A stretch of 64,000 nt of DNA from assembly GCA_032622095.1 (NCBI GenBank), contig CP136064.1, forward strand, positions 273,877,614 through 273,941,613, given 5' to 3'. Below are positions 1-64,000 of the stretch, one piece after another. The position numbers and the translations under genes are program-made. Source of the stretch: Siphonodentalium dalli (lineage: Eukaryota; Mollusca; Scaphopoda; Gadilida; Siphonodentaliidae). Under the pieces are notes generated by a model. That model was not told the origin of the DNA, ran no database searches, and saw nothing but the letters and a program-made list of their open reading frames with translations. The stretch's first letter is position 1. Each line of letters opens with the position of its first letter.

Positions 1-2407
1 TGATAAAGTTACCTACTGGTAGATTAATAACATTTCATGTTTTATAACAACAACATATTCATATTTTGCGATCAAAATGACCACCTCCAGTATACTAATA
101 TTTTTTAATTTATGCATAATGAGGGCTATTACTTGACAAAACTGAACAGTATTTCACTGAGTAACTTTTATATCGCATTCATATTGTGAGATTTGTTTAA
201 CCTGGGTAACTTTGGAGCCCAATATTATTCCACCTCAATTTACGATCTCAAAACAATAACTGTCCTGAATTACTTGGTATGTGGATGAGAACGCGTTTTA
301 GTTCTATAAGTCTCTATACATTTACTTGGTACTTGATTCAATACAAAATCCCTATGTAAAACAAACATTTTAATTTATCTTGTATTTTCGAGGCATATGC
401 GAGGCACATCTAATACTACATGTAGTATGTGTGAATATTGGTTCTGTAAATATTGTTTGGTTTGAATATTGATTTATTGATTTATTAGTATACATGTCCC
501 ATGGAATTAGTGCATATTGTATATACATATGTGCATTTTCAATGTTTTGTAACTTGTTATGAGTATACTATATTTAAATTAGATGATAATAAAGAATTAA
601 ATTAAATCCAACATTTTGCTCATGTATGCAGTTACCACAAATCCCCAGAAAAAAATTGACCCCACCCCAATAATACTTAATCTTATAGGATTACGGTAAG
701 TATTACTGGGGATGTGGTAAATTTCGTTCTGGGGTCCGATGGTATTCACTTAAATAAACAATAGCTGTGAAGAGTTATCACACCCAAGCCTGGCCCCAGG
801 CACTCAGTTAGATAATATTTTATAACAACATATTAACACGATCATCATTTATATTTATGGCTAGCAGTCCGGAACATATATATTATGCACTATAATGTGC
901 ATGCAGAAACATAAGTATACTCAGTGGACACATAATTTATGTGTACACTTGATTCAACAGGTCAAGTAACAATCACAGATGTTGAAAGTTCTGTCCACAT
1001 TGTCCCCAAAAAATAACCCCATAATCATATACTATATATTATTACCAGAAATAGATCTTATTTACTGATCGTGGGGGCCAAATTTAATTTTCATGGTCAG
1101 AACAACAAGCGGATGTGGTAACAATGTTAATACAGTTCTGTCAGACTAAACTTTTCCGATATTCGTACCACGAATGCAGGCGAAATTATTTAATGTCCAC
1201 GCCCGCGACATTAATCACAATCAATGATAGTAATATTCAAATAACATTATATTGAATGATGTGTTCTTTTATTCACCCCTCAATGTCTGTCTGTAGTCAG
1301 ATGGTAGGAAATGATCACGACAAACAACTCGTATTATACTGATTTGTATGCGCCAACAGTAGTAACACAACGTAAACAAAGCTGACCCAGAAATTCTATA
1401 ACACATCGCGTAGTGGCGACGTCTATCGGGAGTTCTCAGCGCGGTTCCTCCCATTAGGGCATTACTGTAGCTATTTCGTGAATAAAATACAGATAAAACT
1501 GAATATTGGGTATATTAACTGTCTGTAATAAAGTGGTTTATTTTGATCATAAGATCGTGGTAGAATCTATATCTATCTATATTGATATTTGCCGTGATCA
1601 AGATTGCTAACAAGATAGAGTTGTTCTTCTTGGTATGCTTTTCACGCAGATTTCTGTTCAAAACATAACCCCTAAAACTATCCTGCTGATGTAATGAGAA
1701 ATTTTGAATATAATTTATATAAATTGATTGAACCTTTTGTATTGTATCCTCGATTCATATCTATTATTATATAGCTGTAATCTATATAAAACCAGCTGGG
1801 AAGAAACAAATAGAGTGTATTTGAGCTAAAAGGCTGTAGCCAGCTGTAGCCGGCTGTGGCTTATAAGACATGCACAGTAGAAAGCTACAGCGGGTAGGGA
1901 AATAAATGGTGACAATCAACGTAATTAGGGGTAACCTCCGCTTCATTACATTTGATACACACTGTCACTTCGCGAGGCCAAATGAGTTTGTATTCTTGCG
2001 AATATATTTTTCACATTTAAATTAGTACTTTCAGTTGACAACTCTTATGGAGTTCAGATAAATATATTTTCTATGAAATAAACCAGTTTACTGTCACATT
2101 TTAATACAGTTATTGGGATTTTTTTGTGAGATGGTCAACAACGCTAAACCCCAATGTAGAAGCCATACATTTGTATGCAGGGGACTTAGGCATAAAACAG
2201 CATTATCCCAACCGATTTCACCAGCTGGTTTACATCGAAGGAAACTTGGACTAATTTGAGGGGAACATCATGTGACGTCAATGGGAATGCGTAAATTTGT
2301 AATATGGAACAACAGAAACACTATAATTCGAGGAACAATCATGTAATACTGTATACACCGGTCAGTAAACCCATCCCTCAGGATATAAAGCCCAGTCTAT
2401 GTGTATG
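1..2407. other. AT-rich sequence without a supported gene
   Basis: No coding exon was recognised on either strand. An AATAAA at about 588-593 in very AT-rich sequence could mark the 3' end of an upstream transcript, but there is no coding sequence to support it. A small imperfect inverted repeat lies at about 632-722. The segment near 1380-1460 is richer in C and G and could be promoter-like, but no motif decides it. Confidence 0.3.
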
Positions 2408-2415
2408 CTCCCAAA

Positions 2416-2854
2416 CAAGCCTGCAAATAGCATGGCTGTCATTTGCAGAATGATGTCCCCAGAGGGTGAATTTAGTGATGCTATCCCCCATAGCGGGCTA
2501 GCATCACTAAATTCAACCTCTGGGGACCTCATTCTGCTTAGGCCCTCAACTGCTATGTTAGATTTAGGATCAGATTGAAGTTCCCCAGTTGAAGTTGTTG
2601 ATGATCACCCATTGGGCACCTCGATTATGGATTATACCTTCTGCAAATTAGGGGATATAGAAACTTCCCAGATTGGAAAACGTAACTAAAAACAATGTTA
2701 ATTTGATACTATAGATACTTCCCAGAAGATGTGACCTAAGCAGAATGAGGTCTCCAGTGGGTGAATTTGGTGATGCTAGCCTGCTGTGCGGGATAGCATC
2801 ACTAAATTCACCCTCTGGGGACCTCATACTGCAAATGACAGACACGCAGGCTTG
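2416..2854. mobile_element. hAT-type MITE, double-hairpin family (CAAGCCTG termini), full copy
   Basis: Termini CAAGCCTGCAAATAGC / inverted copy, flanked by the 8-bp duplication CTCCCAAA (2408-2415 and 2855-2862). Each half carries its own long hairpin (GAGGTCCCCAGAGGGTGAAT... and its complement) around a CCCGC-type loop, with about 200 bp of spacer between. An 8-bp target duplication fits hAT. 439 bp, no coding capacity. Confidence 0.85.
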
Positions 2855-3138
2855 CTCCCAAAAAAATCATGGGTGGTCCACGAAGATAAACCCACCCCCA
2901 TTTCTAGATCTTAGAGAGCGAGTATCATGAAGGATACCTTGATGTCAGGTTAACTCTGAATTAGAATGTCAGAAATTCATGCACAAAAATAGCATTACTC
3001 AAGCTAATTTCCATTGCAAACTCATTAATACTACCTGCCCCATTGTGTTTCACAAAATTCTGTATTACAAAACAAATATTAGTTCCATAAATAAAATAAT
3101 GGACATCCTGATTAATATTTAACACGTCATTAGATTAA

Positions 3139-3380
3139 CCCTTTGAGTGCCAGGTCGATTTTTGTATCAACCCATATACCCTGTGCCAATGCATTCTCTT
3201 ATATATGTGAGTCGACCATAGGTCGCCTCGCATATATAAGAGAATGCATTGGCCTAACAATTTTTTTTTTTTTTTTTTTTACACAATTTTTTACAATTTT
3301 AATAATTTATTCTTATATTCTTTAACAGACTTATTTTGTAGGTTTAGGGCCGATGAGATCGGCCCCTGGCACTCAAAGGG
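3139..3380. mobile_element. piggyBac-type MITE (TTAA), 242 bp
   Basis: TTAA at 3135-3138 and 3381-3384; termini CCCTTTGAGTGCCAGG and its inverse. It contains a hairpin built from TGCATTCTCTTATATATG around GTCGACCATAGGTCGCC, then a T-tract. The same length and structure recur at 17812-18053. Confidence 0.88.
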
Positions 3381-3749
3381 TTAATAGTGCAGTGTATGAA
3401 TGCTAACTGAGATTTTGAATATGGGGGTCCCCAAGAGTAAGCCCAGCCCCAAGTTTTTATGTTAAAACATTTCCATGCCCCCCTCCCCAGGTTTACTGAT
3501 GGGTGTATACAGTAAATGTGTAATGTCCTTAATCCATTACAGGAAGTTTTCATTGCGCCAATATCCAAATACAGGTAGGGAAGTCGCAATGGCCGCAAGA
3601 CCAAAGCTTCATCACCTTAATCCCTACCTGTAACCTGATGACTGTCAATGAGTGCCGGCAAGTTAACAATTCACCTGGATCACGAATGCGAGAGTTTGGG
3701 AAAGGTGAGCATGTTAGATTAATCTGAAGACACTACGATTTGTGATGTG

Positions 3750-5705
3750 ACGTTAACTAGTGATATATCTCATATATATTTTGAAGACCTCTGTTTGTTT
3801 GTCTGTCTGTATGTCATTTATACAAATCTACGATTCTCGACCGATCGGGACGAAACTTGGTACGTGTGTGTAGTTTGACCAGGCGGTCGTCGTTGTCGTA
3901 TTGGCGAGCCCGTGCGACGCCCGTGCAGCGCATGCGCAGACGAGATCTCGGAAACGGGTGGAGCTATCGACTTGAAATTTGGTATGTGAATGTATCTTGC
4001 CCCGGATACGAATTTTATCGGGTCGCCGAGCCCGTGCGACGCCAGCTTCGCGCATGCGCAGACGAGATCTCTGAAATGGGTGGAGCTATCGACTTGAAAT
4101 TTGGTATGTGAATGTATCTTGCCCCGGATACAAATTTTATCGGGTCGCCGAGCCCGTGCGACGCCAGCTTCGCGCATGCGCAGACCAGATCTCGGAAACG
4201 GGTAGAGCTATCGACTTGAAATTTGGTTTTTGAATAGCCCGGACAACATCAGGCTCATCGGCTAGTTTAATCTATTATATATTTTGAAAGATCTGTGTGT
4301 GTGTGTGTCTGTGTGTAATCGATGGACTCAAAAATGGCTGAGCCAATTTCGATGAAACTTGGTATGTGGGGGTATTTTCGGGTCAGGAGTAACATAGGCC
4401 TATTGATTTTCAGATCCGAGGTCAACTTTTCACGTGCCGAGGTCAAATCTGTTTTTACGCCGTTTTGCGCTAATATATTTCAGTTCGGTGATCACAAATC
4501 GATTCGATATAGCGCGAATAATAAATTGCCAGTCATATAATTTGCACGGTTAGAATCTGTGTGGCTTCATCTTTCCAATGATGCATCACACGCCTGTGTA
4601 CGTTTAAAGTTTCTACCTTAATTATCGGGAAGAACGCAGGACCATGCTCATCGAAAATCATTGCGTAAAAAAATATATTACGCCATCAACATATCGTGAC
4701 GTGATCGCGTTAACTCTTATCCGGCCGATGTCGCGTTAACTCATCACCGGCCGAGGTATCCGCAAATGACATTGGGCTATATATCTCGGAAACGGGTGGA
4801 GCTATCGACTTGAAATTTGGTATGTGAATGTATCTTGCCCCGGATACAAATTTTATCGGGTTGCCGAGCCCGTGCGACGCCAGCTTCGCGCATGCGCAGA
4901 CCAGATCTCGGAAACGGGTGGAGCAATCGACTTGAAATTTGGTTTTTGAATAGCCCGGACGAAGTCGGGTCACCTTCTAGTCTATTATATATTTTGAAAG
5001 ATCTGTGTGTGTGTGTGTGTGTATCTGTCTGTGTGTAATCGATGGACTCGAAAATGGCCCAGCCGATTTCGATGAAACTTGGTACGTGGGGGTATTTTCG
5101 GGTCAGGAGTAACATAGGCCTATTGATTTTCAGATCCGAGGTCAACTTTTCACGTGCCGAGGTCAAATCTGTTTTTACGCCGTTTTGCGCTAATATATTT
5201 CAGTTCGGTGCTCACAAATCGATTCGATATAGCGCGAATAATAAATTGCCAGTCATATAATTTGCACGGTTAGAATCTGTGGCTCTTCATCTTTCCAATG
5301 ATGTATCACACGCCTGTGTACGTTTAAAGTTTCTACCTTAATTATCGGGAAGAACGCAGGACCATGCTTCGCTCATCGAAAATCATTGCGTAAATATATT
5401 ACGCCATCAACATATCGTGACGTGATCGCGTTAACTCTTAACCGACCGATGTCGCGTTAACTCATCACCGGCCGAGGTATCCGCAAATGACATTGGGCTA
5501 TATATCTCGGAAACGGGTGGAGCTATCGACTTGAAATTTGGTATGTGAATGTATCTTGCCCCAGATACGAATTTTATCGGGTCGCCGAGCCCGTGGTACG
5601 CCAGCTTCGCGTATGCGCAGACCAGATCTCGGAAACGGGTAGAGCAATCGACTTGAAATTTGGTTTTTGAATAGCCCGGACGAAGTCGGGTCACCTTCTA
5701 GTTAT
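3750..5705 (+). repeat. CpG-rich tandem cassettes with a duplicated ~720-bp unit
   Basis: Repeats of a roughly 105-bp unit (gctatcgacttgaaatttgg ... cgcatgcgcag) begin near 3920. A composite unit of about 715-720 bp, starting at the (GT)n tract near 4262, is repeated directly from about 4977 to 5700. Open frames of 72 codons at 4322 and 5042 are the same non-gene sequence in the two copies. The cassettes are much richer in CpG than their surroundings. A minus-strand relative lies at 52040-53760. Class of element unknown. Confidence 0.7.
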
Positions 5706-5759
5706 ATATATATGTTAGTCGACACAGGGACAGCCTATAATCACTTACATTATTTTTTA

Positions 5760-6580
5760 GTCGAGTTTTTATAACTTTGACATTTGTGAACGGATTCAAA
5801 AAAATTTTGGTATGGTAGTTTCTCCCAATGACTATTTACTGCCTGTAGAAAATGGGTCACGTCCGAACTTTTTTACAAGAGTTATCCATCTTAGATGGTT
5901 TTTAGTTAAGTTTTTCACCGTTAGCGCGATAACTCACGCAAATATTAACCAATTTCAACAATATTTGGTATATGAGACTCTTGCAACAATATCTCGGACG
6001 AGTTCGAAAACCAGGTTTGTCCGAATTTTTTTCCGGAGTTATGGGTCTTAGTTTGTCTATTTTTAGCAATTTTATCACCGTTAGCGTGATAACTCGATGA
6101 AATATTAACCGATTTCAACAATATTTGGTATATGAGTCTCCTGCAACAATATGTCAAACGAGTTCGAAAATCAGGTTTGTCCGAAATTTTTTCGCAGAGT
6201 TATGGGTCTTAGTTTGTCTATTTTTAGCAATTTTATCACCATTAGCGCAATAACTCAATGAAATATTAACCGATTTAAACAATATTTGGTATATGAGTCT
6301 ATTGCAACAATATCTTTGACGAGATCGAAAATCTGGTTTGTCCGAATTTTTTTTCCGGAGTTATGGGTCTTAGTTTGTCTATTTTAATCACAATTTTATC
6401 ACCGTTAGTGCGATAACTCAATGAAATATTAACGGATTCAATTGATATTTGGTATATAGGTCTATTGCAATAATATACCACCATCCAACTTTTTTCCCGG
6501 GGGTTGTGCACCTTATTGGCAGAAGTTTGGTTCGACTGCCAAAAAATTTGACAAAAGCATCTTAGATGCGTACCCCTTGT
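5760..6580 (+). repeat. Dispersed element with ~160-bp tandem units
   Basis: Units starting gcgataactc...aaatattaacc...caatatttggtatatgag recur at about 5920, 6082, 6242 and 6410. A shorter copy of the same element, in the same orientation, is at 55060-55720. No credible coding sequence. Confidence 0.7.
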
Positions 6581-6712
6581 ATATTCTGTTATAGACATTT
6601 GAAATCGGGAGATTCTGTTTACGGATCGGGAGCACGGGAAAAGACGATTAAAATCGGGAGTCTCCGCGAAAATCGGGAGGTTAAACAAGTCTGGTCACAA
6701 GCCAATAAATAG

Positions 6713-6875
6713 ATAGAACCGCATGAGTGTCTGAATTTTGACGAAATTATCGCACGAGATTTGTTGGCGGAGCGATACCTCGAGTGCGGGACGCAGTCTC
6801 GCATGAGAGGTATCGCGTTCCCCAACAAATCTCGTGCGATAATTCATCAAAATCCAGACACTCATGTGGTTCTAT
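6713..6875. repeat. Inverted repeat (hairpin) of about 163 bp
   Basis: Arms 6713-6770 and 6818-6875: atagaaccgcatgagtgtct pairs with the sequence ending agacactcatgtggttctat, with few mismatches. Likely a MITE or a recent foldback; no clear target duplication was seen. Confidence 0.7.
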
Positions 6876-7968
6876 TTTTATTACATATCTCCGTATTATA
6901 GTAGGTTGATTCACAATCGTACATCTCCGGTACAGAAAATGTGAATTTAATTGAGTTTTAACGGCATTTTAGGGTTAACGCAACAATCAGACAGGGATCC
7001 TGTCTATTTGCGAGTGACCAATACCCATCTTTAATGATGCCTTTGAAATTAAATTCTGATAGATTTTCCAAATATATAACCCCAATCAGCGCGCTGCGAT
7101 TTTGGTATGTGGGTTGTCGCCCTTGCATTCAAAAAGTAAAAATAGTAACGGCGAGGACCAGTCTAACAACACTGAATGAAATAGTTCCGTCGACAGATTG
7201 CACTAGTGCGATTCTGTCATTCTGAGAATTATCACACGCCTGGAAACTCGTGCAATCATGCGAATTACGTTGATAGATATGTAATAAATGAGAGTCTCAA
7301 ATCTACTTGTCACCACAGTTGAAATATATAAATCCCACGTGCATGGGTCACAACTGCAAGGAAAGTTTTTCTCTTGTTTGACTTCTGCCTTCTACTTATG
7401 GTGGTTCTTCCGTGCAATGACGGATTAAATTATAAGAAATAATTCTTGTTTTGAATAAGGTTATGGGTGTTGACCAATAAATTTGCAGATAATTTACTAT
7501 AACACGCGGTTATCTAATAGCTAGAGTGAAATAGCGACATATTTCACTTGCTTTTAAGAGATAAATACAATTATCTAGGTTTCGGTAGTTTTCCGCTATT
7601 TTATAGGCAAGCATATAATAAAATGAATTATGGATAAATCACCTGTATTCAGTTTTCCCATAATAGCTGAGTTTGACAATGTAAAATTGTTAACACGTCA
7701 TTGACCTCAGATCTGTAAAGTGATCTATTACGTATGCCATAAACCAATGAAATCGTGCACTGTCTGCCACTCTCCAATGAAATGGAGGGAATCCCTTCAA
7801 TACAGAAACTCATTTTAAGAGAGACATCTAGCGACGTGCATCTGATAGGAGTTTAATAGAGACATCTGATAGGAGTTTAATAGAGACATCTAGCGACGTA
7901 CATCTGATAGGAGTTTCGTCGGCTTTTCAAAGAGAATTGTCAGGTCACGAACCTATAAATCACAAAGC
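6876..7968. other. Intergenic or 5' intronic sequence without supported features
   Basis: No exon recognised. A short tandem repeat of gacatctgataggagttt is at about 7826-7917. The missing N-terminal half of the XRCC1-type domain was looked for here and not found. Confidence 0.4.
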
Positions 7969-7971
7969 CTT

Positions 7972-8196
7972 AACCCTTTCATTACGGGAGCTGCGCTTGT
8001 TCACCATTGAAAATACTGCGTCAGTGAATTCTCTATATAAGATAATGCAATCGCTTGCAACAATGTCAAGCTAAATATTGTTAGGCCAATGTATTCTTTT
8101 ATATATGCGAGGCTCCCTATGGGCAACTCGCATACATAACAATGCATTGGCACATGGTTTTTGCAAAATTTCAGGAAGCGACTGTCATGTAATGTT
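7972..8196. mobile_element. piggyBac-type MITE remnant just upstream of exon 1
   Basis: Starts TTAACCCTTTCATTACGGG and contains the hairpin with tctataTAAGATAATGCAAT and ATAACAATGCATTGGCAC. The right terminus near 8160-8196 is diverged (GGAAGCGACTGTCATGTAATG). Related to the copy at 48011-48233. Confidence 0.65.
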
Positions 8197-8242
8197 CAAA
8201 GGCTTTATGCTGTCGTGATTATAATCAGCAATTTTATTTCAG

Positions 8243-8441
8243 AACATTTTATTAGTGAGGTGGCTTGTAAAGAATGGGACAGAATCAAGGTTGTCTGCTG
8301 TCAGCCATTTCGTAAAGATCTCCAGTTCGGACTCTCTTTTCTGAGAGTGAAATCTGAACGATTGCCGAGTGAGGTGAAAGCCCCGATTGCTAACGGCATC
8401 ACAACGATGAAAGAGAAATTCATGAAGCATATAGGGGAGAA
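8243..8441 (+). CDS. Exon 1 in window: C-terminal part of an XRCC1 N-terminal domain
   Basis: The acceptor tttatttcag ends at 8242 and the donor GTATGT starts at 8442. Two bases of a split codon open the exon, so an upstream exon ending in phase 1 is missing. It encodes 65 residues and ends in phase 2, which joins exon 2 to make Asn66. The core KEWDRIKVVCCQPF ... FGLSFLRV matches the signature of the XRCC1 N-terminal domain (WDR-K-V-C-QP ... K-D-FGLSF-R) as I remember it. This corresponds to the later strands of that beta-sandwich, about its last third. The tail to residue 65 is Lys-rich and unlike XRCC1. A piggyBac-type MITE remnant lies 47 bp upstream and half of a TA-target MITE begins about 30 bp downstream, yet the exon is intact. 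Confidence 0.85.
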
Positions 8442-11400
8442 GTATGTATTTCTTGAATATATACAGTTATGCCGAGAGCTTTCCAATGAATGGCAACAAG
8501 CCATATTTCCGACTAAATCCTGAAAAGTTACCCATAATTCTTCTGTGGTTAAAGAGTCAATTAATTAGAGCATTACTGTACTACAATCATTTTATTATGC
8601 CTGATCCCCAAAGGTGGTATTTAGTCGAGGGCTCCGTATCTTGTAGCATCTGTCTGGCCATCCGTATAAACAGATAACCTTGTAACTCGGGTGTTAATTA
8701 TACAATTTCGTTGTCCTTTTGACATGGTGATAGTACAGCTTGGGGGGAAAGATAACCACATACTACAGGTTTCGTCCATGTTTACCCGAGTTACGGCATG
8801 TGTTTGACTTGGAAATGTGTAAATTTTTGGCCCAAAAGAACATTTCAGCTTGTATCTTGGGCATGGATTATAGGATTTGGTTGTGCTTTGGTGTGGTGAC
8901 AGTACAGTTTGGGTGAAAGGATGCATACTATGTGTTTTGTCCATTCATTTGTACCAGAGTTATGGCCCTTGTTTGACTTGCAATTTTGTCTCTGTATGAG
9001 CATTTCAGCTTGTAACTCGGGCATGGGTTATCAGTTGTATTGGGTAGATGGGAGCTATCGCCAACTTTGACCGCCAAATGTGGAATCATCACGACACAAT
9101 TGGCCCGAGAGCAACTAACCGTTGCGTGTTAAAGGATGGCTCAGAAAACTTCAATTGATACTCCTGCTCCCACCCGAACATATTCAGGATGATAGATTTC
9201 CTGAATAAATAATATCAAGCCTTTCAGGAACCGACCATCATCCAACCAAGTCTCAGTATAGTGTGCCTGTCATTTGCTGATTGAGGTCAGTGGATGGTGA
9301 CGCTATCCCGCTTAGTGGCTAGCATCACGAAATTCATGCTCTGGGGACCTCGTCCTGTTTTAGTCCTCATCTTCTCTGGAAAGTTTCTTTATTATCATAT
9401 TTCAATAGAAACTTCTTCACATAGATTCTATTTTTTTTAGTTTAGTTTCTCTATATCCCCAAATTGGCAGACGACACATTGCATAATCGGGGTTCCCAAT
9501 GGGTGTACATCACAATATTAACCATTTGGGAACTTCAATCTGAGTATGTCTCCCATAGCAGATGAGGCCATGTAGGTTTCTTTGATCTGAACCAAAGTTG
9601 GTGTGTATTGCCCAGCTAAAAATACAGACCAAGTTCGAATATGGGTTCCGTCTAATTATTTTTACATGAGTTACCGCCCTTTTCAACTTAGAATTTGACC
9701 ATCTGTTAACATTTTTAGTTTGTGACTGATAATTCTAGTTTGGATTATTTGATCTGAACCAAAGTTAGTACCGGTATGTGTATTTCCCAGCTACAAATAC
9801 AGGTCAAGATCGAATTAGATTCCGTCCAATTATTTTTACATGAGTTACTGCCCTTTTTCCATTTAGAATTTGACAGATATCATAACACTTTGGTTTCCGA
9901 CCGATAATTACTGTTTGGATTAACTGATATTAACCAAAGCTTGTATGTGTGTTTCCCAGCTAAAGGTACATGCTATGTTTTAATATGGGTTCTGTCCATT
10001 TATTTTTATATTAGGGGTATATCAGATATTCCTTGTAGGTTCAAATTATTATTATATTTTGTGGTAGTACAATTTAAAGTGCATATTTTGCCATGCCCTA
10101 GCGATGCTCTTGTTACAGTATGTAACACAGATAAAAAAAACAAGTATGTCCTTTAATTTTCCCCAATTAAATACCCTCAATTAAATTTGGCAAATATTTT
10201 TGAAATTTGACAAATAATAATTTCATTTGGCAAAAATTTTGGCAAGAGAAAATTTTGGTCCAGTACCAACCCGCTTGTAGCTAGACATGTTTACTTCTCG
10301 AGGCCAATTGTGGGAAATGGATCTTCCAAATTCGGGAGATCTGCCTCAAATTCAGAAAACTTTGTATAACTAAAATCTTTCTGGTCCTACCATACATCAA
10401 GGAAGAAATTGTCTTTGACAACACTGTGCTCCTGAGGAAAGCATGCAGAGTTACATGTAATCCCACTGTGATCAGCTGTGATGACCTGGTCATGCAGAGT
10501 TACATGTAATCCCACTCCGATCAGCTGTGATGACCTGGTCATGCAGAGTTCCATGTAAACCCACTGATCAGCTGTGATGACCTGGTCATGCAGAGTTACA
10601 TGTAATCCCACTGTGATCAGCTGTGATGACCTGGTCATGCAGAGTTACATCTAATCCCACTCTGTGTGAGGTAACGAACAGAACACATAGATATATGTAC
10701 AAGTCTTTAATACGTTACAAGTCTTTAATACGTCGTGAATACAAGAAGTGTATATAGATGTGACAAACTATGACCCTAGTATTACATTAGTCGAGCCTCT
10801 ACGCGTTAGAGGCTCGGAAGTGGAGTAGGAAAAGCATGATAACTTGGGGGGAATTGTATTTACTTATATACCATGTGGGTGAGTATATAATGAGGTGCTT
10901 GGTAATACACATCGGGATTGGTCCCGCTGTTATGGTCATTTCCTATGACCATATTTGGGGAGCCGTCTTCATTGTGTGTAGGTCTTGGTAGGGAGTAAGA
11001 TGTATGAGGTTTCCAAGGAACCGAACACGGATATTCGTAATGGGGCATGTGTATCATGTCACATCTGATCAGCTGTGATGACCTGGTCATGCAGAGTTAC
11101 ATGTAATCCCACTCCGATCAGCTGTGATGACCTGGTCATGCAGAGTTCCATGTAAACCCACTGATCAGCTGTGATGACCTGGTCATGCAGAGTTACATGT
11201 AATCCCACTGTGATCAGCTGTGATGACCTGGTCATGCAGAGTTACATCTAATCCCACTCTGTGTGAGGTAGCGAACAGAACACATAGATATATGTACAAG
11301 TCTTTAATACATTACAAGTCTTTAATACGTCGTGAATACAAGAAGTGTATATAGATGTGACAAACTATGACCCTAGTATTACATTAGTCGAGCCTCTACG

Positions 11401-14400
11401 CGTTAGAGGCTCGGAAGTGGAGTAGGAAAAGCATGATAACTTGGGGGGAATTGTATTTACTTATATACCATGTGGGTGAGTATATAATGAGGTGCTTGGT
11501 AATACACATCGGGATTGGTCCCGCTGTTATGGTCATTTCCTATGACCATATTTGGGGAGCCGTCTTCATTGTGTGTAGGTCTTGGTAGAGAGTAAGATGT
11601 ATGAGGTTTCCAAGGAACCGAACACGGATATTCGTAATGGGGCATGTGTATCATGTCACATCTGATCAGCTGTGATGACCTGGTCATGCAGAGTTACATG
11701 TAAACCCACTTTGATCAGCTGTGATGACCTGGTCATGCAGAGTTACATGTGAACCCACTGTGATCAGCTGTGATGACCTGGTCATGCAGAGTTACATGTA
11801 ATCCCACTGTGATCAGCTGTGATGACCTGGTCATGCAGAGTTACATGTAAACCCATTGTGATCAGCTGTGATGACCTGGTCATGCAGAGTTACATGTAAA
11901 CCCACTGTGATCAGCTGTGATGACCTGGTCATGCAGAGTTACATGTAATCCCACTGTGATCAGCTGTGATGACCTGGTCATGCAGAGTTACATGTAAACC
12001 CACTGATCAGCTGTGATGACCTGGTCATGCAGAGTTACATGTAATCCCACTGTGATCAGCTGTAATGACCTGGTCATGCAGAGTTACATGTAATCCCATT
12101 GTGATCAGCTGTGATGACCCAGTCATCCAGCTGATCTTTGCTATGTTATTACATGATATATCATCACTTCTTTTATTTAATAACTTTGGGTTTTGGTAAA
12201 TATTAAGATTCTGTTTTTGCTGGATAATTGGAGACTAGATACTTCCCAGATAATGAGGCCTAAGCAGAATGAGGTCCCCAGAGGGTTAATTTGCTGACAT
12301 AACCTGCTGTGCAGGATAGCATCCATAAATTCACCCTCTTGGGACCTCTTCCTGCAAACTATTCTATTTATCTGTACTTACCTGAATTTCTAGCGGTAAA
12401 ACTGCGTCTGCTCTGACGTCTAAGCTGCTTAAGATTTCTGAGACGTCAGAAGAAGGAGGTGGAGCAGCATCAGATAGTCTGTCAAGGACAGCAAAGATCA
12501 TGTTAGCGGCAGCTGGTACCTCAAACAAATTCAGCCCGGCTAGAAAAGTGAACGACTCTGAGCGGAAAGTTTATTCCAAGACACAGCTCGAAAAAGAGGC
12601 ACCTCAGGTACTTGAAACAGAAAATAATCATATTTTAATTCAGTCTTTCACTTTCAACTTACACTTATTACGCCAAACGACAAAAATGTTTGGTTCCCGG
12701 GCAATTTTTTTTATTCAAATCAATGAGGGACGGAGGGTTTTATTTTTATTATTTATTTTTGTCAGTTGTTATAGTAAGTGTAGTAATTGTGTATATTAAC
12801 CTGGCTTCCCCATTGTGAGTTCATACTTAGGCATAAAAAAAAATACCTTTGTTTCCTGTAACCCTCCCTCCTGTTTGCCAGATGGCCCCCATAAACTTTT
12901 TATTTGCAAAATAAAAAAAATCCCAAAGTTCCCAATTTACAGTCTGAAAATTTCCAATCTCATTCTCTGAACTTGACTTTATTCTTCCAATTTCTTATCA
13001 GTTTAAGTTGCTGATTTCAATTCAGTGAGTCATTAGCCTAATTAACTTGCAAAATCGCACTCACAAAACACACTAAACCAGGGATAGTGGGCTAACAAAC
13101 ATCCAAAAACAAGATTCCTCGAAAATAGGCAACTTTAACGCAAAGTCTTTTAGACTGATGGGTATGGAATATGTTTATTAACTCAATTTGATATGTTTGG
13201 GGGTGTTGATTAATAGATATTAAATGGCTTTGGACATATGTGACAATTGATTGTTTCATAGAAATTCTCCAAAATTGTTAAATTTTCTGATAGTTAGGCA
13301 CTGAAGCATGTAACCCCAGTATGAAAATTGGATGAAACATTGATGATTTGCGTGAAGGTGCAGGGAGGTGGGAATTTTTCTAGCATGTCAATATTGTTCA
13401 CATACAGGGTAGGGTCCTGCGAATATTCGATATTCGAATCGAGATTCGATTCGAAAGTCAAATTCGATTCGAATTCGAGTCGAAATCTCCAACTCGAAAT
13501 TTCGAATATATATGGATGAAATTATAGGCTGCTTGCAAACACGTACACACGTCGATCTTAGCTATTTCTGTGCCATTTAATTCCCTAAAATTATGAATAT
13601 ATGCGCTTTATAATTTTTATTTTACATCACGATTGTACGCATGCTATTAAATAAGTATGGCCAGTAATTAGCCACTAAATTAGGACCACTAAATACGTCT
13701 GAATTCTAGCTTTGAACATGGTTGCCAAAACCTCTGAGATCGCCGTTGGACCGACGACGCACGTATATTATAATAACTATGAGACTGAGCAACTGCTAGC
13801 GTTATTGCAGACTATCCATCTCAGGTTCCGCGTGATGTGTATGTGACATCGCTGATGATGTAAACAACACGTGTTTCAGGTGTCGAAAAGTGCATGTTGG
13901 TGGAGTTTTCTTTTGAAGTTAACTGTCAGTTTCGGAGCGTTCCTTTGACACTTGACAATAAGTCGTCCGTTATTCGTGTTTATTTTAAACACGATAAGCT
14001 TCTTAGACAGTACAAGAACTTACACGTGTGCCGAATACAACATGTGTATAAATCACAAGCATCTGGGACAACGACCCATCTATGGAATCAGTTCCAGAAG
14101 CACCCAGTACTACACAAACAGGCTACCCTGCGACTGTTGTTGCATCTTCAAGTTTACAATAACGGGTGTTTCCGAATGCCCATTTCAATTTTGCATGTAC
14201 ATGCAAACTGTACAAACTTTGCATGATTTTAGTTCCGATAAGCCAGTTATATATTAATCGTCGTAACGTCCGCATGGACGTTTTGATCTGTTTTTTTTTT
14301 CTTCTCGACGATAATCAATTGAATTTAATAGTATCGCGATCGATGGTTGATCACCACATAAGTTATGATGGAACTTCATGGAAGTTCATAGAACATTTCA

Positions 14401-17400
14401 AACATCACCTAATCGTTGGCAAAACATGCCTAATTAAGAATGCAACACACATGTATAATTCGATTCGATATTCGATTCGATATTCGATTCGATATTCGAT
14501 TCGATATTCGATTCGATTTCTTCAATTCGATTCGATATTCGATTCGATCAAAATCTCCAATTCGCAGGACCCTAATACAGGGAACTCATGCTTTAATGCA
14601 ACATGTTATGGAATAATTACTTAATTCATTATGCACGTACTAAATTATACCAAGAATCAATCATAAATAAAAGTCCTGACTATAATTTGTAAATAATAAT
14701 TTCAACTACTAGAATAAAGTCTATATCAGTTTTATAGAGGTATTGGCTTAGTATTTTTGTGTCCAATGTGGGGAAGGTAGTGGTGTGGTGAAAGCTTCTG
14801 TAAGACAATAGATTCAAGAAAGCCACTCCTATATGCGAGATTTGTACAGAGCAGTCTGACTCCTGTTATTGCCAGGCCATATGATAAATAAAAACTTAAA
14901 TAAAAGTATATAAAATAAAGTGCCTTGCAAGTTCATTACAATATTATATCTAGATAGACTATATACATATTATTACATAGTATATCTGTATCTACAATAC
15001 ATTAAGGAATGGCTGTTATTGCCTTGTGCGTTATGGGAATTAAAAAAAAGAAGAAGAGGTTTACCCCCCCCCCCCCTCCCCCCCCCCCCCTACCCTAAAT
15101 TTTTGCCCAAAACAAAGATACTGTTTTATTTGACCTTAGCACAGTTGTTGGAAGTTCTGACTAAAAAAAATATTTCCTCACTTATTCTACCGCACTTTTT
15201 ATGTGCATGTACACACATATATATTTAGTCAGAACTTCCAACAAATGTGATGAGTGAACCACATATCTGTTTAAATTAGTAAATATGATGCCAAATTGTG
15301 GAATATAATAAAGACAAGTTTGTTTTAGACATGGACACATCATGTCAGAGGTACATCTTATATCCTCAAATTGTGTGGCGACAAAACAAACATGTGCAAC
15401 ATTAACTTTACCTCATTCAGCATGGTTTGATATCACACACCACAGACCCACTTTCCTATGACTCTGAGATGTTCCCAATGAACACAACAATCTAAAATTG
15501 GTTTATTTCAGTGGTTGTATTGAAAGGGGTAAGCTCAGCTCTTACTGGGCTCTCTTGGTGGCAATTTATCCATTTAAAATAACCTTTACAAGTAGAAGAA
15601 ATGTATATCCATAGTTTACCTTTACTGGCACAATACACAAGTCCCTCAGTATTTAGTTATTGTGTATTATTTGTAAAGAAACAAGCATAATTGCATGCTC
15701 CAATTACCATGTTTAAAAACAGACAGTATGACGTAACTATCAAGAAAATATTCGGGCAGATATCTCAACCACCGGTTGTCATATCTTGATGTAATTTGGT
15801 ATGGATGTTCACTACTATGAGGAAATTCATTGGAGCATTCAATCGTTTTGTTTGTGTTTTCTGTTCTAGAGTTATTATACCCCCACTTTCGAAGAAAATG
15901 GGGAGTATACTGGATTGACTCCATACGTCCGTCCGTCATGCTTTCTCCCTCCGTTTGTCTGTCTGTCCGTCGTACCGTCCGACCTCATAACTCGAACAAC
16001 TATGAACCGATTTCAATAATTTTTTGTGTGCAATCTCCTTAGGACTGCCTCTCCGCATGATGCTAATAGAAAATTCTGTCCGACTTAATAACTTTAACAA
16101 ATATGAACCAATTTGAATAATTTTTTCTCTACAAGCTTCTTGTGACACCATATCGATATTATTAGTCCGAATTTTTCTTTAAAGTTAAAAATCTTTTTTG
16201 TTGTGCTTACGGATATTGCGGGTTGAATTTGCCACGATGGGGGTATGCTAGCACTCGAGTGCACACCTCTTGTTCATCTTTGTTTATCTGGAAATGTTTT
16301 GTCTTTGGAGCAGATATCTCAGCCACAGGTTGTCAATCTCAATGAAATTTGATACAGATATTCACCACTATGTGGACATTAATTTTATTCACATTATCCG
16401 TTTTAGAGTTATTCATCTTTTTATCTGGAAATGTAGCTTTTTTGGTCTGTCCGAGCTGGTCCGAGTAGATATCTCAATCATAGGTTGTCAGATCTTAATG
16501 AAATGTGCTATGGATATTTACCACTATGAGGACTATGATGAAAATATTGACTTTTGGGTCCGACTCTGCTCGAGTTTCTTAGCCATATGTTGTATGAATG
16601 CTGCATGTAGGTATGTACTGGGCGACTGGCCGACAGCATTGTAGATATGGTACATGTGGGTATGCACTGAACTACTGGCTGCTTGTATGTATGATACATG
16701 TGGGTATGCTCTGAACTACTGGCGGGTTGTATGCATGATACATGTGGGTATGCACTGGGCGACTGGCCGAAAGCGCAGCTCTTGTATTGACTTTTGTAAG
16801 TTGTGTTCTCCTTTGTTCCAGTTCAGTGATCAAGTCAAAAATTTTCTCAAGAGCCTCAATCTACATGAAATGGATCTAGACTCTATAAAACTAGTCGGTA
16901 AGATAGAAACTAATTTTAATTAATCTATAACCATTAGGTAAGTGGGTGTCTGACCAGGTGTTTTATATGTTAACCATTATAGGTAAGTGGGTGTCTGACC
17001 AGGTGTTTTATATGTTAACCATTATAGGTAAGTGGGTGTCTGACCAGGTGTTTTATATGTTAACCATTATAGGTAAGTGGGTGTCTGACCAGGTGTTTTA
17101 TATGTTAACCATTATAGGTAAGTGGGTGTCTGACCATGTGTTTTATATGTTAACCATTATAGGTAAGTGGGTGTCTGACCAGGTGTTTTATATGTAACCA
17201 TTATAGGTAAGTGGGTGTCTGACCATGTGTTTTATATGTTAACCATTATAGGTAAGTGGGTGTCTGACCAGGTGTTTTATATGTAACCATTATAGGTAAG
17301 TGGGTGTCTGACCAGGTGCCACATCTGATATGGTCAGCGAAAATAACACCTGGCCCTCCGGAATGACAGTAACAAGTCAGACAAATCATACCTAGCAACA

Positions 17401-20400
17401 CACAACAATCGGCGATAAACAAACGCCAATCATTTCGCCATCGAGACTAATTGCATTTAATAAATATATAAGAATGAAGGTGTGTGCTGTAAATTTGGAT
17501 AAATATTCTTTAAAATAACTAGTTTGAGCAAGATTATTCTCCATTTCTATTTGATCACACAACCGGAGTGTTTCACATCACTTTAACGTAACTAGAACAA
17601 CAAGGATGAGGGCACAAGGTTATAACAAAGCTTATAAGCCTGTATAATGTTCATGGTAACATTTGTACCGAAAGGCGTGCTATATGTGGAATGTTATAAC
17701 CTGTTGGAATTGTCGTCTATTATAGGGGACGAGTCTCAATGACCAATATAATCTTTGAATCAGATTGTGAAAATCCTTTATGAACCCTGTATACATTTGG
17801 AGGAACATTAACCCTTTGATTGCCAGGTCGATTTTTGTATGAACCCATATACCCTGTGCCAATGCATTCTCTTATATATGCGAGTTGACCATAGGTCGCC
17901 TCGCATATATAAGAGAATGCATTGGCCTAACAATTTTTTTTTTTTTTTTTTTTTTACAATTTTTTACAAATTTAATAATTTATTCTTATATTCTTTAACA
18001 GACTTATTTTGTAGGTTTAGGGCCGATTAGATCGGCCCCTGGCACTCAAAGGGTTAAGGATATATGAGAAGACAACCAAGCCTGCAAATAGCGTGTCTGT
18101 CATTTGCAGAATGATATCCCCAGAGGGTGAATTTAGTGACGCTATCCCGCATAGCGGGCTAGCATCACTAAATTCACCCTCTGGGGACCTCATTCTGCTT
18201 AGGCCCTCTACTTCTGTGGTAGACCTAGGATCAGATTGAAGTTCCCTAGTTGAAGATGGTGATGTTCAACTGTTGGGCACCTCGATTATGCATATTATCT
18301 GCTGCAAATTAGGGGATATAGAAACTTCCCAGAAGGGAAAATGTAGGTAAAAACAATGCTAATTTGAGACTATAGATACTTCCCAGAAGATGAGGCATAA
18401 GCAGAATGAGGTCTCCAGAGGGTGAATTTGGTGATGCTAGCCCGCTATGCGGGATAGCATAACTAAATTCACCCTCTGGGGACCTCATTCTGAAAATGAC
18501 TGACACGCTATTTGCAGGCTTGAAGACAACAGCCAGAACAAAATGATAGTACAAGTGCAGAAGTTCAAATTCATTGGTGGGAAATGTTTAGATAATAAAT
18601 TCAACAAACAACCTTTGGACTGAACATTTTCTAAGGGAACTACTCGTCAATGAGTCTTTAGTATAGAAAGGGTTAATAAGGGAACTACTCGTCAATGAGT
18701 ATTTAGTATAGAAAGGGTTAACTTCATGCAGGTTTCAAGGTTTGTGTTCAGGTCTCAACATTTGCAGAATGTGGTCCCCAGAGAATGTTGAATTTAGTGA
18801 CCCTACAGCAGGGTGGATCACTAAATTCACCTTCTAGGGACCTCATTCTGCTAAATAGGCCTATCTTCTCTGCAAAGTATCTTTATAATCTTTAGAAACA
18901 TCTTTATTAGTTGCATAATTGCATGTGGCCAATGGGTGCACATCACCGTCTTTACCTAGGTGTCTAGGTCTCCCATAGCAGATGAGGTCATACAGAATGA
19001 AATACCGATAGGATGAATTTGGTGACACTATCCCGCTTTGCAGGTCTGTGGGGTAGCATCACTAAATGCACCCTATGTGTCCCCATTATGCAAATGACAG
19101 GCACCTTATTTTGAGGCCTAGCTATCAAAATGTGGTTCAGCTTTCCCTTGCGAACGTTACCTATTGAAAAGAGGGATTAGTTTATCCCTTTACCCAACAG
19201 AAGGGCCCTGTGCCAATGCATTCTCTTATATATGCGAGTCGACCATAGGTCGCCTCGCATATATAAGAGAATGCATTGGCTTAACACATTAAAAATTATA
19301 AAACTGTTAAAGAATGTAAGAAAAAATGGTAAAAAGTGTTAAAAAAAGATTTTTTTTAGGCCAATGCATTCTCTTATATATGCGAGGCGACCTATGGTCG
19401 ACTCACATATATAAGAGAATGCATTGGCACAGGGCATAACTGTAACTATCACAATGTGGCCAAGGAGCCGGTTCCAATGATATCCATATTTGTATGGTTC
19501 TATTGAGACAGACCGAAGATATTTTAGGCTGTTGAAGCTTTATTTGGCCGGTTTTGGCCGGATTGTTGGGTAAAGGTTTTATAGGCATATTATGAAGGCT
19601 GTATATATAATATTATGAAGACTGTATTATATTTTGAAGGCTGTATATATGATATTATGAAGGTTGTATTATATTATGAAGGTTGTATTGTATTATGAAG
19701 GTTGTATCGTATTATGAAAGCTGTATCATATTATGAAGGTTGTGTTATATTATGAAGGCTGTATATATGATATTATGAAGACTGTATTATATTTTGAAGG
19801 CTGTATATATGATATTATGAAGGTTGTATTATATTATGAAGGTTGTATTATGAAGGTTGTATCGTATTATGAAAGCTGTATCATATTATGAAGGTTGTGT
19901 TATATTATGAAGGTTGTATATATGGTATTATGAAGGTTGTATTATATTATGAAGGTTGTATTGTATTATGAAGGTTGTATCGTATTATGAAGGTTGTGTT
20001 ATATTATGAAGGCTGTATTATATTATGAAACCATTCCAATTTTCCTTATTCATTCTTATTTCAGATTTGCGCCATCAATTGGAGAAAACACTCCAAAGGA
20101 AACTGTCCAAAGATGAAAAAAAAATGTTTTTCAATTCTTCAAAGGAATTGTTATCGGAGGTGTTTTCAAATTCAAATACAACCAGTATTCCAAGCCTCCC
20201 TCCTCAAAAAGTTAACTTTCCAGGTATGTAAGACAGATATGTAGTGATATGTAGACATTATTCCTTCATCGAATACAATGCTGGCGTCATAGGTCAATTG
20301 TGGTCGATGAGATGAAAGTACGACATCTGAAAAAAACTGTGAATTAAGTAAAAACAATTTCAATTTTCTCTTATGCCTAGGAAATTTTCAATAAAGTGTT

Positions 20401-23400
20401 GTTATCATTGAATTATGATAAATTATTTCTCACAAGGTAAACTAACATGTTATGATAGCTTAATTGCAGAACAGACTCATTACTTGTTCTTGATAGATCC
20501 CCTTGTTGACTTGTTGAGGCACCACAAGAGAAATTGTGTAGATATCCTATTATTACAGCTGGAATCCTTATCAAAGAATCCTCGATGATCCAACAATGTT
20601 CAAGCCTGCAAATTTGCAGATTGAGGTCCCCAGAGGGCTAGCATCACCAAATTCACCCTCTGGAGACATCATTCTGCTTATGCCTCATCTTCTGGGAAGT
20701 ATCTATAGTCTCAAATTAACATTGTTTTTAGTAATAGTCTGGTCGGAAAAGCTACATTTGTGGAATACTAGAACCCTAGAGGCATTTTTGGGGAAAAGCA
20801 TGAAACTAAGTTTTCTAGCATAAGTCAAGTATGCTGAATCCAATGAGGGTGCCTGTCGCTGCCTGTGACCCATATTTCACCCATAAAATCAACTTAAAGT
20901 CACATACTGTTTTTATTGTCGCGAAAATACAGTAAGTCAATATCGAGACATATATCACACTCGTTATACATATAATCTCATGAACATGGGAATACTTTGT
21001 TATTTGAATCACCCCTCGTGACCTTTCTGTCATAACTATCTCATCATCTGCTATACATATATGGACAAGTATGTTATTTAATAAATAAACGCTCTTCATG
21101 AAATCACACCCGGTTGAAAGTTCTGTGAATCAGGATTAAGTTGAAAATATGACGTTTTTTCACAAATATCTTCTAGACCAGTTCATGCTGTTTGGAACTG
21201 CTTGAGTAATATGACTTTATATTGAGTTTTGTATATTAACTGATCATTGGAGCAATTAAATATGCAATTATTGGAACACGGTATAAAATTTCACAAAAAA
21301 TCACAATTGGGATTTTAGTCATATTTCAACAAGAAATGAACAGAACTTTGTAATGTAAGTGAGGCATATCATTACCTATGAATATTGCAACTCATTGGAA
21401 CCACAATTCTTACTTTGGCTCAAAATGGCCGCCAAAATATGGAAAATGGTAAATATTGCCCCAGCGTGTCCTGCAATCGCTTACAAGTTGTGGTTGATGT
21501 ATAAAATTGGCTATTCTGCCTCCTATACATTGAATACTAACATATCTGATGCACCGTGGTTAATTGTTACTATTGTTACCACTGAAATCACCAAAAATAT
21601 TGGACTTTTCTCTCAAAAACTTGACATAAATATCGGCACAAATTAACTTTTCAGGTATAGACCATTTTTTCAAGTAAAATGCAACTATCATTGTAACTGT
21701 CTCTGGATTCAAATGTGTTTATTGTTTTGGTCTATCTTAAATGTGTCACACTACGGTATCTATAGTTTTTTTTTTTTTTTTACATATATCCTGAACATTA
21801 TTCTCTGTGTTATCCGAAAAGGTAGTAAATTGTGACTCACTTGGTTATTATACGTGTTAGTTAATTAACTGACAACTATATGTTCTATTCTGGTAGTCCC
21901 AGTTCTGTATGGGGCATGACAAATTCATTTTAAAGTATGGAATTTTGCCGAGAACCTCTTTTGTGATTCTGGGCATATTATTGAATGGAAATGGACAGAA
22001 CGTTGAGCCGGAACCGAGATGAACCATAATCTGTGGCTATTCTGGTCCATTATGGTAACAAAAGATATTAACTGGATGCAGGATGGATGCCAAGATGGTA
22101 GTCAGGGAGTTTCTCTATGATCATAGTTGAGGTGAATAGGTATACAGGGAGTTATTGTATGTCATGAATGATGTGAATAGGTATACAATGAGTGACTATA
22201 TGGTTATGTGTGGGTTGTCCATTGTAAGATGTATAGGTATACAGGGAGAGGTCATGGTCATGTGTGAGGTGAATCGGTATGAATGGAGTGACTGTATGTT
22301 GTATGGTTGTGTATATCCAGTACGGGTGCACCCGATGTGCTAGTCCAAGTCTTCTCGTACTAAAACCGGCTAAGATATTGGGATGGAGGTGCCGGTCTTT
22401 TCCGCAGAAGACATGCTATTTGATCTGAAACCCACATCAGTTGTGAATTGAAAGCGGTAATTTAATGCGAAAAGAGACATTTATCGCAATGTTTACAAAT
22501 TTTTAAAAGTATGCGAACTCAGTTGACCTCGCGAACTGTGTTCGGCATTTTCCGTTGAAAATATTCCGTAGATTTTCGACTGACCACGCAAATTACGATG
22601 AATTCTCCATTGTAATCGTAATTATGTGTGTCAATAAATAAAAAATAAATAGATTAATTAAACATTGAAGATATAAATGTAATACATTAAATAAATTACG
22701 GGGAATTACAACCCTCTCAAAGTTTAAAACAGTGTAAACACAACGACCATTAGAATAAATAATATGGTGCTACATTTCCCACATTTGGTGGACTTCAGCG
22801 AAATTAAGATATATACTAAGCGAACAGAGCAATATACTGCTCTTGTTAAGCACACAAAAAATCAAACAAAATTTGTATAAATTTTTAACCTTAAGTTTGA
22901 AAAGTCCCACTAAAACGGAAGAACTATATTTCGAAACTGTGTGATTCGGTTCTCCGATTATTTTATCAACACAAAAGTCAAAATGCACATGGATGAAAAT
23001 CACACGCATGGCAAGTCAGACACAAGAGTTCTAATTTGCTCCAATTTTGACAAGTTGCTTGCGAAAACTACCTTTCTGATCCTCCATTATGTCATTAAGT
23101 TTTTAGTGCGGGAATTGTTCTCAAAGCACATTGGAAACTGGACTTTGCGGCGATCGGGTTTCGCTATTTTGTTCGGAAAACCCCGCGCTATATATAGAAA
23201 CGGAAACTAGAATACTCAGAACAAACACCGGACAATGCCGAAGTTCTTCGGAACCTGAGTTCGGCTTTCAGTTAAGTTGGTGACAATCAACCGGAATATT
23301 CTATGCGTAATTTAACATGAAAGTTAGATTATTATACACCATTATGACCATAAGATGTCTCTCTTTCCGATGTATATAGCATCATGTATTGATTCATTAG

Positions 23401-26400
23401 GTAAATCGAGTAAAATACACCACAGATTCCCGCCACAGATCGTGGGCGTAACTCGTGTGATAGGATTGGTATGCAAGCGGGCTTGGACTAAAAACAGCAA
23501 ATCGCCATCCCAATATCTTAGCTGGTTTTAGTACAAGAAGACTTGGACTACCGATGTGCCTGTATGGACATTGATGTGGTGTATGAATATAGTTACATGG
23601 TCATCTATGTGTTGATTATGTATATATGGAGTGACTGTAAGGTCATGGGTAGGATGTACATGTGTTGTCTGTACCGTACTGACCCGCGCCAGGGGGCCTT
23701 TGTTTTATTTGAGCTCAAAAATCCAAGTGGGCTTAAACTCGGATATGGCCCTTTGCAAACCAAAAATCCTAAGAAATTGGGACAGTAAAACTGATGAAAG
23801 CCTATCTAACGCCGATTATTTGGGAATTTTTTCAATTAAATGTGAATATTAAAATATTATAATAACACTTTAAGTCTTGTAGTTTTATTGGACAACATTC
23901 CCATGTTGAAATGACACTATTATGTAAGTAGTCTTGACTGACAGCCGTCTTGTTCCCAAAGTGTGTGCTTGGAGTCAGGAATGCCCTGGTTATTATGTAA
24001 GCGGCAGTGTGGGTTATCTATAGTCTGACTATAGTTTATATCAATGTTCAGATTTAATCCGATTATGAAAACAATAAGCCCGGCGCTTTATTCGTGATCC
24101 ATTGTCTACATAGAGGATGTTACAATGGCGACTAATTGCATGTTTAACAAAAGCCAGTGAGTGTAATTATTTAACAGCACTGACAAGGCAGTTGTATTTC
24201 TACTAAAACGGCGTTCTGAACTCCGTGACCTGTGACCTCTGGGGGCAAACGGTGACGGAATCTGACGAGGTTTGCCGAATGCTAAAACGTATTAAAAAAA
24301 ACGTATACAAAAGCACGTGTTTGAATATTTTGGTTTCGAGTGAATAAAGTTGACGCAGTTTGGAAGACATTTTTGTTAATTGACAAGTTCCCCCTTGCAT
24401 ATGCATGCCATTGTTTATGATACAGCATACATGTACTCTTGGGTGCCAAATAAACGTGCTGGCACGCTTATTAATTTTGGAAGAATATGTTGGCCATCAC
24501 TATTATTTGGTCATGATATATATAGTGAAAATGCCAGCACTATTAATAATTTTAGGCTAAATGTAAGCCACCACGTTTATTCAGCCATCACGTTTATTCA
24601 GCCACCACGTTTATTTGGCACCTGAGAGTACATCAGTCTTGAAATCCTTGAAATAGAGCCATAGTCATCAAATTAATAAACACTATTATATACATGTACA
24701 GTTGTCGAGTACAGTATCTTCAGTAGTAATTAGTCATGTTATAGTTGGTGTCAAGGTATGTGCTTACTGCTTAGATGACGTACATCTCACATGTTATACT
24801 ATGTGATATATAGTTTCGATTTTCGCTTAAACACAAAGTTGAGAACGATATCAGTCGCTAAGCGTTTGGCTGTCTTGGTTTGTTTTTTTTCAAATTGGAA
24901 AATGTTCAGCTTTTATGGCAAATAAGTGAACAATAATTACATTTTATTAATTAGAAGGATATCCAATGGTAAGCTATGATTTTCTCCATCCAGTACTTGT
25001 CCCGATTCGATTTGGAGTTGTGTCGACATTGGACCCCCGATTCGATTCGAGATTCGATTCGGTTTCTGAATTTCCGATTCGCAGGGCCCTAGGACTGTTG
25101 TATATTGTTAAGTGGGATTAAAGAAGTCTAGACATGGTATTTGAAGGTATGGACATAGTTATATAGAATGTTAGATGCTAATTAAAACAAAAATATTAAT
25201 CATTTGTAAGACCAGGAAAATAAGGATTAAGTTTGGCCAAAGTTTTTGTTAATTTGGCCAAAATAAATCAGAATTGGACAAAAAATTGATCAAAAGATTT
25301 TTTGGTCAAGAATGAACACTATAAACAGTACCTCCCATCTCTATTTTCAGGAACTCTGTCAGCAGTTAAACTTGAATCATCGAGGTTACTGTCTCCAGAA
25401 AGACAATTGGTGAACAGAACTAGATTTATTGGTAAAACTTCATTACCGCAATCACCGTCAGTGACTGTTCCGGACATTACAAAGCAGAAAAAAGTGAAAT
25501 CCAAAAAACTGAACGAATTCAAAGCAGGTGCTAATGCATTGGTGGCTTCCATGAAAACAAAAATGGAAAGTGGGACATCAACATCATCATCAGGGGCTGA
25601 TGACGATTTTGATATATTGATTGATGAAGCAATTCCAAAAAAAATTGGAAGAGAGCCAAACTTGCCTTTGTTAATGCAAACAAAAAATTCACAGGCTACG
25701 AAGAGTCTCAAGAACAAAGCTGCAACTAAATCATCAATGGATCAGGTTACTTCTATTTCTCCCAACACATCAGCTGTATCAATGTGTGTTAAATCTTCCA
25801 CATCAGAAAATCAGAATGTCTCCAACACATCGAGCATATCAATGTGTATTAAATCACCTGTTTCCATGGGAACAGTTGAATCTAACTCGGTTTTGAAACA
25901 ATCAGCAAACAAGGACAGGTTAGTTGTTCCTGCTTCAAATTCTGTTCTGAATTCAGAGAAGAGGACACAATTCGGATCTGTTTCTGTTCCTATTGTTTTA
26001 CAGCAGAATGTGCTGACTACGTCTTCGATGGCTGTGTCCACTGTGAGTGCTAAGGCTCCTACCTCCTCATCGAGTGCTAACTCAACTACAACTCCGATGA
26101 CTACAGTGTTTGTTACTAATCCAGCACCGGCTATATCTACTGCGAGTGCTAAGGTTGCTACATCCTCATTGACTACGTACCCGGCGACTGCAAAAATGCA
26201 TCCAGCTTTGTTAAATGCCAGTTCTTTGAATGTGGATACTAACGGTTCAGTGATGGGTGCGAACAGCTCAGTGATGGGTGCTAACAATTCAGTGCTAGGT
26301 GCTAACAGTTCAGTGTTCGTTATTAATCCTGCACCAGCTTTACAAACATCAGCTAACCAACCGTTGTTTCTTATCAGACCATCGTCAACAACTACATCAT

Positions 26401-29400
26401 CTCCAATTCTTGTGGTTCCTCCAGGTGTGTCGTTACCAAGGCAACTGTTCGGGATGCCAGAGTCACAGCCAGGCACGTCAGTGGTTAGTTTGAACTCAAG
26501 CGTTGGAAAACCTGCAATTACTTCTTCAGTTCCCGTGGCTCAGAAACTTGCCAATTCTACCTCTCAGATGGTGTTGTTTTCTGATATCCAACCAAATAGT
26601 TTGCCCGGGACCTTGCCAGCTGCAACGTCTATAGTTACATCTTCTCCAAGCAGTGTTCTGTCGCAGTCTGTAATGAAGCAAAATACAGCTGTACCTGATG
26701 GCGAGCCGTCTTCACATGCAGAAGGTAAGAACAAATTGAAGGTATATCAGGTCAGGCACCTCCTGAATTCCACTATTATAGTGGTATATGACCATAACAT
26801 ATTCATGTTTCCTTTATATGCATCGGGAACAGAAGACGACGCATACCAGTGCACAGCCAAATTTCACTCTTAACAATATCGCAGCGAATGAACAGACTTC
26901 CAACAAAATTTTTGTGCAATCTTTTGGGACAGCTTTGTTATTCAAAAATATTACTGCTAGTAATATATGCCTTTCTAAATGACAATAACAGGATGACTCA
27001 TTCGCTCCTTTCTAACAACATTTAAACTAATTGAATGCTAAATGAGTTTGGATATCGTGTGCCGTCATTCTTAATTTCTCATTAATCATTATCCTGGACA
27101 AAATATATGTATGTTACTGAATTAGTGAGACACTGATTTTAAATAATTTGTGTGAAATATTAGTTTGGATTGTCTGTCGTTTATCAATTCACAAAACGGT
27201 AATGGTCATATACCACTATAATAGTGGATACCACTATACTAGTAATAGTGTAACTCAGGATGTTTCTGACCTGTATATAGTGAATTGTAATTCAAGTCAA
27301 TTATTTGTTTCTGAAACACACATTCTGATTGGCCGAGAGCTGTTAACTTTCGTTTTCGATTCACCAGCGTTGGGCGCTGAAGCATGCCCAAATTTGAATG
27401 GAGCACGTTGTCACTGAGCAAAGTCACACTAATCTGAGACACCTGCAGCTCTGTTCATCAGTTTGCGTATTATACCCCCACCACCCCCAGAATGTTAGTT
27501 AATACACGAAGAAGAAAGTAGCCTGATGTGTACTATTTTAATTGACATGTATTTTTGCGTGGGTGAAAACTATTGACAATTATTGGTTTCTACATTGTAT
27601 ATTATCTTCCTTTCCGCATATTTCACACATCATTTGACTCCGTGACATTGAACACGTGCTTGTCGCTTGATGTTATAAAAGGGTTGGGGCTCTTGATGGG
27701 ATGTTTCTTGAAACGCATACAATACAGAATAACAACGTTGTCAGGATGGAAGTACTAGTAGGAAACATGTTATAATATGTTACATATACATGTACTATTT
27801 TAATCATAGATAATATAATATAAGATAAGGCAAACTAAATAATATGTGTTCCCGATTTGTTGACCTAAAAACTCCAGGTTGATAAGTTCATGTATAGTAA
27901 TGCCCTAATTAATTGACTCCATAACCACAGCAGAATTATGGGTAACTTTTCAGGATTTAGTCAGAAATATGGCTTGTTGTCATTCATCGGAAAGCTCTCA
28001 GCGAGAGCTTTCCAATGAATGGCAACAAGCCATATTTCCGAATAAATCCTGAAAAGTTACCCATAATTCTGCTGTGGTTATGGAGTCGATTAATTAGGGC
28101 ATTACTGTACTCATATTCGGCTACATGCCATCATCTCAGCATGATTTCATGATTTAACCTTTCCATCATTGTTGAATTATTCTTTGTTGAACATTCATTG
28201 CGTTTGGAAGCTTTGGTATTCATATTGTATTTGAGTTTATTGGCACCGCTGGCAATCATTTGCGGCAGGCTTTTGATCCTCGGTCTGTCAGTAAAAGTGA
28301 CAAATCATTGATTACCACATCGATTACACATGTACATGAATTTTATTGTTTGTTATAAATCGCAATTGCATCTCTATTCAATATTAATTTGTGCAGCATG
28401 ATCAACGTGAGCTACATGTTTTTATTAGTTTTTTTCCGGAAAAATTCTAAATATTCTAAAAAAAACATTTAGCACCAATCAATCATGCATTACCCATGCC
28501 TCCCACCACACCAAAAACATTGTAGCCTATTATGTTGGCAACGTTCCATTTCGTTGATGGTTATCTCAACAGTGTTTGTTGCATTGACGGTTACCTCGAT
28601 CACGTTTGTTGCATTGACGGTCATGCCGACCATGTTATGTTACGTTGATGGTTACCTCAACCACGTTGGAGTAACGTTCTGACCACATTGCGTTAACACG
28701 AGAACCACGTTAATGATAAATTCTCAACGCGGTCTCAAGGCTTGTTCCAACGCGGTCGAGAGGGACACTTATTTTGAGAGGATCTGTATATCACTATTAA
28801 ATTGCCAATAAGAAAACAAAATATAGATCAGATAATATACTCTCACATGCCGAGTGATTCTCCTGTACCATGTAACTACTAGTATAAACAATGGCTGAGA
28901 ATAAACAATTACTTACTATGAATATGATCATTAATTTCTTAAAACAAATTGTTTCCTATAACTATTAACTGGTAATAAAAATATTATAAATAAAAAACTA
29001 TTACTTGTCAAAAATAGACTAGATTTCTAAAGCATATGTTAACAGCATGCATTCACGTATCTCCATGCATGACATCCAAGCCTTGAAATAGTGTGTCTGT
29101 CATTTGCAGAATGAGGTCCCCAGAGGGTGAATTTAGTGATGCTACCCCGCATAGCGGGCTAGCATCACCAAATTCACCCTCTGGGGACCTCATTCTGCCT
29201 ACACCTTAGCAGAATGAGGTCCCCAGAGGGTGAATTTGGTGATGCTAGCCCGCTATGCGGGGTACATCACTAAATTCACCCTCTGGGGACCTCATTCTGC
29301 AAATGACAGACACACTATTTCAAGGCTTGATGACATTATGGCACTGTTCTGTTTTGGAAACAAACTTTGTTCGCTATCTTGTTATTTGTTGCACATTTTG

Positions 29401-32400
29401 GTTTGCTATTAATTGATTACAAATTTTAAATAGTTTCAGATAATTATTCCCACTCCCCTGCTGTCGCCCCAATCAGAAAGGTCAAGAATGTTGCATACTA
29501 ACATTTTCACCAGGGAGAATTTAGGTCAAATAGTTTGAAGTTTGAACTGCTGAAATTGAATGACACGATTGGTCATATGTTCAGGCGACGTCAAACGCAA
29601 TATGGGCCAAATCATTGTAGGGTGTCTTGTTGAAATATTGACATTTCCAATGGAAAAGGCATGGGTTTTATTTGTCTACAAATAAGGTAATTGACGGACG
29701 ACTCGCGAAATAATACGAAAACTTTTTGTTGCTTGAAAAGGCTATGCCCTTTTAAATATACGCCCACGCTGTTTACAAGTCAGAAGTCACTGGCGATAAT
29801 TCAGACATGCCTGCATTCACGCACAGTTCAATCAGTTTGTTTGGATGTGTTGGCTATTCATTGGCTATTTAAACCGACATTCCGTTGTCAACTTGTTGGC
29901 TTAGATAGGTCAATTCGTCATTTATGGATTTGCTTTGAACGAGACACGACCAGACTGTACTTTTGATGGTCATTTGAAAGGGAAAAAACCCTAATTCCCT
30001 ATCCACCCAACAAAAAAATGCATATACATACTCTGTGCTGTGCTATAATTATATACGTATATCATGCGGTGTGGAAATATGTATAGTACAACATTACATG
30101 ACAGTGCATTATTTGTATAATTTTTAATAGAATAATTACTTTTCATGCTAACATGTATGAATTTGGGTATTATTATGTATAAATGTTCTAGATATGCTGA
30201 TGTATATTTAAATCATACATGTATTATATGTTGGTTCCTCTCTCGTTCCAAGCAATCCAATTACAATAAATCCTGTATTCTGTCATTTTCTGGTAATTTT
30301 TTTTAAAACTTGGCACATATATCAACCAGCATGGGAACCTGCGATTTTGAGTTCGGTCGGACTCATTTAGCAGAGTTATTGCCCTTTTTCAACATAGAAT
30401 TGTACATTCTGGGACCCATCTGTGTCCGAGTCTGTATTTCGTCATTTTCCAGTCAATTTTTTAAAAACTTGGCACAGATGTCAACCAGCATGAGAACCTG
30501 TGCACCTATGATTTTGGAGGAGTTACTGGTATTGTCATTTTTCGACATAGAAATGTTGTATGTTTTTTATTTTAGAGGTATTGGCCCTTTCTCGACACAT
30601 TGGAGATGTGCAACATATTCAGTGAATATGCACTTTGTATCATATTTGAAAAATCAATTCCTCCTACATTGTAGTATAGGGATATGAAACCCATAAATTC
30701 TTAAAATCTGCCACCTTCGTCGGGAGGACATTTTGGTCAGTGACCTTTTCATTTTTTGACCTTACCAATCATACTGTCGATGTCGATGTTTTGTGCAAAA
30801 TTGAATTATATTTACAGAGACATTGTCTTAATGTTGCACTGTGGAAGTCTGCAACATTCTTTGTTGAATGCCAAGGACCACCGAGATTACAAGGATTATC
30901 TTGATATTCAGCAATTTTAAACCAGACCCAACCTAACTGTAAACTGAAGTTATATGTGTATGCAGATCGTAGGCTTTTTAGCCAAGTAAACATTTCTACG
31001 GGTAAATTTCTTCTGATTAACCCTTTCAGTGCCAAGTCCGATTTTTGTATCAACCCATATTTCCTTGATCATTTTTCAAATTTATTGATTATAATAATGT
31101 GATACATTGATGGAAAGAGCTCTAATTTAATTAACAGGGCTGCTTGCTTTATCTTATCATTCAGAAGGAGCCGCAATTAACGACGTTAGTGAGGCTATAG
31201 ATTCCCGCTTTGAAGGCGCAGCTCTTGATTCCCGTCATGAAGGAGCAGCAGTTAACACAAACTGTAAACGACCGGTGGCGACGCAAGAACAAAATGAGCC
31301 TCCTTCGAAGCGCCGGAAGACGTCTGGAAGCTCTCCCTGTCAGGAGGTAGGTTCACACATCGCAATAATATAATGATTAATTAACATTTCCACAGTTGTC
31401 AATCAAATAATTATTGTACCAATCAGCGACTGAGCCAGCCACTTGCTGCATTTAGATTCTTTGTTCGCCCTTGTTAGGAAGAGATAGATCATCTTTAAAA
31501 AAAGAAAGAATTACTCAAGACGGAGAATTTAGAATGATCAGATCCGAACCAAGCCTTGAAATAGTGTCGGTCATTTGCAAAATGAGGTCCCCAGAGGGTA
31601 TATTTAGTGATGCTATACCATGCAGAATGAGGTTTTTAAAGGGCTAATTTGGTTATGCTAGCCACCCGTGTGGGATAGCATCACTAAGTTCACCCACTGG
31701 TGACCTTTTTATGCAAATGACACATATTAATTATGAACTCTTCAAATGGGAACAAGTCTGAGTTTAGTGTGGCTTGTCATTTGCAGAAGAGGTCCCCCAG
31801 AGGGTGAATTTAGTGATGCTATCCCACATAGCGGGCTAGCATAACCAAATTCACCATCTGGGGACCTCATTCTGCATGGCCTCATCTGCTATGGGAGACA
31901 TAGACTCAGATTTAAGTTCCCAAATGGTGAATATATTGCTGTACACCCAATGGGAACCTTGATTATGCAATGTGTCGTCTGCCAATTTGGGGATATAGAG
32001 AAACTATACTAAAATAGAAATAGAATCAATAGTCTCTATAGAAATTTTATAATAAAGAAGCTTTCCAGAGATGAGGCCTAAGCAGAATGAAGTTCCCAGT
32101 GGGTGAATTTAGTGATGCTAGCCCGCTATGTTGAATACCGTCATTGTACTCACCCTCTGGGGACCTCATTCTGCAAATGACAGACACACTAAACTCAGAC
32201 TTGAGTGGCTGAGTAGTCAAATATCAGTTTGATGCAGTGTTTTCAAGTTTTGTCATGAAAGCATCTTGGAAATACACTGACTGATATTGTACAGTAATGC
32301 CCTAATTAATCGACTCTTTAACCACAGCAGAATTATGGGTAACTTTTCAGGATTTAGTCGGAAATATGGCTTGTTGCCATTCATCGGAAAGCTCTCGGGG

Positions 32401-32924
32401 AGAGCTTTCCGATGAATGGCAACAAGTCCTACTAAATCCTGAAAAGTTACCCCTAATTCTTCTGTGGTTAAAGAGTCGATTAATTAGGGCATTAATGTAC
32501 AATAATTATCTTTAGAACTTAATGGTTCAAAAAAAAAAATTTGTCCTGGAATTTATCACTATTTACAGCAAAATTTGTTCAGGGACTGATAGCAAATTGA
32601 ATCAAAATACACTCACAGATGGAAGATGTTTGATAGAAATATCCAATTTGTTCCATATTTGAAATATTAATATATTATATGTCAAGTATCGGAATGTCAA
32701 AACAGTTCAAAAACCACCTGTTGTTGAGTGGACACATATCCAGAGATGAGTCCAGGGATATTTTGGGGATTCATGTTTTCTCTGAAGACTTATGTTGGGG
32801 CGGGGTGTCTAAGGTTCTCTCAGCCTCACTACTTTTGAGGGATTAGGATAGTTAATCAATATTAACTTTTGAAATTCCAATAAATGTATGTATTGTAATG
32901 GAGGTGATACTATTGAATCAAACT

Positions 32925-32970
<46 letters not shown>

Positions 32971-35900
32971 ACTGAGTAAAATAGATATTTACTGGTTTTG
33001 ATTTATTTGGGTAACATTTCCTTCACTGTGAAGTCGTGGCATCATTTGTAAGAAGATTTTTTTTTTTGGACGTCTACAGTTTGAGTTCCCAATCCAGTTA
33101 TTGATATGAGAAGGGCCCTGGAACCATCCTGACAAATATCTGCCCTCATTCATAAATACATTTTATCTGCCCTCATTTATAAATACATTTTATCTGCCCT
33201 CATTTATAAATACATTTTATCTGCCCTCATTCATAAATACATTTTATCTGCCCTCATTCATAAATACATTTTATCTGCCCTCATTCATAAATACATTTTA
33301 TCTGCCCTCATTCATAAATACATTTTATCTGCCCTCGTTCATAAATACATTTTATCTGCCCTCATTCATAAATACATTTTATCTGCCCTCATTCATAAAT
33401 ACATTTTATCTGCCCTCATTCATAAATACATTTTAATATCTGCCCTCATTCATAAATACATTTTATCTGCCCTCATTCATAAATACATTTTATCTGCCCT
33501 CATTCATAAATACATTTTAATATCTGCCCTCATTCATAAATACATTTTATCTGCCCTCATTCATAAATACATTTTAATATCTGCCCTCATTCATAAATAC
33601 ATTTTAATATTTGCCCTCATTCATAAATACATTTTATCTGCCCTCATTCATAAATACATTTTATCTGCCCTCATTTATAAATACATTTTATCTGCCCTCA
33701 TTCATAAATACATTTTATCTGCCCTCATTCATAAATACATTTGATCTGCTCTCATTCATAAATACATTTTATCTGCCCTCATTCATAAATACATTTGATC
33801 TGCTCTCATTCATAAATACATTTTATCTGCCCTCATTCATAAATACATTTTATCTGCCCTCATTCATAAATACATTTTATCTGCCCTCATTCATAAATAC
33901 ATTTTATCTGCCCTCATTCATAAATACATTTTATCTGCCCTCATTCATAAATACATTTTATCTGCCCTCATTCATAAATACATTTTATCTGCCCTCATTC
34001 ATAAATACATTTTGTTTTGTCTGCCCTCATTCATAAATACATTTTATCTGCCCTCATTCATAAATACATTTTATCTGCCCTCATTCATAAATACATTTTA
34101 TCTGCCCTCATTCTTAAATACATTTTGTTTTTTTCCAGCTGGCAGATGATGTTACAGCATACATCAGAAGTCTAAAAATAACGCCTGAAAATTTACAATA
34201 TATCAAGCTAGTTGGTATGTATATATCGGAGACATTTTCGCTTACAGCCATACCTACTGTCGAACCCTTAAAATTGGCATTTTTCTTCTATGACATTGCT
34301 TCAGAATGGCTTCTATAGTTTCTTCTATGCCATTGTCTTTTGCCGTTGCTAATTTATAAACAAAATTTGAAGAAAAAAACAGGTTCGTCCCTTAACATTT
34401 TTGTTTCTGACATTAATTCTAGTTTGGATCAGTTTGGATTTTATTTATTTGATCAAAACCATAGTTGATATTTGTTTATCAACCAAAATACAGACCAATT
34501 TAGTGGCTATATTAATTAATACAGACCAATTTAGTGGCTATATTAATTAATACAGACCAATTTAGTTGCTATATTAATTAATACAGACCAATTTAGTGGC
34601 TATATTAATTAATACATACTAATTTATTGGCTATATTAATTAAACAGACTAATTTAGTGACTATATTAATTAATACAGACTAATTTAGTGACTATATTAA
34701 TTAATACAGACCAATTTAGTGGCTATATTAATTAATACAGACCAATTTAGTTGCTATATTAATTAATACAGACCAATTTAGTGGCTATATTAATTAATAC
34801 AGACCAATTTAGTGGCTAAATTAATATATTAATTAATACAGACCAATTTAGTGGCTATATTAATTAATACAGACCAATTTAGTGGCTATATTAATTAATA
34901 CAGACCAATTTAGTGGCTATATTAATTAATACATACTAATTTATTGGCTATATTAATTAATACAGACTAATTTAGTGACTATATTAATTAATACAGACAA
35001 ATTTAGTGGCTATATTAATTAATACAGACTAATTTAGTGGCTATATTAATTAATACAGACAAATTTAGTGGCTATATTAATTAATACAGACTAATTTAGT
35101 GGCTATATTAATTAATACAGACTAATTTAGTGGCTATATTAATTAATACAGACTAATTTAGTGGCTATATTAATTAATACAGACTAATTTAGTGGCTATA
35201 TTAATTAATATAGACTAATTTAGTGGCTATATTAATTAATACAGACTAATTTATTGGCTATATTAATTAATACAGACTAATTTAGTGGCTATATTAATTA
35301 ATACAGACTAATTTAGTGGCTAGATTAATTAATACAGACTAATTTAGTGGCTATATTAATTAACAGGGTTCCTGCTGCTCCATGAATAGCCTTGAATATG
35401 AAAATCCATTTTTAAGGCACTTGAAAAACCTTGGATTTCACAAAACTCCTTTAAACCCCTTGAATAATAGCCATGTATAAAGAGACAAATATTTTGCCGA
35501 CTGATTCACATAATCATTCCAAATCCTGCTATCATAATGGAATGCAAACTATTCAAGAGTTTGCAAAGTTATAGGGTTTATTATAATAAACCCTAGAAAA
35601 CTTTGCAAACTCTTGAATCATAATGAAATGCAAACTATTCAAGAGTTTGCAAAGTTTTCTAGGGTTTATTATAATAAACCCAAGAAAACTTTGCAAACTC
35701 TTGAATAGTTTGCATTCCATTATGATAGCAGGATTTGGAATGATTATGCGAATCAGTCGGCAAAATAGTTGTACGATAGAAAATTGGAGTATTCACAATA
35801 ATAATTCCTGGTAAAACTGGTGCTCAATTTCCGTCTTAATTTGAACTCATCCAAACTTAGATCATCTCAGGTTTTGTATATATCATATCATCGCTTCCAT

Positions 35901-38900
35901 GACTGATATTGATATTAAAAAAAAACTACTATAAACTGAGTATTCCACTCTTGTTGTGTTAATACAGGAACTTGGTATTACGTTCTAGTCAGACAAAATT
36001 TTGTCAGGACAATTTTCTCTTGCGAATCAATCTAACTAGTCTTATTATCTAAGATACCGACCCTTGGGTAGGCCTTTTCACTGCCGTTTTCTGAAGGATA
36101 AACACGATTATATCCATTTCATTCTTCATAATATTATGACCTCATAGCCTTTCAAGCCATGCAGCTTCAGCATCGATCATTCCATTAACCCTTTACCCAA
36201 CAAACCGGCCAAATCCGGCCAAATAAAGCTTCAACAGCCTAAAATATCTTCGGTATGTCTCAATAGAACCATACAAATGTGGCAGTGCGGAATTTCGGGT
36301 GTGGGTGATTCCCTACTTTTGTTGATTGAAATCCTCTGCCATTTCTACTTTTTCATTTCTGTGGGGAATTAGCTGGGTAGGCTGTTGGTACCTAAAGTCA
36401 TGAAAACAGAACAGTATAAATAGTTGTGATGAGAATTTATTCGTTCCAAAGTCTAATAGTAAACAAACCAGAATTAGAATCAGAATGATAATAACAGAAT
36501 AAGCTGTGGTAACAATTCAGCGACCATACATCAATAAACCAATCAATCAATCTTTATTTAGATTTAAGCATATGTTTGGTCCTCTAGCCTAGCCCAAGAT
36601 AAAGTATAGAACGATAGGTGTATATTAATTATAAGAATGTGATTCTTTGATGTGAAAAGCTCGAAGCTGAATGCGGATTTCCATTTGCATTTAAGTAAAC
36701 TTTTATCAATAGGTCTATTTAAAAGGACCCATGCAGCTTTAAATTGGGAAATATCTTCGAAGCTAGCCTAGGCTAGGAAACTTGTAATGGCTAAGTTTGG
36801 ATGGTTCAATTGATTGAACCGTGGTAGAATACTATGGTTGAAAGTAATTTCGTATTTGATTGTTAAATGTTTTGCTCCATTAAGTGACCGAATCATGGTT
36901 GAATTTAACAGTTGCCAGTGCATGCAACTTCGATTGATTGGTTGGATGGATGAATTCAGACATATATTGATCTATGCTTATAATAACATTGAAGTAATAC
37001 ATAATATATGTGATGGGGAAACACATTTGCCAGCGCGTAGATGCGATTATATATAGTTAACTGTCCCCCGAACTATTTGGGCATTGTATGATTTCGGAAA
37101 TGGAATATAGCCTTGCATTGAACACTCCAGGCCAAACCCGGGATAATTTGAATTATATGTGGCCCCTAAACCCTATTTGCGAAACTGAAGAATGTGATAC
37201 ACAAATATATCAAATTAGTAGACAAACATAACACCTGAACATGGCTATACAAAATTACCCGGAACCAGGATGAAAGATTGGCCTGTTGCATAATCGCCAA
37301 TAATAATACAAATGTGTTACAGTTGAACAAACTCCGAATTTAACAGAAAAACTTTACTCACAAGATTCACATATTCACATTGAAAATATCTCGCTTATTA
37401 CAAATATTCATGGTGTATTAATAAAAAGAAATCTGCAAACGAAAAGTATCGTAGTTTTTTAACTCACCTAAAGTCATGAAAACAGAACAGTATAAATAGT
37501 TGTGATGAGAATTTATTCGTTCCAAAGTGACGACTTTCCCATCACAATCCATATTTATACCCCCTGTTCTGCAAGGTGGCCTGAGGTGGTCATTTTGTCA
37601 GTATTCACCAATGAAAATTCTTAGTATTGGCAAGAACATAATTTCAGCCAACCATATCTTATGCCCAGGCGCGCTATTTTTCTTTGGTGGCATGATGGAC
37701 ATACTTATTCCACATATGTCTTGGTGATTCACGCTAGATAAAACGCATACACGCCAGATAGCACGTGTGTAATTATTTTTACATTCCGCCTGGCATTAAG
37801 CCTGGAATTAATATCCAGGCCTTTGGTCCAGCGCTTTGGTCCAGCGCGTTTGTCGGCGATTCTAATCATGGTAATCTATTTTCCATACAAAATATGCATG
37901 ATCAGTTGGGAGACTGGCAGCTTATAATTAAAACCCGATAAATTACAGATGGTCAATTATTTCCAACACGCCGAAGAAATGTTCTGCGTGTGGAATATAT
38001 GTAATGCATTAACTAACATTAGTGGTTTTGAATATAACACTCTCTCTGTGTAACTCCGAACCAATATTTTCCACGTTTTCTGATCTCCATACAATCTGCC
38101 ATCCACTCTAGAAATGTTTGTATAATATTCAAAGTATATTTTCTGAAACCGATAAAATAAAGTGACCCCAGTCTAGACATTTTTGAGCATAATATTTGAA
38201 ATATAAGATATGAAATTTCACAATATGACACCACCCCCTTGTCGCAATGAGATGTCTCCTGACGTCTCCATACCAAACTGATCCAGACAGTCAGAAATTT
38301 TCCTTATTATACTTGTGGATACAGTGGAGCTGATGCTCGTTCTGGAATGTCCGTTAAATGGCTGTATTCTGTGACATCATGATCCGTCGGTTCTGACGTT
38401 GAGGAGAATTGAACTTGGAGTGCTTGGAGTTAAATATTATACTCGCAAACACCAAAGAATTAAGTAGAGAGATTTAGGTATTACCATTCGAGTCATCTAT
38501 CAATAACTTGTCAACCATAATTTGGTCTCTAGTGAATGATTTGAAAAGAAGTTGTGCGCAAAATGACGTATCATATAGAGTAGAATCAAGGTGAGCCGAA
38601 TATGGTCACTTGAAATAAAATTGAATTACTTTTGTGCTAAATAACTGAGACATGTTGCAATAGTTTTCAATGGAGTTGTTGAACGTAATAGTTACATCAG
38701 TAATTAATCCTTCGTCATCACATTGGTGTGATTTGATCTAATATGACTGGAATTAATTGCTGACGCTAAGAAGCTAAGAAGCTGTGCATTGTTACACATG
38801 AATAAAATTAATAACATGAAACAGAAATGTGGCCTGACTCATTTTGAACGTAACCTACATACCTCGTTTACTTTTGGAGTGATTTGCATCTGGTATTAAG

Positions 38901-41900
38901 GCAAAATACAGTGGCAGAACACATATAGAAATCGCTCCTTACAATGCCTAATAATATTTAAAGTCTAAGCCTTATGAATCGGTATAAGGAATCAAGAATT
39001 AGTTGAAATAACATCAGTGTAAAGACTATTTAGTTTGTTAATAACAAGAGCGTTCAGTTTGCAAGCCTTGTATAATGCATACTGCTGAATACATAGTTAG
39101 TGCTAGAAGTCATGAATTTATTTGCAGGAACTGGAAAATTCCATATCTTGTAAATAGCTATTGCATATTCCAATGTGGTAATGGGTAAATTAATGCTAAT
39201 AGATATGTGTATTTAAGTGTGAAGTCGCAGAACACTGAAATTTGATATATAGAATGAGAAGATTTTGCTGAAGATATATACTAGTTTGCAAAGAATATTT
39301 GTATAATAAGCTTAATACATCTCGAATGATGGTTGTGGTAGTGGTGGTAGCGTAGTAGAGGTGGTGATGGTGGTGATGGAACAATTATGAGTGACAGACA
39401 ACGTTTCATTAATGAACTTAGTCAAGTAGATTTGTTATTAAAGCTCAGCATTATATCCATTGAATGAGATAAATGTTCGATGAACAATGCTTTTATTTCG
39501 TAATTTCAGAGCATCACTGTATGACTTACATAGATATGCATGAATATGCATGTATACTTTCATTAAAGGATGCGGGTACCTTTTCAAACAAGTTTTGAAA
39601 AGGAAGGGCCGTTAATGATTTGTATATAAGTAGCATTTTTCAGAGTAACTAACTGGATAGCGTGTGAAACGAACCAGAACTTGTGTGGCTTGTTATATTT
39701 AAGTTATATTTAACTTCATATTAGTCATTTATATATGAAGTAGTCAGACAGGATGAACATGACCTGTGCATGGTAAGTATTTCCATGTTTTAATTCGTAT
39801 AAGTATTTACGTCGTGTAAAGACAAGTTGATATCATAAATATGTGTTATGTAGTGTCATATTTATAGGCGAATATGCGCTATGATGTAGCCAGCAATTTC
39901 AGCTGTTTTAATGTCATGTAGACAAGTGTATAATACTTTATATTATACGTGGTGAGGCCCGGATTTCTGTGATAAAGTGACAATTATATAGAAATGTGCC
40001 CTTTGTCTGTAAGACTGTATGTAAAGATGTACTCTTGGCTCGTACTTGTTATACTGACGTCACGTCGTGACAGTATGTGTAAATTATGCTCTCAAACTCG
40101 TAAAGCAGTAATCAGGTCAAATATGGACCTGTTTGTAGAATATGCTCTAAGAAAACCAGCATGTGAGGCTTTCCTTTGGTTGGGCTGCTGTTTCAATCAG
40201 AACAATGGAAATGCACAAACTCAGGAGGTATGGGTCTAAAGAATAAGATAAATAAATAAGTAAGTAGCCCCAATGACATATATTATATATAGAGTGATCA
40301 ATTCTATACAAAATATCAGGAGCCTGTCAATAAATTGTGACCCACAACCTGCATACCAATCTATCCAAACTTGAACCCGTCAGACAGCGGAACCCCTTCT
40401 AAAGCGAAGTCTTGCGTTGATGTCGGTATAGAAGTACAACACAAGAAAATCCGTGGGACAAAAAGGTTGCTAAACCCCTTTCTTCGCCATAGAAATTGAG
40501 CATATATATAATGTAGTTTTGCACCGAAAGGAAGTTTATATATGAGCTGTGATAGTCATATGCAACCTCTGATACAAGAACCACGGGAAAAATGGCATCT
40601 GAGCCATGTAGGATGGTAGACACGAGCATGTTTAAAAATGGAGTCTGGCCCCGTCATGACGTTTAGAAATAAGCGATAATATATCACGAATTTGCGACAT
40701 GCGACACCAGAGACCCCCAGGTCATGGCCCTGACGCCATGCCTAATTGTAGAATGTAGCATGATTGATTTCCAAGCTTCTCGCGACTGGGAAACCGGCTC
40801 ACCCAAATATGAGTGTATCAGCCAGCATACATGTATACATGAGCCTAGTTATGTACGAACTTCACGCATGGGGAAGCCGTTTCAAGTGATTGTAGAATCT
40901 AGCATAAAAATGCGTCTTTAAGTATGACCTTCGCGCACTGGGAATTAGCCATAAATAATCGTAAAAATCAGCTTGCATAATGAGCATAAGTCAGTTTGGG
41001 CCTCTCGCACGGGAAGTAGCTATGATATTATAATTCGCATAATCCATTGGAAATATTGACAGCAAAATTGCTATAAAATAACGAAAGTTGTGAGTTTCGT
41101 ACTCGGAAATGATTCGTTCCCGGAAGTGACAAGATTCGTTCCCGGAAGGGATAAAATTATTTACCGGAAGTGATAGATTCGTTACCGGAAAGGAGAGATT
41201 GGTTAGGAAATCGAACCACTCTGGAACAGGAATACGACGTACACTGTACTGTATGACGTCTCTTATTCTCTTCATTCCATGTTCATCACAATGAAGATTA
41301 TTTTCATTACAACACAGCAAAACGATTGTGTTATTTACAAGGTCGCACTTCGGTGTGTATATAACTAAAAATTATGCAATTTATATATGCATTCTCGGAT
41401 TTTAACCTTCATGTCTTTGTGACCCTATAACAAGTTATTTACAAGAATGCACGCTGATGTACATTCAGCATGCTGGCATTGTTTTACTTTGTGCATGTTC
41501 AACTTCTATCAGATACCATGGGATAAAGCCCTCATTAATATCTGGCAACCATGGACTATCCTTTCCATATTAATGCGGCGCAGTTAACAACAGACCAGGA
41601 CATGCAATCCTGGTCATTTATTGGATTTAACTGCAAAACTATTCTATAGCCCGGCTTTGCAGTTGCTTATCATTCTGCATAATCTTGGCATTTAGATATC
41701 GTATCACGGAAAGCGTGTGAACTACCGTTCATAAATAAGTATATGTCTTATAGTAGACTGAGAAATGTCGTGTTTTGTGTGATATTGTATATAATATGAC
41801 CAGAAAAGGTCGCGCAATGTCGGCTTATATATGCGTTCAGTATATAAATGGATATACAGACGTCTAAAGTCCCTATTTGTTATTGAATATTGACAGTTTG

Positions 41901-44900
41901 TTGAAATATAGATCCACATATTAATGGATCCCAAAAACGCTCTTTATTGAGCCTGTATATATGGTAATCGGCGCGGAAAACTTTTATATTGATATATAAA
42001 GCCAATACTTATCATGTCCTCTCAATTATAAACATACAGTGACATAGGCATGATATGTATACTAGAGAACGCCGCCCATACTCTAGGTCTGATAGCGTGT
42101 ACGGGACCCCCGAACTCACTAGCTATCAAGCCCAGAACAATAGACCACATTCCACAATTATACTCAAGCCAATTTCACTGTACGTTATCACTTGTTTTAT
42201 CTCTAGTTTTAAGAAAACAAAAAAGGAAGCATAATCTCGACTGCTATGCCTTGTTGTATGAACTTATTTAACTAAATTTATGTTGCAATTGGAACAGATA
42301 ATCTAAAATTACCCTTTTAATATACTAAATGGCTGACAAAATCATAGGATGAATCAGGTACATATATGCACATTACTGCAGATGCGAAATGGGCGATGAT
42401 TATCATGTCATCATCATGTGTACTGAGCTGCACGGAATAATAAGCAAAATATCGCCAAATTGTTGTGAAACCAATTTATTTCCGACCATTAATTTTGTAA
42501 AATTATTATTTAATCCTTTGTTCGTTTTTCCCTCTGGGAGTGTATATATGCTGAATCGTGCATTACGCATGCACAATTCAAAATATGATTCGGTGACATA
42601 TGTATAGGTATTATAGTTGTGTATCAAGAGATAAAACTGAACCATTGAATAATAATAATACCTGTATTGAGTAATGACTGAATGAACATTTTATATTAAA
42701 AGACATACTATGCGCTTGTTCGGGTGCGTGAAACTGATAAGATGGTATTCGAGCGCTATGCCAATGGAAAGAAGGTAAACTTCTACTAACATCGCTGAAA
42801 ATATGAAGCAAATCGACCAAAACACTCCATAGAAAACTTCGTTTGAACAATGCTCAATTGTAAATATTTAGTAATCGATTCGGGACGCATGTATCTGTAA
42901 TAAACGAAATAAATGTCGGCCCCAAGAACTACATCAACTTAATATATGAGAAGGGCTGTATGTGTCATTATTCCATAATTTTAGTTGATCACCATGTCTG
43001 GGTGATTCATATTACTTTAATGAGCTGTATTTGTTTAACCATTTATATATAGTGTAAATATGATTGCATGTTTCGTTCCAATCGGCGACTTTTGGTAACA
43101 AACTACATGAAAATATAAAATTAAAATCCAGTACATGTAGGCCCGTCGCATTAATTTTATCTAGCCTCATGAACACACGCCTTTGTCCTCGGCATGAGGT
43201 CCGCAACGTTCTGATCAAAACAATACCATGTGTAATTAACTACACGGTAACTTGAAATATATATTTGGAAACTGCAGCGTTATCTGTACCATTATGCAAT
43301 GAATAGTCACTTATATGGAACATATAGTGTTGACATTTCAAATGAACATGTGCGAAAATTGAAAACGGAAGATCTAAAACTGATAACAACGCATAGGTTG
43401 TTTAATGCAAGGTACTAATTTGAGCCATACATTTGCTACACGCGTTCTAATAAAGCGAGTTTTCTATTTACGAGACTGCGAATCAGCAATCATAGATTGG
43501 AAATTAACAAAGGGGAGACACAAACAGCCCACTACTCGTTAAGGGAAGATTATTTAAGGTGTGTAAATGTAAACAAATTGAAACTGAATACCATTTTACA
43601 TTCTTCAGCAATAGCAATTTGGGAGAAATTTAGATTTATTATGAGGAATGAACACAAAGCAACTATTATTCCTGTATTTGACATTATCCGGTCTTTCTTC
43701 ACCGCTTGAAATTTCAATGAAAGCTAGTCAATCAATAATTTATGACCAATGAATCCCACGTTATAGGATGAAGAAGAGGAAAACGAAATTTGTTAGAAGA
43801 CCACATTTTTTTCATGTATATGCCAATGTTTGTCAAATTATATGTATTTTATTCATGTTTTGCAACTGCGCATTTGGGTGTATTTTGAATTTATTCTTAT
43901 CTTATATTATCGGTTTAAATGAATGTATGTTGTATGGGCATATGCATTGTTCCGTGAATTGAAACATGCGCCAAGTAGTTTACAGTATGCTTGTATACAA
44001 ATTCTAATTAGGTTATACTTGGGGTTTATATTAAAACGAAGATTTGGTTTGGTTTGGTTTATTAGGGTTTATCGTCGTTCTAGCCGCTAGGCCACACAAG
44101 ACGTTGCCCATTTTACGGGTGGAGGAATGACCACGCAGAGACTTGATTTCACCGAGAAATTGTCCCACGGCGTGTAGAAACACCGACCCACGAAAATCAA
44201 CTGACAAACTGGCCCAGATTAAAACAAAGAAGCTATGTGTTCTATGTGTTGAGATGTATAATAAAGAGCGTCTGTTCTCCCGCTGTGGTATACAATAAAG
44301 AGCGTCTATGATGAGTCGCGGTATATCTAATAAAGAGCGTCTATGATGCCGTCACTTATATATAATAAAGAGCGTCTATGCTATATTCGTGTGATTAATA
44401 AAGAGCGTATGTGCTGTCGTGGTATATAATAAAGAGCGTCTGTTTTGCAATCGCTATATGGGGAAATGAATTTTGCACTGTCTAGGTTTTAGGTCAGTGA
44501 AAATAAATTGGCATTGTTAGAATTTTAGACCAATGAATATGACCATAAATATTGAATATGTTTAAGATTATACCATGCAGTTGCCACTCATAATGCCTTC
44601 CACCATTAGACTATTTTCAGTTTACCGAAATTTCACGGATTAAAATGAATAAATTATGTGTTCTGCTTTATATCTTGCATTAATTATATAATGTAAATAC
44701 CTATACAGAATCACACAAAAGTTATACATCTTTTTCCGTGTAGAATTAGAATCTGGAATCTGGAAATGTCACAGCTCCGAAATTTCGAGGATGAGGTCCG
44801 TGTACATAAACATATCTCTCGTGCTCTCTCTCTCTCTCTCTGGAAACTGTAATTAGTTCCATCCGGTCAGTGTTCAGAGTTAAGTAACGACATAGTACTC

Positions 44901-47900
44901 CCGTCTACTTGATCGCCCTTTAGTGAAATTCTGCATGCAGTCGAAGAGTCTTGAGCTGTCTTTCGATGTATTCCTCCATCGTATTAGTTTTCATTGTATG
45001 ATGGATCTGTTTTGCCCGGTGGATTCTGACACCAGTGTGGCAGTGCGGAATTTCGGGTGTGGGTGATTCCCTACTTTTGTTGATTGAAATCCTCTGCCAT
45101 TTCTACTTTTTCATTTCTGTGGGGAATTAGCTGGGTAGGCTGTTGGTACCTAAAGTCATGAAAACAGAACAGTATAAATAGTTGTGATGAGAATTTATTC
45201 GTTCCAAAGTCTAATAGTAAACAAACCAGAATTAGAATCAGAATGATAATAACAGAATAAGCTGTGGTAACAATTCAGCGACCATACATCAATAAACCAA
45301 TCAATCAATCTTTATTTAGATTTAAGCATATGTTTGGTCCTCTAGCCTAGCCCAAGATAAAGTATAGAACGATAGGTGTATATTAATTATAAGAATGTGA
45401 TTCTTTGATGTGAAAAGCTCGAAGCTGAATGCGGATTTCCATTTGCATTTAAGTAAACTTTTATCAATAGGTCTATTTAAAAGGACCCATGCAGCTTTAA
45501 ATTGGGAAATATCTTCGAAGCTAGCCTAGGCTAGGAAACTTGTAATGGCTAAGTTTGGATGGTTCAATTGATTGAACCGTGGTAGAATACTATGGTTGAA
45601 AGTAATTTCGTATTTGATTGTTAAATGTTTTGCTCCATTAAGTGACCGAATCATGGTTGAATTTAACAGTTGCCAGTGCATGCAACTTCGATTGATTGGT
45701 TGGATGGATGAATTCAGACATATATTGATCTATGCTTATAATAACATTGAAGTAATACATAATATATGTGATGGGGAAACACATTTGCCAGCGCGTAGAT
45801 GCGATTATATATAGTTAACTGTCCCCCGAACTATTTGGGCATTGTATGATTTCGGAAATGGAATATAGCCTTGCATTGAACACTCCAGGCCAAACCCGGG
45901 ATAATTTGAATTATATGTGGCCCCTAAACCCTATTTGCGAAACTGAAGAATGTGATACACAAATATATCAAATTAGTAGACAAACATAACACCTGAACAT
46001 GGCTATACAAAATTACCCGGAACCAGGATGAAAGATTGGCCTGTTGCATAATCGCCAATAATAATACAAATGTGTTACAGTTGAACAAACTCCGAATTTA
46101 ACAGAAAAACTTTACTCACAAGATTCACATATTCACATTGAAAATATCTCGCTTATTACAAATATTCATGGTGTATTAATAAAAAGAAATCTGCAAACGA
46201 AAAGTATCGTAGTTTTTTAACTCACCTAAAGTCATGAAAACAGAACAGTATAAATAGTTGTGATGAGAATTTATTCGTTCCAAAGTGACGACTTTCCCAT
46301 CACAATCCATATTTATACCCCCTGTTCTGCAAGGTGGCCTGAGGTGGTCATTTTGTCAGTATTCACCAATGAAAATTCTTAGTATTGGCAAGAACATAAT
46401 TTCAGCCAACCATATCTTATGCCCAGGCGCGCTATTTTTCTTTGGTGGCATGATGGACATACTTATTCCACATATGTCTTGGTGATTCACGCTAGATAAA
46501 ACGCATACACGCCAGATAGCACGTGTGTAATTATTTTTACATTCCGCCTGGCATTAAGCCTGGAATTAATATCCAGGCCTTTGGTCCAGCGCTTTGGTCC
46601 AGCGCGTTTGTCGGCGATTCTAATCATGGTAATCTATTTTCCATACAAAATATGCATGATCAGTTGGGAGACTGGCAGCTTATAATTAAAACCCGATAAA
46701 TTACAGATGGTCAATTATTTCCAACACGCCGAAGAAATGTTCTGCGTGTGGAATATATGTAATGCATTAACTAACATTAGTGGTTTTGAATATAACACTC
46801 TCTCTGTGTAACTCCGAACCAATATTTTCCACGTTTTCTGATCTCCATACAATCTGCCATCCACTCTAGAAATGTTTGTATAATATTCAAAGTATATTTT
46901 CTGAAACCGATAAAATAAAGTGACCCCAGTCTAGACATTTTTGAGCATAATATTTGAAATATAAGATATGAAATTTCACAATATGACACAAATATGGATA
47001 TCATTGGAACCGGCTCCTTGACCACATTGTGATAGTTACAGTTATGCCCTGTGCCAATGCATTCTCTTATATATGCGAGTCGACCATAGGTCGCCTCGCA
47101 TATATAAGAGAATGCATTGGCCTAAAAAAAATCTTTTTTTAACACTTTTTTACCATTTTTTCTTACATTCTTTAACAATTTTATAATTTTAAATGTGTTA
47201 AGCCAATGCATTCTCTTATATATGCGAGGCGACCTATGGTCGACTCGCATATATAAGAGAATGCATTGGCACAGGGCCCTTCTGTTGGGTAAAGGGTTAA
47301 ATTACACACAAAATTACGCCCTCCATGTGCCATCAGATAGTTACTTGGGAATCCCAGGGCAGGGAAACAAGATATTGATTTATAAGAAATAATTATACCC
47401 CCACTTTCGAAGAAAATGGGGGGTATACAGGATTGACTGCGTCTGTCGAGCCGTCCATCCGTCACGTTTTCTCCCTCCGTGTGTCTGTCCATCCGTCCGT
47501 CCGACCTCATAACTCGAACAACTATGAACCGATTTTAATAACTTTTTGTATGCAATCTCCTCAGGACGGTCTCTCCGCATGATGCTAATTGTGGTTCAAG
47601 TTACACCTCATTTACGACTTATTTTGACTTAGAAAATTCTGTCCAACTTAATAACTTTAACAAATATGAACCGATTTCAATAATTTTTGGTATACATGCT
47701 TCTCACAATACCCTCTCTACATGATGCGGCTAGGGATTGGCTCAGACTGTTTTTCGTAATATTACGCTTCATTTTCGACTTATTTTGACTTAGAAAATTC
47801 TGTCTGACTTAATAACTTTAACAAATATGAACCAATTTGAACAATTTTTTCTGTATAGGCTTCTTGTGACACCATATCGATATTTTAGTCCGAATTTTTC

Positions 47901-50900
47901 TTTAAAGTTAAAATTATTTTTGTTGGGTTTGCGGATAATGAGGGATGAATTTGCCACGGTGGGGGTATGCTAGCACTCGAGTGCACACCTCTTGTTCTTG
48001 TTTATATTAACCCTTTCATGACTGGAGTGTCCTGAATTATTTAAAAAACCGTGTGCCTTGCATTCTTATATAAGAGAATAAATTCTTAAAAGAGAATCCA
48101 TAGGCCTAACAATATATACCTTGACCTTTTAAACAAGTGCATTCTCTTATATCTGGGAGACTCGCATATATAAGTGAATGCACTGGCACAGTATCCTTAA
48201 TGCTGCACCAGCACAACTCCCGTCGTGAAAGGGTTAACTTTATGAGTTATAACAAAATTTTGTCTTCAAACTTTTCGGATATAACTGCATAAATTTAAGC
48301 GGTGAAACAAGTTATTTCTTAATTATTTGAAGGCTTAGGCCAATACAAATAAATTTTTAGATTTGCATCCCAACTTTTTCAGACAAAAGGGAGGGGATGG
48401 CGTATTTTATTTTATTCTTCCACACATAAATGGTCATCGACTGTCTCTAATATTGAAGCAGTATTCTATGTGATAAAATACAAGGTGATTAAGATTGTCC
48501 ACTTTGATCAAAATAGAGTGATTTTAATGGGTCATAGAAATGTAATTTGACGGTTAAGGCATGCAAAAAAAGTTTACATTAAAGATATCAAGGTAAAAAA
48601 AATATTGAGGAGGGGGACTAAAAATCGGGTCGGAGGGGATGTAAATCAAGCTATTTTTTATATATTGATCTTATGTTCCAATATTATTCTAATTCTGATA
48701 TTTGCTTTCAGATATTAGGCGCTGTTTTGAAAAGATGAAAGGTTTAAAATTATCAGGGTCGGAAAAGAGAATATTAACAGACACAGCCAGGGAGAAGTTA
48801 CGTGAAAAGTACTTGCCAAGCCGAGGGAAAACGAGGACGACATCTCAGAAAGTCACACCAATCATGAAGCCAACTGAGGATGTAAAACCTATATTGAATT
48901 CCAAGGGGAAGGCCCCCGTCAAGTCCAGGTCCTTTCATAAAAAGGGCTCAAGGTATATTATATCATTTAATCTGATATTATCTTAGATTCTCAGCAAGCC
49001 TTGAAATAGTGTGCCTGATATTTGCAGAATGAGGTCCCCAGAGGGTGAATTTAGTGATGCTATCATGCATGGTGGGCTAGCATTACCAAATTAATCCTCT
49101 GGGAACCTCATTCTGCTTTGGCCTCGACTGCTATGGGAGACTAGGATCAGATTGAAGTTCCCCAGTTGAAGTTTGTGATGTTCACCCATTAGTCATCTCG
49201 ATTATGCATTTTATCTTCTGTAAATTAGGGGATATAGAAAATAAATAGAAGGGAAAAAGTAACTAAAACAATGTTAATTTGAAACTGTAGATACTTCTGG
49301 AAGACGTGGCTTAAGCAGAATGAGGTCCCCAGAGGGTGAATTTAGTGATGATAGCCCACTATGCCGGATAATGTCACTAAATTCACCCTCTGCGGACCTC
49401 ATTCTGCAAATGACAGACACACTATATCCAGACTTGATTTGCAGGGTTCCTATGCAAAGTCATATTCCTGTCATTTGCAGAATGAGGTAATCAGAGGGTG
49501 AATTTAATGATGCTATCCTGCATAGTGGTCTAGCATCACCAAATGCACCCTCTGGGGACCTCATTCTGCATGGCCTCATCTGCTATGGGATACATACTCA
49601 GATTGAAGTTCCCAAGTGGTGAATAGTGTGATGTGCACCCATTGGGAATCTCAATTATGCAATGTGTCATCTGCCAATTTTGGGGATATAGAAAAACTAT
49701 GCAAAAAAAGAAGTAGAATCTATGTGAAGTAGTTTCTATAGAAATTTGATAATAAAGTAATTTCCAGGGAAGATGAGGCCTAAGCAGAATGTGATCCCCA
49801 GAGGGTGAATGTCATGATGCTGGCCTGCTATGCGGGATATAGTAACTACAGGCTGTCCAAACCCCCAAGTTTATTGGTCAAATGTGCTGAAATATTTTGA
49901 TAAAAATCAGGAATAGAAGTAAGATAGAGTTTTCCCCCCTTGCTACGCTATTGCAATAGAAGGTACGAAAACTGGAGCAGTTCGACAACCGGTGTACATG
50001 TTTATTGGCCATGTTTATGATGGTTATTTGAAGTTTTATTGTCCATCATCCATTGCGGTACATATACAGTCTCTAATTAGTCATAGGAATGACTAATTAG
50101 TCATAAGTGAATCAAGACTTTCTATGCTAGTTTGGAAGATCACTTTATCTTTACGTTTCAACAGTATTTACATTCTGTATTTTTATATGAATCGGATATG
50201 TAGTTATCCGTGTTGTTAAAAATTATTGTGCCTATATTAAAATCATATCAATATATATATCATTCTGGGTAATCCCTGTATGATGTACAGGGTAGTACAA
50301 TGTCATAATTTGTCATTGGTATTATCAGATTAAATTAGTTTATATCCATTACAAAGTTCTCGCTACATTTTCTGAACCTGGCCGGGAAGGTTTGATAACC
50401 CATGTTTACTATGGGCAGTAAAAAATAAAAATAAAACCCTTGCTCCCGCATGGATTTTCGAAATAAAAATTGTCTGAGAATCAAATATATTTTTTTTGCC
50501 TTAGCACACCCTAGAGACCACATCCCTCAGCTGATCATCACCAAACTTCAAACGGATCTTTGTGGGTGACCTCTAGATGAGAGCCATCAATTTATTTCTA
50601 AATTTGTTAAAAAACATGGCTTCCAGCAACTGTCTTGGATTTCATATTTGACTTTATCGGCACACCCTGTAGCCCACATATATTGAACAATTGTTTTAAA
50701 AAAAATTTGACCTATTTAGGATCACCTAGATGGGAGCTATAAAATCATGGCTCTTTGGGTTGACCTCTGATATTACTTTACCCTTTCATGACGCGAGCTT
50801 CCTTAATTTTTGCGAAAACACTGTGCCAGTGCAATCTCTTATATATGCGAGTCTACCAAAGATCGCCTCGCATATATAAGAGAATGCATTGGCCTAACAA

Positions 50901-53900
50901 ATTTTATATTAATTTTTATAATTGTTAAAAATGTAAGAAAAAATGAGAGAAAAATGTAAGAAATAATGAGAAAAATTGTTAAAGAATGTAAGAAAAAATT
51001 ATAAAAATTGTAGGAAAAAAATGACAAGAAAATGATAAATAATTGTTAGGACAATTCATTCTCTTATATGTGAGGTGACCTTCGGTCGACTAACATATAT
51101 AAGAGAATGCATTGGCACAGGGTGTTTAAAGGATTATTCGGTCTAGAAACTACAAAACGCAATCGGAAAGCCCTCCCTGTTGTGATTAAAATGATCCAAG
51201 TCCCATTCCGATCGCATAATAAATAACCCGTAAAATAAATAAATAATACCACCACCGGTATTCGGAGATTTCCGTGACTAAACTACGAGTGACGTAGATG
51301 TGGGAGAGCAAATTAAAAACACAGATTCGGAGCCGGAGTTTATTATGCTGACTACGATGACATAATCGTAAGTAAGCCGATACTAAAATGCAGAGTCGTA
51401 TTTGCGCGTGTGGTGTATAGATTACGTCGCTATTCAATGTGTTATCTAATTAATAAAGATAGTGTGGCCGCTTTGGCCGTTTATCTGGAATAGAAGACAA
51501 TAACTATGTGAATAATTCAATAAAGTAATTAGTAGCGCCTAGAATGGTTGTTTTTGTAGCCATTAATAACATGCCGGCACGTGTCTGCTTTGGTGAATAG
51601 ATGGCAGTAATTAGTGCTTTGATTGTCTCGTATTCACTCGGTAATTTGTAATCACTCAGTGACTATTCATCAGTGTCAGTCGCGAACTTGTTTGCACTCT
51701 AAAATGCCCCAAAGTGAATAGAAAGGAAGACGGAGGATCCCATTCACCTGGTCATACATATAAGAAGCGCACAAATGTTATATAAACACTGTGCTGAATA
51801 ATGTTAACTCTATTTAGGTGCTTTTTTTTAGTTTTTTTTTTTACTTTTGATATAAATATCCTGAGTATCTGTCATCTCCACATGTGCCAAGATGCCTAGT
51901 AGATGTAGTGTGTTCGGTTGTGGGTGGGCTAGCGATCCATTATTAAGTACCTCCAAAAAGACAACACAGTGCGTAATTTAGAACGTTCTTTATTGTCTAC
52001 CGCTTTTGGGAGACGGAAGCATGGATGCTCTTTATATTTAAACTAGCAGGTGAACCCGACTTCGTCCGGGCTGTTTCCCCTCTGCTTTTCGGCGAATTGC
52101 GCGATTTGACCTTGAATTGTCCATTTTGAAGGTCAGGTGGGGTCACAATTTGACCCGTCCTAAACACTGCCCGGACAAAAGTACCCGTCGAAATCCATCC
52201 GGTTTTACCCGATTTGACCTCGAATTGATCATTTTGAAGGTCAAGGTCAGTTCGGGGTCACGACTCGACCCGTCCAAAATACTCAGTGCACAAAAATAAC
52301 CCTATGTATCAAATTTCGTCGAAATCCCATCAAAATTCGCGATTTGACCTTGAATTGACCCGATTTCAAGGTCAAGGTCACATCGCACGGGCAAACGAAT
52401 AGGCTTATGACACTCCCCATACGAAAGTATCCCCAGACACTAATTTTCATCGAAATCCCGCGATACTCGGGCGTTCGACCTTGAAATGATTCGATTTCAA
52501 GGTCACGTCGCACGGGCAAATTAATAGGCCCATGCCACTCCCCGGCCGAAAATACCCCCACATACCAAGTTTCATCGAAATGGGCTTTGCCGTTTTCGAG
52601 TCCATCGCGAACAGACAAACACACAGACAGATTTCCCAAAATATATAATAGACTAGCCGATGAGCCCGACGTTTCCGTCGATAGCTCCACCCGTTTCCAA
52701 GATCTGGTCTGCGCATGCGCGAAGCTGGCGTCGCACGGGCTCGGCGACCTGATAAAATTTGTATCCGGGGCAAGATACATTCACATAGCAAATTTCAAGT
52801 CGATAGCTCCACCTGTTTCCGAGATCTCGTCTGCGCATGCGCTGCACGGGCTCGCCAATACGATGAAAAATTCCCCTGTTCCTAGGACATATATGACACA
52901 ACAACCCATTCTGCCTTTTTAATCGAGATAATTGCATTCCGCGTTTCGTTTTGCATCCGTATTTTACGCATGGGTAGCCGTTTAGCAGCTTCGATTGTAA
53001 TAAAGAGCGTTAATCCTTAACACCTCCGAATATGGTCAATATAAATATCGTTGATGCCTTAACCCCCGAAGTGGCGTTTGCGGTGATTTTGATGATTGGG
53101 AGTGGAGAATCGGTGCTCAGAGCTTGTCCAAAATGCGACATCGACAATCACCGTGGGTTTTTACACTTATATACGAAATTTGGTCTCGATCGGTCAACCC
53201 GTTTTCGATTCTATAAAGGACATACAGACAGACAGACAGAGGTCTTCAAAATATATATGAGACTAGGTGATGAGCCCGACGTTGTCCGGGCTATTCAAAA
53301 ACCAAATTTCAAGTCGATAGCTCCACCCGTTTTCGAGATCTGGTCTGCGCATGCGCGAAGCTGGCGTCGCACGGGCTCGGCGACCCGATAAAATTCGTAT
53401 CCGGGGCAAGATACATTCACATACCAAATTTCAAGTCGATAGCTCCACCCGTTTCCGATATCCGGTCTGCGCATATGCGAAGCTGGCGTCGCACGTGCTC
53501 GGCAACCCGATAAAATTTGTATCCGGGGCAAGATACATTCACATTCCAAATTTCAAGTCGATAGCTCCACCCGTTTCCGAGATCTCGTCTGCGCATGCGC
53601 TGCACGGGCGTCGCACAGGCTCGCCAATACGACAACGACGACCGCCTGGTCAAACTACACACACGTACTAAGTTTCGTCCCGATCGGTCGAGAATCGTAG
53701 ATTTGTATTAATGACAAACAGACAAACAGACAGACAGAGGTCTTCAAAATATATATGAGATGTCACAACTCCATACAAAATCACCCATGACATATCGAAA
53801 TAGAGCACGTTCAAAATTGAGAATGTTCTTTATTGTCTATACCGCGACGAAAACATGGACGCTCTTTATTAGAGGCAATCATTGGATTTTTTCTAGGCTA

Positions 53901-56900
53901 ACAATTAAAAAAAAATCCTCTCTAGAAAGTCAATATCTGCATCAAAACATCAAATAAAACGAAAAAAATAAATGAACAACAAACTGAAAAACAATGCCAA
54001 ATTAAAAAAAATGTTGTTATGCCAAACTGCAGCCTAATTAATAATTATTGTAGTTTCTACAGTCTGTTGTGTATTCGAGTGAATTATTTTGTTTACGCAC
54101 TTATCGATCTTGACTGGAAGGATTTTATCAAGCTGTTCACAGTCGTGCACTTCTCCACACAATATGTTTCGCGTGAAGAAACAGACATGAACATTAATTA
54201 TTATGACGAATATAAGCCATCATGATACATGTACTAGTATAATAACCACCACCTTTTTAATCACACCCCATTTGTGTTTAATTGTACTCCTATAGCGCAC
54301 AACGGGATGACACTAGTGTGTGAACTAGCTTTCGAAAGAAGAAGCTATATGTCATAACTTGTTTTCTTTCAGAAACAGTTAAATTAATAGTTTCGCATGA
54401 AATTCCGCTCGCTCATTGCATTTCTGCATAAATTAATCTCATTTCACACAACTTTTATCGCCTCAAAGTGCATTTTAGACATCGTTATTCGTTATATCAA
54501 CATTCTAGCAAATCCAGTTCATAATTCAGCACATTCAAACAGTTTTATCCGGTGATCGCTATTTATCGTAAAGGCCTAGCTAATTAACCACCGACTGCAA
54601 TATTTTATACGTAATTTATCAACTCGTTACGCGATTGGCAGAATTATTTCAAGCTCCACCCACCGGTGTCGATGCAGATGATCGGTCATATGACTGCGTT
54701 GTGGTCATGTGATCGCATTCACGTGATTTACACTTCAGATATTTCCGCGATTTTTTTAATATCATAATAATAATAAAAAATACTATCGGCTCGATTTTGA
54801 ATTTTCTTGGCAAAATGGGTCTGTTAGACATATATTCTTAGTATTATGACGATAATTTTTTATTTTTTTTAACAGACTAATTTCTTTAATGTTGCACCAG
54901 TGAAGCTCCTGTCATGAATGGGTTTCAACTTTGCACATTTCATCTCGCTCCATTAACTGTAATGTATTATCTCCTCTCTAAATTGAGCTACAGTGTCATT
55001 GATACATTTATCTTTTGACTTATGGTTTGATGAGGGACGATTGGCGGCGGGCGGACCTAAAGAATGCCTTATAACTTTGACATTTGTGAACGGATTAAAA
55101 ACAATTTTGGTATGTGAGTTGCTCCCAATGACTATTTACTGCCTGTAGAAAATGGGTCACGTCCAAACTTTTTGACAAGAGTTATCCATCTTTGATGACT
55201 TTTTTTAGTTTTTCACTGTTAGCGTGATAACTCACGCAAATATTAACCAATTTCAACAATATTTGGTATATGAGACTCTTGCAACGATATCTCAGACGAG
55301 TTCGAAAACCAGGTTTGTCCGGAAAAAAAATTCCGAAGTTATGGGTCTTAGTTTGTCTTTTTTTAGCAATGTTATCACCGTTAGCGCGATAACTCGATGA
55401 AATATTAACCGATTTCAACAATATTTGGTATATGAGTCTCCTGCAACAATATCTCAGACGAGTTCGAAAACCTGGTTTGTCCGAATTTTTTTTCCGGAGT
55501 TATGGGTCTTAGTTTGTCTATTTTAATAACAATTTTATCACCATTAGTGCGATAACTCAATGAAATATTAACGGATTCAATTGATATTTGGAAAATAGGT
55601 CTATTGCAATAATATACCACCGTCCGACTTTTTTTCCCGGAGTTGTGCACCTTATTGGCAGAAGTTTTGTTCGACTGCCAAAAAACTCGACAAAAGCATC
55701 TTAGATGCGTACCCCTTGTTTTAAAGACATATTATAGACTTGTTCGGGTGCGTGAAATTGATTGGTTAGTAGTCAGGCGCTATGCCAACTGGAGGAATGT
55801 AATATTCTACTAACATTGCCGATAATCTCAAAGAAATCAATCATACCACTCCATAGAAAATATCGTCTGAACTATGTGTAATTGTAAATATATACTTCTA
55901 AATTCGGGACGCAAAAATAATTTCACCATCGATAGACACTGCATTTAATAATAATATTAGAATGTCGATGTGTGTTGTCGATTTGGATATACAATTTGTA
56001 AACTTAACTGCTTTTAGCAAGATTGTTCTCAATTTCTATTTAATCACCATACCAGAGTGTTTCACATCATTTTAACTTTGGGTTCCATCCTGCCCCATGT
56101 TCCAATTTGTCGCAATCGGGGTATGGCAGCCACCGACCCTGTTTTTCAAGTTTTCAGACTTCTCTCTTGTTTTTCTTTAACAGGAAGACACCAGTTCCTG
56201 ATGCATGCTGTAGCTCTGTTGAAATCATTAATGACATCTTCTGTATAAAGTGTAAAGGTGAGTTGTCCCAGCACTAGTTGTTAACATGGTCCCCATAGAA
56301 ATATGAGCTTTTTTTTCAGACATTTTACCATTTTTCGACATACAGTTTTCTACATACAAGGTTTTGGATGAGATTATATGATATTTTGGAAATAACATCT
56401 CAATAATGAGGGAAAAGGTATTTTCCTGATGACTAAAGGGCACATACTCTAAATATATTGTCTAATTTGACACATAGAATCTGCCAAAACCGTGTGTATG
56501 TCCTTTTGGAAGCCCACCGACGATATTTTCCCTGAAAATCCCTTCAGACAAACTATAGAACATTCCGATGTATACGTTTTAGCTCACCTGAGACGAAGTC
56601 TCCGGTGGAGCTATAGTCATCACTCCTCGTCCGTCCATCCATCCGTCCGTCCATCCGTCCGTCAAGAATAGTCTTCTTCTCATGAACGATAAGACTGAAT
56701 GGGTTCATATTTGGTGTGGATGTTCCCTGGGTGACTCACATTCAGATTTGTTCAAATGAGGTCACCAGGTCAATTAGTTATGAAACCAGGGCCATAACTC
56801 TATTCCTCCATAGTAATTCTTAGAACAACTTCTTCTCAAAAACCATTGGGCTGATTTAGCTTATATTTGGTATGGAGGGGCCTTGGCTGACTGGGGTTCA

Positions 56901-59900
56901 GATTTGTTCAAATGGGCTCACTGGTTCAAATATGGGCAAAAAAAAATATGAACCAAAAAAAATATATTCATTTTATTTTTTTTTCTATTTTTTTTTTTAA
57001 TTTAATTTTGATTTAACTCCTTGCTCAATTTAACAATTTTTTTTTTTTATGAAAACATAACACACCTGTTATGAAACACTTGTACTGTACTGCACTGTAA
57101 TACTATTGTCAATAATCATGCCTTATTTATCAGATCTTATCTGACATGTTTGATAAACAAATAAATGGGGAGAATGTGGGGTCATTAATGTTCAGTGTAG
57201 ATTTGAGATAGAATCCCATGACTTCTTAACTTGGCTTGTAAACAAATTACATTTTCTCTTGAGTGAGTGTGATGGTGCCTGTATAAACCATATAAATTAT
57301 TATGTAGATTGATTTGAATATCTGGCTAGACAAAAGTGACTGAGATAGGGATTTAACACTTTTGCTTTCAAAGAGTTGACTTCCAACTTCTAAACCTATC
57401 CTCTGAAATCACTAAACCATTGGATATGAGAGCTCTTTGTATGATGTGCATATGGGGCAGAGCTATGAATTTTAAAACTACCCCACCCACCCCAAATACT
57501 TTAACCCCTTCTTAAAACAAATTAATTGAGCTTTCTGTGGTCCTATTTTTGATAAATTATTAGTTGTAGATGTAACAGGTGTTACAATATTATGCATATA
57601 CAGGCTGTTAAATCTTTATCTATGCTAATGATGTGTAGATCTATTACACTGATATTGTCAAGGAAAAAGTATCAGTGGTGCCAGCATATGAACCCTTCCC
57701 TAAATGTTGTAACTACTTTTGAAGAAATGAATTCACTTCAACTCTTAAAATATACCATTTGAAACTACCAGATGAAGGATCTCATAAATTGATATTTACA
57801 TTGGTTCAAATATGGGCAGAATAGCTAGGGCAGAGATAAGGGATTTAACTCTCACTCATCCACCCTACATGTATCTATGCTGTTGAATTCAAGTTTGGTA
57901 CTGGTATAATGATATATAGATTACTAATGATTTCTATGCTGACAGGTTGGGATGGGGGGGGGGTATATGATGGCAATGTTAGAGACAATGGGAGGGAGTG
58001 TAGAGGGTCATTGGGGTCAAAATTTTCAACAGTTGTAAAGTTCATGCCTGATACAACATTAGTTGTAAATTTGATTTTCACACCAAGCATAGGTTAGAAT
58101 TGTTCTCATAGTTTGATTTTCCAACCAGTATGTTTTTAGACCAACAGTCAATATTTTCCTACATCCTGTTAAACTGTTGGACCGAAATTTGAAATGACCT
58201 CATTTTTTAACTTTATGGTGGGGGGGGGGGGGGGGTGGGAGTCGTGTTTGCCATACATTTTAACTTTATGGGGGATGTCAGGTTGGCCACAAATTTTAAC
58301 TCTATTGGGGATATCAGGTTGGAAATTTCCTAAAGTTGGAGAGCTTGATGTACCAGTTGCAATATTTCAACATAAGAGGGATGTGCAAAAGTAATTTTGT
58401 GAACAGGAATGTGGTCTGGTTGTCTTGTTTAAAGTGATGTGAAACACTCCGGTAGTGTGATCAAATAAATATGGAGAATAATCTTGTTCAAAGTAGTTAT
58501 TATATCTAAATTGACAACACACACCGTCATTCGTATATATTAATTAAATGCAGTGACTGCCGATTGCGAAATCGTTTTCATTAGTTTATCGCCAATAAAA
58601 GCGTCCCGATTCGAGTAGTAAATATTTACAATTTAGCGCAGTTCAGACAATGTTTTCTATGGAGTGGTACGGTCGATTTGCTTTAGATTTTCGGTGATGT
58701 TAGTAGAATGCTATCTTCCCCCAATTGGCATAGCACCTGAATACTAACTTATCAGTTTCACGCACTCGAACAAATACATAATATGTCTTTAACCCTTTAC
58801 CCAACAAACCGGCCAAAACCGGCCAAATAAAGCTTCAACAGCCTAAAATATCTTCGGTCTGTCTCAATAGAACCATACAAATATGGATGTCATTGGAACC
58901 GGCTCCTTGACCACATTGTGATGGTTACAGTTATGCCCTGTGCCAATGCATTCTCTTATATATGCGAGTCGACCATAGGTCGCCTCGCATATATAAGAGA
59001 ATGCATTGGCCTAAAAAAAAGTCTTTTTTTAACACTTTTTACCATTTTTTCTTACATTCTTTAACAATTTTATTATTTTTAATGTGTTAAGCCAATGCAT
59101 TCTCTTATATATGCGAGGCGACCTATGGTCGACTCGCATATATAAGAGAATGCATTGGCACAGGGCCGTTCTGTTGGGTAAAGGGTTAAACAAATACATA
59201 ATATGTCTTTAAAAAGAGTTTGGGGGGGTTGAAGATTTGTCAGTGGTGTGTTGGGGGGGGGGGGGGGGGGAGGGGTTGAAGATTCTGCTCAACGAAGTTC
59301 CTCCAGCTATGTCCATGTTTAGAACTACTTGTATTAAGTCATTTTGACAAGTACTGACCCGTAATCTTCAGAGTCCCAGTCTTCTCAGTCTTTGCAGTCA
59401 GGTGAGCGACTCCACAGTCATTGTCTGTCTTGTATCATTTTATTAGAGAATCTATTTTGTAAACAAACAAGCCTGGATATAGTTTGTCTGACATTTGCAG
59501 AATGAGGTCCCTGGAGGATGAATTTAGTGATGCTACCCCGCACAGTGGGCTAGCATCACTAAATTAACCCTCTCGGGACCTAATTCTGCTTAAGCCTCAT
59601 TTTCTGGGAAGTATCTATAGTCTCAAATTAAGATTTTTTATTATTTTTTTTAGTCACCAACTTCAACTAGGGAACTTTCAATCTGATCCTAGGTCTCCCA
59701 TTGCAGTTGAGGACTAAGCAGAATGAGGTTCCCAGAAGGTGAATTTAGTAATGCTAGCCTGTCGTGAGGGGTAGCGTCACTAAATTCACCCTCTGGGGAC
59801 CTCATTCTGCAAATGACAGACACTATTTCCAGGCTTGGTAAAAGATAGGGTTAAAGATGGATAATCTGATTAAGCGCCCCTCAATTACTATTTATTTGGA

Positions 59901-60601
59901 TTCGGGGGTAAAAAATATTTGATTCGAGTCAAGCAACCGGCATATCAAAGCTGATAGTTATTGGATATTGATTTTTGAAATCTATTATTTTTCTCCATCA
60001 TTTTTCACCATCATTAGTGGCCCAGTAAACTGTCAACGAGCCGACGGTCTGGACCAATTTGCGGATGAAGAATATAACTCAAATCAAGAGGCTTTCTGTT
60101 GATAATAAGTCCAAATTTCATCGAACAACATGTTGATAAATAACACATTTCTGGCAATTTTATACTATAGTTGACAGTGGTTAGCATTATTTTTGGGCAA
60201 TAAATCGATTCTGATAACTGAAGCGGCATTTAAAAAAAATGTTGTTGTTGGAATCTGATTATATGGGGACCATAGAATCAGATTGAGTACATTTAAATAT
60301 GTTCTTATTGTAATTTTTTCTTTCAGCACGATTTTCAGAAGCCACGTTTTCTAATCACTATCTCATGTGTAATGGACCCCGAACAGAATACAGAAACACT
60401 GTGATACCAAACACGCCGAGCACCTCCTCTATGGTTGACCTGACTGCCGACTACCGCTACCATAACGACGGTTCAGTGATGGACCTGACACACTCACCAG
60501 AAGCAGATAACGGAGTCGATTGTCCTATCTGTAATTTAAGATTTCCTATTGATATCATTGAGTTACATGCTGATGCCTGTCTATCTGCCAACACATTCTA
60601 G
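8243..60601 (+). CDS. Ten-exon gene, 5'-incomplete: XRCC1-NTD-like / duplicated helical module / UBZ4-SIM-SIM-UBZ4 protein
   Basis: Joined exons give 955 full codons plus a split first codon, ending at TAG 60599-60601. Exon-end phases (2,0,1,1,1,0,1,2,1) each match the next exon start, and all introns begin GT and end AG. Seen, by residue of the partial protein: 1-66 end of an XRCC1 N-terminal-type domain; 138-196 helical module copy 1; 217-673 Ser/Thr/Ala/Asn-rich, probably disordered; 708-725 bipartite NLS; 735-795 module copy 2; 860-879 UBZ4-like finger; 901-904 and 915-919 SIM-like motifs; 930-949 second UBZ4 finger. Known: XRCC1 NTD binds DNA polymerase beta and nicked DNA; UBZ4 fingers bind ubiquitin in RAD18, SLX4, FAN1 and others; SIMs bind SUMO. 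Inferred: a nuclear genome-maintenance protein. An XNDC1-like origin is possible. No BRCT domain was found, so it is not canonical XRCC1. Extra or alternative exons cannot be excluded. Confidence 0.85.
8471..8578. mobile_element. Right half of a TA-target palindromic MITE
   Basis: Matches the right arms of the complete elements at 27895-28107 and 32292-32497, ending GCATTACTG before TA. The left arm is absent. It starts about 30 bp after the exon 1 donor. Confidence 0.75.
8620..9060 (+). repeat. Dispersed element with ~120-180-bp internal units
   Basis: Three related units begin with cttgtaactcggg-like sequence near 8680, 8855 and 9010 and contain gtgatagtacagcttgggg. A similar organisation with other units occupies 9580-9990 (tttgatctgaaccaaagtt at about 9580, 9750 and 9925). 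Non-coding; class unknown. Confidence 0.5.
9246..9575. mobile_element. Diverged double-hairpin hAT-type MITE
   Basis: CAAGTCTCAGTATAGTGTG start and the characteristic GCTAGCATCACGAAATTCA hairpin arm are present; the right half has lost its hairpin. No target duplication found. Confidence 0.6.
10463..12130 (+). repeat. 49-bp minisatellite with a 597-bp higher-order duplication
   Basis: The unit contains GATCAGCTGTGATGACCTGG then TCATGCAGAGTTACATGTAA. A block of about four units plus about 400 bp of unique sequence (10667-11065) is repeated directly at +597 bp (11264-11662) almost without change. A longer array of about nine units follows (11660-12125). The unique part holds a perfect-armed hairpin, CGAGCCTCTA/TAGAGGCTCG (about 10793 and 11390). 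The array lies in intron 1, just before exon 2. Confidence 0.9.
12229..12360. mobile_element. Partial double-hairpin hAT-type MITE
   Basis: Only the right half is present (GCAGAATGAGGTCCCCAGAG ... CTTCCTGCAAA), 33 bp upstream of the exon 2 acceptor. Confidence 0.65.
12394..12607 (+). CDS. Exon 2: Ser/Lys-rich linker
   Basis: The acceptor is gaatttctag (ends 12393) and the donor GTACTT starts at 12608. A TGA in frame at 12383-12385 shows that the open frame starts at the splice site. The first base completes Asn66; residues 67-137 follow and the exon ends in phase 0. Composition is Ser, Ala, Lys and Glu rich (GKTASALTSKLLKISETSEE ... SERKVYSKTQLEKEAPQ) with no domain that I recognise. An internal Met (12500) could be an alternative start, but the codons before it look coding and join exon 1 in phase. 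The donor is weaker than the others in the gene. Confidence 0.8.
13410..14574 (+). mobile_element. hAT-type element, 1165 bp, with decayed BED-finger trace
   Basis: Termini TAGGGTCCTGCGAAT and inverse; 8-bp target duplication ATACAGGG at 13402-13409 and 14575-14582. Sub-terminal TTCGAT-rich repeats lie at both ends. Inside (about 13954-14110) a plus frame reads SSVIRVYFKHDK ... VCRIQH ... GTTTHLWNQFQKHP, resembling a BED zinc finger (S-x-V-W-x-Y-F ... C-x2-C ... T-x-L-x-x-H-x4-H) with a lost ligand. A relative is at 25010-25100. Confidence 0.8.
14575..15870. other. Intron 2 sequence without supported coding features
   Basis: AT-rich, with a C-rich run at 15063-15090. Two copies of the TTGGAAGTTCTGACTAAA sequence, inverted to each other, are near 15148 and 15226. 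Nothing coding seen. Confidence 0.4.
15730..16560 (+). repeat. Two dispersed elements, one inside the other
   Basis: Units of the type atatctcaaccac.ggttgtca ... aatttggtatggatgtt recur at about 15760, 16312 and 16465. Between the first and second sits a separate element, about 15873-16275, starting TTATACCCCCACTTTCGAAG, with (GTCC)n sequence and ending GCACACCTCTTGTTC. That second element recurs at 47393-47995. Confidence 0.6.
16604..16765 (+). repeat. ~44-bp tandem repeat upstream of exon 3
   Basis: About three and a half units of TACATGTGGGTATGCACTGA with a variable ACTACTGGC... centre, ending about 55 bp before the exon 3 acceptor. Confidence 0.7.
16822..16897 (+). CDS. Exon 3: first half of helical module, copy 1 (76 bp)
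   Basis: The acceptor is ctttgttccag (ends 16821) and the donor GTAAGA starts at 16898. Residues 138-162 are FSDQVKNFLKSLNLHEMDLD followed by SIKLV; the last base starts the codon for Asp163. Same length (76 bp), same phases (0 in, 1 out) and the same final residues IKLV-D as exon 7. The pattern predicts two amphipathic helices separated by a short loop. I do not recognise the domain. A 45-bp minisatellite begins about 35 bp after the donor and a roughly 44-bp repeat lies upstream. Confidence 0.85.
16934..17322 (+). repeat. 45-bp minisatellite carrying a splice-donor consensus
   Basis: About 8.6 units (44-45 bp) of ACCATTATAGGTAAGTGGGT followed by GTCTGACCAGGTGTTTTATA. Every unit has GTAAGT after an AG, a near-perfect 5' splice site, starting about 35 bp after the real exon 3 donor. 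Two variants (CATGTG versus CAGGTG) are interspersed. Its open frame of 15-residue units is a consequence of the period being a multiple of three. Confidence 0.93.
17405..17590. mobile_element. Half copy of a TTAA-flanked MITE
   Basis: Matches one end of the elements at 55733-56072 and 58428-58790, including GAGTGTTTCACATCACTTTAA at its right end. Left part missing. Confidence 0.55.
17812..18053. mobile_element. piggyBac-type MITE (TTAA), 242 bp
   Basis: TTAA at 17808-17811 and 18054-18057; termini CCCTTTGATTGCCAGG / CCTGGCACTCAAAGGG. Same length as 3139-3380 and very similar throughout. Confidence 0.9.
18077..18522. mobile_element. Double-hairpin hAT-type MITE, full copy
   Basis: CAAGCCTGCAAATAGCGTG and inverse; perfect 8-bp duplication AAGACAAC at 18069-18076 and 18523-18530. 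Two hairpins with about 200 bp between, as in 2416-2854. Confidence 0.92.
18750..19124. mobile_element. Diverged double-hairpin hAT-type MITE
   Basis: Two hairpins of the family are recognisable (CATTTGCAGAATGTGGTCCC at the left, ATTATGCAAATGACAGGCAC at the right), with diverged termini. Confidence 0.65.
19195..19576. mobile_element. piggyBac-type MITE, long form, decayed ends
   Basis: CCCTTTACCCAACAGAAGGG left and GTTGGGTAAAGG right; the TTAA sites have become TTAT and TTTT. Two large hairpins, each of TGCATTCTCTTATATATGCG arms. Inverse orientation of 58793-59185. Confidence 0.8.
19584..20033 (+). repeat. ~19-bp minisatellite upstream of exon 4
   Basis: Units of TATTATGAAGGTTGTATTA with variants (ggctgtatatatgat, gaaagctgtatca) in a partly regular higher order, about 23 units. 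It ends about 30 bp before the exon 4 acceptor, so it may include the branch-point region. Confidence 0.88.
20065..20223 (+). CDS. Exon 4: second half of helical module, copy 1
   Basis: The acceptor is ttcttatttcag (ends 20064) and the donor GTATGT starts at 20224. It completes Asp163, then gives residues 164-215 beginning LRHQLEKTLQRKLSKDEKK, a further predicted helix to about residue 196, and a Ser/Pro/Asn-rich tail to NFP; it ends in phase 1 (Gly216). Aligned with exon 8 it shares D-x-R, E-K, KLS, E-K and E-x-L-x-E at matching spacings with no gap over about 40 residues, so the two are duplicates. A 19-bp minisatellite ends about 30 bp upstream of the acceptor. Confidence 0.88.
20224..22340. 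other. Intron 4, first part
   Basis: A fragment of the double-hairpin hAT-type MITE is at 20599-20725. The rest is AT-rich with no exon, RNA gene or repeat that I can define. Imperfect repeats with GGTATACAGGGAGTTATTGT and related units begin near 22130. Confidence 0.5.
22341..23550. mobile_element. Mutator-like non-autonomous element, 1210 bp, 9-bp TSD
   Basis: 46-bp terminal inverted repeats beginning TAGTCCAAGTCTTCT, 44 of 46 matching; target duplication CCGATGTGC at 22332-22340 and 23551-23559. A 9-bp duplication with long TIRs fits MULE elements. No transposase reading frame. The repeated sequence it entered continues on both sides (22130-22331 and 23560-23670). Confidence 0.85.
23674..24396 (+). 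mobile_element. Truncated copy of a TA-target element
   Basis: Starts CCGTACTGACCCGCG after TA (23672-23673) and follows the complete element 62303-63566 closely to the GACAAGTTCCCCCTT shared at about 24382-24396, then stops. The right ~560 bp and right terminus are missing. Confidence 0.8.
24431..24632. mobile_element. Small MITE with GTACTCT termini, about 200 bp
   Basis: GTACTCTTGGGTGCCAAATA at the left and its inverse ending GAGAGTAC at the right. The right half contains three tandem CACGTTTATT units. AT on both sides may be the target duplication. Confidence 0.65.
24633..25350. other. Intron 4, last part
   Basis: A hAT end fragment (CGATTCGATTCGAGATTCGA ... GATTCGCAGGGCCCTA) is at about 25010-25095. 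The rest holds no recognised feature. The exon 5 acceptor follows a short polypyrimidine tract. Confidence 0.45.
25351..26724 (+). CDS. Exon 5: long Ser/Thr-rich exon, 457 full codons
   Basis: The acceptor is tctattttcag (ends 25350) and the donor GTAAGA starts at 26725. It encodes residues 217-673 without a stop. Composition is strongly Ser, Thr, Ala, Val and Asn rich, with almost no Trp, Tyr or Cys, so it is probably disordered. Visible features: a Lys-rich stretch (KQKKVKSKK, residues about 264-272); an acidic patch DDDFD at 299-303; two paralogous stretches with SMCVKS and SMCIKS; and four imperfect 8-residue units of the form G-A-N-S-S-V-x-x near 512-537. The opposite strand is open for 221 codons (25811-26476), but that is a by-product of biased codon composition. 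No catalytic motif was seen. Confidence 0.9.
26765..27232. repeat. Inverted-repeat pair just after exon 5
   Basis: 26 bp at 26767-26792 (CCACTATTATAGTGGTATAT...) recur exactly, inverted, at about 27205-27230, with a further short CCACTATA repeat after it. Probably the ends of a small MITE of about 470 bp. It begins 40 bp after the exon 5 donor. Confidence 0.6.
27233..27892. other. Intron 5 sequence without supported features
   Basis: No exon or RNA gene recognised. Short open frames have no coding character. Confidence 0.4.
27895..28107. mobile_element. TA-target palindromic MITE, 213 bp
   Basis: Almost perfect palindrome: TAGTAATGCCCTAATTAAT at the left and its inverse GGGCATTACTG at the right, flanked by TA. 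The centre pairs GGAAAGCTCTC with GAGAGCTTTCC. Related to 32292-32497 and 8471-8578. Tc1/mariner-like by its target. Confidence 0.85.
28108..29076. other. Intron 5 sequence with a weak ~33-bp tandem repeat
   Basis: At about 28535-28680, units of the form CGTTGATGGTTATCTCAACA (and variants with cattgacggttacctcgatca) recur imperfectly four to five times, and later CACGTT/CGCGGT sequences look related. No coding sequence. Confidence 0.45.
29077..29329. mobile_element. Double-hairpin hAT-type MITE, short form
   Basis: CAAGCCTTGAAATAGTGTGT and inverse, with target duplication ATGACATC/ATGACATT (one mismatch) at 29069-29076 and 29330-29337. The two hairpins are almost adjacent, lacking the 200-bp spacer of the long form. 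Confidence 0.88.
29338..31016. other. Intron 5 sequence with a dispersed element
   Basis: At about 30270-30560, two units of TTTAAAACTTGGCACA.AT.TCAACCAGCATG-like sequence form part of a dispersed element also seen at 63815-64000. The rest is AT-rich with nothing recognised. Confidence 0.45.
31021..31130. mobile_element. Left half of a TTAA-type MITE
   Basis: TTAA (31017-31020) then CCCTTTCAGTGCCAAGTCCG, matching the element at 62232-63704 up to GGAAAGAGCTCTAA. The right half is missing. This copy shows the uninterrupted sequence into which the 62303-63566 element inserted. Confidence 0.8.
31165..31346 (+). CDS. Exon 6: EGAA repeats and bipartite nuclear localisation signal
   Basis: The acceptor is ttatcattcag (ends 31164) and the donor GTAGGT starts at 31347. 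It completes Glu674, then residues 675-734, ending in phase 0. The first half has three EGAA units (674-677, 690-693, 699-702) spaced by AI-DSRF and L-DSRH, a small internal duplication. The second half has KR at 708-709 and KRRK at 722-725 with exactly 12 residues between, fitting a bipartite importin-alpha signal. A truncated TTAA-type MITE (31021 to about 31125) ends some 40 bp upstream of the acceptor. Confidence 0.85.
31550..31724. mobile_element. Shortened double-hairpin hAT-type MITE
   Basis: CAAGCCTTGAAATAGTG start and the typical hairpin sequence ending CAAATGACACAT; the interior is partly deleted. Confidence 0.65.
31753..32203. mobile_element. Double-hairpin hAT-type MITE, long form
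   Basis: Termini CAAGTCTGAGTTTAGTGTG and CACACTAAACTCAGACTTG; two hairpins and the typical spacer. The 8-bp flanks no longer match. Confidence 0.85.
32292..32497. mobile_element. TA-target palindromic MITE, 206 bp
   Basis: CAGTAATGCCCTAATTAAT and inverse, with TA at 32290-32291 and 32498-32499. The same family as 27895-28107. Confidence 0.88.
32926..32970 (+). repeat. Poly-C tract, about 45 nt
   Basis: An uninterrupted C run follows AAACTT and precedes ACTGAGT. The length is likely to be unreliable in the assembly. Confidence 0.9.
33139..34126 (+). repeat. 27-bp minisatellite abutting exon 7
   Basis: About 36 units of TCTGCCCTCATTCATAAATA then CATTTTA. Variants add three bases (AATATC), change tcat to ttat or gttc, or give TGATCTGCTC. 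The period is nine codons, so one frame stays open for 141 codons (33611-34036), but it is not a gene. The last unit ends about 10 bp before the polypyrimidine tract of exon 7. Confidence 0.95.
34139..34214 (+). CDS. Exon 7: first half of helical module, copy 2 (76 bp)
   Basis: The acceptor is gtttttttccag (ends 34138) and the donor GTATGT starts at 34215. Residues 735-759 are LADDVTAYIRSLKITPENLQ followed by YIKLV; the last base starts Asp760. It equals exon 3 in length and phase and shares D-x-V, an aromatic/aliphatic pair, basic-S-L, L-x-x-IKLV-D. The 76-bp exon is squeezed between a 27-bp minisatellite that runs up to the polypyrimidine tract and a 31-bp minisatellite starting about 275 bp downstream. 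Confidence 0.88.
34489..35364 (+). repeat. 31-bp minisatellite downstream of exon 7
   Basis: About 28 units of ACAGACCAATTTAGTGGCTA then TATTAATTAAT. Variants (actaattta, gtgacta, ttgcta) occur in blocks, and a run of about nine units is repeated in the same order, which implies block duplication. Confidence 0.94.
35493..35765. mobile_element. TA-target MITE with nested palindromes, 273 bp
   Basis: TTTTGCCGACTGATTC at the left and GAATCAGTCGGCAAAA at the right, each next to TA. The inside is a multiple palindrome in which GCAAACTATTCAAGAGTTTG and its complement alternate four times around AGGGTTTATTATAATAAACC. Confidence 0.85.
36189..36277 (+). mobile_element. Left part of a piggyBac-type MITE split by the LTR element
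   Basis: TTAA (36185-36188) then CCCTTTACCCAACAAACCGG, identical in layout to 58793 onwards. It breaks at CATACAAA (36270-36277), where the LTR element begins. The remainder is at 46989-47296. The two parts together are 393 bp, the size of the intact copy at 58793-59185. Confidence 0.92.
36278..38230 (-). repeat. 3' LTR of the LARD-like element (left copy on the + strand)
   Basis: 1953 bp. It contains a 62-bp direct repeat (36396-36457 and 37467-37528, starting CCTAAAGTCATGAAAACAG) with about 1 kb between. I saw no difference from the right copy in the stretches compared, so the insertion is recent. The open frames of 80 and 66 codons in it recur in the other LTR and are not genes. Confidence 0.9.
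38231..45035 (-). other. Interior of the LARD-like element, non-coding
   Basis: No coding sequence. Visible structure: a GGT/GTG-rich microsatellite at 39330-39380; degenerate ~28-bp repeats with GATTCGTTCCCGGAAGTGA at about 41095-41210; six units with AATAAAGAGCGTCT at 44258-44450; and a CT microsatellite at 44820-44840. The sequence 42700-42850 resembles the MITE at 55733-56072, pointing to captured host or repeat sequence. Confidence 0.75.
45036..46988 (-). repeat. 5' LTR of the LARD-like element (right copy on the + strand)
   Basis: 1953 bp, same length as the left copy with no indel between the ends. It is followed on the minus strand by the primer-binding-site-like sequence one base inside the element. 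Confidence 0.9.
46989..47296 (+). mobile_element. Right part of the piggyBac-type MITE split by the LTR element
   Basis: CAAATATGGATATCATTGG through two large hairpins (TGCATTCTCTTATATATGCG arms) to TTGGGTAAAGGG and TTAA (47297-47300). Confidence 0.92.
47393..47995 (+). mobile_element. Dispersed element starting TTATACCCCCACTTTCG
   Basis: Starts with the hairpin-forming TACCCCCACTTTCGAAG ... AATGGGGGGTATA, has (GTCC)n-like sequence, three units of TTAATAACTTTAACAAATAT, and ends GTGCACACCTCTTGTTC. Longer than the copy at 15873-16275. Common in molluscan DNA from memory; class unknown. Confidence 0.65.
48011..48233. mobile_element. piggyBac-type MITE (TTAA), 223 bp
   Basis: TTAA at 48007-48010 and 48234-48237; termini CCCTTTCATGACTGGAGTG / CACAACTCCCGTCGTGAAAGGG with internal TATAAGAGAAT hairpin sequence. 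A third sub-family beside 3139-3380 and 58793-59185. Confidence 0.85.
48712..48952 (+). CDS. Exon 8: second half of helical module, copy 2, plus basic tail
   Basis: The acceptor is tttgctttcag (ends 48711) and the donor GTATAT starts at 48953. It completes Asp760, then residues 761-839 starting IRRCFEKMKGLKLSGSEKR, a helix to about 795, and a strongly basic tail rich in Lys, Arg, Ser and Thr; it ends in phase 2 (Arg840). The first 40 residues align without gaps to exon 4. The intron before it is the longest in the gene (14.5 kb) and carries the 10.7-kb LTR element. The donor is a weak consensus; a competing GT at 48929-48930 would break the frame to exon 9. Confidence 0.85.
48995..49436. mobile_element. 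Double-hairpin hAT-type MITE, long form
   Basis: CAAGCCTTGAAATAGTGTG and CACACTATATCCAGACTTG; flanks ATTCTCAG/ATTTGCAG match at 6 of 8. It begins 43 bp after the exon 8 donor. Confidence 0.82.
49440..49855. mobile_element. Truncated double-hairpin hAT-type MITE
   Basis: Left hairpin and spacer (CTCATCTGCTATGGGATACA ... GGGGATATAGAAAAACTATG) and the start of the second hairpin are present; it stops near GGATATAGTAACTA. It directly follows the copy at 48995-49436. Confidence 0.75.
49856..50775. other. Intron 8 sequence without supported features
   Basis: No exon recognised. The text at 50510-50700 (repeated CATCACCAAACTTCA and ACCTCTAGATGAGAGCCATC forms) looks like part of an unidentified dispersed element. 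Confidence 0.4.
50779..51125. mobile_element. Decayed piggyBac-type MITE, long form
   Basis: CCCTTTCATGACGCGAGCTTC left, two TATATATGCGA hairpins separated by an A-rich 140-bp spacer with repeated GTAAGAAAAAATGA, and TGCATTGGCACAGGGTG right. TTAA sites not intact. Confidence 0.7.
51126..52035. other. Intron 8 sequence without supported features
   Basis: No exon seen. TTCTTTATTGTCTACCGC and GCTCTTTAT near 51980-52030 resemble the short motif found at the other end of the next repeat (about 53826-53870), so they may be flanks or termini of that composite element. Confidence 0.4.
52040..53762 (-). repeat. CpG-rich cassettes, minus-strand relative of 3750-5705
   Basis: The same units in inverse orientation: CAAATTTCAAGTCGATAGCT and CTGCGCATGCGCGAAGCTGG recur at about 52690-52850 and 53305-53600, with (CAGA)n ends. 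Open frames of 80-165 codons here are by-products. Units of GATTTGACCTTGAATTG at 52100-52520 are an additional part not present in the first locus. Confidence 0.7.
53763..55055. other. Intron 8 sequence, nothing recognised
   Basis: AT-rich; no exon on either strand. A remnant of a piggyBac-type MITE end (TTGCACCAGTGAAGCTCC TGTCATGAATGGGTT) is at about 54890-54927. Confidence 0.4.
55058..55722 (+). repeat. Second copy of the ~160-bp-unit element
   Basis: Matches 5765-6585 in order, with one unit fewer; ends AAAAGCATCTTAGATGCGTACC. Non-coding. Confidence 0.72.
55733..56072 (+). mobile_element. TTAA-flanked MITE, about 340 bp
   Basis: AGACATATTATAGACTTGTTC at the left next to TTAA, and GAGTGTTTCACATCATTTTAA at the right. 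The inverse copy is at 58428-58790. It ends about 110 bp before exon 9. Confidence 0.72.
56184..56257 (+). CDS. Exon 9: first zinc-ligand pair of UBZ4 finger 1
   Basis: The acceptor is tttctttaacag (ends 56183) and the donor GTGAGT starts at 56258. It completes Arg840 and encodes residues 841-864, KTPVPDACCSSVEIINDIF then CIKCK. C860 and C863 are the first zinc ligands; the matching His and Cys are in exon 10. The exon is too short to be found by open-frame length alone. It is supported by phase (1 in, 1 out after the split codon) and by completion of a C-x2-C-x11-H-x3-C finger across the intron. Confidence 0.8.
56580..56960 (+). repeat. Dispersed element starting AGCTCACCTGAGACGAAGTC
   Basis: CTCCGGTGGAGC hairpin, (GTCC/ATCC)n tract, then two units of TGGGTTCATATTTGGT-like sequence. 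Common in molluscan DNA from memory; class unknown. Confidence 0.55.
56961..58427. other. Intron 9 sequence with homopolymer tracts
   Basis: A and T tracts at 56939-57050; G runs at 57954-57963 and 58218-58236. No exon, RNA gene or element termini recognised. Confidence 0.45.
58428..58790 (-). mobile_element. TTAA-flanked MITE, inverse copy
   Basis: Inverse of 55733-56072, from TTTAAAGTGATGTGAAACAC to CATAATATGTCTTTAA. A piggyBac-type MITE sits in its terminal TTAA. Confidence 0.72.
58793..59185. mobile_element. piggyBac-type MITE, long form, intact, 393 bp
   Basis: TTAA at 58789-58792 and 59186-59189; termini CCCTTTACCCAACAAACC / TTCTGTTGGGTAAAGGG. Two large hairpins (about 58940-59012 and 59091-59160) with an A/T-rich spacer. 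This is the intact reference for the copy split by the LTR element. A 23-bp sequence, ACAAATACATAATATGTCTT plus TAA, is present on both sides of it. Confidence 0.92.
59468..59837. mobile_element. Double-hairpin hAT-type MITE
   Basis: CAAGCCTGGATATAGTTTG and ACTATTTCCAGGCTTG, two hairpins with about 150 bp spacer. 8-bp flanks not matching. Confidence 0.82.
59838..60326. other. End of intron 9, nothing recognised
   Basis: AT-rich intron ending in the strong exon 10 acceptor tract. No other feature seen. Confidence 0.5.
60327..60601 (+). CDS. Exon 10: rest of UBZ4 finger 1, two SIMs, UBZ4 finger 2, stop
   Basis: The acceptor is ttttttctttcag (ends 60326) and the TAG stop is at 60599-60601. It completes Ala865, then residues 866-955. 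H875 and C879 finish finger 1 (C860-x2-C863-x11-H875-x3-C879). Two SUMO-interaction-like motifs follow: MVDLT (900-904) and VMDLT (915-919). Finger 2 is C930-x2-C933-x11-H945-x3-C949, with Asp947 in the HxDxC position that contacts ubiquitin in RAD18-type UBZ4 domains; finger 1 has Leu877 there. The last 18 codons (60548-60601) are also the first unit of a downstream 54-bp minisatellite. Confidence 0.92.
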
Positions 60602-60863
60602 ATTGATATCATTGAGTTACGTGCTGATGCCTGTCTATCTGTTAACACATTCTAGATTGATATCATTGAGTTACATGCTGATGCCTGTCTATCTGTTAAC
60701 ACATTCTAGATCCATTGAGATACATGCTGATGCCTGTCTATCTGTTAACACATTCTAGATTGATATCATTGAGTTACATGCTGATGCCTGTCTATCTGTT
60801 AACACATTCTAGATTCATTGAGATACATGCTGATGCCTGACTATCTCTTAACACATTCTAGAT
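60548..60863 (+). repeat. 54-bp minisatellite founded on the last codons of exon 10, block 1
   Basis: Unit 1 (60548-60601) is coding: I-D-I-I-E-L-H-A-D-A-C-L-S-A-N-T-F-stop. Units 2 and 3 are 54 bp each and keep the same reading phase, each ending in TAG. Later units lose about 5 bp (ATCCATTGAGATACATGC). The array is interrupted at 60864. Confidence 0.93.
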
Positions 60864-61761
60864 CAGGGTTGGTGATTTTTTTGATTTTTTTTAAATAAAT
60901 CAAAAAAATCGATTTATTTGATTTAAATCAGATTTATTTGATTTAAATCGATTTTTTTGATTTTTTTCTAATTGTTATGAAAATATGCAATCGTGCAATG
61001 TCTTTGATAAATGAAGGTTCTAACAGGTGTTGCTTAATATATCCAAGGCTGGATTAATAAAAATTCTATTATTATTTATTATTTTTTGTGTAACTACATG
61101 TATCAAGCACAAATATCATGGCAGTACAGATATAGCAACCATGTACTTTAATTGTGCATACACTAGGTCCATGTGAGTTCCAATGTTGTGATATCTGGAT
61201 AGGTAGACCTGTGCTTAAAGATTTACTACTAAATTTAGTAAATTTTAGTTGAGAACTGAATATATTTTCAATCACCTTTGCTCCTCGGTGACTTGAGGAC
61301 ATACATGTAATCACACCATATACATGTATCAAGTATGGACATTAGACAACTAGAGTAGTTTAGATGGCAGAGTATATGGTAGAATTACTCGGTTGGCATT
61401 TACATGTATGGCAATCAGAAAAGGAAAGGAAATTTAATAGTGTAATGAGGAGTGCTGAATCTGATTGTAGTTACAAATAGGCGGAACAGGCCGTTGCTGG
61501 AGCAACAATCACGGTACCATGCAGTATGCCTGTTTCTATAGGGTTGACAATTACTGCACATTTTCATATCTTTTATCCAATTTTGTATGTTGTTTAATCA
61601 TAATCATGTTATAGTTAACAAAAAACCTTGTTAGATATTGCATTATGCAATCATTTAAAAAAAATTGATTTAAATCAATGATTTTTTTGAAAAAAATCAT
61701 TGATTTAAATCTTGATTTAAATCAATGATTTAAATCACTTGATTTAAATCAGCCAACCCTG
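60864..61761. mobile_element. hAT-type MITE, 898 bp, with GATTTAAATC-rich ends
   Basis: CAGGGTTGG left and CCAACCCTG right; perfect 8-bp duplication TTCTAGAT at 60856-60863 and 61762-61769, cut out of a minisatellite unit. Sub-terminal tandem TTGATTTAAATC sequences at both ends. The interior has no coding sequence. The first AATAAA after the stop codon (60894-60899) lies in it. Confidence 0.93.
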
Positions 61762-62227
61762 TTCTAGATCCCTTGAGATACATGCTGATGCCTGTCTCCC
61801 CATTAACACATTCTAAATTCATTGAGTTACATGCTGATGCCTGTCTATCTGTTAACACATTATAGATCCATTGAGATACATGCTGATGCCTGTCTGTTAA
61901 CACATTCTAGATTTATATCATTGAGGTATATGCTGATGCCTGTCTGTTAACACATTCTAGATTGATATCATTGAGGTATATGCTGATTCCTGTCTATCTG
62001 TTAACACATTCTAGATCCATTGAGATACATGCTGATGCCTGTCTGTTAACACATTCTAGATTTATATCATTGAGGTATATGCTGATGCCTGTCTGTTAAC
62101 GCATTCTAGATTTATATCATTGAGGTATATGCTGATGCCTGTCTGTTAACACATTCTAGTTTTATATCATTGAGGTATTTGCTGATGCCTGCCTATCCAT
62201 TATCTATGTTCACACATTCTTGATTGA
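61762..62227 (+). repeat. 54-bp minisatellite, block 2
   Basis: About ten units of TGCTGATGCCTGTCTATCTG / TTAACACATTCTAGAT with variants TTTATATCATTGAGGTATA and shortened CTGTCTGTTAAC. It stops at the TTAA of the next insertion. Confidence 0.92.
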
Positions 62228-62231
62228 TTAA

Positions 62232-63704
62232 CCCTTTCAGTGCCAAGTCCGATTTTTGTATCAACCCATATTTCCTTGATCATTTTTCAAATTTATTGAT
62301 TACCGTACTGACCCGCGTTTAGGCCCAGGGGGCCTTTGTTTTATTTAAGCTCAAAAATCCAAGTGGGCTTAAACTCGGATATGGCCCTTTGCAAACCAAA
62401 AATCCTAAGAAATCGGGACAGTAAAACTGATGAAAGCCCATCTAACGCCGATTATTTGGGAATTTTTTCAATTAAATGTGAATATTAAAATATTATAATA
62501 ACACTTTAAGTCTTGTAGTTTTATTGGACAACATTCCCATGTTAAAATGACACTATTATGTAAGTAGTCTTGACTGACAGCCGTCTTGTTCCCAAAGTGT
62601 TTGCTTGGAGTCAGGAATGCCCTGGTTATTATGTAAGCGGCAGTGTGGGTTATCTATAGTCTGACTATAGTTTATATCAATGTTCAGATTTAATCCAATC
62701 AGGAAAACAATAAGCCTGGCGCTTTATTCGTGATCCATTGTCTACATAGAGGATGTTACAATGGCGACTAATTGCATGTTTAACAAAAGCCAGTGAGTGT
62801 AATTATTTAACAGCACTGACAAGGCAGTTGTATTTCTACTAAAACGGCATTCTGAACTCCTCGACCTGTGACCTCTGGGGGCAAACGGTGACGGAATCTG
62901 ACGAGGTTTGCCGAATGCTAAAACGTATAAAAAACGTATACAAACGCACGTGTTTGAATATTTTGGTTTCGAGTGACGCAATTTGGAAGACAAGTTCCCC
63001 CTTCTGCTCCATTATGATACCCACTTTGTGTTTACATAACCAAGAGGCCAGTTCTTTGTGTTTGGCCATATGTAGGAACACACAGGTCTACGTTGTCACT
63101 GAACACGAAAAATATGTTTTTACAGAACACCTGTAGTTGGAACAGGTGCGCGCTTTGATTAAACTTAAATAGCCGCACATGGCTTTTAAAGCTATACGCT
63201 GTTAGCAAGTGGGTTCTATTGTATTTTATTTCTGTTAAACGTTTGGTTTCCCCAGGGAAGTATAATTGAATAAAGAAATGTGAATTTGAGATTCACTTTA
63301 TTTTATTTCATTTAATATTATCACTTACCTACGAATTATAACTTTCCATTTTTCGTGGCATTCTCGCCGTCACCGATCGTTTGTGAATATACTTCTTGGA
63401 ATTATTTATTTGGGGAGTATCATTAGCAAATACTTACTTACCACTGCTGAAATTGAACAAAATTTGGGGTGGGCTTAAACACGAATATACCCCTGTGCAT
63501 GGAATTTGGCCAAAATATATGGGTGGGCTTAAACACGGGCATGGGCTTTGAACCGGGTCAGTACGGTATAATAATGTGATACATTGATGGAAAGAGCTCT
63601 AAGAGCTCTTTCCATCAATGTATCACATAATTATAATCAATAAATTTGAAAAATGATCAAGGAAATATGGGTTGATACAAAATTCGGTCTTGGCACTGAA
63701 AGGG
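62232..63704. mobile_element. TTAA-type MITE interrupted by a TA-target element
   Basis: TTAA at 62228-62231 and 63705-63708; termini CCCTTTCAGTGCCAAGTCCG / GGTCTTGGCACTGAAAGGG. Without the insert it is a palindrome of about 210 bp centred on AAGAGCTCTAAGAGCTCTT (63591-63609). Confidence 0.9.
62303..63566. mobile_element. TA-target element, 1264 bp, nested in the TTAA-type MITE
   Basis: CCGTACTGACCCG left and CGGGTCAGTACGG right with TA at 62301-62302 and 63567-63568. The half MITE at 31021 shows the empty site (GATTATAATAATG). Internally, GGGTGGGCTTAAACACG occurs twice near the right end and a related form near the left. Small open frames have no recognisable transposase. A truncated copy is at 23674-24396. 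Confidence 0.9.
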
Positions 63705-63812
63705 TTAAGGTATATGCTGATGCCTGTCTATCTGTCAGCACATTCTAGATTGATATCATTGAGTTACGTGCTGACACCTGTCTATCTGTTAACACATTCT
63801 AGATTGATATTA
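63705..63812 (+). repeat. 54-bp minisatellite, block 3
   Basis: Two more units (TATGCTGATGCCTGTCTATC ... ACATTCTAGATTGATAT) after the nested insertion; the array ends at TATTATACCCC. Confidence 0.9.
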
Positions 63813-64000
63813 TTATACCCCCCCCGCAACGAAGTTAGGGGGGTATACTGGAGTCAGGTTGTCCATCCGTCCGTCGTCCGTCCGTGGACACAACTTTGTC
63901 CGGAGTTTTTCTCAGTCGTTTTTTCATCAATTTCCATGAAACTTGGCACAGACATCAACCACCATGGGAACCTGTGCACCTGCGATTATGACGTCTGTCG
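63813..64000 (+). repeat. Start of a dispersed element, cut by the window edge
   Basis: TATACCCCCCCGCAACGAAG / CTTAGGGGGGTATA-type hairpin start, (GTCC)n tract, then ACTTGGCACAGACATCAACC. The last part resembles 30300-30500. Confidence 0.6.

Follow-up and report, generated by a model that had tools for sequence, protein, structure and literature searches.

The DNA analysed here holds a single intact animal gene of 13 exons, and the 1,080-aa protein that these exons encode joins a complete XRCC1-type N-terminal domain (XRCC1_N), which is under purifying selection, to a C-terminal tail with a UBZ4 finger and a pair of SIM-like motifs. On balance, the protein reads best as a SUMO/ubiquitin-guided DNA-break adaptor that would act independently of DNA polymerase beta, encoded by an XRCC1_N paralogue that is probably of the XNDC1 type, although this preference is a modest one. 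The window, i.e. the whole stretch of 64,000 nucleotides under analysis, corresponds to C4:273877614-273941613 of the 2.23-Gb genome of Siphonodentalium dalli, which has 9 chromosome-size contigs.

Exons were chained on the basis of splice sites, phase, and codon usage, with a codon table derived from 20 kinase exons in this genome. The chain comprises 12 exons and ends with a TAG stop at 60599-60601, and the initial exon was added separately to give 13 (Table 1). All exon borders carry AG/GT, and the phases are compatible across the 12 junctions. Exactly ten exons of the chain lie from position 8243 onward, which is the number and span that an initial annotation of this DNA had reported as ten exons in one frame; three 5' exons had been overlooked there, one within the window (3543-3704) and two that lie before its first position. 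Exon 2 (DETHPVNNL...) follows exon 1 in phase 0, and the joined start reads MPPVRFSFVVSFSSQDETH, for which the human XRCC1 equivalent is MPEIRLRHVVSCSSQDSTH. Exon 11 was matched solely at the two copies of the gene in the genome. Lower exon penalties in the chain gave extra short exons, several of them within repeats; these disrupt the first finger of the tail and were rejected. Minisatellites closely flank exon 10, at 33137-34126 and 34487-35363 (27-bp unit x 36 and 31-bp unit x 28).

Table 1. Exons of the gene in window coordinates; negative positions lie upstream of the window, and copy B is the second genomic copy of the gene.
Exon	Position	Strand	Content and support
1	-9666..-9622 (C4:273867947-273867991)	+	upstream of window; MPPVRFSFVVSFSSQ, then donor GTAACA
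2	-1016..-878	+	upstream of window; splice chain
3	3543..3704	+	mid XRCC1_N (SFHCANIQIQVGKSQWPQDQSFITLIPTCNLMTVNECRQ...); PF01834 exon match, splice chain, human XRCC1 alignment
4	8243..8441	+	end of XRCC1_N (KEWDRIKVVCCQPFRKDLQFGLSFLRV), then start of linker; PF01834 exon match at 8227-8349
5	12394..12607	+	linker; coding score 23, phase fit; identical in copy B
6	16822..16897	+	helical module 1, first half; splice chain
7	20065..20223	+	helical module 1, second half; PP-binding 4e-4, DEK_C 0.024 (both weak profile matches)
8	25351..26724	+	458-codon Ser/Thr-rich linker, probably disordered; coding score 81
9	31138..31346	+	basic NLS-like PPSKRRK
10	34139..34214	+	helical module 2, first half
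11	48712..48952	+	helical module 2, second half, and basic tail
12	56184..56257	+	3' end is CIKC knuckle of finger 1; acceptor/donor scores 4.5/5.5
13	60327..60601	+	HYLMC half of finger 1, VDLT, MDLT, finger 2, stop TAG

The XRCC1-type N-terminus of the initial annotation is borne out by profile matches, both for the exon from 8243 with which that annotation began and for the joined protein. With exon 1 included, the joined protein matches PF01834 over positions 1-148 of 148 (9.9e-45; 152.6 bits relative to a cut-off of 21), and without exon 1 the match is at 1.7e-36. Among solved structures, the best matches are to XRCC1 NTD entries (PDB 1xna at 1.5e-24, with exons 2-4), and 61 of 150 residues in the domain are identical to human XRCC1. 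The true XRCC1 of this genome is a separate gene on C8, in which a BRCT exon follows 27 kb after the XRCC1_N exons. In the 89 columns that are shared, identity to human XRCC1 is 61% for the C8 protein (54/89) and 35% for the window protein (31/89). The intron positions within the domain also differ between the window gene and C8 XRCC1, and thus the window gene is an old paralogue. No BRCT domain was found in a Pfam scan of the joined protein, and a genome-wide BRCT search, which weak exons may escape, gave nothing at this locus.

The tail contains the two C-x2-C-x11-H-x3-C fingers and the two intervening SIM-like motifs that had been noted initially. Finger 1 (residues 985-1004) reads CIKC-x11-HYLMC, which is exactly the zinc-ligand spacing of UBZ4. 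It is formed only by the splice from 56257 to 60327, where exon 12 terminates in CIKC-K and exon 13 resumes with A-RFSEATFSNHYLMC, and this is good evidence for the junction between the two exons. Finger 2 (residues 1055-1074; 60521-60580) reads CPIC-x11-HADAC and lies wholly within the last exon. The exact pattern was present in 0 of 60 random 64-kb samples. Finger 2 matches the UBZ4 of RAD18 (1.8e-4), with the UBZs of RAP80 (0.013) and WRNIP1 (0.052) among the matches that follow, and a database search with finger 1 gave no match. UBZs of the WRNIP1/RAD18 group touch ubiquitin via Pro21, Val22, and the helix residue Asp37, in WRNIP1 numbering (PMC4370504). When mapped on the PDB sequence, these contacts fall in the first knuckle C-P-V-C and in H-L-D; the corresponding residues are P, I, and D in finger 2, where they are kept, and I, K, and L in finger 1, where none is. 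Therefore, the tail probably has one ubiquitin reader, finger 2, and not the two UBZ4 readers initially proposed.

The motifs between the fingers are VDLT (60434-60445) and MDLT (60479-60490). SIMs are short motifs and can occur by chance. RNF4 has VDLT as the core of its SIM2 and of its SIM3, a pair that is required for SUMO chains (PMC3901395). The last exon folded alone has a mean pLDDT of 39, and this fold was set aside. A match of the tail to iota-carbonic anhydrase (9e-5) consists of three weak repeats, no single stretch of which is significant, and was rejected. A minisatellite of 54-bp units (60548..60863, + strand) carries the 3'-terminal 54 bases of the coding sequence, stop included, on into the 3' UTR. 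The unit encodes IDIIELHADACLSANTF-stop, i.e. half of finger 2, and the repeat also occupies 61773-62202; a marker for it has 9 matches at the window gene and 16 at copy B, the second genomic copy, the coding one included.

Between the N-terminal domain and the tail, a helical module of ~60 aa is duplicated (residues 254-315 and 860-922, 35% identical), which the initial annotation had missed. Both modules are interrupted by an intron at the equivalent point, between V and D, and a long Ser/Thr-rich stretch separates them. Module 1 scores 21.0 bits for PP-binding (cut-off 20.8) and 15.0 bits for DEK_C (cut-off 24.8), and a profile search with module 2 gave zero matches, PP-binding and DEK_C included. 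The helix order looks like that of DEK_C, and in structure searches the helical modules match no solved structure. Module 1 was considered as an acyl carrier, a reading that was not adopted: the distance to helix 1 is small, and the phosphopantetheine serine is absent in module 2, which is therefore no acyl carrier. PPSKRRK at residues 844-850 (PPSKRLK in copy B) is of the nuclear-signal type and agrees with the nuclear protein that had been annotated.

Also overlooked was a second copy of the gene, copy B, 2.7 Mb away at C4:276552465-276638831. All 13 exons are present there in order and encode 1,069 aa with no stop; the indels are whole codons, and the ORF of exon 8 thereby stays open. Between the two copies, dN/dS is 0.34 for the entire coding sequence. 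In the N-terminal domain, where 12 changes are synonymous and 3 non-synonymous, it is 0.06, a value in favour of selection on the reading frame in this part. Differences in the tail are few (1 and 4) and are uninformative on selection. Exon 8 (25351-26724) differs by ~9% between the copies, which is above much of the nearby intron sequence. Between the gene copies, and only within the 1.3 Mb of C4:274.23-275.52 Mb, there are ~10 copies of a segment of at least 1.1 kb with 72-79% identity.

Two alternatives concern the locus itself. If two neighbours had been fused in the model, exon 4 would be the last exon of a short XRCC1_N-only gene, and the remaining exons would belong to a distinct SUMO/ubiquitin reader. 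A short form is indeed possible, since exon 4 is open beyond its donor as far as the stop at 8521-8523, and the introns reach 14 kb. However, all 12 junctions are phase-compatible, exon 5 begins at an in-frame acceptor, and the same 13 exons recur in the same order in both genomic copies; a fusion is thus very improbable, and the single gene of the initial annotation stands. The two copies might instead be one gene seen twice, an allele having been left in the assembly. Their identity is 97.7% across the 42 kb that could be aligned, with roughly half of the 84 kb under comparison not alignable in one line, and further near-identical local pairs occur elsewhere in the assembly, yet a 3-kb probe from between the copies found local relatives at ~75% and no partner at the 2.7-Mb offset. 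Similarly, divergence is patchy, with dS at 0.13 in the N-terminal domain and ~0.01 in the tail, a mosaic that suggests gene conversion. Another duplication-block probe was a dispersed repeat and was uninformative. A leftover allele is therefore possible but doubtful, and a true duplication is more likely.

The other two alternatives concern what the protein would do and how new it would be. The initial annotation invoked the contact of XRCC1 NTDs with polymerase beta, and the N-terminal domain might accordingly be thought to recruit polymerase beta to ubiquitin/SUMO marks. F67 and E69 of human XRCC1, which we take to be polymerase-beta contacts, and V86 are replaced by N, Q, and T in the proteins of both gene copies, whereas C8 XRCC1 retains F, E, and V. 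In human XRCC1, V86R abolishes formation of the polymerase-beta complex (PMC8405949, PMC12190888). Three lost contacts are no proof of lost binding, and XRCC1_N is a polymerase-beta-binding fold (PMC12190888); nevertheless, with all three tested residues changed here and kept in the XRCC1 of the same genome, the window protein probably has no polymerase-beta link, and such a recruiter is unlikely. R109, which is part of the DNA-binding interface of XRCC1 (PMC8405949, PMC12190888), is retained, as is K129; F and P occupy the positions of C12 and C20. The N-terminal domain may still contact DNA.

The gene could also be an ordinary XNDC1 orthologue. The extra XRCC1_N genes known from animals are of the XNDC1 type, and the suggestion in the initial annotation that such proteins are nearest for the N-terminus is plausible; the tail would then perhaps be common to all full-length animal XNDC1 proteins, with only its domains undescribed. 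A second XRCC1_N gene that is present in addition to a true XRCC1, and is by its differing domain introns an old paralogue, fits this, but the literature searched describes no such tail on XNDC1, which appears there in gene lists and staining studies. We regard this orthologue reading as a serious contender that falls somewhat short of even chances; it is compatible with the mechanism proposed below and competes with it on novelty. Literature on XRCC1_N joined with UBZ4 or DEK_C was not found under the terms tried. Novelty was judged against the literature alone, and XNDC1 proteins may commonly have this domain order. It is put forward only tentatively that the protein represents an undescribed class of XRCC1-like scaffold, which would bind broken DNA without polymerase beta and be placed by SUMO/ubiquitin chains instead of by BRCT domains.

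Known systems each resemble part of the protein. XRCC1 has the complete XRCC1_N in common with it, but the window protein has lost the polymerase-beta contacts and has no BRCT domain that was found, and its tail and intron positions are unlike those of XRCC1. XNDC1 (XRCC1 N-terminal domain containing 1) is likewise a second XRCC1_N gene and, to our knowledge, has no BRCT domains; the literature searched gave no description of fingers or SIMs in it. RAP80 (UIMC1), like the window protein, has two adjacent C2HC fingers, just one of which has the Asp of ubiquitin binding, and differs in its N-terminal SIM-UIM-UIM, its AIR domain, and its lack of XRCC1_N; in passing, no UIM was noticed in the window protein. 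Finger 2 is similar to the UBZ4 of RAD18 and WRNIP1 in sequence and contact residues, although neither a RING nor an ATPase was matched in the window protein. RNF4 SIM2/SIM3 also form a close DLT pair with an identical first core, VDLT; in the window protein the second core is MDLT, the motif-to-motif distance is 15 residues, and there is no RING. RAP80 serves as a model for combined SUMO and K63-ubiquitin reading in one protein (PMC7692841).

By analogy with these families, the favoured adaptor would be expressed, bind and be recruited in the following way. The N-terminal XRCC1-like domain would bind damaged DNA without polymerase-beta contacts, finger 2 would read ubiquitin, and the VDLT/MDLT pair would read SUMO chains. 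The tail would thus bring the protein to SUMO/ubiquitin-modified chromatin around DNA breaks, or keep it there, as in RAP80 or SLX4, with the XRCC1-like module in place of their UIMs or nuclease-binding parts. Both helical modules and the long, probably disordered middle may serve as spacers and for interaction or nucleic-acid contacts. Single-strand-break repair has XRCC1 as its central scaffold. If the adaptor reading is correct, a paralogue of this scaffold has SUMO/ubiquitin reading where XRCC1 has BRCT domains and contact with polymerase beta, which would tie single-strand-break repair to RNF4/RNF8-type chromatin marks and give a testable role to XNDC1, a named gene without known function in the literature examined.

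Elsewhere in the genome, C2:149.83-150.60 Mb holds dozens of near-identical 281-aa kinase domain frames in one cluster, nearly all on the minus strand.
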